Below are positions 1-64,000 of a stretch of 64,000 nucleotides of DNA, in pieces (positions within the stretch are counted from its first letter, which is position 1; each line of letters opens with the position of its first letter). Source of the stretch: Arenicola marina (lineage: Eukaryota; Annelida; Polychaeta; Arenicolidae). The position numbers and the translations under genes are program-made. The DNA is taken from NCBI GenBank assembly GCA_964019135.1, contig OZ025256.1, positions 4,051,249-4,115,248 of the forward strand. The letters are read 5' to 3'. A model generated the notes under the pieces. It had not been told where the DNA came from. It ran no database searches and was given only the letters and a program-made list of their open reading frames with translations.

Positions 1-561
1 CTCATCGACAATAAGGAGAGTAAAAGCCCAAATGGCTCCTTATATCCTACAAAAAAAACACGAGACACCTACTTGTCTATGACAAAAATAAATCTTGCAT
101 AAAAACTCCGATCGCGTTTCAAAAGCGGTCACGGTCTAGCGTGTCGCCATTGGCGGCAATGATAATGTACCATTCGTGTATCCACGCAGCGAGGAGTCGG
201 CTTCACATCTCATCATCAGAAGATAGCTTTATGCAAGGTTAAAACACGTGCAGCCCTCGGCCAGGTCATCACCCCAGTTTCCATACGGATCGCAACAACT
301 GGCGGTGTTCACACGCCCACCGCTCACAAATAAAACCTCGACAGACAGACAGCCAGACAGACAGACAGAGAGGGAGGGAGGGGAGGGAGAGGAACACATA
401 GGCACGAGTTGAAAACTCGAGGAGATCGGCAGTGGATCAGGTTTAATTAAGAACGATGGTGGAGCCTGGAATCAGTGTTTATGACGCCGGTTTTGACGTT
501 CAGCGAGGACGAAGGGGCAAGGGGGGGGGGAGGGGAAGAAGGAAAGGGGGGGGGGGGCGTC
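1..561. other. SMCHD1 3' UTR and downstream sequence
   Basis: This is non-coding sequence past the SMCHD1 stop. It contains a CAGA/GAGG simple repeat (about 341-390) and a purine run with long G tracts (515-557). I saw no clear AATAAA on the minus strand, so the polyadenylation site is not placed. Confidence 0.5.
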
Positions 562-1575
562 TCAGTTCCGCCTGGTCCGCTTCCTCAGACTCTCCCAGGC
601 CACCGAGGACCCCTGCGCCGCCCGTCGCGCGCTCGTCCGCGTCGGCGTCGATGACGGCGTTGACGACGGCGTCCCCCCGCTTCCCTCAGAGTTACCGTTG
701 ACGGCCGCCGTCGGCGTGGCGGCGCCACTGCTGGTACTTCCGGTGGACGTGCGCGATTTCTTCGGCGGCGTCGGTGTCGGTTCCTCGGGCGACAACGCCA
801 ACTTGGGGACGGACGTGCGCCGCCGCCGGCCGCCGCCAGAGGTCGGGGTGGTGGGGGCAGTGGCGCCGCCTGTCGGCGTGCTGTGGTTGCTAACGGTTGC
901 TGGCGGCGGGGGCGGCGGCGGCGGCGTCCCGAGAGACGCCAGTGCGCTGCCGCTCCCGCCAGAGGGCGGCTTGACGGTAGAGCTGGGCTGGTTCCTGACG
1001 GACTCTGGAAACGGCAGAATGCAAGTAACTATGTAAGTAATAAGAATCATCTTAATATAACAATGCCCCTTAAAAGAACGAAACTACCCAAAAACTTTAC
1101 TTTTTGGTGACAAATTTTGCAACATTGATATACATACAAACTATATATGTATACATCTCCGTGACGTAACTACAAAAAAACGCTTTGGATTTTTAGCGTT
1201 TTTAAAACGCCAGCTTTATATGGAGCATTAAGAATGCGAAAAAAAACACGTGATTCATCTCATAAAAGGTTGTATCTTCAAATTATCTGTCAGGATATCA
1301 GTCAGTAAATAAATACAATTTACATTAATACATTAATGTCTCTTCTTTGTTTTGCGACAACATTTCTATCTACCCACCGCCCCCCACACCCCAGCCACGC
1401 ACGCGCCACGACTCACTGAGGCGGTCCTCGATGTCCTTGAGTTGTTCCTCGGACTCCTGACACTCCCGCAGCTTGTCCCTCATCTCGGCGGTCTGCAGGC
1501 CATCCTGCTGCTCCCGGAGGTCGCGCTCGCCGCCCTGGCGCTTCAAGACGGCCGCCTTCAGGGTGCTCAGCAAGT
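562..1575 (-). CDS. SMCHD1: SMCHD1 C-terminal coiled coil and basic disordered tail
   Basis: The exon 1575-1417 encodes a post-hinge helix ([36 protein letters not shown]) aligning with the human segment after the hinge. The last exon, 1004-562, encodes about 146 residues and a TGA stop at 564-562. This tail is low-complexity: a Gly/Ser stretch, a Pro8 run, Thr/Pro-rich segments, the basic cluster [12 protein letters not shown], and PPKKSRTS, which could be a nuclear localisation signal. It ends SLRKRTRRN. It is longer and richer in Pro/Thr than the human tail. Human SMCHD1 also ends in a short basic tail, so position and character agree, but the tail sequence itself is not conserved. Confidence 0.9.
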
Positions 1576-4500
1576 CTGCGGGGAGCAAAGGACAGGGTGA
1601 CGTCACAGTCGTCATATATATTAAAGATAAGTAAAAAATATATATACTTTCTCGGCCTTAACACCATCATTTTCCCTTAAATTTATGTTCCGAATTAATG
1701 CTAATCAGAGAGATTGAATCAGAAAATATATGATGGCTTACCTATTTGGTCGGAGAGTTTGTAGTAGTTGGCGTTGATGGGGGCCCCGAACACTGCCCCT
1801 CTCAGCTTCTCCACGGGCAGCGCGCGGTTCATCAGGCCGCCAAACTTCCCGTTGCTCCGGATACGGTCGCCTTCCCGGGTCAGGATCGTGGGGCAGTGCG
1901 TGAAGCGGACGATCTGTGGCGGACACAGCGAGCGTCAGTACAGTGTAGTATCGTTACAGCGTATGTCAGTGATACTTTACAAGAATGGACAGCGAAGATG
2001 GCAACATGACTGGTTTGACTTCTCGCCCGGATAGTAAGTAACGTTACTAACCTCGCCACGGTAGGCGTTGGCGTCGTCAAGCGTATCCAGGATGATCGTG
2101 TCTCCTAGCAACATTCCGAACACTGAAACAAAACACAAAACAAATCACAAATCAATGGTCGGAATTGCTTAAACTATTGTTCCGAAACATAGAATCCCAG
2201 ACATAATTTGAACCGTAAACATTTCAATCTGACATTTGAATCAATACAAGACATTACATTTTCAATGCTCCTTCATTTTCTGTTTCGTCCATAACGCTTG
2301 GCCTACGTTTAATAGTTGTCGTTATCGACCGGCGAGTTACCTTGGACCTACTGACCTATTTTACAGTGTTCCTCCTCGGCTGGGAAGATGAGGAGGTCCC
2401 TGGCGTACATGGGGTTTCCGTTGGGTTTCCAGTTAGGACGGAGTCGCATGTGAGGAAGCGGTCTACAAGTAAAACATCCGACGTAAGAACATAGAAACTT
2501 AAGATTAGACAAAAAAATGATATAAACAAAATGAAATTAACTGAAATGTTGGCAGTGTTAAGCTTTAGGCTTTTGTCACTATGAAGGCTAAATTGGGCCA
2601 ATACGGCTCCCGACAACGAAGTTGACTTGAATGAAAATCTTGCCCCCAAATGCTGGTGTCGGGGCGCATGACCTGTTGATATACAGCTCAGCCTGCTTAC
2701 CAAGATAGGATCGCTGATTTAAACACACAGCACAATCCCGATGATGAATATACCATGCTATGAATTGACGCCCCCACCCCCCCACCCAAAAAAAGCAGAA
2801 AAAAAAGAAGCACAAAATAACCTTAAACGGCGGCTAAGAGTTCATATAACACTGAAAACAAAATGGCGGCCGATCCGATTACAGGGCGAGAGGCGGACTC
2901 ACTTTTTCCAGTCGGGCAGGTTCTTGCGGTAGATTGAGTCGAGCGGCAGAACCTGCTGTTTACCCTGAGACTGGCGGTGGATGTCCTTGGCCCTGGCCGT
3001 CGTCAAGGTTACCACGCAGTCCATGTCTGCCGACATGTGCCAGGAGAGGACGCGAGCGATGGCGTCTTCCTCAACCAGCGCCAGCTGGGCGATCTGAGGG
3101 GGAGAGACAGATTGTACAGGTAGTGTACAGGTAGTGTACAGGTAGTGTACGGGTAGTGTACGGGTAGTGTACAGGTAGTGTACGGGTAGCGTACGGGTAG
3201 CGTACGGGTAGTGTACAGGTAGTGTACAGGTAGTGTACAGTTAGTGTACGGGTAGTGTACGGGTAGTGTACAGGTAGTGTACGGGTAGTGTACAGTTAGT
3301 GTACAGGTAGTGTACGGGTAGTATACGGGTAGTGTACAGGTAGTGTACGGGTAGTGTACGGTTAGTGTACAGGTAGTGTACGGGTAGTGTACGGTTAGTG
3401 TACAGGTAGTGTACGGGTAGTGTACAGTTAGTGTACAGGTAGTGTACGGGTAGTATACGGGTAGTGTACAGGTAGTGTACAGTTAGTGTACAGGTAGTGT
3501 ACGGGTAGTGTACGGGTAGTGTACAGGTAGTGTACAGGTAGTGTACGGGTAGTGTACAGGTAGTGTACAGTTAGTGTACGGGTAGTGTACGGGTAGTGTA
3601 CAGTTAGTGTACAGGTAGTGTACGGGTAGTATACGGGTAGTGTACAGGTAGTGTACGGGTAGTGTACGGTTAGTGTACAGGTAGTGTACAGGTAGTGTAC
3701 GGGTAGTGTACGGGTAGTATACGGGTAGTGTACGGGTAGTATACGGGTAGTGTACAGGTAGTGTACAGGTAGTGTACAGTTAGTGTACAGGTAGTGTACG
3801 GGTAGTATACGGGTAGTGTACAGGTAGTGTACGGGTAGTGTACGGGTAGCGTACGGGTAGTGTACAGGTAGTGTACAGGTAGTGTACAGTTAGTGTACGG
3901 GTAGTGTACGGGTAGTGTACAGGTAGTGTACGGGTAGTGTACAGTTAGTGTACAGGTAGTGTACGGGTAGTATACGGGTAGTGTACAGGTAGTGTACGGG
4001 TAGTGTACGGTTAGTGTACAGGTAGTGTACGGGTAGTGTACGGTTAGTGTACAGGTAGTGTACGGGTAGTGTACAGTTAGTGTACAGGTAGTGTACGGGT
4101 AGTATACGGGTAGTGTACAGGTAGTGTACGGGTAGTGTACGGTTAGTGTACAGGTAGTGTACGGGTAGTGTACGGGTAGTGTACAGGTAGTGTACGGGTA
4201 GTGTACAGTTAGTGTACAGGTAGTGTACGGGTAGTGTACAGGTAGTGTACAGGTAGTGTACAGGTAGTGTACGGGTAGTGTACGGGTAGTATACGGGTAG
4301 TGTACAGGTAGTGTACAGTTAGTGTACAGGTAGTGTACGGGTAGTATACGGGTAGTGTACAGGTAGTGTACGGGTAGTGTACGGGTAGCGTACGGGTAGT
4401 GTACAGGTAGTGTACAGGTAGTGTACAGGTAGTGTACGGGTAGTGTACGGGTAGTGTACAGGTAGTGTACGGGTAGTATACGGGTAGTGTACAGGTAGTG

Positions 4501-7500
4501 TATAGGCAGTGTACAGGTAGTTTACGGGTAGTGTACAGTTAGTGTACAGTTAGTGTACAGGTAGTGTACGGGTAGTATACGGGTAGTGTACAGGTAGTGT
4601 ACAGGTAGTGTACGGGTAGTGTACAGGTAGTGTACAGGTAGTGTACGGGTAGTGTACGGGTAGTGTACAGTTAGTGTACGGGTAGTGTACGGGTAGTGTA
4701 CAGTTAGTGTACAGGTAGTGTACGGGTAGTATACGGGTAGTGTACGGGTAGTGTACAGTTAGTGTACGGGTAGTGTACGGGTAGTGTACAGTTAGTGTAC
4801 AGGTAGTGTACGGGTAGTATACGGGTAGTGTACGGGTAGTGTACGGGTAGTGTACGGGTAGTGTACGGTTAGTGTACAGGTAGTGTACGGGTAGTGTACA
4901 GGTAGTGTACAGGTAGTGTACGGGTAGTGTACGGTTAGTGTACAGGTAGTGTACGGGTAGTGAACAGGTAGTGTACAGGTAGTGTACAGTTAGTGTACAG
5001 GTAGTGTACGGGTAGTGTACGGGTAGTGTACAGGTAGTGTACGGGTAGTGTACAGGTAGTGTACAGGTAGTGTACAGTTAGTGTACAGGTAGTGTACGGG
5101 TAGTGTACAGGTAGTGTACGGGTAGTGTACAGGTAGTGTACAGGTAGTGTACAGTTAGTGTACAGGTAGTGTACGGGTAGTGTACGGGTAGTGTACAGGT
5201 AGTGTACAGGTAGTGTACGGTTAGTGTACAGGTAGTGTACGGGTAGTGTACAGGTAGTGTACAGGTAGTGTACAGTTAGTGTACAGGTAGTGTACGGGTA
5301 GTATACGGGTAGTGTACAGGTAGTGTACGGGTAGTGTACGGTTAGTGTACAGGTAGTGTACGGGTAGTGTACGGGTAGTGTACAGGTAGTGTACAGGTAG
5401 TGTACGGGTAGTATACGGGTAGTGTACAGGTAGTTTACGGGTAGTGTACAGTTAGTGTACGGGTAGTGTACGGGTAGTGTACAGGTAGTTTACGGGTAGT
5501 GTACAGTTAGTGTACAGGTAGTGTACGGGTAGTATACGGGTAGTGTACAGGTAGTGTACAGGTAGTGTACGGGTAGTATACGGGTAGTATACGGGTAGTG
5601 TACAGGTAGTTTACGGGTAGTGTACAGTTAGTGTACAGGTAGTGTACGGGTAGTATACGGGTAGTGTACAGGTAGTGTACAGGTAGTGTACGGGTAGTGT
5701 ACAGGTAGTGTACAGGTAGTGTACGGGTAGTGTACGGGTAGTGTACAGTTAGTGTACAGGTAGTGTACGGGTAGTATACGGGTAGTGTACAGGTAGTGTA
5801 CGGGTAGTGTACAGGTAGTGTACAGGTAGTGTACGGGTAGTATACGGGTAGTGTACAGGTAGTGTACGGGTAGTGTACGGGTAGTATACGGGTAGTATAC
5901 GGGTAGTGTACGGGTAGTGTACGGGTAGTGTACAGGTAGTGTACAGGTAGTGTACGGGTAGTGTACGGGTAGTGTACGGGTAGTGTACGGGTAGTGTACA
6001 GTTAGCGTACAGGTAGTGTACGGGTAGTATACGGGTAGTGTACAGGTAGTGTACGGGTAGTGTACCGGTAGTGTACAGGTAGTGTACGGGTAGTATACGG
6101 GTAGTGTACAGGTAGTGTACGGGTAGTGTACAGGTAGTGTACAGGTAGTGTACGGGTAGTGTACAGGTAGTGTACAGGTAGTGTACGGGTAGTGTACGGG
6201 TAGTGTACAGTTAGTGTACAGTTAGTGTACGGGTAGTATACGGGTAGTGTACAGGTAGTGTACGGGTAGTGTACGGGTAGTGTACAGGTAGTGTACGGGT
6301 AGTATACGGGTAGTGTACAGGTAGTGTACGGGTAGTGTACGGGTAGTATACGGGTAGTATACGGGTAGTGTACAGGTAGTGTACGGGTAGTGTACAGTTA
6401 GTGTACAGGTAGTGTACAGGTAGTGTACGGGTAGTGTACAGTTAGTGTACAGGTAGTGTACAGGTAGTGTACAGGTAGTGTACGGGTAGTATACGGGTAG
6501 TGTACAGGTAGTGTACGGGTAGTGTACAGGTAGTGTACGGGTAGTGTACGGGTAGTGTACGGGTAGTGTACAGGTAGTGTACAGGTAGTGTACGGGTAGT
6601 ATACGGGTAGTGTACAGGTAGTGTACGGGTAGTATACGGGTAGTGTACAGGTAGTGTACAGGTAGTGTACGGGTAGTGTACGGGTAGTATACGGGTAGTG
6701 TACGGGTAGTGTACGGGTAGTGTACGGGTAGTGTACAGGTAGTGTACAGGTAGTGTACGGGTAGTGTACAGGTAGTGTACGGGTAGTGTACAGGTAGTGT
6801 ATGGGTAGTATACGGGTAGTGTACAGGTAGTGTACAGGTAGTGTACGGGTAGTGTACAGGTAGTGTACAGGTAGTGTACGGGTAGTGTACGGGTAGTATA
6901 CGGGTAGTGTACAGGTAGTGTACAGTTAGTGTACGGGTAGTATACGGGTAGTGTACAGGTAGTGTACGGGTAGTGTACAGTTAGTGTACAGGTAGTGTAC
7001 GGGTAGTGTACAGTTAGTGTACAGGTAGTGTACGGGTAGTATACGGGTAGTGTACGGGTAGTGTACGGGTAGTGTACGGGTAGTGTACAGGTAGTGTACG
7101 GGTAGTATACGGGTAGTGTACAGGTAGTGTATAGGCAGTGTACAGGTATTGTACAGGTGCGAAGAATGAAGGTAGCCTTCAGAGAAAGTGAGTGTAACTG
7201 AGTGAGTGTATGTGTGACCCACCTTTCCGAGGACCTCGGTGTGTTTCACGGCCGGCTGCAGACCACACATCCGTCTCGGTGTGTTCTTCAACGTCGCCTT
7301 CTCGTCGCTCAGCCTGGCGATGTGGTCGTCAATCTGCTGGGCGTTCTACACGTGGACAGGCACAACACGGTCAATGTTACCGAGGCTTAGAGCACTACTG
7401 GGGGGGGGGGGGGTCACATACAGGCAAACTGCCCGGGGGGGGGCACATACAGGTAAACTGCATGGGGGGCACATACAGGCAAACTGCACGGGGGGGGCAC

Positions 7501-10500
7501 ATACAGGCAAACTGCATGGGGGGGGGGGGGGCACATACAGGCAAACTGCATGGGCATCTCTCCGGACATTGAAATGGGGTTAAAATCAAATGTTGGGCTT
7601 TTAGGCCGCTTTCGGACATAAGAAGGCTAAGTTTGGCGTCCCAGGACGCTGAAAGATGGGTTGGAGGTCACTTGCCACAAATGCATGTACCAAGAGTAGT
7701 ACGCATTATACCTAAAGATCTGCAGCTCATCCTGCTTACCAAATAAGCGAGGAAGGCTCTGAAATGGGTATTAACCACATATGGACGAAACCTGTTATCA
7801 GTCGACACTTCGGTACAAGATCACACATGGACGTAACATGGAATCAGTCGACACTTCGGTACAAGATCACACATGGACGTAACATGGAATCAGTCGACAC
7901 TTCGGTACAAGACCCGATATGGACGTAACATGTCGTCAGTCGACACTTCGGTACAGGATCACATATGGACGTGACTTACCCCACTGAGCAGGTTTCTCGG
8001 AAAGCCGGACCGTGTGAGTTCGTCCTTGACCTTCATCTCCTCCTCTCTGGCCTCTTGTAGGGACACTGTCAGGTCAGCCGTAGACAACATATGTGAATAT
8101 CACCTCAGTACAGTTACAGTTTAACCACCGATGTCAGGGGCGGATCCAGAAAATCTGGATAGGGGGGCCGGTTTCAGGGTCGGATCCAGATATGGTGGTT
8201 AGGGGGTGGGGGCGGTTTCGATTTTCATATGTTAAATGGTATAAATTTCGGCGCTAAGAAGCGGGGGGGGGGGCGGGTCACTATAGGTAGCGAAAATTAA
8301 CCAAAATAGCCTTCATTTATGGAGTATTTCTAGCAATAATTAACTAGATAAATATGCTGACGGCTGGCCATAGACTTACGTTTGAGCTCGTCCACCAGTT
8401 GTTGCGTGGTGTCGAAGAGAGATTTGTAGGCGGCGATGGTTGACCTCAGGTTGTCACGCTCTCTGCTCAGTGCTGCCATCTGTGACTGCTTCTTGACGTC
8501 TAAAGGAAAAAAATGAGTCGTGGTCAGAGTGGTGTAATCGGTACGCAATTACCTGGCTCTATGGAGAACAGAGGCCGGGAGTTGATCAAAGCAAACATAA
8601 AAATCAGCAAAATATCGTATCACGGCAGTGATTCGGATAGATACGCCAGTGGGTCGGTCTTAATGTCCCAGAGCTCCTTAAAATTACGGGACATCCAAAA
8701 AATAATGGGACATTATTTTAAATGAAGTAATGCTATTTTATTTGAGGTAAACCTCTGAAATAATTACATATACAATAGTTTCTGATACTTAGTACCTAGA
8801 CCTAGTTTTCTACAATTTCTACCCGGGTTACCCCCGGGGACATGGCTCCACTCTCCCTTCCTTCTCCCATTGACGCGATATGACCAAAAGTGGCTAAAGC
8901 GTCCTGAATAACCAACCAACCCATTCTTTGCGAAGAAGGACATGATATATTTATCCTGCGACCAAACAGACATGGCCACAGCGGGGCTCGGACCAACCAC
9001 CGATCCACGTGTCGTCAGGCTCTCACGTGGCCAGAGCGCTCAAGGCGAGCGCGCTAACCCACTGAGCTATCGAGGCGGCCCCCAGCCCTGGGGTGGCCAC
9101 TTTTGAGTCTGTTGAGAGAGCTCAGTGGACAAAGCCAATACACGCTAACCGCCAGCCAGACCATTCTGGTCGCCCCCTCCCCTCCCCATTCCGGCCAGGG
9201 GTGCTAAACAATCAAACCCGTAACAAGGATTTGTAACTGACTGACACACTGCCGATGACAATTCTGACCCCTTAGGCACCCCATTCGGAAGATCACCGCC
9301 CAGAGGTACGCCCACCAGCAAGATACACCCCGCCCGCCAGCTCCACTTCGACCCATTCCCCCTCCCCCCACACACGGGTCACAATCGACCGGCCGAGAAT
9401 GCAGTCTTGGCAAGCGACCACTTCATTAAATATTCATCATAAGTATCCATCGCAGGACTTACTGGTTAGGACCCAAGACCCATCACATTTGTAAGTCAAC
9501 AAGAAGAAATGTAATGTAATTTCTGTGTTTTAGGCCGCTTTTGTGCACATGAAGTTAATATCGGGTTATGAAACCTCGCGGGACAATGGTTGGTTGTATA
9601 TTCAGGACGCTTTAACCACGTTTGGTCATATCGCGTCAATGGGAGAAGGAAGGGAAAGTGGAGCCATGTCCCCAGGGGTAACCTCCTACTCTTTAAGAAG
9701 AAAGACCTGGGATCTTTATCCTGCGACCACACAGACATGGCCACAGCAGGGCTCGAACCATCGATCCACGCGCCGTTAGGCTCTCAGACCAGACCAGAGC
9801 ACTCAATGCGAGCGCTGTAGCCCACTGAGCTATCGCGCCGGCCCCCCGGGACAATGCCTTGGGATTGGATGAAACTTATCTCAGATGCATGTGTTAGGGT
9901 TCGTAACCACAACATTTGGACAAGAGTGGTCGTGATTGTGTTATAGCTGTTCGTTATCATTGTATACCTCTTATAGCCGCGGGGGAGACTTTAATTCATT
10001 AATTGCAATTGCATTCAGACGTATAGTTCAGCTCATAAATCGAAGACAAATCTGATAACGCATTCTGTTTACTACATATTTATTTGTGTTTCTTCATGTA
10101 GTCTACATTGTTTGGCGTCGAGGACTGAACAGCTGTCTTTTATAAAGGGCATCTTTTATTGGGACTCAGATGTGGGACATCGCAGAATCACAGCCTTGGG
10201 CAGCTTTATTTCCATTTAAACATGGAGGACGTGAGTTGTCGGTGGTAATGTGTGAACAGTCGTGTCTCCCGATTTTTATATTTTCTGCGATTTTGTTTTG
10301 GTGGCACGTTTTAATCTTAGCTGATACAATACGAAAAGACGACCTATATTTATCCACTTAATAACAAGATATCAAATATATCAATATAAAATCAAGAACA
10401 GTTTTTTTTTTTGGGGGGGGGGGGGGCAGGGGGGAGGGGATGAACAATGCAATCGAAGAGAGTTTCCACCACAAAACGTTAATAAACATAACACAATGTA

Positions 10501-13500
10501 GGTAAAGTCATCGTTATTAATTTTCAATGACGATATTCCACCGACATCCACGCTAACCAACAGACCAGCAAGGTCATCTATTTATTGCAAGGCCTTCCAG
10601 CAGTCCGCCCCAACGCCGCCAAAGACATTGGACGAAGCGGCTACAGTTAACGACGCATGCGGGCACAGGCAGACCACAACGCCAGGCACACAGCGACACG
10701 ACCACGTGATGGTCTCTGGGACTGTGTACGCCGTGACCATGGTAACCGGGCGGGCGGCCTCCCAACGGGAACGGGTGGGAGGAGGCCCGAGTGAGATATG
10801 TGAGTGAGCCAGCTAGGCCTGGGCAGGTGGCTTGCACCCTAATACCCCCCCCCCCCCGCCCCCCTCACACACACACACACAGCATGGCATGCAGACCACG
10901 TGCGTGCAATGGGACATCAAGCGAACACCTCAACCGCATAGATTGCATTCTGTCTATTTCCATAGCTGGTAATGCCTTCTGCAACAGGCAGTACTTTTAC
11001 TGGTTTAGTTTACAAAGGCCGTCTTATCCGATAATAATATACAAAGCGATATCATAAAATGGTATGTGTCTAAACTTTGGTAATTTGGGAATTGCGAGAG
11101 GCATTTAAAAAAGAATGGATTTATCTGCTTTTACTGGTTCAGTTTACCACAGCTGTGTTATCAGATGATTAAAATAATAATGATAATAATTATACAAAAC
11201 TATTATTACAACCTGATATATATCTTCTATTTGGTCATTTATGAGCTTTGTGGGGCGTTTTATAAAAGAATGGATATATGTTTCAATCCACCTTTTTGCA
11301 CACACGGGGTTAATTAACCGGAATATGGGAGGACCAAAAATAAGGTACATATCATGTCATTTTATGATAGATAATGGCTTGGTATTATTATTATCTGATA
11401 TACACAGCTCATAGGACGACGAGAGGCTGAAGCGGGTGGGGTATGAACACCCACCCGGCTAGTCTGTAGTCGAGTACGTCACTAAGCGACCAAGACCGGG
11501 GTTAACATGTTACGGGGTTAACGTATTCGTGTTAACATGAGGACCTGGATGGGGTAAACAACACGATCGGCGCATAGCCGTCGACACGCCTGGAACTAAA
11601 CCCGCAGTTAACCATCATGTACCCTGCTCCTTTGAGACAACGACCGATGTGTTAATTGTCGGGTCGGGGTGGAGGGTGAGGGCCAGGGACCCGTGTTCAC
11701 ATCCGTCCGTGCGCCTCGTGGTCGACATACCGTGGCGAGGGCTAGAACAAAATGAACAGCGCGCGATGACAGGCAAAACGAGCTGGAGAAAGGCGCACGG
11801 GATACGGGTGGGAGGCGATAGGTGAAGTGGGGGTGGGTGGAGGTGCACCGGGCGGAGGGGATGGGTTAAAATGATCCGGGAAATGGGGCCGCATATGGGA
11901 GGGGGAGGGACGCTACAATTTGCGGACAGGCGGGGCTGCATGTGGGGTGGAAAGGGAGGGAGGGGGAGGGAGAGGGGGAGGACGGAGGGGGAGTTGGGAC
12001 AGTTCACCCGGAAGAGGGACTGCATGTTATACGTGGTGGGAATGGGGAAAACAACAAGATATCAAAGTGGTGGAGCCGGTACCGAAATGGGGCCTACGGG
12101 AAATGCACGGTGGGAGCATAAACAGCTGTAAGTTATACTCCCGCCGGTCATCTCCCAACCACCCCCCCCCCCCTCTCCCCCATCCCCACCCCTCTACGCG
12201 TGACATCAGCAAGCACGAAATGCCATGGAGGGACTGTGGGTGGGAGCGGAGGGGTAACAGCTGTGGAGTGCAATTCTGTCGACCGCCCGTAACCGGAAGT
12301 ACTTTGTCTCGCTACCTGGAGTTCCGGTGCCTCTCTTTCCATGTCACTCCGCCGCACGCCCCTTCGGCGGCATGGTCGCCGCCTACATTGTGGCACACAC
12401 AGGGTGAACCGGGCTACACAGCTCCTGAGACCGGCAGTGGCGGATTTCACGAAAGCAGTTTAGCCGACTACGGGGCTTAGTCTTTATCTGATAAATACAT
12501 TTGTTAACAACAATGTCCACCTTCCAAAATGTCCTATGTATTTCTTCGCAAAGAGCTGGGGGTTAGTCCCTCAGACATGGCTCCTCGCCACATTGACCCT
12601 CTCCATTGTCGCGATATGACCAACAGAGGTTAAAGCGTCCACCTTGAGCAACGTAAACAATCGAAGCTGTGAAAGTGTTTGCCTTACGTGCCCACCCACA
12701 TCTAAGTGTATATCAACGTTATACATACAGTGAAGACCCCGGACTGCCGTCCTACACCACGTATACTTGGTAATGGATAGTGACGCCCTGGTACCCTGTA
12801 TAATGACGGCCTAGTACCATGTATAATAACGACCTGGTGCCCTGTATAATGACGGCCTGGTACCCTGTATAACGGCCTGGCACCCTGCATAATAACAACC
12901 CGGTGCCCTGTATGACGGTCTGGTGCCTTATATAATGACGGCGTGCTTCCCTGTATAATGACGGCCTGGTGCCCTGTATAATGACGGCCTGGTGCCCTGT
13001 ATAATGACACCCTGGTACCATGTATAATGACAACCTGGTACCCTGTATAATGACGGGCTGGTACCCTGAAAATGACGGCCTGTTGCCCTGTATAATGACA
13101 GCCTGGTACCATGAAAAGGACGGCCTGGTGCCCTGTAAAATGACAGCCTGGTACCCTGAAAATGAAGACCTGGTGCCCTGTATATGACAGCCTTGTACCC
13201 TGAAAATGACGGCCTGGTGCCCTGTATAATGACAGCCTGGTACCCTGTATAATGACGGCCTGGTACTCTGTATAATGACAGCCTGGTACCCTGTATAATG
13301 ACACCCTGGTACCATGTAGAATGACGGCCTGGTACCCTGTATAATTACGGCCTGGTACCCTGTAACATGACGGCCTGGTACCCTGCAAAATTACGCCCTG
13401 GCTGCCAACCCAAGTAAGCCGGCCAGAAACACGCGCCCATCGCTGGTAAAATCAATCACATCGGACTTGGAATTCCGTCCATATCCATTCATTATTCACC

Positions 13501-16500
13501 ACTCATCCTCCCATTTCCCGCCATTTACACCCCCCCCTCCCTCTCATCCCCTCCCCTCTGTTACCCCCATCCCCTTCCCACAATCTCCCTTCCTCATTGT
13601 TACCCATTTCCCACCCCACACCCTCAGCTCTCTTTCACCCCACTCCCCTTCCCACCCCAGCCCCCATCCCCATCATCGCAATCGACCCCCTTTTCCCCCG
13701 CACTCCCACCCAACGCCGCCCTACCCTGCCAGGCGCGGTTTCCCTGATCCCGGTGAGTGGGGTTCGTGGGTTGGGGGATAGGTTTGCCGCGGGCCAGCGG
13801 CCAGGCCCCCACCCGACCTCTAGGCCAGGTATCCACCTTCTCTAATGTATTCCACCACTCCGCGATCACCCCTATCGACGTAGCAAACAATGACCCTCCC
13901 TCCCCACCACTATATACCCCAACCCCCGCTCCAATCAACCAATCCCCCCCGAGCCTACCCTAGCCCCATCAAACCCAAACCCTGGTTTATGAGTAGCACG
14001 GCCACACCCGGCCACTCCCTCCCGTCCCCTCCACCCCCCCCCCCCCGTCCCCTCCAGCCCCCCCCCCACACGCCCCCGCCCCCTTCAGCAGGGGTAGACA
14101 GTAACGTGTAGATAGGGGCCAGAAGAGAGGCACCCGGTCCCATTCTCTCCCAGTACCTGGAACTGCCCCGGGATAGCAGCCACCGACGCCACGCCTTGGT
14201 CAGCATGAGGAATCGAATCTATAGGTTCATTGCATACAATATTGGATTTAATTGAAGAAACCCCGAACACGTGGAGGCAGGACTAGCATCACATTGAATG
14301 GAGAAGCCATTACCACAGCCTCTCGTGCTCTCCATGGGAACCTCCTCGACGGAGTAAGCGGGGTTCCTCGACTGAACGCCTCGAGGGTCTGACACAAGCC
14401 ATGCCAGCGGCCCCAGACACAACTGGACTATAATGTGAATGTGGATTATATTATTAAGAGACACATCGAACGGCTGAATATCCAGTATAGAGCGTGTCTT
14501 CGCAAGCTGATCTTCCAAGATATAAGCCGTAAAGCTCGTGGCCTGTGATGTGCGATGTACGATTAGGCACGAAACAAGCTTCGAACAATTATGATAATGG
14601 GTCATTCTTCCACGTTAGGGGGAACCAGTGTTTTAGCATAGCTCACGTATGACTCACGTTTACCCTTGACTACAATGCTTTCAGAACAATTCTCGGGTTC
14701 TAACATGGAAGATGGACCTAATAATGTAATCAAAACCGTTTTATCCCACATTATGACGCCCTGCTTGTAGCCAGCACTGTGACACGGGGTATAAGCTATA
14801 TACCGGAACATAATGGCTGAATCATACGATGCCACTGTAATGTTTTATCACGGATTTAGAAGTAGTTTGTGACTGGCCAGCTTTTATATGGGCACAGCAG
14901 ATATTCATCACTAGTGGATCCCGATCGGTGTGAATCCGGATCGGTATAAATCCGGATCGGTATAAATCCGAATCGGTGCAAATCCCAATCGGTGTAAACT
15001 CCGATCAGTGTGAATCCCGATGAGTATCGCCTTCCCGATTGGGGTGACGTCACCATGGATATCGGCGACGAGGTGCGCTTCCGGGTGAGTCCGGACGTGA
15101 TTGACGGCAGCGACACCTCGGGGCTGAAGCCCAGCATGTGGCGCTCCATCGGAGAGTCCTTCCCGGACCATCTGGATCAGACGGCGGACGCCACGCCCAG
15201 ATCCAGAATGCAGGCCGTGGTCAACAAACAGGGAATGATCGAGCTGGATCTCAGCGATCGGGATCTGCGCGAGATCCCCTCCGACGTCTACATTCTGCTG
15301 CGGATGGAAGTCCTGAAGGTCAATCACAACAACATCGTCACCATTCCCAGCCGGATATCCGGTTTACATAAGCTGCGCGTGCTGAATGCGCAGAAGAATC
15401 AGATCACTTACGTCAGCGATACGCTGGCGAACTGCATCCATCTGCAAGAGTTGGACTTGTCCGAGAACAAGATGAGCTTCATCCCGAGGTCCATTGGCGG
15501 GTTACGGGACTTGCGCGTCCTGAAGATGTCGCATAATCGTCTGGACACGATCCCGCATGAAGTCGGCGACATCGTCTCACTGAGGCAGCTCGAGCTGGCC
15601 CATAACAAGCTCTGGCACATGCCGGTTAACTACCAGAAGCTGCAGAACCTCAAGCTCCTGAGCCTGGCCAAGAACAACTTCGACCAGGTGCCCATCTGCG
15701 TGTGCCGCATGCGCAAGCTGGAGGCGCTGGATATTCATGGCAACCGCATCCAGCACCTGCCGAGTCAGATGGGCGATCTGAAGGATCTGAAGGAGATTTC
15801 CCTGGCCAGGAACCGCATAGAATGCTGGCCGGAAGTCCTGCTCAGCCTCAAGCAGCTCAACTCTCTGGATCTGTCCTTCAACAAACTGAAGGTCGTTCCG
15901 CCAGAGATCGGCAATCTAATCAAACTGCGCATGCTCATCGTCCAGGGCAACGCGCTGACGTCGCTTCCGGCGGGTTTGGATAAGCTGCACTATTTAAACG
16001 TGGCGGACAATAAGATCCAGAATTTCTCGGTGTCCCGGATGCGGCAGCTGCGCTACCTGAACGCCAGCGGTAACGGTCTGGAGAACATGCCGCTCGGGAT
16101 CTACAACCTGGCGCAGTTGGAGGTCATCAAGCTACACACCAACCGCATCTCCTACCTCTCCCAGGACGTCATCCTGCTCAGACACCTCAAGGTAAGGCCA
16201 CTGTGACGTCATCCTGCTCAGACACCTCAAGGTAAGGCCACTGTGACGTCATCCTGCTGTGGCGTCATCCTCCTCAGACACCTCAAGGTAAGGCCACTGT
16301 GACGTCATTCTCTTCAGGCACCTCAAGGTAAGGCCACTGTAGCGTCATCTTCCTCAGACACCTCAAGGTAAGGCCACTGTGGCGTCATCTTCCTCAGACA
16401 CCTCAAGGTAAGGCCACTGTGGCGTCATCTTCCTCAGACACCTCAATGTAACGCCACTGTGGCGTCATCTTCCTCAGACACCTCAAGGTAAGGCCACTGT

Positions 16501-19500
16501 GGCGTCATCCTCCTCAGACACCTCAAGGTAAGACCACTGTGGCGTCATCTTCCTCAGACACCTCAAGGTAAGGCCACTGTGGCGTCATCTTCCTCAGACA
16601 CCTCAAGGTAAGGCCACTGTGACGTCATCCTCCCCAGACACCTCAATGTAACGCCACTGTGACGTCATCCTCCCCAGACACCTCAATGTAACGCCACTGT
16701 GGCGTCATCTTCCCCAGACACCTCAATGTAACGCCACTGTGGCGTCATCTTCCTCAGACACCTCAAGGTAAGGCCACTGTGGCGTCATCTTCCTCAGACA
16801 CCTCAAGGTAAGGCCACTGTGGCGTCATCTTCCTCAGACACCTCAAGGTAAGGCCACTGTGGCGTCATCTTCCTCAGACACCTCAAGGTAAGGCCACTGT
16901 GACGTCATCCTCCCCAGACACCTCAATGTAACGCCACTGTGACGTCATCCTCCCCAGACACCTCAATGTAACGCCACTGTGACGTCATCCTCCCCAGACA
17001 CCTCAATGTAACGCCACTGTGACGTCATCCTCCCCAGACACCTCAATGTAACGCCACTGTGGCGTCATCTTCCTCAGACACCTCAAGGTAAGCCACTGTG
17101 GCGTCATCTTCCTCAGACACCTCAAAGTAAGGCCACTGTGGCGTCATCCTCCCCAGATACCTCAATGTAAGTCACTGTGACGTCATCCTGCTCAGACACA
17201 TCAAGGTAAGGCTACTGTGGCGTCATCCTCCTCAGACACCTCAAGGTAAGGCCACTGTGGCGTCATCCTGCTCAGACACATCAAGGTAAGGCCACTGTGA
17301 CGTCATCCTGCTCAGGAACCGTAAGGTAAGGACATTGTGGCGTCATCCTCCTCAGACACCTCAAGGTCAGGATATTGTGACGTCATCCTCCTCAGGTATA
17401 TCAAGATAAGGGCATTATGACGTCATCCTCCTCAGATACCTTAAGGTAAGGACACTGTGACGTCATCTTATTCAGACACCTCAAAATAAGGGCATTGTGA
17501 CGCTATCCCCCTCAGGCACCAAAGGTAAGACACTAGGACGTCATCCTGCTTAGGTAAGGACACCGTGACGTCATCATACTTAGGAACCTCAATATAAAGA
17601 CACTGTGATGTCATCCTTACCAGACACGTCAATGCAAAGACATTGTGACATCATCCTCCTCAGACACTCCAAACACAATTCTGACGTCACCCTAATCATC
17701 CCGTCATCTCCCCGAAAAGATAACACAAAGCAACAATTTTGATTTGACACGGTTTCAGGTGTTGGACCTGGGCCACAACGAGCTGACCAGCTTGCCTCAG
17801 GTCATCGACGAGCTAGAGCAGCTCGAGACCTTCAACGTGAAGGGCAACAGGATCGAGACCCGGGGGCCGCACCACGCCCACGACACCCGGGGTCCCCACC
17901 ACCCCCCGCCCACCGCCCACACCCACACCCACGCCGGCGACCGGCAGACTGGCGTCGCCGCCCCGCTCACTGCCCCGCTCCCTCCCGGCGGGGGCTACTT
18001 CCTGGGGGGCGACCCTCGTTATAACAGCCAGCCGCCGCCGCCACCCCCCCTCGTTGCCAATGGTTACGGATCGGGGGTGGACACCGCTAGGGGTGGGCGC
18101 AAACGCCGCGGCCACCCGGTGTACCGGAAACACTCGCAGCGGCAGAAGAAGAAATCCAGCAATGATAAACAACCCAAGGGGAAGAAGAAGTCGTTTTTCT
18201 TCTCGGGGAGGAAGACGAAGAGCAAAGCGACTCAGTATATCACGGCCCAGCGCCAGGCGGAGACACAGTACACCCCCAGGTCCACGGTCAGATCCCGGAG
18301 CCGTCCGCCGCTGGATTACGTCCCGCCAACCAGCGGGGAGGACTCCCAGAATGCAGCGCGGGCACGGTCCGTTAAGGCGCCACCGAACGGGACGCTGCCG
18401 AACCAACACCATCAACATCATCAAGCGACGGTAAGTACTGGTCAGAGTAGGGCACTCAGTCAAGCATGGAGAGCCAATGAAAGAACCTTGGGGGGTATTA
18501 AAGTCATTTTGATATATAGCAACATCGTTACTGGAGTACCGACGTAAAACATAGTTGTCCTTTGAGCCCTTGTACTAACTATCTCATTCGTGGAAATAAT
18601 TCGGGCACTACAATTATGAAGCAATGAAGCAGAGGGGTTGGATGTTAGAATTGGTCGCCTTATGCTTCACATGGCCTGATGTGAGCCATTTAAATGACGG
18701 TAACCTCATGTCGTAGCCATATCTGACTTGATTCCTTTATCCTTGTCTAATTTCCTGAACCTTGCCCAGGCTGATCTGATTCCTTGAACATATATATACC
18801 CCGATTCCCTAAATCCATTCTCCTCCGATTTCTGATTCCATGTTATCTTATTCTTTGGTTCCATCCTCATGTTTTCCTGATTTGATCTCTTTATTCTATC
18901 CTGATCATGTTCATTAATATATGACACATCTGAGCTAATCCCATATTTGATCGTTGATCCTATATTTGATATGATTTAATACTTCATATCTGAGCTGATC
19001 GCATATTTGATCTGATTTCTTATCACATATCTGATTTGATTGCATATTTGATCTGATTTCTTATCACATATCTGATTTGATCCTAAATCTGACATGATCC
19101 TTCGATCCTATAACTGATCTGATAGCTCGATCTCATATCTGAGCTGATCCCTCGATACTAAATCTGATCTGATTCCTGAATCCTAAATCTGATCTGATCC
19201 CTCGATACTAAATCTGATCTGATCCCTAGATCCTAAATCTCATCTGATCCCTCGATCAAAAAATTGATCTGATCCTTCGATTAAATATCTGATTTGATTA
19301 CACATAACACATCTGATCTGATCTCTGATCTTGCCTCTGACCCCAGCACCACCAGCAGCAGGCGGGCGGGCCCAGAGCGGCCAGCCACCCCGCGGGTAGC
19401 AGGGCCCAGGCCGCCACCCTGCCGCGCGGCCCCCCCTCGGGGTCCACCCTCCAGCCCTCCGACCACCACGTCCCCCTCAACGCCAACCCCCTCAGCGAGA

Positions 19501-22500
19501 TCTCCTACCCGCTGGTCAGCACCCCGGCGCCCTCCCCGCCCCGCAAGCCCAGGCGGAGGACCCCGCATAACCACCCCCAGCAGCACCCCACCACCGGCAG
19601 CCAGGCGGCACCCCGCCACCATTACCCCCGCCACCACAGCGACGACAACGCCCTGCTGACCTCCACCACCAACCTCTCCAGACCCTCGGACCGCAACAAC
19701 AACAACCACCCCCACCGCCACCGCCAGCGCGGGTTCGGCCCCGGGTCGAACCACCCCCGCCAATCAGCTCGGCCCCCGGACCTGCCGCTGGGGGAGGGGG
19801 AGGACGAGGAGGATGAGGAGGAGGAGGAGGAGGACGAGTACGATAACGACGAGACCAACTCGTACACCCGGGAGTGGGCGGGCGAGCGGCGCAACCGGCG
19901 GCGCAGCGGCAGCAGTAACGCCGTCACGGTCAACGAGACGGTCGGGGACGAGGTGTCCCTGGGCGAGCAGGACTTCGAGTACCAGCCCCTCAACATCCCG
20001 GACTCCAAGCTGATGAAGCTCTGCCAGGAGACCGAGGTGCTGCTCAACAAACAGCTGCTGCAACCGCTGCTCCACGGCAACTTCATCAACAGGGGCATCT
20101 TCAGGAAAAGGTAACGATCCCAACCGACTAAAACGTCATCATTTCGTTGGAAGTCAATCACGTAATATATAAACCAAACCATCAGTAATTATTGCCGTGG
20201 CGAAATCGATATACATGAACCGATATGAGTCGCATAACACCGTGTTAGTATTCATCATATCTGTCACTTCTCTGTATGAGATTGACGACCAGTCAAACCA
20301 CAGGATTTCGCCACGCCATACCGTCTGAATATGACGTCATCAGCAGCGCGTCATGACAAAATTGCAATGGGGAGATCGTTTTTGGCAAACATTTTAATTC
20401 ACTGACAAATGATTTGGATGTGATCTATTTAATACTAATATCTACGTTACTTGTATTTGTATTGACAACATTTGTTCGCCAGTATAAACGAAGGCGGCAC
20501 CCTCCGCACGCTGCACGGCATGATGGGAAATGGCACACTTCCGTCCGAGGCGGAAAACACCTCTTCCCATCATGCATCGCGCCCGCCGCCGGCCTCCACC
20601 GACCAGAGCGTCATCCACATGAGCAAAGACATCTTCCTCAAGCGGCCCAAGGAGTACCATGACAACGGGCTGCGGCGCATGCGCATGGACGTGTTTCGCG
20701 TGACCCCCGCGGGGGGGCGCTTCAAGTCCAGCATTGACCCCAACATCAGTCTCTACTTCCCGGCCAAGGCGGTGGACTTCCCCATCGCGGTCACCATGCA
20801 GGTCAGTATCATCTATATCGGTCCGGGTGAAGTCAAATTTTGAGCAACGCGTCAATAATATTGTGGAAATATATATAGACTATTGTAGAAATTGGTATCA
20901 AAAATCCTTACAGCGGAGCAAAATCGTATCCTTCATTCACTGATGCCCCGAACGGCACCGTGTGACGTCATCGCACCGTGTGACGTCATCGCACCCTGTG
21001 ACGTCACGACACCTTGCGATGTCATCGCACCGTGACGTCACGGCACCCTGTGACGTCCCCGCACCCTTTGACGTCACGCGTGTACCATCTCCCGGACCTA
21101 AATCACTCACACATCATAATAACACGGTTGCTGTTCCCTCCGCTAGGTGGAGCGCGTGAGCGCCGAGGCCCTGGCCGCCGCTCGGCGCGCGCTGCCGGCG
21201 CTGGACAACCTGCTGGCCGTGGGGGATATCGTCCACGTCAAGCAGAACAAAGAGGTGGACTTCAACGAGCAGGTGACGCTGACGGTGCCGTCGCCGCCGC
21301 TGACACAGCGGGGACGGCTCCACGTGCTGGCCTACAGGGAGGACAACACGTGCTCGCCCTCCACCGCCCAGTACAGGGTGCGCCAGGGCTACATCAGCCT
21401 GCAGACTTGGCACTTCTCAGGGTGAGTGGGGGTGGGGGGGGGGGGTGTCACATCAGCCAGCTGACCTGGGACTTCTCAGGGGTAGTGGGGCGGGGGTGGG
21501 GGGGTGGGGGTCACATCAGCTACATCAGCCGGCAGACCTGGCACTTCTCAGGGTGAGTGGGGGTGGGGGGGGGGTCACATCAGCCAGCTGACCTGGCACT
21601 TCTCGGGGTAGTGAGGCGGGGGGGGGGTCAAATCAGCTACATCAGCCGGCAGACCTGGCACTTCTCAGGGTGAGTGGGTGGGGGGATGTCACATCAGCCA
21701 GCTGACCTGGCACTTCTCAGGGTGAGTGGGTGGGGTGGGGGGGGGTCACATCAGCCAGCTGACCTGGCACTTCTCAGGGTGAGTGGGTGGGGGGGGGGGG
21801 GTCACATCAGCTACATCAGCCTGCAGACCTGGCACTTCTCAGGGTGAGTGGGTGGGGGGGGGTCACATCAGCTACATCAGCCAGCTGACCTGGCACTTCT
21901 CAGGGTGAGTGGGTGGGGTGGGGGGGGGGGTCACATCAGCTACATCAGCCAGCAGACCTGGCACTTCTCAGGGTGAGTGGGGGGGGGGGGGGTCACATCA
22001 GCTACATCAGCCAGCAGACCTGGCACTTCTCAGGGTGAGTGGGTGGGGCGGGGGGGGGTCACATCAGCTACATCAGCCAGCAGACCTGGCACTTCTCAGG
22101 GTGAGTGGGTGGGGTGTGGGGGGGTCACATCAGCTACATCAGCCGGCAGACCTGGCACTTCTCAGGGTGAGTGGGGGGGGGGGGTCACATCAGCTACATC
22201 AGCCTGCTGACCTGGCACTTCTCAGGGTGAGTGGGTGGGGTGGGGGGGGGGTCACATCAGCTACATCAGCCAGCAGACCTGGCACTTCTCAGGGTGAGTG
22301 GGGGGGGGGGGTCACATCAGCTACATCAGCCGGCAGACCTGGCACTTCTCAGGGTGAGTGGGTGGGGGGGGGGGTCACATCAGCTACATCAGCCAGCAGA
22401 CCTGGCACTTCTCAGGGTGAGTGGGTGGGGTGGGGGGGGGTCACATCAGCTACATCAGCCAGCAGACCTGGCACTTCTCAGGGTTAGTGGGGGTGGGGTG

Positions 22501-25500
22501 GGGGGGGGGGTCACATCAGCCTGCAGACCTGGCACTTCTCAGGGTTAGTGGGGGTGGGGTGGGGGGGGGGGGTCACATCAGCCTGCAGACCTGGCACTTC
22601 TCAGGGTGAGTGGGTGGGGTGGGGGGGGGGGGTCACATCAGCCTGCAGACCTGGCACTTCTCAGGGTTAGTGGGGGTGGGGTGGGGGGGGGTCACATCAG
22701 CCTGCAGACCTGGCACTTCTCAGGGGTAGTGGGTGGGGTGGGGGATGTCACATCAGCCAGCTGACCTGGCACTTCTAAGGGTGAGTGGGTGGGGTGGGGG
22801 GGGGGTCACATCAGCTACATCAGCCAGCAGACCTGGCACTTCTCAGGGGTAGTGGGTGGGGTGGGGGGATGTCACATCAGCCAGCTGACCTGGCACTTCT
22901 CAGGGGTAGTGGGTGGGGTGGGGGGATGTCACATCAGCCAGCTGACCTGGCACTTCTCAGGGTGAGTGGGTGGGGGGGGGGGGGTCACATCAGCTACATC
23001 AGCCAGCAGACCTGGCACTTCTCAGGGTGAGTGGGTGGGGGGGGGGGGGTCACATCAGCTACATCAGCCAGCAGACCTGGCACTTCTCAGGAGTAGTGGG
23101 TGGGGTGGGGGGATGTCACATCAGCCAGCTGACCTGGCACTTCTCAGGGGTAGTGGGTGGGGTGGGGGGGATGTCACATCAGCCAGCTGACCTGGCACTT
23201 CTCAGGGTGAGTGGGTGGGGGGGGGGGGGGTCACATCAGCTACATCAGCCAGCAGACCTGGCACTTCTCAGGGTGAGTGGGTGGGGTGGGGGGTCACATC
23301 AGCCAGCTGACCTGGCACTTCTCAGGGTGAGTGGGTGGGGTGGGGGGGGGGTCACATCAGCTACATCAGCCAGCTGACCTGGCACTTCTCAGGGTGAGTG
23401 GGTGGGGGGGGGGGGTCACATCAGCTACATCAGCCAGCAGACCTGGCACTTCTCAGGGTGAGTGGGTGGGGGGGGGGTCACATCAGCTACATCAGCCAGC
23501 TGACCTGGCACTTCTCAGGGTGAGTGGGTGGGGGGATGTCACATCAGCTACATCAGCCAGCAGACCTGGCACTTCTCAGGGTGAGTGGGTGGGGGGGGGG
23601 TCACATCAGCCAGCAGACCTGGCACTTCTCAGGGTGAGTGGGTGGGGGGGGGGGGGGTCACATCAGCCAGCTGACCTGGCACTTCTCAGGGTGAGTGGGT
23701 GGGGGGGGGGTCACATCAGCTACATCAGCCTGCNNNNNNNNNNNNNNNNNNNNNNNNNNNNNNNNNNNNNNNNNNNNNNNNNNNNNNNNNNNNNNNNNNN
23801 NNNNNNNNNNNNNNNNNNNNNNNNNNNNNNNNNNNNNNNNNNNNNNNNNNNNNNNNNNNNNNNNNNNNNNNNNNNNNNNNNNNNNNNNNNNNNNNNNNNN
23901 NNNNNNNNNNNNNNNNNNNNNNNNNNNNNNNNNTCCGGGGGTCCCGGCTCCACGGTCAGGGATATCTACGCAACATATAGATATAACCCGTCATCAGCGC
24001 ATGAGATATCTACGCAACATACAGATATAACCCGCCATCAGCGCATGGGATATCTACACTCGAGTTAATAATACAAGGCGGAGAGAGTAATTCTCATACC
24101 GCGGTCACAACAATTATCATACCGCGAGTAGTTATTATTACACCGTGGAGATAGTTATTAACACAAGGCGGAGAGAGTTATTAATGCAAGGTGGAGAGTT
24201 ATTATTACAAGGCAGAGAGAATTATTAACACAAGGCGGAGAGAGTTATTAATGCAAGGTGGAGAGAGTTATTAATGCAAGGCGGAGAGAGTTATTAATGC
24301 AAGGTGGAGAGTTATTAATACAAGGCGGGGAGAGTTATTAACACAAGGCGGAGAGAGTTATTAATGCAAGGTGGAGAGTTATTAATACAAGGCGGGGAGA
24401 GTTATTAACACAAGGCGGAGAGAGTTATTAATGCAAGGTGGAGAGTTATTATTACAAGGCGGAGAGAATTATTAACACAAGGCGGAGAGAGTTATTAACA
24501 CAAGGCGGAGAGAGTTATTAATGCAAGGTGGAGAGTTATTATTACAAGGCGGAGAGAATTATTAACACAAGGCGGAGAGAGTTATTAATGCAAGGTGGAG
24601 AGAGTTATTAATGCAAGGCGGAGAGAGTTATTAACGCAAAGTGGAGAGTTATTAATACAAGGCGGGGAGAGTTATTAACACGAGGCGGAGAGAGTTATTA
24701 ACACAAGGCGGAGAGAATTATTAACACAAGGCGGAGAGAGTTATTAATGCAAGGTGGAGAGAGTTATTAATGCAAGGCGGAGAGAGTTATTAATACAAGG
24801 CGGGGAGAGTTATTAATACAAGGCGGGGAGAGTTATTAATACAAGGCGGCGAGAGTTATTAATACAAGGCGGAGAGAGTTATTAATACAAGGCGGAGAGA
24901 GTTATTAATACAAGGCGGAGAGAATTATTAACACAAGGCGGAGAGAGTTATTAATGCAAGGTGGAGAGAGTTATTAATGCAAGGCGTAGAGTTATTAATA
25001 CAAGGCGGAGAGAGTTATTAATACAAGGCGGAGAAAGTTATTAATACAAGGCGGAGAGAGTTATTAATACAAGGCGGAAAGTTATTAATACAAGGTGGAG
25101 AGAGTTATTAATACAAGGTGGAGAGAGTTATTAATACAATGCGGAGAGAGTTATTAATACAAAGCGGAGAGAGTTATTAACACAAGGCGGAGAGAGGTAT
25201 TAATGCAAGGTGGAGAGTTATTAATACAAGGCGGGGAGAGTTATTAACACAAGGCGGAGAGAGTTATTAATAAAAGGTGGAGAGTTATTAATACAAGGCG
25301 GGGAGAGTTATTAACACAAGGCGGAGAGAGTTATTAATGCAAGGTGGAGAGTTATTATTACAAGGCGGAGAGAATTATTAACACAAGGCGGAGAGAGTTA
25401 TTAACACAAGGCGGAGAGAGTTATTAATGCAAGGTGGAGAGTTATTATTACAAGGCGGAGAGAATTATTAACACAAGGCGGAGAGAGTTATTAATGCAAG

Positions 25501-28500
25501 GTGGAGAGAGTTATTAATGCAAGGCGGAGAGAGTTATTAACGCAAAGTGGAGAGTTATTAATACAAGGCGGGGAGAGTTATTAACACGAGGCGGAGAGAG
25601 TTATTAACAATTAACACAAGGCGGAGAGAATTATTAACACAAGGCGGAGAGAGTTATTAATGCAAGGTGGAGAGAGTTATTAATGCAAGGCGGAGTTAGT
25701 TATTAAAACAAGGCGGGGAGAGTTATTAATACAAGGCGGGGAGAGTTATTAATACAAGGCGGCGAGAGTTATTAATACAAGGCGGAGAGAGTTATTAATA
25801 CAAGGCGGAGAGAGTTATTAATACAAGGCGGAGAGAATTATTAACACAAGGCGGAGAGAGTTATTAATGCAAGGTGGAGAGAGTTATTAATGCAAGGCGT
25901 AGAGTTATTAATACAAGGCGGAGAGAGTTATTAATACAAGGCGGAGAGAGTTATTAATACAAGGCGGAGAGAGTTATTAATACAAGGCGGAGAGTTATTA
26001 ATACAAGGTGGAGAGAGTTATTAATACAAGGTGGAGAGAGTTATTAATACAATGCGGAGAGAGTTATTAATACAAGGCGGAGAGAGTTATTAACACAAGG
26101 CGGAGAGAGGTATTAATGCAAGGTGGAGAGAGTTATTAATGCAAGGCGTAGAGAGTTATTAACACAAAGTGGAGAGTTATTAATGCAAGGCGGAGAGTTA
26201 TTAATACAAGGCGGGGAGAGTTATTAACACAAGGTGGAGAGTTATTAATACAAGGCGGGGAGAGTTATTAATGCAAGGCGGAGAGTTATTAATACAAGGC
26301 GGAGAGAGTTATTAATACAAGGCGGAGAGAATTATTAATACAAGGCGGAGAGAGTTATTAATACAAGGCGGAGAGAATTATTAACACAAGGCGGAGAGAG
26401 TTATTAATGCAAGGTGGAGAGAATTATTAACACAAGGCGGAGAGAGTTATTAATGCAAGGTGGAGAGAGTTATTAATGCAAGGCGGAGAGAGTTATTAAT
26501 ACAAGGCAGAGAGTTATTAATGCAAGGCGGAGAGTTATTAATACAAGGCGGGGAGAGTTATTAACACAAGGCGGAGAGAGTTATTAATGCAAGGTGGAGA
26601 GTTATTAATACAAGGCGGGGAGAGTTATTGACACAAGGCGGAGAGAGTTATTAATGCAAGGCGGAGAGTTATTAACACAAGGTGGAGAGAGTTATTAACA
26701 CAAGGCGGAGAGAGTTATTAATACGAGGCGAAGAGAGTTGCATACCGCTTCGCTGCTGATGGAGTGCTTGCCGTCCACATAGTAGACCACAATGCTGTAG
26801 CCGCCTGACTTCTCCGGCGCCTTCCGTTTACTGCAAGGCCAAAACAAGAAGAATATAGTTACACTATTGGCTGGTTAAGGTAGGACAATTTAAACTCTGT
26901 CATATGATTGTTATATCGCATATGGCGACAATAGAGATGAGCCATGTCACCCGAGAGTAACCCCTGACTGACGTGATAATCCCCCCACCCACCCCCCAAC
27001 AGACCTAAAGGTGAACACCCCCCGGGGTCGCACTTGTTGCGGGGGTCCGCTGGGTGCTGGTACACGTGATGTTACCCCTACCCCCACCACCCCACCGACC
27101 TGAAGGTGAACACCCCCCCAGGGTCGCTCTTGTTGCGGGGGTCCGCTGGGTGCTGGTACACGTGATGTTACCCCTACCCCCACCACCCCACCGACCTGAA
27201 GGTGAACACCCCCCCAGGGTCGCTCTTGTTGCGGGGGTCCGCTGGGTGCTGGTACACGTGATGTTACCCCTACCCCCACCACCCCACCGACCTGAATGTG
27301 AACACCCCCCCCGGGTCGCGCTTGTTGCGGGGGTCCGCTGGGTGCTGGTACACGTGATGTTACCCCTACCCCCACCACCCCACCGACCTGAATGTGAACA
27401 CCCCCCCCGGGTCGCTCTTGTTGCGGGGGTCCGCTGGGTGCTGGTACAGCCGGCTGCTGTCCGAAGAGTCCAGGATCTTCAGCCTCAGCGCCGACACTTT
27501 CGCTGACGTCATTTCCGTTTCCTCTTCGGACACCACACTGACCGTGAAGTCTGGAAGGAACGTTTGTAATATCGTTCAGGTATAATGTCGTATTAAACAG
27601 TAGAAACAAATAGGAAGGGTGCTAAAAACTTGCAGACTTGAATTTTTATTTTAGGATCATGATAGTGAATATAGGTTCTTTTTTTTTGAGAAGATTATAT
27701 ACATATATTCACGAGTGTGAATTTTAATAAGAACACGTATCCACATCGTTGTACCTTGCGGTGGTAAAACTTCTGCAAATGAGGTTGGAAATCTGGAGAA
27801 ATATTAAATTAAATAACATTGCGTAATGTCTCTGTCATATTACACCTACGACCAGTACAATACGGTAAAAAGAAGATAAGAGAACCCGAAGAGGCAAGTG
27901 GCTTTACATATCAGTGTGTCTGCGACGTACCTGGCAGCCCCTCCCCCGCCCTGCACACAATGACACCAGGGGGCTCCACCCGTAGCGACACGGGTTTCGT
28001 CGGGTCTGGTTGAATACTGATCTTCAGCTTCGGTCCGGAGATAATAGTTCTGCCGATGAAGGCTTTGGGTTGCAATTCATAGACTCCCCTGCAAGAACAA
28101 GACACAGAAACCATCGATAAAGCTCCGGCAAGGACAAGACACAAACACAATAGACCAACCTCGGACGACACACAAACACATAATAGACGAACCTCGGACG
28201 ACACACAAACACAAAATAGACGAACCTCGGACGCCACACAAACACAACCATCCAGTCAGTGTAAGGCAGACGGAATGTCAGTCGCATAGCACGTTTATAA
28301 GCATCAACATCAATAGCAAAAACGCCGTTGTGTGTTCATGCAGTGGAAACTGCACACCGCATGAACACGCAACGGCGGTTCTACGGTTCTACCCTAGAAC
28401 CCCCAGTGCGTGCTAAACCGTTAACAATAGCCAAACTGCGGGACTGTGTGGGTCCTGCACAACAGCACATGCACACCGCATGAACACGCATCGGCGGTTC

Positions 28501-31500
28501 TATGATAGTCCGACGACCGGTTTCCCGGGGCCTGCAACTGCACACCGCATAAACACGCAACGGCGGTTCTACGGTAGTCCGACGGCCGGTTTCCCGGGGC
28601 CTGCAACTGCACACCGCATTAATACGCAACGGCGGTTCTACGGTAGTCCGACGGCCGGTTTCCTGGGGCCGGCAACTGCACACCGCATTAACACGCAACG
28701 GCGGTTCTACGGTAGTCCGACGGCCGGTTTCCCGGGGCCTGCAACTGCACACCGCATAAACGCGAAACGGCGGTTCTACGGTAGTCCGAGGGCCGGTTTC
28801 CCGGGGCCTGCAACTGCACACCGCATAAACACGCATCGGCGGTTCTACGGTAGTCCGACGGCAGGCCTCTCGGGGCCTGCGACGACTGCACCCAGCATAA
28901 ACACGCATCGGCGGTTCTACGGTAGTCCGACGGCAGGTCTGTCGGGGCCTGCGACGACTGCACCCCGCATAAACACGCATCGGCGGTTCTACTGTAGTCC
29001 GACGGCCGGTTTCCCGGGGCCTGCAACTACACACCGCATAAACACGCAACAGCAGTTCTACGGAGGTCTCTGTCTCTCCGGTTTAAGGTAAGCTACCCAT
29101 AATAAGCCTCCGCGATTTTGAGCGGACCTCGGTAAACATCGGCAGACATCGGCGGGCTGTAGCCCTGAGATTTTACGCAGTCTTAATGAAACAAAGCACG
29201 AATAAAACACAGCAAAAGAAGTGGTGACATAGGTAAAATGAATAGAGCATCGAATAATAAGCTTCGGCGATTTAGAAAAGACCTCGGTAAACATCGACAA
29301 ACATCAGCGGGTGTCAGTGAAAGGGGAATCCCCACCTCGTTACGTCATTCACAGGGGAATCCCCAATTCGTGACGTCATTCACAGGGTATTTTCCCGAGA
29401 ATGGCTCTTCGTGATAAATTCGGAAAATTCAAGAAAAAAGCATCGCGAAAACGTAAATAGTTCAGAAAACATTCGTGTAAATCATAATTATATCGGAGAC
29501 CATTATATATAGCCTGATTTATTAAGATGTGAACACAAGGCGTAAATTACTGATAATTTGTGTGACATAAACTGCGCCAAAAAATTATTGTGAAATAACG
29601 TTTTCAAGGTTCAGGACGTGTTTCTCGGGAAATTTGCACGGCTACCTATATTTGTCTTTGTTTTTATTACAAGAACTATGTGTTTAGAAGTTTTTAAAAG
29701 TGGTTTGGTGTCAAGATTTTCATTTTTTATGAAATTATAGCCAATTTTGTGAAGGTGGTAATTTCGAATTTTGGCAAAAACTGTCCTGATTTTGCATATT
29801 TGCACTTTATTATTACCATTCTGTGATTTTTGGTGGCTACTATTTACATTTTTGAATATCATTCCTGTATTGCACTAGGTTTAAGCTTTCCAAAGAGCTA
29901 TTACTGATGATAATGACTTAATATTGAGCTCAATTGTAGCAAAATTACATATTTGTGGTAGGTGTCAAGTTCTGGTCATTTTGTGAAATGGGGGTATACT
30001 TGAAAAATGGAGACTATTTTTTAACGGGACGGTAAAGTATCCTAACAATTCACCAGAAGGTGTGTAATTGGGTATACGCTCATAAAATAATCACAAATAC
30101 AGAGTTCTTTTACATTGCTATTATGGGTAGCTTACCTTAAAGGATAAATATACAATAACTGTGGTGGGACTGACCGTTTGCCTGAGACAGTGAACACTCC
30201 GTACGGTGCTTGTCCGGCCTTGTTCGTTCTGATTGGTTGAGGCAGAGGAGTCATCTGCAAGCAAAAATCAAATGTTGGAAATGAAATGTTGGTGTTTTAG
30301 GCCACTTTTGTGCACATACAGGCTAAATTGGGCCAAGGAACCTCTCGGGACGATGGAGGATGAAGGAATGAAACATGCTCCATATTAGGTGTCCGAGCCC
30401 GGATTCGAACCCAGGACCTATTGATAGGCGATCTAGTGCGCTAACCACTATACCAAGGAGGCCCTCGCCCCCCCCCCCCCCTCAAATGTTGGATGCTTTA
30501 CGTCACTTCCGTTCACATAGAGGCTAAACACTGGGACAAGTGGGACGCACGACCTGTTGATCAGCAGCTCAGTTTGCCAACCGACTAAGCTTGGTAGCCC
30601 CCTCACCCCTGACTATAGGGGTGAACACTGACTTACCTTGAGGCCCTGTTCCCGCGCCAATTGCACCTTAATGTTCTCCTCGGCCGTGGGGTTGCCTGCC
30701 TTGTCACATAGCTGCACGGTCAGGTTCTGTTTGATCCTCGTATCGTTGTAAACAGTGAGCGGCTGTAAGCAGGAGACGAAAAACAACCCACATATTATCA
30801 TGTTATAAAGGTGTCCATTTTTAAAATTGTACATTTCACGCCTCATTGAGCTGATACGAACCTCTAATAGATACTTGGCAAACGATACACTTAAACGATT
30901 ATACGACATATCGATGTAAAATGAAATGGTGTCATTAATAAATTTTATCTACGCATTGAATAAGTAATCAGTGGAATATATATATATATATGTTTCAATC
31001 TGCTCCCGGGGTCGAATGTTTAGACTTCGCCGCGGGATATAATTCACTCCGGAACTTTAGTCCATCAACAATGCTAAATTGTTCATTTGACAAAAATGCA
31101 AATTATCTGAAATGGTACATGTACATTTCATAAACAAATTGTACATTTGATGCCACCTCTATATTTCTCTTTTTATATCACACATTTGGTGTATCACAGG
31201 ACAAATTATTGTTCGATATCCCGATACATTGTAATTATAGTAGAGGATAATAGACATTCGGGGACGAGGCCAGCGCCGTACCTGACTGAGGTCCCATCCC
31301 GGTAATGTCAGCTTGTCCGGGGGGCCCGCCATCACGTCAGCTCTGACGTAGTCAGTCAGTTCTTGCCAGCTGACCTTCAACTCCCGTGACCCCAGCGTCC
31401 CGGAGTCGAACTTCACGCCGTGGATGTTGAAACCGGAAGTCTGCATAGAGTGGAACGCGGGAGTAAAACACGTGAAACAACGGTTGTATTGCGCAATATC

Positions 31501-34500
31501 AGCTTGAAACCGCCAGTGCGTATCTGCTTGAAACCGCAAGTGCGTATCTGCTTGAAACCGTCAGTGCGTATCTGCTTGAAACCGTCAGTGCGTTGTAGAG
31601 TGTTGAGTTTCATACGCGCGAACATGGACTAAATCTGTAACCGAACACGCTGTCATCCTGACCTACACGATTTAGCAGTTCTACAAGCGGTAGTTGGTCA
31701 TCCAGGGCACCATCTGCACGCAGGTTAATCACAACATATAGCTTACAAAGTGGATGTCTGCCGGTCTAAATTATGTTACCTCAATCGAAGAGGGAATGTT
31801 GAAGTTTGCATCGTACAATACGCGAGAGAGAAGCAAGCGAATTATTAATAACGGTCGTATTCGGTCAGATGTTATCTCAACTGAAAAGGCAAATGACAAA
31901 CATCCCATAACATATGATACCAATAACAGCTCTCTGATATAGAGGAGGATTAAAAAAAAAAAATTATATGCTTTTATTTCTTTTGGATATGCTAATATGA
32001 ATAACGTGACCACTAGTTTTAATTTACCAAACCTGCAAACCGGCCCATTCGGTTAGAAGCTAATTTTATACTGACAAGACTTAGCATAAAAATCATTATA
32101 AAAATACCTCTTAACCGGAGTTGATTTTCAAACCAATGTAATCGATTACGATTACTTTAAAAATGTAATCGATTACAATCGATTACGATTACTGATTGAT
32201 TATGATAACCCCATGTCAGTCTGATATGTGGGCATGTAACGAGGCACACATTGGCTCCGCGAGATCTGTTCTGTCAAACCACGTGGTGTCTCGACCCAAG
32301 TCGTACCTGTCCCAAGGCTCTGATGGTGTCGTCAAACACCAGCCCCTCGCCCGTTATCACCAAGTCCTTCAGCACGCCTTTCTCAAACTGTAAACAAAAC
32401 CAACAAACTCTAGAAACAACGCAAAAGTTACCCACAAACTCCTGAGTACATGCGTGAATAAATAATTTATAAGTTTATATGAACGTTAGGGCTATATAAA
32501 TATATATATATAGGCTTTATATCTATGGAGGTGTCTCACGTATGCTGGCATTTAAAAACAAACTTTATATGTAAATGGTTTGCCCGTACAAAAAACAACG
32601 CAACGCAAAAAAGTTACCAACAAACTCTTGAGTACATGCGTGAATAAATAATTGAAAAGCTGTATATGAACGTTAGGGCCATATATATATATATTGGTTT
32701 ATATATATGAAGGTCACGTTTGCAGGCATTTAAAAAATACTTTATATGTAAGTTGTTTGGGCCTACATTTTTTAATATATATCTGACTCGTAGGATTCCA
32801 CGTCGTATTTGAGAATTTTTATATAATTGTTTTCCGCGTAATATTACCCGATGAAATATATCTATATAAGTCAGATACTGCGGCAAAACGCAGAAAGCCA
32901 CACTGACGGCAGTGACCCACATTCGACTATCGCTAAATGTCGTCTGCTCACCTTCTTGATTTCATTGCCGTGTTTGTCCCGGATGCCGACCAGGATATCC
33001 GAGGTCATGACCTCTCCGAGACGCACCTGGTTGGACCCATTCAACGTACACTTCATCTGAGCTGGCGGGCCGGGTACCGCTCTGCACAGTAAACAAGGAA
33101 ACACAGTGTCATACCACACCGAGCTAATCAGAGCCTACTGCATCCATGGCAACAGAGCTGTGCAACAAGTAATGAAACAATGGTAATATTGTTTTTTTAC
33201 ATAATTAATAATTTAGTTTTATATTTTTGCAACACGTTGTAAAAATAACAATTTAACTTTTCCAGCAGCGTTAAGACAAGTAAAAAAAAGGGGGCATAAA
33301 TTAGAAACTTCAATTCATTCTAAGAAGACCGGGACAAGAGGGTACAAATGTAATGGAGAATGTAAATTTTCACTAGACATACTTGATTGGTTGTTGGTTG
33401 TATATTCAGGACGCTTTAACCACTTTTGGTCATATCGCGTCACTGGGAGAAGGAAGGGAGAGTGGAGCCATGTCCCCGGGGGTAACCCCCTACTCTTTGC
33501 GACAAAGGACGTGGGATCGTTATCCTGCAACCACACAGACATGGCCACAGCGGGGCGCGAAACACCGATCCACGTGCCATTAGGCTCTCAGGTGGCCAGA
33601 GCACTCAAGGCGAGCACTCTAACCCACTGAACTATCGGACCGGCCCCTGCTGGAGAATGACAGTTATCACCAGACTCACTTGACACTGAATGTGAAGTCT
33701 ATCCCGGAGCCGTCCACTACAGTGATGTGACAGTACTTGGCTTCGGCCACTGAGTTGGGCGCCTTGATGTCCGGCAGTTTACCCTTCAACACGCTGTCTC
33801 GACTCAACTTGGGCGTCCAGTTCACCTGTTAGTGTTAACGATAACGGACGTAACGCACCATTATATATATAGATATAATATAATCGGTCTATTACCTTGC
33901 ATGAACACTAAACGAGTGTTCATGCAAGGAGCGAACCAAGTTAGATCGGGAGCAGCCACTAGTCTCCAGGCTGGTGTACACCCCAGACCTACTGACAGTG
34001 TCAAAGAGATTTGCAAGATCAACAGGGTTCGAATCCGGCTTGGTTTATGCTGCACTCTAGATCATTTCCTGGAGCTGACGTTGCCAGAATGTTACAGATG
34101 TAGCACACAAAAATGTCCCCTTTACTCGGCGATATTTCGATCATGTTATAGCAAACAGGGTTACATAGTTACACAGTAACTATTGGATTTGCACCGTTGG
34201 GGTTCGACCCCGCGGTGAAATCGAGCACAGTTAAGCATTAATGGTTGAAGCAATATACTTACATGCGCCATCTTAGATTTTTTACATTTCAGAATCAAGA
34301 CTAAGAGTATCTCAAAATGATGATGCATATATGTTTCACATCTCTGAGAGTCTGCAAAACAACAATTTCAACATGAAACTGCACGGTTTATTTATATCGC
34401 GCGCGGACGTGATAGCGAGCCGCGGTCGACATCACACACAAAATACCGAACAGCGAACAGGCGCGCAGGGATATAAAGCCGGCCACCAACTTCTGATCCG

Positions 34501-37500
34501 GTGACCAAATTGCTTCTCTCCGGATAGCTCACATGCTTTCTTGGGATTGAAATTTAAGACAGAATATACTTATTTGACATGGGGAAGAGGTTGGTAATAC
34601 AAAAAATTACGGAATATATTACTTTAAGTCCCTTACCTTCAATTTACTGGCAAAATCTTCGTCCAGAACTTTCTCTCTTCCGGCTTCGTCCCTGAGCTGG
34701 AACACTGTAATAAACGATCCATATTACTTCCAGAAATACACAGAGACGCCCACACATACATATATATGTACATATTGACATATAGCTTGCTATTTAAACA
34801 GCGGTGTCTCTTAAAACACAAACTAGCAGACGGAGACAAAATTCCAGGATAATGTAATGTGATCGACTGCAACCAGCCCCAGCATGGAGTGGCTGGTTCC
34901 AGCCACTCCATCCAGGGTTTGATCCGATGACCTGTTGGGTCTGCAGCTCAGACCATATAGCAACGGAGCTAAGGAGGGTTCCGCTGGCTCTTGAGGTTAT
35001 CCACAACAACGGGAAAAAAAGTCTTTTGGCACGTGTCCCTTACTGATGTCCTTGATGCACTCCCCCGCCACGCCCTGTCACCTACCGATGCCTTTGATGC
35101 ACTCCCCCGCCACGCCCTGTCACCTACCGATGCCCTTGATGCACTCCCCCGCCACGCCCTGTCACCTACCGATGCCTTTGATGCACTCCCCCGCCACGCC
35201 CTGTCACCTACCGATGCCCTTGATGCACTCCCCCGCCACGCCCTGTCACCTACCGATACCCTTGATGCACTCCCCCGCCACGCCCTGTCACCTACCGATG
35301 CCCTTGATGCACTCCCCCGCCACGCCCTGTCACCTACCGATGCCCTTGATGCACTCCCCCGCCACGCCCTGTCACCTACCGATGCCCTTGATGCACTCCC
35401 CCGCCACGCCCTGTCACCTACCGATGCCCTTGATGCACTCCCCCGCCACGCCCTGTCACCTACCGATACCCTTGATGCACTCCCCCGCCACGCCCTGTCA
35501 CCTACCGATGCCCTTGATGCACTCCCCCGCCACGCCCTGTCACCTACCGATACCCTTGATGCACTCTCCCGCCACGCCATGTCACCTACCGATGCCCTTG
35601 ATGCACTCCCCCGCCACGCCCTGTCACCTACCGATGCCCTTGATGCACTCCCCCGCCACGCCCTGTCACCTACCGATGCCCTTGTTGCACTCCCCCGCCA
35701 CGCCCTGTCATCTACCGATGCCCTTGATGCACTCCCCCGCCACGCCCTGTCACCTACCGATGCCCTTGATGCACTCCCCCGCCACGCCCTGTCACCTACC
35801 GATGCCCTTGTTGCACTCCCCCGCCACGCCCTGTCATCTACCGATGCCCTTGATGCACTCCCCCGCCACGCCCTGTCACCTACCGATGCCCTTGTTGCAC
35901 TCCCCCGCCACGCCCTGTCATCTACCGATGCCCTTGATGCACTCCCCCGCCACGCCCTGTCACCTACCGATTCCCTTGATGCACTCCCCCGCCACGCCCT
36001 GTCACCTACCGATGCCCTTGATGCACTCCCCCGCCACGCCCTGTCACCTACCGATGCCCTTGATGCACTCCCCCGCCACGCCCTGTCACCTACCGATGCC
36101 CTTGATGCACTCCCCCGCCACGCCCTGTCACCTACCGATACCCTTGATGCACTCCCCCGCCACGCCCTGTCACCTACCGATGCCCTTGATGCACTCCCCC
36201 GCCACGCCCTGTCACCTACCGATGCCCTTGATGCACTCCCCGCCACGCCCTGTCACCTACCGATGCCTTTGATGCACTCCCCCGCCACGCCCTGTCACCT
36301 ACCGATGCCCTTGATGCACTCCCCCGCCACGCCCTGTCACCTACCGATGCCCTTGATGCACTCCCCCGCCACGCCCTGTCACCTACCGATGCCCTTGATG
36401 CACTCCCCCGCCACGCCCTGCCACCTACCGATGCCCTTGATGCACTCCCCCGCCACGCCCTGTCACCTACCGATGCCCTTGATGCACTCCCCCGCCACGC
36501 CCTGTCACCTACCGATGCCCTTGATGCACTCCCCCGCCACGCCCTGTCACCTACCGATGCCCTTGATGCACTCCCCCGCCACGCCCTGTCACCTACCGAT
36601 GCCCTTGATGCACTCCCCCGCCACGCCCTGTCACCTACCGATACCCTTGATGCACTCCCCCGCCACGCCGTCACCTACCGATACCCTTGATGCACTCCCC
36701 CGCCACGCCGTCACCTACCGATGCCCTTGATGCACTCCCCCGCCACGCCCTGTCACCTACCGATGCCCTTGTTGCACTCCCCCGCCACGCCCTGTCACCT
36801 ACCGATGCCCTTGATGCACTCCCCCGCCACGCCCTGTCACCTACCGATTCCCTTGATGCACTCCCCCGCCACGCCCTGTCACCTACCGATGCCCTTGATG
36901 CACTCCCCCGCCACGCCCTGTCACCTACCGATGCCTTTGATGCACTCCCCCGCCACGCCCTGTCACCTACCGATGCCCTTGATGCACTCTCCCGCCACGC
37001 CCTGTCACCTACCGATTCCCTTGATGCACTCCCCCGCCACGCCCTGTCACCTACCGATGCCCTTGATGCACTCCCCCGCCACGCCCTGTCACCTACTGAT
37101 GCCCTTGATGCACTCCCCCGCCACGCCCTGCCACCTACCGATGCCCTTGATGCACTCTCCCGCCACGCCCTGTCACCTACCGATGCCCTTGATGCACTCC
37201 CCCGCCACGCCCTGTCACCTACCGATGCCCTTGATGCACTCCCCCGCCACGCCGTCACCTACCGATACCCTTGATGCACTCCCCCGCCACGCCCTGTCAC
37301 CTACCGATGCCCTTGATGCACTCCCCCGCCACGCCCTGTCACCTACCGATGCCCTTGATGCACTCCCCCGCCACGCCCTGTCACCTACCGATGCCCTTGA
37401 TGCACTCCCCCGCCACGCCGTCACCTACCGATACCCTTGATGCACTCCCCCGCCACGCCTTGTCACCTACCGATGCCCTTGATGCACTCCCCCGCCACGC

Positions 37501-40500
37501 CCTGTCACCTACCGATGCCCTTGATGCACTCCCCCGCCACGCCCTGTCACCTACCGATGCCTTTGATGCACTCCCCCGCCACGCCCTGTCACCTACCGAT
37601 GCCCTTGATGCACTCCCCCGCCACGCCCTGTCACGTACCGATGCCTTTGATGCACTCCCCCGCCACGCCCTGTCACCTACCGATTCCCTTGATGCACTCC
37701 CCCGCCACGCCCTGTCACCTACTGATGCCCTTGATGCACTCCCCCGCCACGCCCTGTCACCTACCGATACCCTTGATGCACTCTCCCGCCACGCCATGTC
37801 ACCTACCGATTCCCTTGATGCACTCCCCCGCCACGCCCTGTCACCTACCGATACCCTTGATGCACTCCCCCGCCACGCCCTGTCACCTACCGATGCCCTT
37901 GATGCACTCCCCCGCCACGCCCTGCCACCTACCGATGCCCTTGATGCACTCCCCGCCACGCCCTGTCACCTACCGATTCCCTTGATGCACTCCCCCGCCA
38001 CGCCCTGTCACCTACCGATGCCCTTGATGCACTCCCCCGCCACGCCCTGTCACCTACCGATACCCTTGATGCACTCTCCCGCCACGCCATGTCACCTACC
38101 GATTCCCTTGATGCACTCCCCCGCCACGCCCTGTCACCTACCGATGCCCTTGATGCACTCCCCCGCCACGCCCTGTCACCTACCGATGCCCTTGATGCAC
38201 TCCCCCGCCACGCCCTGTCACCTACCGATACCCTTGATGCACTCTCCCGCCACGCCATGTCACCTACCGATTCCCTTGATGCACTCCCCCGCCACGCCCT
38301 GTCACCTACCGATGCCCTTGATGCACTCCCCCGCCACGCCCTGTCACCTACCGATGCCCTTGATGCACTCCCCCGCCACGCCCTGTCACCTACCGATGCC
38401 CTTGATGCACTCCCCCGCCACGCCCTGTCACCTACCGATACCCTTGATGCACTCCCCCGCCACGCCCTGTCACCTACCGATGCCCTTGATGCACTCCCCC
38501 GCCACGCCCTGTCACCTACCGATACCCTTGATGCACTCCCCCGCCACGCCCTGTCACCTACCGATACCCTTGATGCACTCCCCCGCCACGCCCTGTCACC
38601 TACCGATGCCCTTGATGCACTCCCCCGCCACGCCCTGTCACCTACCGATTCCCTTGATGCACTCCCCCGCCACGCCCTGTCACCTACCGATTCCCTTGAT
38701 GCACTCCCCCGCCACGCCCTGTCACCTACCGATACCCTTGATGCACTCCCCCGCCACGCCCTGTCACCTACCGATGCCCTTGATGCACTCCCCCGCCACG
38801 CCCTGTCACCTACCGATGCCCTTGATGCACTGCCCCGCCACGCCATGTCACCTACCGATTCCCTTGATGCACTCCCCCGCCACGCCCTGTCACCTACCGA
38901 TACCCTTGATGCACTCCCCCGCCACGCCCTGTCACCTACCGATGCCCTTGATGCACTCCCCCGCCACGCCCTGTCACCTACCGATACCCTTGATGCACTC
39001 CCCCGCCACGCCCTGTCACCTACCGATACCCTTGATGCACTCCCCCGCCACGCCCTGTCACCTACCGATGCCCTTGATGCACTCCCCCGCCACGCCCTGT
39101 CACCTACCGATTCCCTTGATGCACTCCCCCGCCACGCCCTGTCACCTACCGATTCCCTTGATGCACTCCCCCGCCACGCCCTGTCACCTACCGATTCCCT
39201 TGATGCACTCCCCCGCCACGCCCTGTCACCTACCGATACCCTTGATGCACTCTCCCGCCACGCCATGTCACCTACCGATTCCCTTGATGCACTCCCCCGC
39301 CACGCCCTGTCACCTACCGATACCCTTGATGCACTCCCCCGCCACGCCCTGTCACCTACCGATGCCCTTGATGCACTCCCCCGCCACGCCCTGTCACCTA
39401 CCGATACCCTTGATGCACTCCCCCGCCACGCCCTGTCACCTACCGATACCCTTGATGCACTCCCCCGCCACGCCCTGTCACCTACCGATGCCCTTGATGC
39501 ACTCCCCCGCCACGCCCTGTCACCTACCGATTCCCTTGATGCACTCCCCCGCCACGCCCTGTCACCTACCGATTCCCTTGATGCACTCCCCCGCCACGCC
39601 CTGTCACCTACCGATGCCCTTGATGCACTCCCCCGCCACGCCCTGTCATCTACCGATGCCCTTGATGCACTCCCCCGCCACGCCCTGTCACCTACCGATG
39701 CCCTTGATGCACTCCCCCGCCACGCCCTGTCACCTACCGATACCCTTGATGCACTCCCCCGCCACGCCCTGTCACCTACCGATACCCTTGATGCACTCTC
39801 CCGCCACGCCATGTCACCTACCGATGCCCTTGATGCACTCCCCCGCCACGCCCTGTCACCTACCGATACCCTTGATGCACTCTCCCGCCACGCCATGTCA
39901 CCTACCGATGCCCTTGATGCACTCCCCCGCCACGCCCTGTCACCTACCGATGCCCTTGATGCACTGCCCCGCCACGCCTTGTCACCTACCGATGCCCTTG
40001 ATGCACTCCCCCGCCACGCCGTCACCTACCGATGCCCTTGATGCACTCCCCCGCCACGCCCTGTCACCTACCGATACCCTTGATGCACTCCCCCGCCACG
40101 CCCTGTCACCTACCGATACCCTTGATGCACTCCCCCGCCACGCCTTGTCACCTACCGATGCCCTTGATGCACTCCCCCGCCACGCCCTGTCACCTACCGA
40201 TGCCCTTGATGCACTCCCCCGCCACGCCCTGTCACCTACCGATGCCCTTGATGCACTCCCCCGCCACGCCCTGTCACCTACCGATGCCCTTGATGCACTC
40301 CCCCGCCACGCCCTGTCACCTACCGATGCTCTTGATGCACTCCCCCGCCACGCCCTGTCATCTACCGATGCCCTTGATGCACTCCCCCGCCACGCCCTGT
40401 CACCTACCGATGCCCTTGATGCACTCCCCCGCCACGCCCTGTCACCTACCGATTCCCTTGATGCACTCCCCCGCCACGCCCTGTCACCTACCGATACCCT

Positions 40501-43500
40501 TGATGCACTCCCCCGCCACGCCCTGTCACCTACCGATGCCCTTGATGCACTCCCCCGCCACGCCCTGTCACCTACCGATGCCCTTGATGCACTCCCCCGC
40601 CACGCCCTGCCACCTACCGATGCCCTTGATGCACTCCCCCGCCACGCCCTGCCACCTACCGATGCCCTTGATGCACTCCCCCGCCACGCCCTGTCACCTA
40701 CCGATACCCTTGATGCACTCTCCCGCCACGCCATGTCACCTACCGATGCCCTTGATGCACTCCCCCGCCACGCCCTGTCACCTACCGATGCCCTTGATGC
40801 ACTCCCCCGCCACGCCCTGTCACCTACCGATACCCTTGATGCACTCTCCCGCCACGCCATGTCACCTACCGATGTCCTTGATGCACTCCCCCGCCACGCC
40901 CTGTCACCTACCGATGCCCTTGATGCACTCCCCCGCCACGCCCTGTCACCTACCGATGCTCTTGTTGCACTCCCCCGCCACGCCCTGTCATCTACCGATG
41001 TCCTTGATGCACTCCCCCGCCACGCCCTGTCACCTACCGATACCCTTGATGCACTCTCCCGCCACGCCATGTCACCTACCGATGTCCTTGATGCACTCCC
41101 CCGCCACGCCCTGTCACCTACCGATGCCCTTGTTGCACTCCCCCGCCACGCCCTGTCATCTACCGATGTCCTTGATGCACTCCCCCGCCACGCCCTGTCA
41201 CCTACCGATTCCCTTGATGCACTCCCCCGCCACGCCCTGTCACCTACCGATGCCTTTGATGCACTCCCCCGCCACGCCCTGTCACCTACCGATGCTCTTG
41301 ATGCACTCCCCCGCCACGCCCTGTCACCTACCGATGCCCTTGTTGCACTCCCCCGCCACGCCCTGTCACCTACCGATGCTCTTGATGCACTCCCCCGCCA
41401 CGCCCTGTCACCTACCGATACCCTTGATGCACTCCCCCGCCACGCCCTGTCACCTACCGATGCCCTTGTTGCACTCCCCCGCCACGCCCTGTCATCTACC
41501 GATGCTCTTGATGCACTCCCCCGCCACGCCCTGTCACCTACCGATGCCCTTGATGCACTCCCCCGCCACGCCCTGTCACCTACCGATACCCTTGATGCAC
41601 TCTCCCGCCACGCCATGTCACCTACCGATGCCCTTGATGCACTCCCCCGCCACGCCCTGTCACCTACCGATGCCCTTGATGCACTCCCCCGCCACGCCCT
41701 GTCACCTACCGATACCCTTGATGCACTCCCCCGCCACGCCCTGTCACCTACCGATGCCCTTGATGCACTCCCCCGCCACGCCATGTCACCTACCGATGCC
41801 CTTGATGCACTCCCCCGCCACGCCCTGTCACCTACCGATGCCCTTGATGCACTCCCCCGCCACGCCATGTCACCTACCGATGCCCTTGATGCACTCCCCC
41901 GCCACGCCCTGTCACCTACCGATACCCTTGATGCACTCCCCCGCCACGCCCTGTCACCTACCGATTCCCTTGATGCACTCCCCCGCCACGCCATGTCACC
42001 TACCGATGCCCTTGATGCACTCCCCCGCCACGCCCTGTCACCTACCGATGCCCTTGATGCACTCCCCCGCCACGCCCTGTCACCTACCGATGCCCTTGAT
42101 GCACTCCCCCGCCACGCCCTGTCACCTACCGATGCCCTTGATGCACTCCCCCGCCACGCCCTGTCACCTACCGATACCCTTGATGCACTCCCCCGCCACG
42201 CCCTGTCATCTACCGATGCTCTTGATGCACTCCCCCGCCACGCCCTGTCACCTACCGATGCCCTTGATGCACTCCCCCGCCACGCCCTGTCACCTACCGA
42301 TGCCCTTGATGCACTCCCCCGCCACGCCCTGTCACCTACCGATACCCTTGATGCACTCTCCCGCCACGCCATGTCACCTACCGATGCCCTTGATGCACTC
42401 CCCCGCCACGCCCTGTCACCTACCGATGCCCTTGATGCACTCCCCCGCCACGCCCTGTCACCTACCGATACCCTTGATGCACTCCCCCGCCACGCCCTGT
42501 CACCTACCGATTCCCTTGATGCACTCCCCCGCCACGCCCTGCCACCTACCGATGCCCTTGATGCACTCCCCCGCCACGCCCTGTCACCTACCGATGCCCT
42601 TGATGCACTCCCCCGCCACGCCCTGCCACCTACCGATGTCCTTGATGCACTCCCCCGCCACGCCCTGCCACCTACCGATGCCCTTGATGCACTCCCCCGC
42701 CACGCCCTGTCACCTACCGATGCCCTTGATGCACTCCCCCGCCACGCCCTGTCACCTACCGATGCCCTTGATGCACTCCCCCGCCACGCCCTGTCACCTA
42801 CCGATACCCTTGATGCACTCCCCCGCCACGCCCTGTCACCTACCGATGCCCTTGATGCACTCCCCCGCCACGCCCTGTCACCTACCGATGCCCTTGATGC
42901 ACTCCCCCGCCACGCCCTGTCACCTACCGATGCCCTTGATGCACTCCCCCGCCACGCCCTGTCACCTACCGATGCCCTTGATGCACTCCCCCGCCACGCC
43001 CTGTCACCTACCGATTCCCTTGATGCACTCCCCCGCCACGCCCTGTCACCTACCGATTCCCTTGATGCACTCCCCCGCCACGCCCTGTCACCTACCGATT
43101 CCCTTGATGCACTCCCCCGCCACGCCCTGTCACCTACCGATTCCCTTGATGCACTCCCCCGCCACGCCCTGCCACCTACCGATGCCCTTGATGCACTCCC
43201 CCGCCACGCCCTGTCACCTACCGATGCCCTTGATGCACTCCCCCGCCACGCCCTGTCACCTACCGATGCCCTTGATGCACTCTCCCGCCACGCCCTGTCA
43301 CCTACCGATTCCCTTGATGCACTCCCCCGCCACGCCCTGTCACCTACCGATGCCCTTGATGCACTCCCCCGCCACGCCCTGTCACCTACTGATGCCCTTG
43401 ATGCACTCCCCCGCCACGCCCTGCCACCTACCGATGCCCTTGATGCACTCTCCCGCCACGCCCTGTCACCTACCGATGCCCTTGATGCACTCCCCCGCCA

Positions 43501-46500
43501 CGCCCTGTCACCTACCGATGCCCTTGATGCACTCCCCCGCCACGCCGTCACCTACCGATACCCTTGATGCACTCCCCCGCCACGCCCTGTCACCTACCGA
43601 TGCCCTTGATGCACTCCCCCGCCACGCCCTGTCACCTACCGATGCCCTTGATGCACTCCCCCGCCACGCCCTGTCACCTACCGATGCCCTTGATGCACTC
43701 CCCCGCCACGCCGTCACCTACCGATACCCTTGATGCACTCCCCCGCCACGCCTTGTCACCTACCGATGCCCTTGATGCACTCCCCCGCCACGCCCTGTCA
43801 CCTACCGATGCCCTTGATGCACTCCCCCGCCACGCCCTGTCACCTACCGATGCCTTTGATGCACTCCCCCGCCACGCCCTGTCACCTACCGATGCCCTTG
43901 ATGCACTCCCCCGCCACGCCCTGTCACGTACCGATGCCTTTGATGCACTCCCCCGCCACGCCCTGTCACCTACCGATTCCCTTGATGCACTCCCCCGCCA
44001 CGCCCTGTCACCTACTGATGCCCTTGATGCACTCCCCCGCCACGCCCTGTCACCTACCGATACCCTTGATGCACTCTCCCGCCACGCCATGTCACCTACC
44101 GATTCCCTTGATGCACTCCCCCGCCACGCCCTGTCACCTACCGATACCCTTGATGCACTCCCCCGCCACGCCCTGTCACCTACCGATGCCCTTGATGCAC
44201 TCCCCCGCCACGCCCTGCCACCTACCGATGCCCTTGATGCACTCCCCGCCACGCCCTGTCACCTACCGATTCCCTTGATGCACTCCCCCGCCACGCCCTG
44301 TCACCTACCGATGCCCTTGATGCACTCCCCCGCCACGCCCTGTCACCTACCGATACCCTTGATGCACTCTCCCGCCACGCCATGTCACCTACCGATTCCC
44401 TTGATGCACTCCCCCGCCACGCCCTGTCACCTACCGATGCCCTTGATGCACTCCCCCGCCACGCCCTGTCACCTACCGATGCCCTTGATGCACTCCCCCG
44501 CCACGCCCTGTCACCTACCGATACCCTTGATGCACTCTCCCGCCACGCCATGTCACCTACCGATTCCCTTGATGCACTCCCCCGCCACGCCCTGTCACCT
44601 ACCGATGCCCTTGATGCACTCCCCCGCCACGCCCTGTCACCTACCGATGCCCTTGATGCACTCCCCCGCCACGCCCTGTCACCTACCGATGCCCTTGATG
44701 CACTCCCCCGCCACGCCCTGTCACCTACCGATACCCTTGATGCACTCCCCCGCCACGCCCTGTCACCTACCGATGCCCTTGATGCACTCCCCCGCCACGC
44801 CCTGTCACCTACCGATACCCTTGATGCACTCCCCCGCCACGCCCTGTCACCTACCGATACCCTTGATGCACTCCCCCGCCACGCCCTGTCACCTACCGAT
44901 GCCCTTGATGCACTCCCCCGCCACGCCCTGTCACCTACCGATTCCCTTGATGCACTCCCCCGCCACGCCCTGTCACCTACCGATTCCCTTGATGCACTCC
45001 CCCGCCACGCCCTGTCACCTACCGATACCCTTGATGCACTCCCCCGCCACGCCCTGTCACCTACCGATGCCCTTGATGCACTCCCCCGCCACGCCCTGTC
45101 ACCTACCGATGCCCTTGATGCACTGCCCCGCCACGCCATGTCACCTACCGATTCCCTTGATGCACTCCCCCGCCACGCCCTGTCACCTACCGATACCCTT
45201 GATGCACTCCCCCGCCACGCCCTGTCACCTACCGATGCCCTTGATGCACTCCCCCGCCACGCCCTGTCACCTACCGATACCCTTGATGCACTCCCCCGCC
45301 ACGCCCTGTCACCTACCGATACCCTTGATGCACTCCCCCGCCACGCCCTGTCACCTACCGATGCCCTTGATGCACTCCCCCGCCACGCCCTGTCACCTAC
45401 CGATTCCCTTGATGCACTCCCCCGCCACGCCCTGTCACCTACCGATTCCCTTGATGCACTCCCCCGCCACGCCCTGTCACCTACCGATTCCCTTGATGCA
45501 CTCCCCCGCCACGCCCTGTCACCTACCGATACCCTTGATGCACTCTCCCGCCACGCCATGTCACCTACCGATTCCCTTGATGCACTCCCCCGCCACGCCC
45601 TGTCACCTACCGATACCCTTGATGCACTCCCCCGCCACGCCCTGTCACCTACCGATGCCCTTGATGCACTCCCCCGCCACGCCCTGTCACCTACCGATAC
45701 CCTTGATGCACTCCCCCGCCACGCCCTGTCACCTACCGATACCCTTGATGCACTCCCCCGCCACGCCCTGTCACCTACCGATGCCCTTGATGCACTCCCC
45801 CGCCACGCCCTGTCACCTACCGATTCCCTTGATGCACTCCCCCGCCACGCCCTGTCACCTACCGATTCCCTTGATGCACTCCCCCGCCACGCCCTGTCAC
45901 CTACCGATGCCCTTGATGCACTCCCCCGCCACGCCCTGTCATCTACCGATGCCCTTGATGCACTCCCCCGCCACGCCCTGTCACCTACCGATGCCCTTGA
46001 TGCACTCCCCCGCCACGCCCTGTCACCTACCGATACCCTTGATGCACTCCCCCGCCACGCCCTGTCACCTACCGATACCCTTGATGCACTCTCCCGCCAC
46101 GCCATGTCACCTACCGATGCCCTTGATGCACTCCCCCGCCACGCCCTGTCACCTACCGATACCCTTGATGCACTCTCCCGCCACGCCATGTCACCTACCG
46201 ATGCCCTTGATGCACTCCCCCGCCACGCCCTGTCACCTACCGATGCCCTTGATGCACTGCCCCGCCACGCCTTGTCACCTACCGATGCCCTTGATGCACT
46301 CCCCCGCCACGCCGTCACCTACCGATGCCCTTGATGCACTCCCCCGCCACGCCCTGTCACCTACCGATACCCTTGATGCACTCCCCCGCCACGCCCTGTC
46401 ACCTACCGATACCCTTGATGCACTCCCCCGCCACGCCTTGTCACCTACCGATGCCCTTGATGCACTCCCCCGCCACGCCCTGTCACCTACCGATGCCCTT

Positions 46501-49500
46501 GATGCACTCCCCCGCCACGCCCTGTCACCTACCGATGCCCTTGATGCACTCCCCCGCCACGCCCTGTCACCTACCGATGCCCTTGATGCACTCCCCCGCC
46601 ACGCCCTGTCACCTACCGATGCTCTTGATGCACTCCCCCGCCACGCCCTGTCATCTACCGATGCCCTTGATGCACTCCCCCGCCACGCCCTGTCACCTAC
46701 CGATGCCCTTGATGCACTCCCCCGCCACGCCCTGTCACCTACCGATTCCCTTGATGCACTCCCCCGCCACGCCCTGTCACCTACCGATACCCTTGATGCA
46801 CTCCCCCGCCACGCCCTGTCACCTACCGATGCCCTTGATGCACTCCCCCGCCACGCCCTGTCACCTACCGATGCCCTTGATGCACTCCCCCGCCACGCCC
46901 TGCCACCTACCGATGCCCTTGATGCACTCCCCCGCCACGCCCTGCCACCTACCGATGCCCTTGATGCACTCCCCCGCCACGCCCTGTCACCTACCGATAC
47001 CCTTGATGCACTCTCCCGCCACGCCATGTCACCTACCGATGCCCTTGATGCACTCCCCCGCCACGCCCTGTCACCTACCGATGCCCTTGATGCACTCCCC
47101 CGCCACGCCCTGTCACCTACCGATACCCTTGATGCACTCTCCCGCCACGCCATGTCACCTACCGATGTCCTTGATGCACTCCCCCGCCACGCCCTGTCAC
47201 CTACCGATGCCCTTGATGCACTCCCCCGCCACGCCCTGTCACCTACCGATGCTCTTGTTGCACTCCCCCGCCACGCCCTGTCATCTACCGATGTCCTTGA
47301 TGCACTCCCCCGCCACGCCCTGTCACCTACCGATACCCTTGATGCACTCTCCCGCCACGCCATGTCACCTACCGATGTCCTTGATGCACTCCCCCGCCAC
47401 GCCCTGTCACCTACCGATGCCCTTGTTGCACTCCCCCGCCACGCCCTGTCATCTACCGATGTCCTTGATGCACTCCCCCGCCACGCCCTGTCACCTACCG
47501 ATTCCCTTGATGCACTCCCCCGCCACGCCCTGTCACCTACCGATGCCTTTGATGCACTCCCCCGCCACGCCCTGTCACCTACCGATGCTCTTGATGCACT
47601 CCCCCGCCACGCCCTGTCACCTACCGATGCCCTTGTTGCACTCCCCCGCCACGCCCTGTCACCTACCGATGCTCTTGATGCACTCCCCCGCCACGCCCTG
47701 TCACCTACCGATACCCTTGATGCACTCCCCCGCCACGCCCTGTCACCTACCGATGCCCTTGTTGCACTCCCCCGCCACGCCCTGTCATCTACCGATGCTC
47801 TTGATGCACTCCCCCGCCACGCCCTGTCACCTACCGATGCCCTTGATGCACTCCCCCGCCACGCCCTGTCACCTACCGATACCCTTGATGCACTCTCCCG
47901 CCACGCCATGTCACCTACCGATGCCCTTGATGCACTCCCCCGCCACGCCCTGTCACCTACCGATGCCCTTGATGCACTCCCCCGCCACGCCCTGTCACCT
48001 ACCGATACCCTTGATGCACTCCCCCGCCACGCCCTGTCACCTACCGATGCCCTTGATGCACTCCCCCGCCACGCCATGTCACCTACCGATGCCCTTGATG
48101 CACTCCCCCGCCACGCCCTGTCACCTACCGATGCCCTTGATGCACTCCCCCGCCACGCCATGTCACCTACCGATGCCCTTGATGCACTCCCCCGCCACGC
48201 CCTGTCACCTACCGATACCCTTGATGCACTCCCCCGCCACGCCCTGTCACCTACCGATTCCCTTGATGCACTCCCCCGCCACGCCATGTCACCTACCGAT
48301 GCCCTTGATGCACTCCCCCGCCACGCCCTGTCACCTACCGATGCCCTTGATGCACTCCCCCGCCACGCCCTGTCACCTACCGATGCCCTTGATGCACTCC
48401 CCCGCCACGCCATGTCACCTACCGATGCCCTTGATGCACTCCCCCGCCACGCCCTGTCACCTACCGATACCCTTGATGCACTCCCCCGCCACGCCCTGTC
48501 ACCTACCGATACCCTTGATGCACTCCCCCGCCACGCCCTGTCACCTACCGATGCCCTTGATGCACTCCCCCGCCACGCCCTGTCACCTACCGATGCCCTT
48601 GATGCACTCCCCCGCCACGCCCTGTCACCTACCGATGCCCTTGATGCACTCCCCCGCCACGCCCTGTCACCTACCGATGCCCTTGATGCACTCCCCCGCC
48701 ACGCCCTGTCACCTACCGATACCCTTGATGCACTCTCCCGCCACGCCCTGTCACCTACCGATGCCCTTGATGCACTCCCCCGCCACGCCCTGTCACCTAC
48801 CGATACCCTTGATGCACTCCCCGGCCACGCCCTGTCACCTACCGATACCCTTGATGCACTCCCCCGCCACGCCCTGTCACCTACCGATGCCCTTGATGCA
48901 CTCCCCCGCCACGCCCTGTCACCTACCGATGCCCTTGATGCACTCCCCCGCCACGCCCTGTCACCTACCGATGCCCTTGATGCACTCCCCCGCCACGCCC
49001 TGTCACCTACCGATGCCCTTGATGCACTCCCCCGCCACGCCCTGTCACCTACCGATACCCTTGATGCACTCTCCCGCCACGCCCTGTCACCTACCGATGC
49101 CCTTGATGCACTCCCCCGCCACGCCCTGTCACCTACCGATACCCTTGATGCACTCCCCCGCCACGCCCTGTCATCTACCGATGCTCTTGATGCACTCCCC
49201 CGCCACGCCCTGTCACCTACCGATGCCCTTGATGCACTCCCCCGCCACGCCCTGTCACCTACCGATGCCCTTGATGCACTCCCCCGCCACGCCCTGTCAC
49301 CTACCGATACCCTTGATGCACTCTCCCGCCACGCCATGTCACCTACCGATGCCCTTGATGCACTCCCCCGCCACGCCCTGTCACCTACCGATGCCCTTGA
49401 TGCACTCCCCCGCCACGCCCTGTCACCTACCGATACCCTTGATGCACTCCCCCGCCACGCCCTGTCACCTACCGATTCCCTTGATGCACTCCCCCGCCAC

Positions 49501-52500
49501 GCCCTGCCACCTACCGATGCCCTTGATGCACTCCCCCGCCACGCCCTGTCACCTACCGATGCCCTTGATGCACTCCCCCGCCACGCCCTGCCACCTACCG
49601 ATGTCCTTGATGCACTCCCCCGCCACGCCCTGCCACCTACCGATGCCCTTGATGCACTCCCCCGCCACGCCCTGTCACCTACCGATGCCCTTGATGCACT
49701 CCCCCGCCACGCCCTGTCACCTACCGATGCCCTTGATGCACTCCCCCGCCACGCCCTGTCACCTACCGATACCCTTGATGCACTCCCCCGCCACGCCCTG
49801 TCACCTACCGATGCCCTTGATGCACTCCCCCGCCACGCCCTGTCACCTACCGATGCCCTTGATGCACTCCCCCGCCACGCCCTGTCACCTACCGATGCCC
49901 TTGATGCACTCCCCCGCCACGCCCTGTCACCTACCGATGCCCTTGATGCACTCCCCCGCCACGCCCTGTCACCTACCGATTCCCTTGATGCACTCCCCCG
50001 CCACGCCCTGTCACCTACCGATTCCCTTGATGCACTCCCCCGCCACGCCCTGTCACCTACCGATTCCCTTGATGCACTCCCCCGCCACGCCCTGTCACCT
50101 ACCGATTCCCTTGATGCACTCCCCCGCCACGCCCTGCCACCTACCGATGCCCTTGATGCACTCCCCCGCCACGCCCTGTCACCTACCGATGCCCTTGATG
50201 CACTCCCCCGCCACGCCCTGTCACCTACCGATGCCCTTGATGCACTCCCCCGCCACGCCCTGTCATCTACCGATGCCCTTGATGCACTCCCCCGCCACGC
50301 CCTGTCACCTACCGATGCCCTTGATGCACTCCCCCGCCACGCCCTGTCACCTACCGATGCCCTTGATGCACTCCCCCGCCACGCCCTGTCACCTACCGAT
50401 ACCCTTGATGCACTCCCCCGCCACGCCCTGTCACCTACCGATGCCCTTGATGCACTCCCCCGCCACGCCCTGTCACCTACCGATGCCCTTGATGCACTCC
50501 CCCGCCACGCCCTGTCACCTACCGATGCCCTTGATGCACTCCCCCGCCACGCCCTGTCACCTACCGATGCCCTTGATGCACTCCCCCGCCACGCCCTGTC
50601 ACCTACCGATGCCCTTGATGCACTCCCCCGCCACGCCCTGTCACCTACCGATGCTCTTGATGCACTCCCCCGCCACGCCCTGTCACCTACCGATGCCCTT
50701 GATGCACTCCCCCGCCACGCCCTGTCACCTACCGATGCCCTTGATGCACTCCCCCGCCACGCCCTGTCACCTACCGATGCCCTTGATGCACTCCCCCGCC
50801 ACGCCCTGTCACCTACCGATGCCCTTGATGCACTCCCCCGCCACGCCCTGTCACCTACCGATGCTCTTGATGCACTCCCCCGCCACGCCCTGTCACCTAC
50901 CGATGCCCTTGATGCACTCCCCCGCCACGCCCTGTCACCTACCGATGCCCTTGATGCACTCCCCCGCCACGCCCTGTCACCTACCGATGCCCTTGATGCA
51001 CTCCCCCGCCACGCCCTGTCATCTACCGATGCCCTTGATGCACTCCCCCGCCACGCCCTGCCACCTACCGATGCCCTTGATGCACTCCCCCGCCACGCCC
51101 TGTCACCTACCGATGCCCTTGATGCACTCCCCCGCCACGCCCTGCCACCTACCGATGCCCTTGATGCACTCCCCCGCCACGCCCTGTCACCTACCGATGC
51201 CCTTGATGCACTCCCCCGCCACGCCATGCCACCTACCGATGCCCTTGATGCACTCCCCCGCCACGCCCTGTCACCTACCGATGCCTTTGATGCACTCCCC
51301 CGCCACGCCCTGTCACCTACCGATGCCCTTGATGCACTCCCCCGCCACGCCCTGTCACCTACCGATGCTCTTGATGCACTCCCCCGCCACGCCCTGTCAC
51401 CTACCGATGCTCTTGATGCACTCCCCCGCCACGCCCTGTCACCTACCGATGCCCTTGATGCACTCCCCCGCCACGCCCTGTCACCTACCGATGCCCTTGA
51501 TGCACTCCCCCGCCACGCCCTGTCACCTACCGATGCCCTTGATGCACTCCCCCGCCACGCCCTGCCACCTACCGATGTCCTTGATGCACTCCCCCGCCAC
51601 GCCCTGTCACCTACCGATGCCCTTGATGCACTCCCCCGCCACGCCCTGTCACCTACCGATGCCCTTGATGCACTCCCCCGCCACGCCCTGTCACCTACCG
51701 ATGCCCTTGATGCACTCCCCCGCCACGCCCTGTCACCTACCGATGCCCTTGATGCACTCCCCCGCCACGCCATGCCACCTACCGATGCCCTTGATGCACT
51801 CCCCCGCCACGCCCTGCCACCTACCGATGTCCTTGATGCACTCCCCCGCCACGCCCTGTCACCTACCGATGCCCTTGATGCACTCCCCCGCCACGCCCTG
51901 TCACCTACCGATGCCCTTGATGCACTCCCCCGCCACGCCCTGTCACCTACCGATGCCCTTGATGCACTCCCCCGCCACGCCCTGTCACCTACCGATGCCC
52001 TTGATGCACTCCCCCGCCACGCCCTGTCACCTACCGATGCCCTTGATGCACTCCCCCGCCACGCCCTGTCACCTACCGATGCTCTTGATGCACTCCCCCG
52101 CCACGCCCTGTCACCTACCGATGCCCTTGATGCACTCCCCCGCCACGCCCTGTCACCTACCGATGCCCTTGATGCACTCCCCCGCCACGCCCTGTCACCT
52201 ACCGATGCCCTTGATGCACTCCCCCGCCACGCCCTGTCACCTACCGATGTCCTTGATGCACTCCCCCGCCACGCCCTGTCATCTACCGATGCCCTTGATG
52301 CACTCCCCCGCCACGCCATGCCACCTACCGATGCCCTTGATGCACTCCCCCGCCACGCCCTGTCACCTACCGATGCCCTTGATGCACTCCCCCGCCACGC
52401 CCTGTCACCTACCGATGCCCTTGATGCACTCCCCCGCCACGCCCTGTCACCTACCGATGTCCTTGATGCACTCCCCCGCCACGCCCTGTCACCTACCGAT

Positions 52501-55500
52501 GCCCTTGATGCACTCCCCCGCCACGCCCTGTCACCTACCGATGCCCTTGATGCACTCCCCCGCCACGCCCTGTCACCTACCGATGCCCTTGATGCACTCC
52601 CCCGCCACGCCCTGTCACCTACCGATGTCCTTGATGCACTCCCCCGCCACGCCCTGTCACCTACCGATGCCCTTGATGCACTCCCCCGCCACGCCCTGTC
52701 ACCTACCGATGCCCTTGATGCACTCCCCCGCCACGCCCTGTCACCTACCGATGCCCTTGATGCACTCCCCCGCCACGCCCTGTCACCTACCGATGTCCTT
52801 GATGCACTCCCCCGCCACGCCCTGTCACCTACCGATGCCCTTGATGCACTCCCCCGCCACGCCCTGTCACCTACCGATGCCCTTGATGCACTCCCCCGCC
52901 ACGCCCTGTCACCTACCGATGCCCTTGATGCACTCCCCCGCCACGCCCTGTCACCTACCGATGCCCTTGATGCACTCCCCCGCCACGCCCTGTCACCTAC
53001 CGATGCCCTTGATGCACTCCCCCGCCACGCCCTGTCACCTACCGATGCCCTTGATGCACTCCCCCGCCACGCCCTGTCACCTACCGATGCCCTTGATGCA
53101 CTCCCCCGCCACGCCCTGTCACCTACCGATGCCTTTGATGCACTCCCCCGCCACGCCCTGTATGTCCTGGCCTTGCTGGATGACGCAGCTCTCGCCGTCC
53201 TTCTGGTAGGACACCTCGATGAGGGAGACTCGGGAGCTGGGCAGCACCTTGATGGGCACTTCCACGGCAGCCACCGCGCGGTATTGCTGGGGACAACACA
53301 CAACCACAGGGTTTCAATATATATACAGGTGTGCATAACATCAACATTTATATGAGTATATCACTAATATATATATGTGTGTATATCATCCATGTATATA
53401 TATATGTGTGTATATTATCAACGTATATATATAGGTGTGTATCACCAAAAAATAGATATGTATACCATTTATTGCTGGGGACAACGCCATACACTGAGGG
53501 GACAAAGAACGACGCGCTTTCATAATATTATGTATTTTTTGTATATATATATATTTTTTTATTTACAAACGAAAACAGTCCATTTCCCACAGACATGTAT
53601 GATTTCACATTTAAGGTATAAGTACAGATTGTTGCATAGTTTACACACGGAAGCCTGCACGTGCCACGTTGTTGTTAAGTGACTCGTGCAAAATGGTTGT
53701 TACGCGACTCGTGCCACGTGGCTGTTACGTGACTCGTGCCACGTGGTAGCTACATAACTCGTGCCACGTGGTTGCTACGTGACTCGTGCCACGTGGTTGC
53801 CATGTGACTCGTGCCACGTGGTTGCTACGTGACTTGTGCCACGTGGTTGCTACGTGACTCGTGCCACGTGGTTGCTACGTGACTCGTGCTACGTGGTTGC
53901 AACGTGACTCGTGCCACGTGGGTTTTATCCACGTTGTTATCACGTGGCATGCGCAACACTCACGTGTCACGCAGGTAGCCGTGCGATAAGCTATAGGGCG
54001 GTGTAGGGAGGTTAGATGTGTTGGACTCACCGGGAGGTCGACCTTGGCGGTGACCACGGTTTCCTCCTCCACCTTGCTCAGCGGAAGGGGGCGGAGGGGG
54101 GGAGGGGGAGGGGGAGGGGGAGGGGGTAGATGTGTTGGACTCACCGGGAGGTCGACCTTGGCGGTGACCATGGTTTCCTCCTCCACCTTGCTCAGCGTGA
54201 GGGGGCTCCCGGTGAGCACGCCCTGCCCGGTCCTGGAACAGTCCACGGAGAGGGGATGGGGCACCCCCGGAACCCCCGCCACGTGCACGCTGGCCACCGC
54301 CTTGGGGTAGGCCGTGATGTTACCCGCCTCGTCCCGCACCTCCACGCTTAAGTCCAGGAAACCGCCGTTCTCAATCTGCACCGACTCGGGCCTCACCACC
54401 AGCGTGTGGGGTGGACCTGTTGGGGAGGGGAAGGACGGGGAAGAGAGGCAAGGGAGGGGGGAGGGGGGAAGAGCGGGACAAGAAGGGATAGGAGAGTGGG
54501 GCGGAGAGAGGTTGGGGTAAGAAGAGGGGTGTCGGTAGGAGGGGTGGAGAGAGACAAAGTAGCAAGATTGATTACTGTGGGATATAAAGTGTTGGTGATT
54601 AGGCCCCAAAATACTTTACTGGAGCCAGAAACCTCTCCGTGACAATAAACGGTGAGACTTGCCCCAGTTAGTGGCCGTGGGAGGTATTTATGTTGCTTAG
54701 GTCGCTGTGGTATACGACCAGTGACGCTTTCAATAACCCCAGAAAATTTATTAATTTTTTAATGTAGAAGTAATATTGATCGATTCATTACCTGTTACCT
54801 CTTAACGGCACTATGAGAGCGTTGATACTACTTTATAGATCTCGAAAGATCTACTTTAAAAAATACGGAAACCAACAATAGGTCACATTTTGCTCTTATC
54901 CATGTTTTAATTTTCGTTCTCATGGGGTCTTTAAGGAATAGAGATACGCCGGTGTGCCCGTAACTTCCCGTTACCTGGCAGCATTCGGATCTTGAGTGTC
55001 TGCGAGTCCTCCCCCAGGCCGTCCACAGTGACCACCAAGCTGAAGCTCTGAAGGCACAGACACACCCAGCATGTTAACGTACGCCAAGTTTTTTTTTTGA
55101 TTTTTTGATTTGATTAGGGTTTAACGGCTCTGTCAGCCTGTAAGGAGGCTATATCGTGCCATACTGGTTCTTCAATTAAAATAACTGAGCAGTTAATACT
55201 AAAACCCTGAAAATTAATACATGTGATATTGAAGATAAAACAATTGCAAAAATGATAAAGGGTCAAGTAGATATGAATAAAACCATGATTGCAGTCAATG
55301 TGGAAACGATCAAAAGATATAAAACCCTGAAGATATCAGGTATTATGATAAAGAAAAATGTCTAAAAACGTACGCCAAGACCCGCACATCAAATCACCCC
55401 ACAACACCACTGGTACTCCAGCGTGCGAGTACACAGTATATCGTTTTAATGATTTTCCCAATGAAAATATCAACCAATAAATCTAAAAACAACCCCCCCG

Positions 55501-58500
55501 CCCACCTCCAAAGAAAATAGAATTCAATCCATGAAATAAACAATAAAAATCATATTTTGATGAACCTGGCAGAGAAGCCTTCCAAAGACTTTGCTGGGCT
55601 GCATTGAGCGGCATAGGCACGGTAGAGGGACAGAGAGAGATAAATGTGTGACTGACCTTTCCGCCGTTAGAAGGCACACTGCCCAAGGCCACGATGGTCT
55701 TGATCAGTAGACTGTTGCCCACGACCTCGACACTCTTGTATGACAGCTCCAAGCCGCTGAGGTAGCAAGAAACAAACACGTCAGGAATGTTCACAGAGAA
55801 ATATCCTAAGCTGGGAAAAATGCTCAGTTGCTAAAAGGTCAATATGGCTATATTATAATGTATTAATATATTATAGCCGATTTTATTTCATGAAGAGAAA
55901 TGATGGCATCAGAAGAGGATACACTTGGAAGCATCATGTTTACTTGGAGGCGATTTAATAACATATGATGGAGCTGAACGTTATGAAACGGAAAGGTTAT
56001 ATATCTATTTGTTGTTGTTGTTGATAATTGAACTATTCAGAGTAAGAGAAAAATCTGCAGCGAATGCATGTTAACACAGATGTAGCTCCTATCATCAGGA
56101 AGCAGACACACGAACAACCCCGGGGACAGAGCCACGCTGTTGTTCTGGGGCGGTAGTCATAATCCACACGTAGCCTAAGCATGACATTTCCAGAAGTCAT
56201 TTCACAGCTACCGACGCATGGACTCGGCTGTTTCACGTAGAAACGTAGCAATAGATACGGCAGATACAATCAGCCAATGTATAATCGGCCTGCCAAATTT
56301 CATTTCTACGTGTGGTTTAAGAATACCGTCCCTGGAACACCCCCCCCCCCCCCCCACCCCCTTCCCCCACTCACCTAGCCTCCAGCTTGGGCGTGAGCGA
56401 CCCGGAAGGCTTGGTGAGGTGTCCGAACTCGTCCTGGAACTCGAGCGGGATGTTGAAGGGGACACCGATCCGGAAGGGACCCTCCAGCATCCCGACAGAG
56501 AACTTCTCGGGTTCAGCCTCCGTGACGCTGAAGCGGATCCGGTACGACGGCAGGTCCTTGCCGGCGAACGTGGAGGCGCCGCTCTCGTTGAGCACGCACT
56601 GCAGCTGTAGCGTGTAGCTGCCCAGGTTCTTCACGTTCTCTGTCAGAAGTTAAGAAGACAACATGGGCGATAATGGGGGTATGTTTGTACCGCAGCTGTA
56701 GCGTGTAGCTGCCCAGGTTCTTCACGTTCTCTGTCACGAGTTAAGAGGACAACATGGGCGATAATGGGGGTATGTTTGCACGGCAGCTGTAGCGTGTAGC
56801 TGCCCAGGTTCTTCACGTTCTCTGTCAGAAGTAAAGAGGACAACATGGGCGATAATGGGGGTATGTTTGCACTGCAGCTGTAGCGTGTAGCTGCCCAGGT
56901 TCTTCACGTTCTCTGTCAGAAGTAAAGAGGACAACATGGGCGATAATGGGGGTACGTTTGCACTGCAGCTGTAGCGTGTAGCTGCCCAGGTTCTTCACGT
57001 TCTCTGTCAGAAGTTAAGAAGACAACATGGGCGATAATGGGGGTATGTTTGCACGGCAGCTGTAGCGTGTAGCTGCCCAGGTTCTTCACGTTCTCTGGCA
57101 GGAGTGAAGAGGACAACAAGGGTGATAATGGGGGTATGTTTGCACTGCAGCTGTAGCGTGTAGCTGCCCAGGTTCTACACGTTCTCTGTCAGAAGTTAAG
57201 AGGAAAACATGGGCGATAATGGGGGTATGTTTGCAATGCAGCTGTAGCGTGTAGCTGCCCAGATTCTTCACGTTCTCTGGCGGGATTTAAGAGGACAGTA
57301 TGGGCGATAATGGGGGTATGTTTGCAATGCAGCTGTAGCGTGTAGCTGCCCAGGTTCTTCACGTTCTCTGTCAGGATTTAAGAGGAAAACATGGGCGATA
57401 ATGGGGGTATGTTTGCACTGCAGCTGTAGCGTGTAGCTGCACAGGTTCTTCACGTTCTCTGTCAGAAGTTAAGAGGACAAGATGGGCAATAATTGGGGTA
57501 TGTTTGCACTGCAGCTGTAGCGTGTAGCTGTCCAGGTTCTTCACGTTCTCTGGCAGGAGTTAAGAGGACAGTATGGGCGATAATGGGTTCTGTAGCGATA
57601 ATGCAGCTGTAGCGTGTAGCTGCCCCGGTTCTTCACGTTCTCTGGCAGGGTTAAGAGGGAAACATGGGCGATAATGAGGGTATGTTTGCACTGCAGCTGT
57701 AGCGTGTAGCTGCCCAGGTTCTTCACGTTCTCTGGCAGGAGTTAAAAGGACAACATGGGCGATAATGGGGGTATGTTTGCACTGCAGCTGTAGCGGGTAG
57801 CTGTCCAGGTTCTTCACGTTCTCTGTCACGAGTTAAGAGGACAGTATGGGCGATAATGGGGGCATGTTTGCACTGCAGCTGTAGCGTGTAGCTGCCCAGG
57901 TTCTTCACGTTTTCTATCAGGAGTTAAGTAGGTTGGTTGGTTGTATAACCAGGATGCTTTAACCATATCGCGTCCAAGGGAGAAGGAAGGGAAGAGCAGA
58001 GCCATCTCCCCGGGGTAACCCTCTACTCTTCGCGAAGAAGGGCATAAGATATGTATCGTGTGACTAACCCCCCCAAAAAAACAATTGCCTATATGTTCAA
58101 ACACAAGTTCTCGGTTTGGTAAGAAGCAGCTTCGGATTCATTGCCTTAATTTCTTGTTTTAAAATGACACCAAATAAACCTTGGTCGAATGGAACGGGGG
58201 GAGGGGGGTAAAACATTTAGCATCCTTTTGTGACTCGACCAATAGACACAACGGGTAGATATACGGACAAAATATCGCTAATTGGCACCAGCTGGTTTAT
58301 AGCATTCTTGGTATGACAAACACAACTTCGGGGAGAATTCACACCTACCCATCTTCCGGAACCAGTAGGGCCACGACTTGCCGTGCTGACTGATGTGATG
58401 TATCGGAATGACATCGCCATGCGGCGCTGCATAAAACACAACGAACACGTGGTGACTTGACTTCAAGATGGCCGCCGTACACCCACACATTACCACAGCC

Positions 58501-61500
58501 TCTCAAATTGTCAAATTTGACTATTATTCCATTGTTGCTCACGTATTGCTCAAATAAATAATACACCACACAAAATATAACTACTTTATTTCATAGACGA
58601 TAGCATTGGACGCAATGCTGATCGGTACTTGCGATGATTTTTTTTTTTTTTATACGGCAAAAAGGTAAACTAATCAATGCATGTAAAACAATTTATATTT
58701 AATAGCATACATACACATATAAATATAGTTTTAAATCAATGGCGAAAAGGTTAATAGCATGTGTGACTGTCCTTGACTTACAGTGCCAGATGACCTTGAG
58801 TTCGACAAGGAGCTTCCTCTGCTGGTGGGCACCCGGAAGTTTGCTGATCGACTCCTGTTTCCGGTTTACAATCTCCACTCTCATGTCGCCTAGATTAGGA
58901 GGGAGAAGCCTTGTCATGGTTATGACAACACACTATTTCATACAGTATTATCCACATCTGTATCATATCAGCCATCTGTACTGAAGGAGCCTTCGTGGCC
59001 GAGGGATAGAACACTCCACTGCAGATCATTGGGTCCCTGGTTTAAAACCTGGTCGTGGACGATCTCATCTGGGGTATATTTCTTTCATATTATTCATTGT
59101 CCCGTAGGTGGCTCAGCCTACTTTAGCCCCCGTTTGTGCGATATAGACCTAATACAACAATCCTTTCCTTTTTGTTCGCCTGTTTTTCCAGTCACGGCCA
59201 CTGACCTATGGTTTTCCCGGCCGCCCGTTTCTCTCCGTTGACGACTTCCATCCCTGATGGCCACGTGACATTCAGTTGATCCGGTAACCTAAAAAAAAAG
59301 GAAAATATCTTATATAATTTTTTCTTTCAATATAGTATATAGTATACCGGTGATTAACGAAACTCGGTAACCCGAGCGACAACACAAAGTGCCAAAACTT
59401 TCGCGATTTTAAAGCGCTGCATCGTTTGCTTTCGTGTGAGTGGATAGCCGTTTTCTTTTTATGAGCTTTTAGATAAGACGCTTTGGTTATATATAATACA
59501 ATGTATTTAGTACTATCCCTGATCTCGTACAGACATTTACAATCACTCATATTATTTAAACCGCCAGAGCTAAACTACCGTAGAACCGCCGTTGCGTGTT
59601 CATGCGGTGTGCATGTGCAGGAGTCGGAAGCCCGCCATTTGGCTATTTATAGAAACGCTTTAGCACGCAACGGCGGTTCTACGGTAATTTAGCTCTGGCG
59701 GTTTAAAGAATATGAGTGATTGTAAATGTCTGTACGAGATCAGGGATAGTACTAAATACATTGTACCGGCGGGCGGCCTCCCCGTGATCACAAACCACTG
59801 CGCATTAGAACGCAACGGCGGTTCTAGTGCACTCCGGCGGGCGGCCTCCCCGTGATCACAAACCACGGCGCATTACAACGCAACGGCAGTTTAAAGGACA
59901 TGGAACCCAATTGAGTTCGACAAACGTTTATATTATCAAATACAACGTTGTGCAACTAACGTCTTCCATATCAGCAGTAATTTAATACAAATATGATTTT
60001 ATACCACAATTATATCCATGTATATGAACTGATACTTGCAAACATAAGTACTCAGAAAACACAGCTGAAAACACTCCCTCAATTTGCCCACAGTCGGCAA
60101 GCTTGGTTTTTGCCTGTCTGCTTCCCCTTGATAAGAATAATTGTCCTACTTACTTGCCCTCCTCCTCCTTTATAGAGGCTACTTACTTGCCCTCCTCATC
60201 CTCTATAGAGGCTACTTACTTGCCCTCCTCCTCCTCTATACAAGCCAGATACTTGCCCTCCTCCTCCTCTATGCAGGCTACTTACTTGCCCTCCTCCTCC
60301 TCTATACAGGCTACTTACTTGCCCTCCTCCTCCTCTATACAGGCTACTTACTTGCCCTCCTCCGCTATACAGGCTACTTATTTGCCCTCCTCCTCCTCTA
60401 TACAGGCTACTTACTTGCCCTCCTCCTCCTCTATGCAGGCTACTTACTGGCCCTCCTCCTCCTCTATACAGGCTACTTACTTGCCCTCCTCCTCTATACA
60501 GGCTCCTTACTTGCCCTCCTCCTCCTCTATAGAGGCTACTTACTTGCCCTCCTCCTCCTCTATAGAGGCTACTTACTTGCCCTCCTCCTCCTCTATACAG
60601 GCTACTTACTTGCCCTCCTCCTCTATACAGGCTACTTACTTGCCCTCCTCCTCCTCTATAAAGGCTACTTACTTGCCCTCCTCCTCCTCTATAGAGGCTA
60701 CTTACTTGCCCTCCTCCTCCTCTATACAGGCTACTTACTTGCCCTCCTCCTCCTCTATACAGGCTACCTATTTGCCCTCCTCCTCCTCTATACAGGCTAC
60801 TTACTTGCCCTCTTCCTCCTCTATACAGGCTACTTACTTGCCCGCCTCTCCTCTATACAGGCTACTTACTTGCCCTCCTCCTCCTCTATAGAGACTACTT
60901 ACTTGCCCTCCTCCTCTATACAGGCTACTTACTTGCCCTCCTTATCTATACAGACTACTTACTTGCCCTCCTCCTCCTCTATACAGGCTACTTAATTGCC
61001 CTCCTCATCTATACAGACTACTTACTTGCCCTCCTCCTCCTCTATACAGGCTACTTACTTGCCCTCCTCCTCCTCTATACAGGCTACTTACTTGCCTTCC
61101 TCCTCCTCCTCTATAGAGGCCACTTACTTGCCCTCCTCCTCCTCTATATAGTCTACTTACTTGCCCTCCTCCTCCTCTATACAGGCTACTTAATTGCCCT
61201 CCTCATCTATACAGACTACTTACTTGCCCTCCTCCTCCTCTATACAGGCTACTTACTTGCCCTCCTCCTCCTCTATAGAGGCTACATACTTGCCCTCCTC
61301 CTCCTCTATATAGTCTACTTACTTGCCCTCCTCCTCCTCTATACAGGCTACTTACTTGCCCTCCTCCTCCTCTATAGAGGCAACTTACTTGCCCTACTCC
61401 TCTATACAGGCTACTTACTTGCCCTCCTCCTCCTCTATAGAGGCAACTTACTTGCCCTCCTCCTCCTCTATCCAGGCTACTTACTTGCCCTCCTCCTCCT

Positions 61501-63741
61501 CTATAGAGGCAACTTACTTGCCCTCCCCCTCTGTACAGGCTACTTACTTGCCCTACTCTTCCTCTATGCAGGCTACTTACTTGCCCTCCTCCTCCTCTAT
61601 ACAGGCCAGATACTTGCCCTCCTCCTCCTCTATACAGGCTACTTACTTGCCCTCCTCCTCTATCCAGGCTACTTACTTGCCCTCCTCCTCCTCTATCCAG
61701 GCTACTTACTTGCCCTCCTCCTCCTCTATAGAGGCAACTTACTTGCCCTCCTCCTCCTCCTCTATACAGGCTACATACTTGCCCTCCTCCTCCTCTATAC
61801 AGCCTACTTACTTGCCCTCCTCCTCTCTATAGAGGCAACTTACTTGCCCTACTCCTCTATACAGGCTACTTACTTGCCCTCCTCCTCCTCTATAAAGGCA
61901 ACTTACTTGCCCTCCTCCTCCTCTATCCAGGCTACTTACTTGCCCTTCTCCTCCTCTATAGAGGCAACTTACTTGCCCTCCTCCTCTGTACAGGCTACTT
62001 ACTTGCCCTACTCTTCCTCTATGCAGGCTACTTACTTGCCCTCCTCCTCCTCTATACAGGCCAGATACTTGCCCTCCTCCTCCTCTATACAGGCTACTTA
62101 CTTGCCCTCCTCCTCCTCTATCCAGGCTACTTACTTGCCCTCCTCCTCCTCTATAGAGGCAACTTACTTGCCCTCCTCCTCTGTACAGGCTACTTACTTG
62201 CCCTCCTCCTCCTCTATAGAGGCTACTTATTTGCCCTCCTCCTCCTCTATACAGGCCAGATCCTTGCCCTCCTCCTCCTCTTTACAGGCTACTTACTTGC
62301 CCTCCTCCTCCTCTATCCAGGCTACTTACTTGCCCTCCTCCTCCTCTATCCAGGCTACTTACTTGCCCTCCTCCTCCTCTATCCAGGCTACTTACTTGCC
62401 CTCCTCCTCCTCTATAGAGGCAACTTACTTGCCCTCCTCCTCTGTACAGGCTACTTACTTGCCCTACTCTTCCTCTATACAGGCTACTTACTTGCCCTCC
62501 TCCTCCTCTATCCAGGCTACTTACTTGCCCTCCTCCTCCTCTATAGAGGCAACTTACTTGCCCTCCTCCTCTATCCAGGCTACTTACTTGCCCTCCTCCT
62601 CCTCTATAGAGGCTACTTATTTGCCCTCCTCCTCCTCTATACAGGCCAGATCCTTGCCCTCCTCCTCCTCTTTACAGGCTACTTACTTGCCCTCCTCCTC
62701 CTCTATCCAGGCTACTTACTTGCCCTCCTCCTCCTCTATCCAGGCTACTTACTTGCCCTCCTCCTCCTCTATCCAGGCTACTTACTTGCCCTCCTCCTCC
62801 TCTATAGAGGCAACTTACTTGCCCTCCTCCTCTGTACAGGCTACTTACTTGCCCTACTCTTCCTCTATACAGGCTACTTACTTGCCCTCCTCCTCCTCTA
62901 GACAGGCCAGATACTTGCCCTCCTCCTCCTCTATACAGGCTACTTACTTGCCCTCCTCCTCCTCTATCCAGGCTACTTACTTGCCCTCCTCCTCCTCTAT
63001 AGAGGCAACTTACTTGCCCTCCTCCTCTGTACAGGCTACTTACTTGCCCTCCTCCTCCTCTATACAGGCAACTTACTTGCCCTCCTCCTCTGTACAGGCT
63101 ACTTACTTGCCCTCCTCCTCCTCTATAGAGGCTACTTACTTGCCCTCCTCCTCCTCTATACAGGCCAGATACTTGCCCTCCTCCTCCTCTATACAGGCTA
63201 CTTACTTGCCCTCCTCCTCCTCTATAGAGGCAACTTACTTGCCCTCCTCCTCCTCTATCCAGGCTACTTACTTGCCCTCCTCCTCCTCTATAGAGGCTAC
63301 TTACTTGCCCTCCTCCTCCTCTATACAGGCCAGATACTTGCCCTCCTCCTCCTCTATACAGGCCAGATACTTGCCCTCCTCCTCCTCTATACAGGCTACT
63401 TACTTGCCCTCCTCCTCCTCTATAGAGGCTACTTACTTGCCCTCCTCCTCCTCTATACAGGCCAGATACTTGCCCTCCTCCTCCTCTATACAGGCCAGAT
63501 ACTTGCCCTCCTCCTCCTCTATACAGGCTACTTACTTGCCCTCCTCCTCCTCTATAGAGGCTACTTACTTGCCCTCCTCCTCCTCTATACAGGCCAGATA
63601 CTTGCCCTCCTCCTCCTCTATACAGGCTACTTACTTGCCCTCCTCCTCCTCTATATAGCGCTTGACGACATCTTCATTCGCTAATCTGTCCAGTTTCGTC
63701 AGAGGCACGAATTTGACGTCGTCGTACAGGGCTCGGGGTTC
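562..63741 (-). CDS. SMCHD1: SMCHD1 orthologue, 5'-partial, interrupted by assembly gap
   Basis: SMCHD1 is a non-canonical SMC protein (GHKL ATPase plus hinge) that acts on chromatin in gene silencing in vertebrates. Exons in transcript order: 63741-63635, 59288-59206, 58889-58782, 58426-58349, 56639-56375, 55756-55657, 55047-54975, 54416-54145, 53286-53127, 34704-34637, 33825-33680, 33081-32952, 32387-32307, 31440-31282, 30762-30637, 30254-30175, 28088-27931, 27550-27388, 26830-26746, 23965-23934 (cut by gap), then 8499-8380, 8065-7980, 7345-7223, 3093-2903, 2462-2356, 2122-2052, 1913-1742, 1575-1417, 1004-562. Every junction is AG...GT and the phases chain without a break on each side of the gap. 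The protein aligns in order with human SMCHD1 as I remember it, from just after the ATPase module to the C-terminus. The ATPase exons must lie beyond 64000, and about 110 residues fall in the 200-N gap. The gene is packed with tandem arrays, many of them starting at its own splice sites. Confidence 0.95.
1742..3093 (-). CDS. SMCHD1: SMCHD1 SMC-type hinge domain exons
   Basis: Four exons (3093-2903, 2462-2356, 2122-2052, 1913-1742) encode the most conserved part of the gene, the hinge used for homodimerisation and nucleic-acid binding. Key matches to human SMCHD1 are [86 protein letters not shown] and [12 protein letters not shown]. This block alone identifies the gene. The domain looks intact, with no frame break and all conserved motifs present. 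The intron between 7223 and 3093 is almost completely an 11-bp minisatellite, and the acceptor at 3094-3095 lies about 20 bases from the array edge. Confidence 0.97.
2550..2715 (-). mobile_element. degenerate SINE, family 2
   Basis: This shares the diagnostic body 'aggctaaattgggccaa' and a degraded tRNA-like head (acctgttgatatacagctcag...cttaccaagata) with the copies at 7565-7745 and 30270-30466. It lies in an SMCHD1 intron. Confidence 0.6.
3111..7150. repeat. 11-bp minisatellite, about 365 copies
   Basis: Units alternate between 'gtacaggtagt', 'gtacgggtagt', 'gtacagttagt' and 'gtatacgggta'-type variants for about 4.0 kb. They fill the SMCHD1 intron between exons 7345-7223 and 3093-2903. The unit carries no exon sequence. 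On the minus (sense) strand it reads as CACTACCTGTA and contains no AG, so it offers no decoy 3' splice sites. Confidence 0.98.
7223..8499 (-). CDS. SMCHD1: SMCHD1 coiled-coil exons before the hinge
   Basis: Three exons (8499-8380, 8065-7980, 7345-7223) encode the coiled coil before the hinge: [52 protein letters not shown], and [16 protein letters not shown] followed by TPRRMCGL and HTEVLGK. This matches human DVKKQQQMAAL..., YKSLFEASQQLLNEMK and VLGKIAHLAQI in order. For the second exon two acceptors are possible. I chose the one at 8066-8067, which gives [10 protein letters not shown], because it aligns better with the human VEEARLKEAQ. The alternative, seven codons shorter, keeps the same frame. 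The donor at 7979 abuts a 56-bp minisatellite within about six bases. Confidence 0.93.
7395..7560. repeat. G-run minisatellite, about 5 copies
   Basis: The unit is 'cacatacaggcaaactgca' joined by G runs of variable length. It lies in the SMCHD1 intron upstream of the exon 7345-7223. Confidence 0.9.
7565..7745 (-). mobile_element. SINE family 2 copy
   Basis: The tail (aaatgttgggcttttaggccgc) and body (aggctaagtttggc) are followed by a degraded tRNA-like head (gatctgcagctcatcctgcttacc). It has the same layout as the copy at 30270-30466, and its 3' end faces low coordinates. Confidence 0.65.
7775..7978. repeat. 56-bp minisatellite abutting an SMCHD1 donor
   Basis: There are four to five copies of a unit containing 'cagtcgacacttcggtacaa' and 'atggacgtaac'. 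The last copy touches the 5' splice site of exon 8065-7980: the donor GTAAGTCACGTCC runs straight into the unit's TTACGTCC. Confidence 0.9.
8800..9080 (-). mobile_element. tRNA-derived SINE, family 1, internally inverted
   Basis: The tRNA-like head (minus strand: ATAGCTCAGTGGGTTAGCG, with B-box-like GGTCCGAGCC) and middle are in normal order. The tail module (8820-8930) is reversed relative to the intact copies at 9589-9846 and 33385-33645. Its end 'ataaccaaccaac' abuts 'ctttgcgaagaaggac'. Confidence 0.8.
9530..9910 (-). mobile_element. SINE family 2 copy interrupted by a SINE
   Basis: A family 2 tail (gttttaggccgcttttgtgcacat) is split by a family 1 SINE at 9589-9846 and resumes at 9857 (ccttgggattggatgaaa...). 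The interruption is flanked by a 10-bp target duplication. Confidence 0.75.
9589..9846 (-). mobile_element. tRNA-derived SINE, family 1, full copy
   Basis: The minus strand begins GGCGCGATAGCTCAGTGGGC (A-box-like) with B-box GGTTCGAGCCC, then a body and a tail ending in 'tatacaaccaac'. It is flanked by perfect 10-bp direct repeats 'cgggacaatg' at 9579-9588 and 9847-9856. Confidence 0.9.
10560..12480. other. intronic/intergenic region, no gene recognised
   Basis: GC-rich stretches (10560-10860, 11400-12480) flank an AT-rich block (10970-11290) with two diverged copies of a module containing 'ttttactggtt' and 'aaaagaatggat'. I find neither an SMCHD1 exon nor an obvious upstream exon of the LRR-ZU5 gene. 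Several open frames on both strands are low-complexity and unsupported. Confidence 0.5.
12500..12640 (+). mobile_element. SINE family 1 fragment
   Basis: A diverged tail module matches the family 1 body in the orientation opposite to 9589-9846 (cgcgatatgaccaac, ggttaaagcgtcc). The tRNA head is absent. Confidence 0.6.
12745..13400. repeat. 23-bp minisatellite, about 27 copies
   Basis: The unit is about 'taatgacggcctggtaccct' plus 'gta', with alternation of GGTACC and GGTGCC and some 18-20-bp shortened units. It lies in the long SMCHD1 intron about 1.7 kb upstream of the LRR-ZU5 start. It touches no recognised exon. Confidence 0.95.
13490..14110. repeat. CT-rich low-complexity region
   Basis: C/T-rich plus-strand DNA with long C runs and repeated 'cccatttccc' and 'ccccttcccac' blocks. 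No coding exon is supported. Confidence 0.7.
14916..15054 (+). promoter_or_regulatory. 16-bp repeat array with TATA motifs upstream of the LRR-ZU5 start
   Basis: About seven copies of a 16-bp unit (aaatccggatcggtat and variants) end shortly before the ATG at 15055. Two copies contain TATAAAT (14945 and 14961), roughly 95-110 bases upstream of the start codon. This could be the core promoter or part of a 5' UTR. No transcript evidence is available. The last units grade into the leader just before the Kozak sequence. Confidence 0.4.
15055..21421 (+). CDS. LRR-ZU5 protein, PIDD1-like, 3'-partial
   Basis: Exons: 15055-16191, 17759-18430, 19347-20110, 20483-20801, 21147-21421 (1,055 codons plus two bases), all GT-AG and in phase. 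The ATG has a strong Kozak context (gtcaccATGg). Residues 50-415 hold about 15 leucine-rich repeats of 23 residues (LxxLxLxxNxLxxLPxxI). The first intron splits one repeat, and joining it gives the perfect [17 protein letters not shown] long disordered linker follows: polybasic [17 protein letters not shown], His/Pro-rich runs, then an acidic run. From about residue 928 a ZU5-type domain begins (VTPAGGRF..., SLYFPAKAV) and ends TWHFSG. HFS is the self-cleavage motif known in PIDD1-type ZU5-UPA proteins. A UPA and death domain would be expected next but would fall in or beyond the gap. The linker is far longer and the LRR count higher than in PIDD1, so I give no symbol. Confidence 0.85.
16167..17660. 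repeat. 40-bp array duplicating LRR exon edge plus 5' splice site
   Basis: About 36 units each contain 'ctcagacacctcaag' followed by GTAAGG, which is the end of exon 15055-16191 and its donor, plus 'ccactgtggcgtcatc'. Some units carry a changed donor (caatGTAACG). Copies are near-identical close to the exon and increasingly diverged from about 17340 onward. Reading past the first donor gives K-V-R-P-L-stop. Many units contain TGACGTCA. Confidence 0.97.
18720..19340. repeat. degenerate CTGAT-rich repeat ahead of a 3' splice site
   Basis: Loose repeats of 'ctgatctgatccctcgat' and 'cctaaat' run up to the acceptor of exon 19347-20110 (ctgaccccag). CTGAT and CTGAC resemble metazoan branch-point consensus. 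Confidence 0.75.
20955..21080. repeat. about seven CRE-like 'gacgtca' repeats
   Basis: An 18-bp unit (gcaccgtgtgacgtcatc) is repeated with variation just upstream of exon 21147-21421. Most units keep TGACGTCA, the consensus for ATF/CREB-type factors. Confidence 0.8.
21390..23733. repeat. array duplicating the ZU5 HFS exon edge plus 5' splice site
   Basis: More than 30 units of about 60-75 bp contain 'cagacctggcacttctcagg' followed by GTGAGT, a G run of variable length, and 'tcacatcagctacatcagc'. The exonic part encodes Y-I-S-x-Q-T-W-H-F-S. In gene frame the codon after S-G is TGA. Some units carry altered donors (GGTTAGT, GGGTAGT). The array runs into the N gap, so its true length is unknown. 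Confidence 0.97.
23734..23933. other. assembly gap (200 N)
   Basis: The gap is exactly 200 N, a size often used for unknown length. It begins inside the LRR-ZU5 donor-edge array and ends inside an SMCHD1 exon, so it hides the 3' part of the plus-strand gene and about 110 SMCHD1 residues. SMCHD1 exons on both sides are in the right order and strand, which supports the join. Confidence 0.99.
23934..23965 (-). CDS. SMCHD1: SMCHD1 exon fragment cut by assembly gap
   Basis: Directly beside the N run, the minus strand reads 'gcgtag' followed by 32 bases encoding [10 protein letters not shown] in phase 0. That is the phase left by the preceding exon ending HSISSEA at 26746. The joined [14 protein letters not shown] matches the human stretch NSEQVIVEVLPNQP in position and character. 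The rest of this exon, and the following exons up to the one at 8499, are not in the window sequence. The exon is short, so this rests on phase, acceptor and context rather than on long homology. Confidence 0.75.
23960..24057. repeat. 44-bp repeat duplicating an SMCHD1 3' splice site
   Basis: About 2.3 copies of a unit starting 'gatatctacgcaacata' lie here. On the minus strand each includes GCGTAG-ATATC, the acceptor of the exon at 23965. The copies lie directly upstream of the exon in transcript order. Confidence 0.8.
24058..26745. repeat. 23-bp array next to an SMCHD1 donor, about 115 copies
   Basis: The unit is 'aaggcggagagagttattaa' plus 'tac', with 'cac' and 'tgc' variants. On the minus strand the exon edge GCG|GTATGCAACTCTCTTCGCC is a recognisable diverged unit. 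The far-end copies at 24096-24121 still read GCGGTATGA. The array occupies nearly the whole intron between 26746 and 23965, and longer blocks within it are repeated. Confidence 0.95.
26746..34704 (-). CDS. SMCHD1: SMCHD1 exons 10-19 of window (repeated Ig-like domains)
   Basis: Ten exons encode successive Ig-like beta-sandwich segments of the SMCHD1 middle region. Recognisable stretches are [17 protein letters not shown] (34704-34637), [10 protein letters not shown] (33825-33680), the conserved [16 protein letters not shown] turn (33081-32952), GFNIHGVKF (31440-31282), [13 protein letters not shown] (30762-30637), [10 protein letters not shown] (30254-30175), then [17 protein letters not shown] (28088-27931). 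The exon 27550-27388 ends VFTF at a donor whose edge is tandemly repeated. Exon 26830-26746 ends HSISSEA. Introns here hold a TTAA-flanked DNA element, SINEs, a duplicated AT-rich block and several minisatellites. All exon borders are GT-AG and keep frame. Confidence 0.93.
27005..27450. repeat. 96-bp array duplicating exon edge plus donor, 5 copies
   Basis: Each unit (32 codons) contains the minus-strand end of exon 27550-27388, encoding [14 protein letters not shown] and VFTF, then the donor AG|GTCGGTGGGG. Reading past the first donor in frame meets TAG after about eight codons. The farthest copy is the most diverged. Confidence 0.95.
28090..28240. repeat. short 'cctcggacgacacacaaaca' repeat, 4 copies
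   Basis: A unit of about 34 bp lies in the intron just upstream of the acceptor of exon 28088-27931. It has no exon content. Confidence 0.75.
28330..29060. repeat. 69-bp array derived from a mobile-like sequence
   Basis: About eight units contain 'aacggcggttctacggtagt' and 'ggccggtttcccggggcct'. The left part (28330-28490) carries sequence closely related to the foldback element at 59498-59764 (accgcatgaacacgcaacgg and gtgctaaac...aatagcc). This suggests that a copy of that element seeded the array. Confidence 0.85.
29083..30140. mobile_element. non-autonomous TTAA-flanked DNA transposon
   Basis: Perfect 18-bp terminal inverted repeats (ggtaagctacccataata at 29087-29104, its complement at 30119-30136) are each bordered by TTAA. 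The element is 1,050 bp, AT-rich and without a credible transposase frame. A block containing 'acctcggtaaacatcg' occurs twice near the left end. A TTAA target is typical of piggyBac-type elements, but the family is not proven. Confidence 0.85.
30270..30466 (-). mobile_element. SINE family 2, full-length-like
   Basis: The minus strand starts CCTCCTTGGTATAGTGGTTA (tRNA-like A box) with B box GGTTCGAATCC. It continues through the body (ggcccaatttagcct on this strand) to a tail 'aacatttgattttt'. Confidence 0.85.
30480..30601 (-). mobile_element. second SINE family 2 copy, head degraded
   Basis: This lies directly beside the previous copy. It has 'tcaaatgttggatgctttacg', 'aggctaaac' and a degraded tRNA head (gacctgttgatcagcagctcag). 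Confidence 0.6.
31490..31605. repeat. 24-bp minisatellite, about 5 copies
   Basis: The unit is 'tgcgtatctgcttgaaaccg' plus 'ycag', starting about 50 bases upstream of the acceptor of exon 31440-31282. It has no exon content. Confidence 0.85.
32405..32775. repeat. duplicated AT-rich block, 2 copies of about 180 bp
   Basis: Both halves contain 'gagtacatgcgtgaataaat', 'gaacgttaggg', a TA-rich run, and 'actttatatgtaa'. They are diverged by substitutions and small indels. The block lies in an SMCHD1 intron. Confidence 0.85.
33385..33645 (-). mobile_element. tRNA-derived SINE, family 1
   Basis: Same structure as 9589-9846: minus-strand GATAGTTCAGTGGGTTAGAG head, degraded B box, tail 'tatacaaccaac'. 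It lies in the intron before exon 33081-32952. No clear target duplication was seen. Confidence 0.85.
33895..33929. other. perfect 15-bp inverted repeat (hairpin)
   Basis: The arms 'ccttgcatgaacact' and 'agtgttcatgcaagg' are separated by 5 bases (aaacg), giving a strong potential stem-loop in an SMCHD1 intron. It may be the end of a small unidentified element, because B-box-like 'ggttcgaatcc' follows at about 34026. Confidence 0.8.
34840..34978 (-). mobile_element. tRNA-derived SINE, degenerate
   Basis: The minus strand starts CCTCCTTAGCTCCGTTGCTA, with a B-box-like GGATCAAACCC. An internal palindrome (gagtggctggttccagccactc) follows. It sits just outside the 18-kb array. Confidence 0.65.
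35045..53160. repeat. 18-kb, 42-bp array duplicating an SMCHD1 exon edge and 5' splice site
   Basis: About 430 units. On the minus strand each reads GGCGTGGCGGGGGAGTGC, ATCAAGGGCATCG, then donor GTAGGTGACAG: the last 31 bases of exon 53286-53127 plus 11 intron bases. The far end (35045) retains a different exon edge, AAGGACATCA|GTAAGG, probably the ancestral donor. Variants change one or two bases. A few units are 1 or 2 bases short. In gene frame the third codon after GGCATC is TGA. The unit is 14 codons long, so other frames stay open for kilobases by arithmetic alone. Confidence 0.98.
36960..49560. repeat. higher-order duplication of about 6.29 kb within the 42-bp array
   Basis: The order of variant units from about 36960 to 43253 recurs 6,293 bases later. 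Short units at 37253, 37420 and 40019 reappear at 43546, 43713 and 46312, always at the same offset. 6,293 equals 150 x 42 minus 7, the sum of the small deletions in the block. The second copy contains extra units around 48400-49170, including a nested 9-unit repeat. Confidence 0.9.
53127..63741 (-). CDS. SMCHD1: SMCHD1 exons 1-9 of window (post-ATPase, Ig-like region)
   Basis: Nine exons encode the stretch after the ATPase module. The first ends in an acidic run (YIEEEEG) that continues across the intron into [12 protein letters not shown]. Family matches include [11 protein letters not shown] (exon 58426-58349), [13 protein letters not shown] and [14 protein letters not shown] (56639-56375), and the Ig-like block starting [19 protein letters not shown] (54416-54145). 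The ninth exon (53286-53127) encodes [16 protein letters not shown] and ends VAGECIKGI. Three of these exons have edges that expanded into tandem arrays: the donor of the first (63635), the acceptor of the fifth (56639) and the donor of the ninth (53127). The donor of the eighth is duplicated once. Exon sizes and phases were read directly from the sequence. Homology is from memory of the human protein, and no alignment was run. Confidence 0.93.
53330..53450. repeat. TA/TG-rich short repeat
   Basis: Three to four loose copies of 'tatatatatgtgtgtatat' with short linkers lie upstream of the acceptor of exon 53286-53127. Confidence 0.75.
53680..53935. repeat. 25-bp array of CACGTG motifs
   Basis: About ten units of 'gactcgtgccacgtggttgc' plus 'tacgt'. 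Each carries CCACGTGG (palindromic E-box) and TACGTGAC. The array lies in the SMCHD1 intron between exons 54416-54145 and 53286-53127. Confidence 0.9.
54018..54200. repeat. two-copy duplication of an SMCHD1 exon edge and donor
   Basis: The end of exon 54416-54145 (encoding [17 protein letters not shown] and the donor GTGAGTCC) recurs at 54080-54031, with one Met-to-Val change. The two donors are 114 bases apart, and the interval is open in the gene frame. Confidence 0.93.
56580..57925. repeat. 91-bp array duplicating an SMCHD1 3' splice site, about 14 copies
   Basis: On the minus strand each unit has an acceptor (CTGACAG or variant), then exon start AGAACGTGAAGAACCTGG encoding [13 protein letters not shown], then intron sequence (AAACATACCCCCATTATCGC). 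The copy at 56639 continues into the real exon. Since 91 is not a multiple of 3, use of an upstream acceptor would shift the frame. Confidence 0.96.
57931..58060 (-). mobile_element. SINE family 1 fragment
   Basis: A tail module (gttggttgtataaccaggatg, gggagaaggaaggg, ccccggggtaacc) without the tRNA head lies directly beside the 91-bp array. Confidence 0.75.
58982..59110 (+). mobile_element. tRNA-related SINE head
   Basis: The plus strand has 'ccttcgtggccgagggatag' (A-box-like) and 'tggtttaaaacctgg' (degenerate B box) about 40 bases later. The length and lack of a clean cloverleaf argue for a SINE rather than a tRNA gene. Confidence 0.55.
59498..59764. mobile_element. foldback (MITE-like) element
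   Basis: Two 101-bp inverted arms (59498-59598 and 59664-59764) differ at about two positions and are separated by a 65-base spacer. The outer ends are 'acaatgtatttagtac'. No clear target duplication was seen. The inner arm end (aacggcggttctacgg) is shared with the array at 28330-29060. Confidence 0.9.
59766..59890. repeat. tandem duplication next to the foldback element
   Basis: Two copies of a unit of about 66 bp containing 'ggcgggcggcctccccgtga' and 'acgcaacggcggttc', related to the foldback element's inner sequence. Confidence 0.8.
60150..63660. repeat. 33-bp array duplicating an SMCHD1 exon edge and 5' splice site, about 105 copies
   Basis: On the minus strand each unit reads GAGGAGGAGGAGGGCAA, GTAAGTAGCC, then TGTATA or similar. 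This is the end of exon 63741-63635 (EEEEGK) plus its donor. In frame, the codon after GGC-AAG is TAA, so reading past the first donor stops at once. Units of 30 and 36 bp also occur through GAG gain or loss. Confidence 0.97.
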
Positions 63742-64000
63742 CTGGAAGCGATCAGGTACAGCTGTTAGGATGTCAGCATTCCATTTTTCCCCATTTTTAA
63801 TTAGCTTTTTAACCACGAGCGTTCACTACTACGTTCTATATTTTAGTGTTTCAGAATATACACAGCGCATATTGCAAAGACATTAAATAATTATATTAAT
63901 TAATTAATTAATGGACCAGAAGACGAGTTATATTGAGTGTCACAAGGAAGCTCAAATTTACTTTAATTATGGGTATTAACTGGTTGCATGTCTAACAGTC
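63742..64000. other. SMCHD1 intron, right end of window
   Basis: AT-rich intronic sequence upstream of the first recognised exon, including an ATTA-type run (63886-63911). The preceding SMCHD1 exons (ATPase module) are outside the window. Confidence 0.7.

Follow-up and report, generated by a model that had tools for sequence, protein, structure and literature searches.

Minisatellite arrays across splice junctions in two neighbouring genes of Arenicola marina

In a 64,000-nucleotide stretch of the Arenicola marina assembly (contig OZ025256.1; hereafter the window), seven tandem arrays run across splice junctions of two neighbouring genes, each repeating an exon edge together with its splice site. 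On sequence grounds, these arrays are most likely a dense cluster of the 'mirages' described in amphioxus, and we consider it probable that they are ordinary minisatellites that arose from GC-rich exon flanks and are tolerated since their extra copies stay intronic. About one junction in nine in the window (7/65) bears a crossing array, a density that is high but not clearly above that given by chance, base composition and selection.

Two genes and the arrays at their junctions

The window holds an SMCHD1-like gene on the minus strand and a gene with leucine-rich repeats (LRR gene) on the plus strand:

23934..63761, minus strand: SMCHD1-like gene, exons E1-E20; 20-exon chain, 830 codons without a stop
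565..8499, minus strand: SMCHD1-like gene, exons E21-E29 with the SMC hinge, from 8.5 kb down to 0.6 kb
15055..21421, plus strand: LRR gene, exons X1-X5; ATG at 15055, 1,055 codons without a stop, 3' part outside the window

The C-terminal part of the minus-strand gene is an SMCHD1-type hinge (solved hinge 6n64, E = 7.3e-85; Pfam SMC_hinge, 3.5e-10), and a second search against a solved SMCHD1 hinge gave E = 1.3e-77, in keeping with an animal gene; a sequence search of the middle part of this protein against solved structures found no relative. The LRR gene has five visible exons and N-terminal leucine-rich repeats (LRR_8, 9.4e-38). Between E1-E20 and E21-E29 lie a 200-N gap and the plus-strand LRR gene, and we infer that both chains belong to a single SMCHD1-like gene. 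The gap, of exactly 200 N (23734-23933), stands at the end of the array at X5 and cuts the LRR gene; SMCHD1-like exons may be absent there, and the sequence may be misjoined or incomplete at this point. Junctions were positioned by hand and then checked by reading frame, which is open across the modelled junctions of E1-E20 and X1-X5 when the exon-proximal copy is used. An alternative X chain with X3 one base shorter contained eight stops and was rejected for the stop-free version. A single reader assessed both exon positions and arrays, and the loci are few.

The arrays that cross a junction are as follows:

16165..17667 (merged), plus strand: 40-bp array, about 37 full units, X1 donor (junction 16191/16192), 27 exonic bases; from TRF and unit parsing
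21387..23733, plus strand: variable, G-rich array of ~62 bp, 38 full units, X5 donor (21421/21422), 35 exonic bases
26988..27448, minus strand: 96-bp array, 4.8 copies, E18 donor (first intron base 27387), 61 exonic bases; from TRF
35034..53161, minus strand: 42-bp array, 432 copies over 18.1 kb, E9 donor (first intron base 53126), 35 exonic bases; from TRF
54006..54207, minus strand: 114-bp duplication, two copies with a C-rich spacer, E8 donor (54144), 63 exonic bases; duplicated stretch 54120-54207
56596..57928, minus strand: 91-bp array, 14.6 copies, E5 acceptor (first exon base 56639), 44 exonic bases; from TRF
60146..63655, minus strand: 33-bp array, 108 copies, E1 donor (first intron base 63634), 21 exonic bases; from TRF

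All seven had been listed in a first-pass annotation as repeating an exon edge plus splice site, and all seven do span a junction, at six donors (X1, X5, E18, E9, E8 and E1) and one acceptor (E5), with 21-63 exonic bases, units of 33-114 bp and unit sequences that look mutually unrelated. That annotation had the arrays begin exactly at the exon border; their starts instead lie inside the exon and the arrays run across the border. The arrays it placed at 35045 and 60150 are real, but these positions are their far intronic ends, with the junctions lying at 53126 and 63634. For X5, the TRF row (21496-23730) starts 74 bp inside the intron, unit alignment extended the start to 21387, and the array runs into the 200-N gap. 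The E8 duplication has no TRF row as such and was detected by lag scan and BLAST (91.8%).

Two weak cases adjoin the last exons of the E1-E20 chain:

23961..24057, minus strand: 44-bp array, 2.2 copies, containing the E20 acceptor TAG and 5 exonic bases; from TRF
24130..26745, minus strand: 23-bp array, 115 copies, adjoining the E19 donor (26745), 0 exonic bases

Both had been proposed as likely further examples, at 23960 and 24058; the first holds weakly, while the second copies no exonic sequence. TRF ends the E19 array at 26739, within the intron and 6 bp from the donor; a loose match with two gaps suggests that the first unit may start at the donor GT itself.

Of the 19 loci tested, 12 do not cross a junction, and among TRF loci no junction-crossing array was found in E21-E29 (565..8499). 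Three arrays end just short of a splice site and hold no copy of it:

7776-7972: array ending 7 bp short
3113-7158: array ending 19 bp short
18955-19330: array ending 16 bp short

Among two-copy duplications in gene bodies (n = 5), one crosses a junction (E8).

In the X1 array, units diverge more the farther they lie from the exon (Spearman 0.58; circular-shift p = 0.027). Trends were also seen in E18 (0.97, six units including partial ones), in E9 (0.14) and in the neighbour difference of E5, and there was none in the X5, E19 and E1 arrays. Under circular shifts the six arrays other than X1 give p values of 0.14 to 0.68 for growth from the exon side. We do not claim such polarity.

Other repeats were also observed in the window. 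The palindrome TGACGTCA is common to three separate arrays (16165-17667, 20952-21076 and 29322-29387) and occurs 26 times in the window, where 0.76 matches would be expected; 21 of these occurrences lie within those three arrays. An interspersed family of up to ~255 bp, with aligned pieces 80-96% alike, has these copies:

8825-9083
9589-9845
12546-12640
33393-33647
57964-58035

ARAGORN found no tRNA gene, and an Rfam scan was also negative. Lastly, an intronic stretch of ~270 bp (59497-59765) aligns with its reverse complement at 85.7% and is possibly a hairpin or small element.

Array placement compared with chance

From 26 merged TRF loci we used 19 minisatellite loci in gene bodies, dropping one 4-bp and one 6-bp locus, three outside gene bodies (12777, 14017 and 14918) and two within coding exons (17854-17906 and 19793-19843). 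In the null model each array, collapsed to a single unit, was placed at random in introns or across one junction; a second, GC-matched null restricted placement to sites with GC within 0.08. The collapsed territory comprises 21 kb and 65 junctions.

The first-pass annotation had held that random placement could not explain so many border matches, a view that these nulls do not bear out. Crossing was seen at 7 of 19 loci, compared with 3.2 expected under the uniform null (p = 0.03) and 5.1 under the GC-matched null (p = 0.21); three to five crossings are expected already because 65 junctions fall in only 21 kb of collapsed sequence. Nine loci lie within 7 bp of a junction (uniform: 3.7 expected, p = 0.005; GC-matched: 5.7 expected, p = 0.07). 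For a distance of 75 bp the count is 16 of 19 (uniform: 8.6, p = 0.0009; GC-matched: 9.9, p = 0.003), and a separate run of the uniform null agreed closely. Adding the five two-copy duplications gave 8 of 24 crossing (5.3 expected, p = 0.13; GC-matched: 7.9, p = 0.57) and 18 within 75 bp (12.1, p = 0.01; GC-matched: 13.9, p = 0.06). For the minus-strand gene alone, 5 of 15 cross (2.05 expected, p = 0.04), and with TRF ends only, so that X5 is not extended, 6 cross with at least 5 exonic bases (2.7 expected, p = 0.04). The crossing excess thus depends on the null chosen and is suggestive. Crowding near exon ends is sturdier, yet not immune, being weaker when two-copy duplications are included. 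The GC-matched null may itself over-correct, since including an exon edge is what makes such a unit GC-rich.

These counts bear in both directions on an origin as ordinary minisatellites filtered by selection. An effect of base composition is evident, as crossing lies near expectation with GC matching (7 versus 5.1). Arrays that copy no splice site crowd junctions too, 9 of 12 intron-only arrays lying within 75 bp of one (4.1 expected, p = 0.004). Against this origin stand the two-fold crossing excess under the uniform null (p = 0.03), which is stronger at ≤7 bp, and the 75-bp crowding, which outlasts GC matching (19 arrays, p = 0.003) and for which a selective filter alone is insufficient. 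The two TRF loci inside coding exons also count against it.

The same excesses at ≤7 bp and ≤75 bp under the uniform null would favour duplication aimed at junctions, through breaks at sites of co-transcriptional splicing or at R-loops, or through repair templated by uncut pre-mRNA. We regard this as possible but unlikely: the clear cases do comprise six donors and one acceptor, and the E9, E1 and X5 arrays are G-rich on the sense strand, but crossing loses significance under GC matching and not all arrays share the G-skew, which is reversed on the sense strand in those at 24130 and 3113. With sense-strand skew inconsistent among arrays, the R-loop model was set aside. It is doubtful, in particular, that a mutational process preferentially duplicates junctions, above all donors, via transcription- or splicing-linked DNA damage and so feeds minisatellite growth at exon edges. 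Were junctions indeed the target, DNA duplication would be tied to transcription or splicing and would offer a route to new introns and exons.

Re-copying of a splicing intermediate, which the first-pass annotation had suggested, fits the units poorly. It expects donor units that end at the exon end, whereas all six donor arrays hold the exon end joined to the intron start. Such re-copying is unlikely because the first splicing step would cut the exon from the GT, and the two are joined in six of the seven units; the source is therefore DNA or uncut pre-mRNA. The joined exon and GT also count against those forms of junction-aimed duplication that would start from cut intermediates. Break repair at transcribed junctions, the other process suggested in that annotation, may or may not be involved.

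Fate of the copied splice sites

Use of a later donor leads to an in-frame stop at six of the seven array-bearing donors. The stop falls inside the first unit at E1 (+2), X5 (+2), E9 (+6), X1 (+13) and E18 (+20), and in the third unit at E19 (+49); these copies must therefore be spliced out with the intron. Early stops are also common at array-free donors (for example E5, E11 and X3, each at +2), so that a stop after a later donor is a consequence and not a signature of the arrays. The exception is E8, with its stop at +268: splicing at the second donor, 114 bp on, would keep the frame open and lengthen the product by 38 codons.

The copied GT or AG showed no excess conservation in the six arrays analysed: in five of them 61-67% of unit positions vary as little or less, and in the 4.8-copy E18 array 92% do. 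This lack of special conservation fits silent copies. Exonic positions are less variable than intronic ones in the E5 array (p = 0.002) and likewise in X5, where we attribute the difference to a putative effect of an intronic G-run; in neither array is the lower exonic variability proof of use. Functional copies, whether decoy donors bound by U1 snRNP or a reserve of alternative sites, are accordingly improbable in our judgement: the in-frame 38-codon extension through the second E8 copy and a published model of intron gain from mirages speak for them, but the unremarkable conservation of the copied GT and AG and the stops behind later donors at six of seven sites speak against.

An assembly artefact, at least in copy number, seems very improbable. 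Within the 42-bp array, a 5,330-bp stretch (36880-42209) appears a second time 6,293 bp farther along, 99.96% identical, and may reflect either a recent duplication or an artefact, and the 200-N gap at the end of the X5 array points the same way. However, units differ within arrays, nine loci with different units are affected, and similar repeats in amphioxus PGBD5 are reported to be backed by re-sequencing (PMC3902484).

We therefore return to ordinary minisatellites as the probable origin. They would be born by local tandem duplication of DNA, through slippage or break repair, mostly in GC-rich sequence at or near exon ends, and would grow and homogenise via unequal exchange or conversion. 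A duplication containing a whole splice site would be tolerated if the exon-adjacent copy still splices properly and the others are discarded with the intron, and a unit with a whole donor would keep a good donor at the exon edge whatever the copy number after it. Duplications entirely within exons would mostly be lost to selection, and what would remain are intronic and junction-spanning arrays, known in lancelets as 'mirages'. We infer correct splicing and neutrality of the arrays. Acceptor arrays are fewer (one clear and one weak, versus six clear and one weak at donors) and, small as these numbers are, may have been purged by selection if a short repeat adds AGs between branch point and exon.

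Even as ordinary minisatellites, the arrays provide a natural test of donor choice among hundreds of near-equal copies and of the evolution of an exon edge inside a homogenising array, and 18 kb grown from one donor is a warning to annotators and assemblers.

Comparison with known systems

The statement in the first-pass annotation that boundary-overlapping minisatellites occur in amphioxus proved correct. Passages of the published reports describe 'mirages' as tandem duplications of minisatellite type, with a unit that straddles an exon-intron boundary, in Adh3, the globins BflGb6 and BflGb9, PGBD5 and troponin C, with units of 10-160 bp and RT-PCR that suggests regular splicing. The globin and PGBD5 papers credit the name to a 2002 Adh report. 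In PGBD5, 60- and 108-bp repeats at splice sites have re-sequencing support, and troponin C is named in the same paper (PMC3902484).

According to these passages, the likeness extends to a unit that spans the boundary with its splice signal, to both donors and acceptors and to copies left in the intron, as in all seven arrays here and, weakly, in two more. It also extends to an exon beside the array that keeps its frame with the exon-proximal copy, here across the stop-free E1-E20 and X1-X5. Copy numbers differ: the amphioxus passages give few per array (3 or 6 units in BflGb6, one duplicate in BflGb9, 2 to 7 in PGBD5), whereas the arrays here reach 432 copies, one of them spanning 18 kb. The window also concentrates nine cases, seven clear and two weak, in a pair of adjacent genes.

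Intron gain by tandem genomic duplication at AG/GT proto-splice sites, as mentioned in the globin passages, likewise involves tandem duplication that includes splice signals, but no new intron appears in the modelled frame here and the copies extend an existing one. Ordinary intronic minisatellites and VNTRs share the unit size and the variation between units, whereas the unit here includes an exon edge. Passages of a huntingtin paper mention tandem repeats, and those of a VCBP paper mention tandem repeats and, within VCBP3 introns, whole or partial exons together with splice sites; neither set of passages describes an array of the junction-crossing form. The literature matches listed, which cover few subscription journals, include no genome-wide comparison of arrays with splice sites. 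Overall, the kind of array is largely known. The window goes further than the published mirage passages in its copy numbers, in a test against a null that makes the junction excess less striking than it first seems, and in how densely two adjacent genes are affected.
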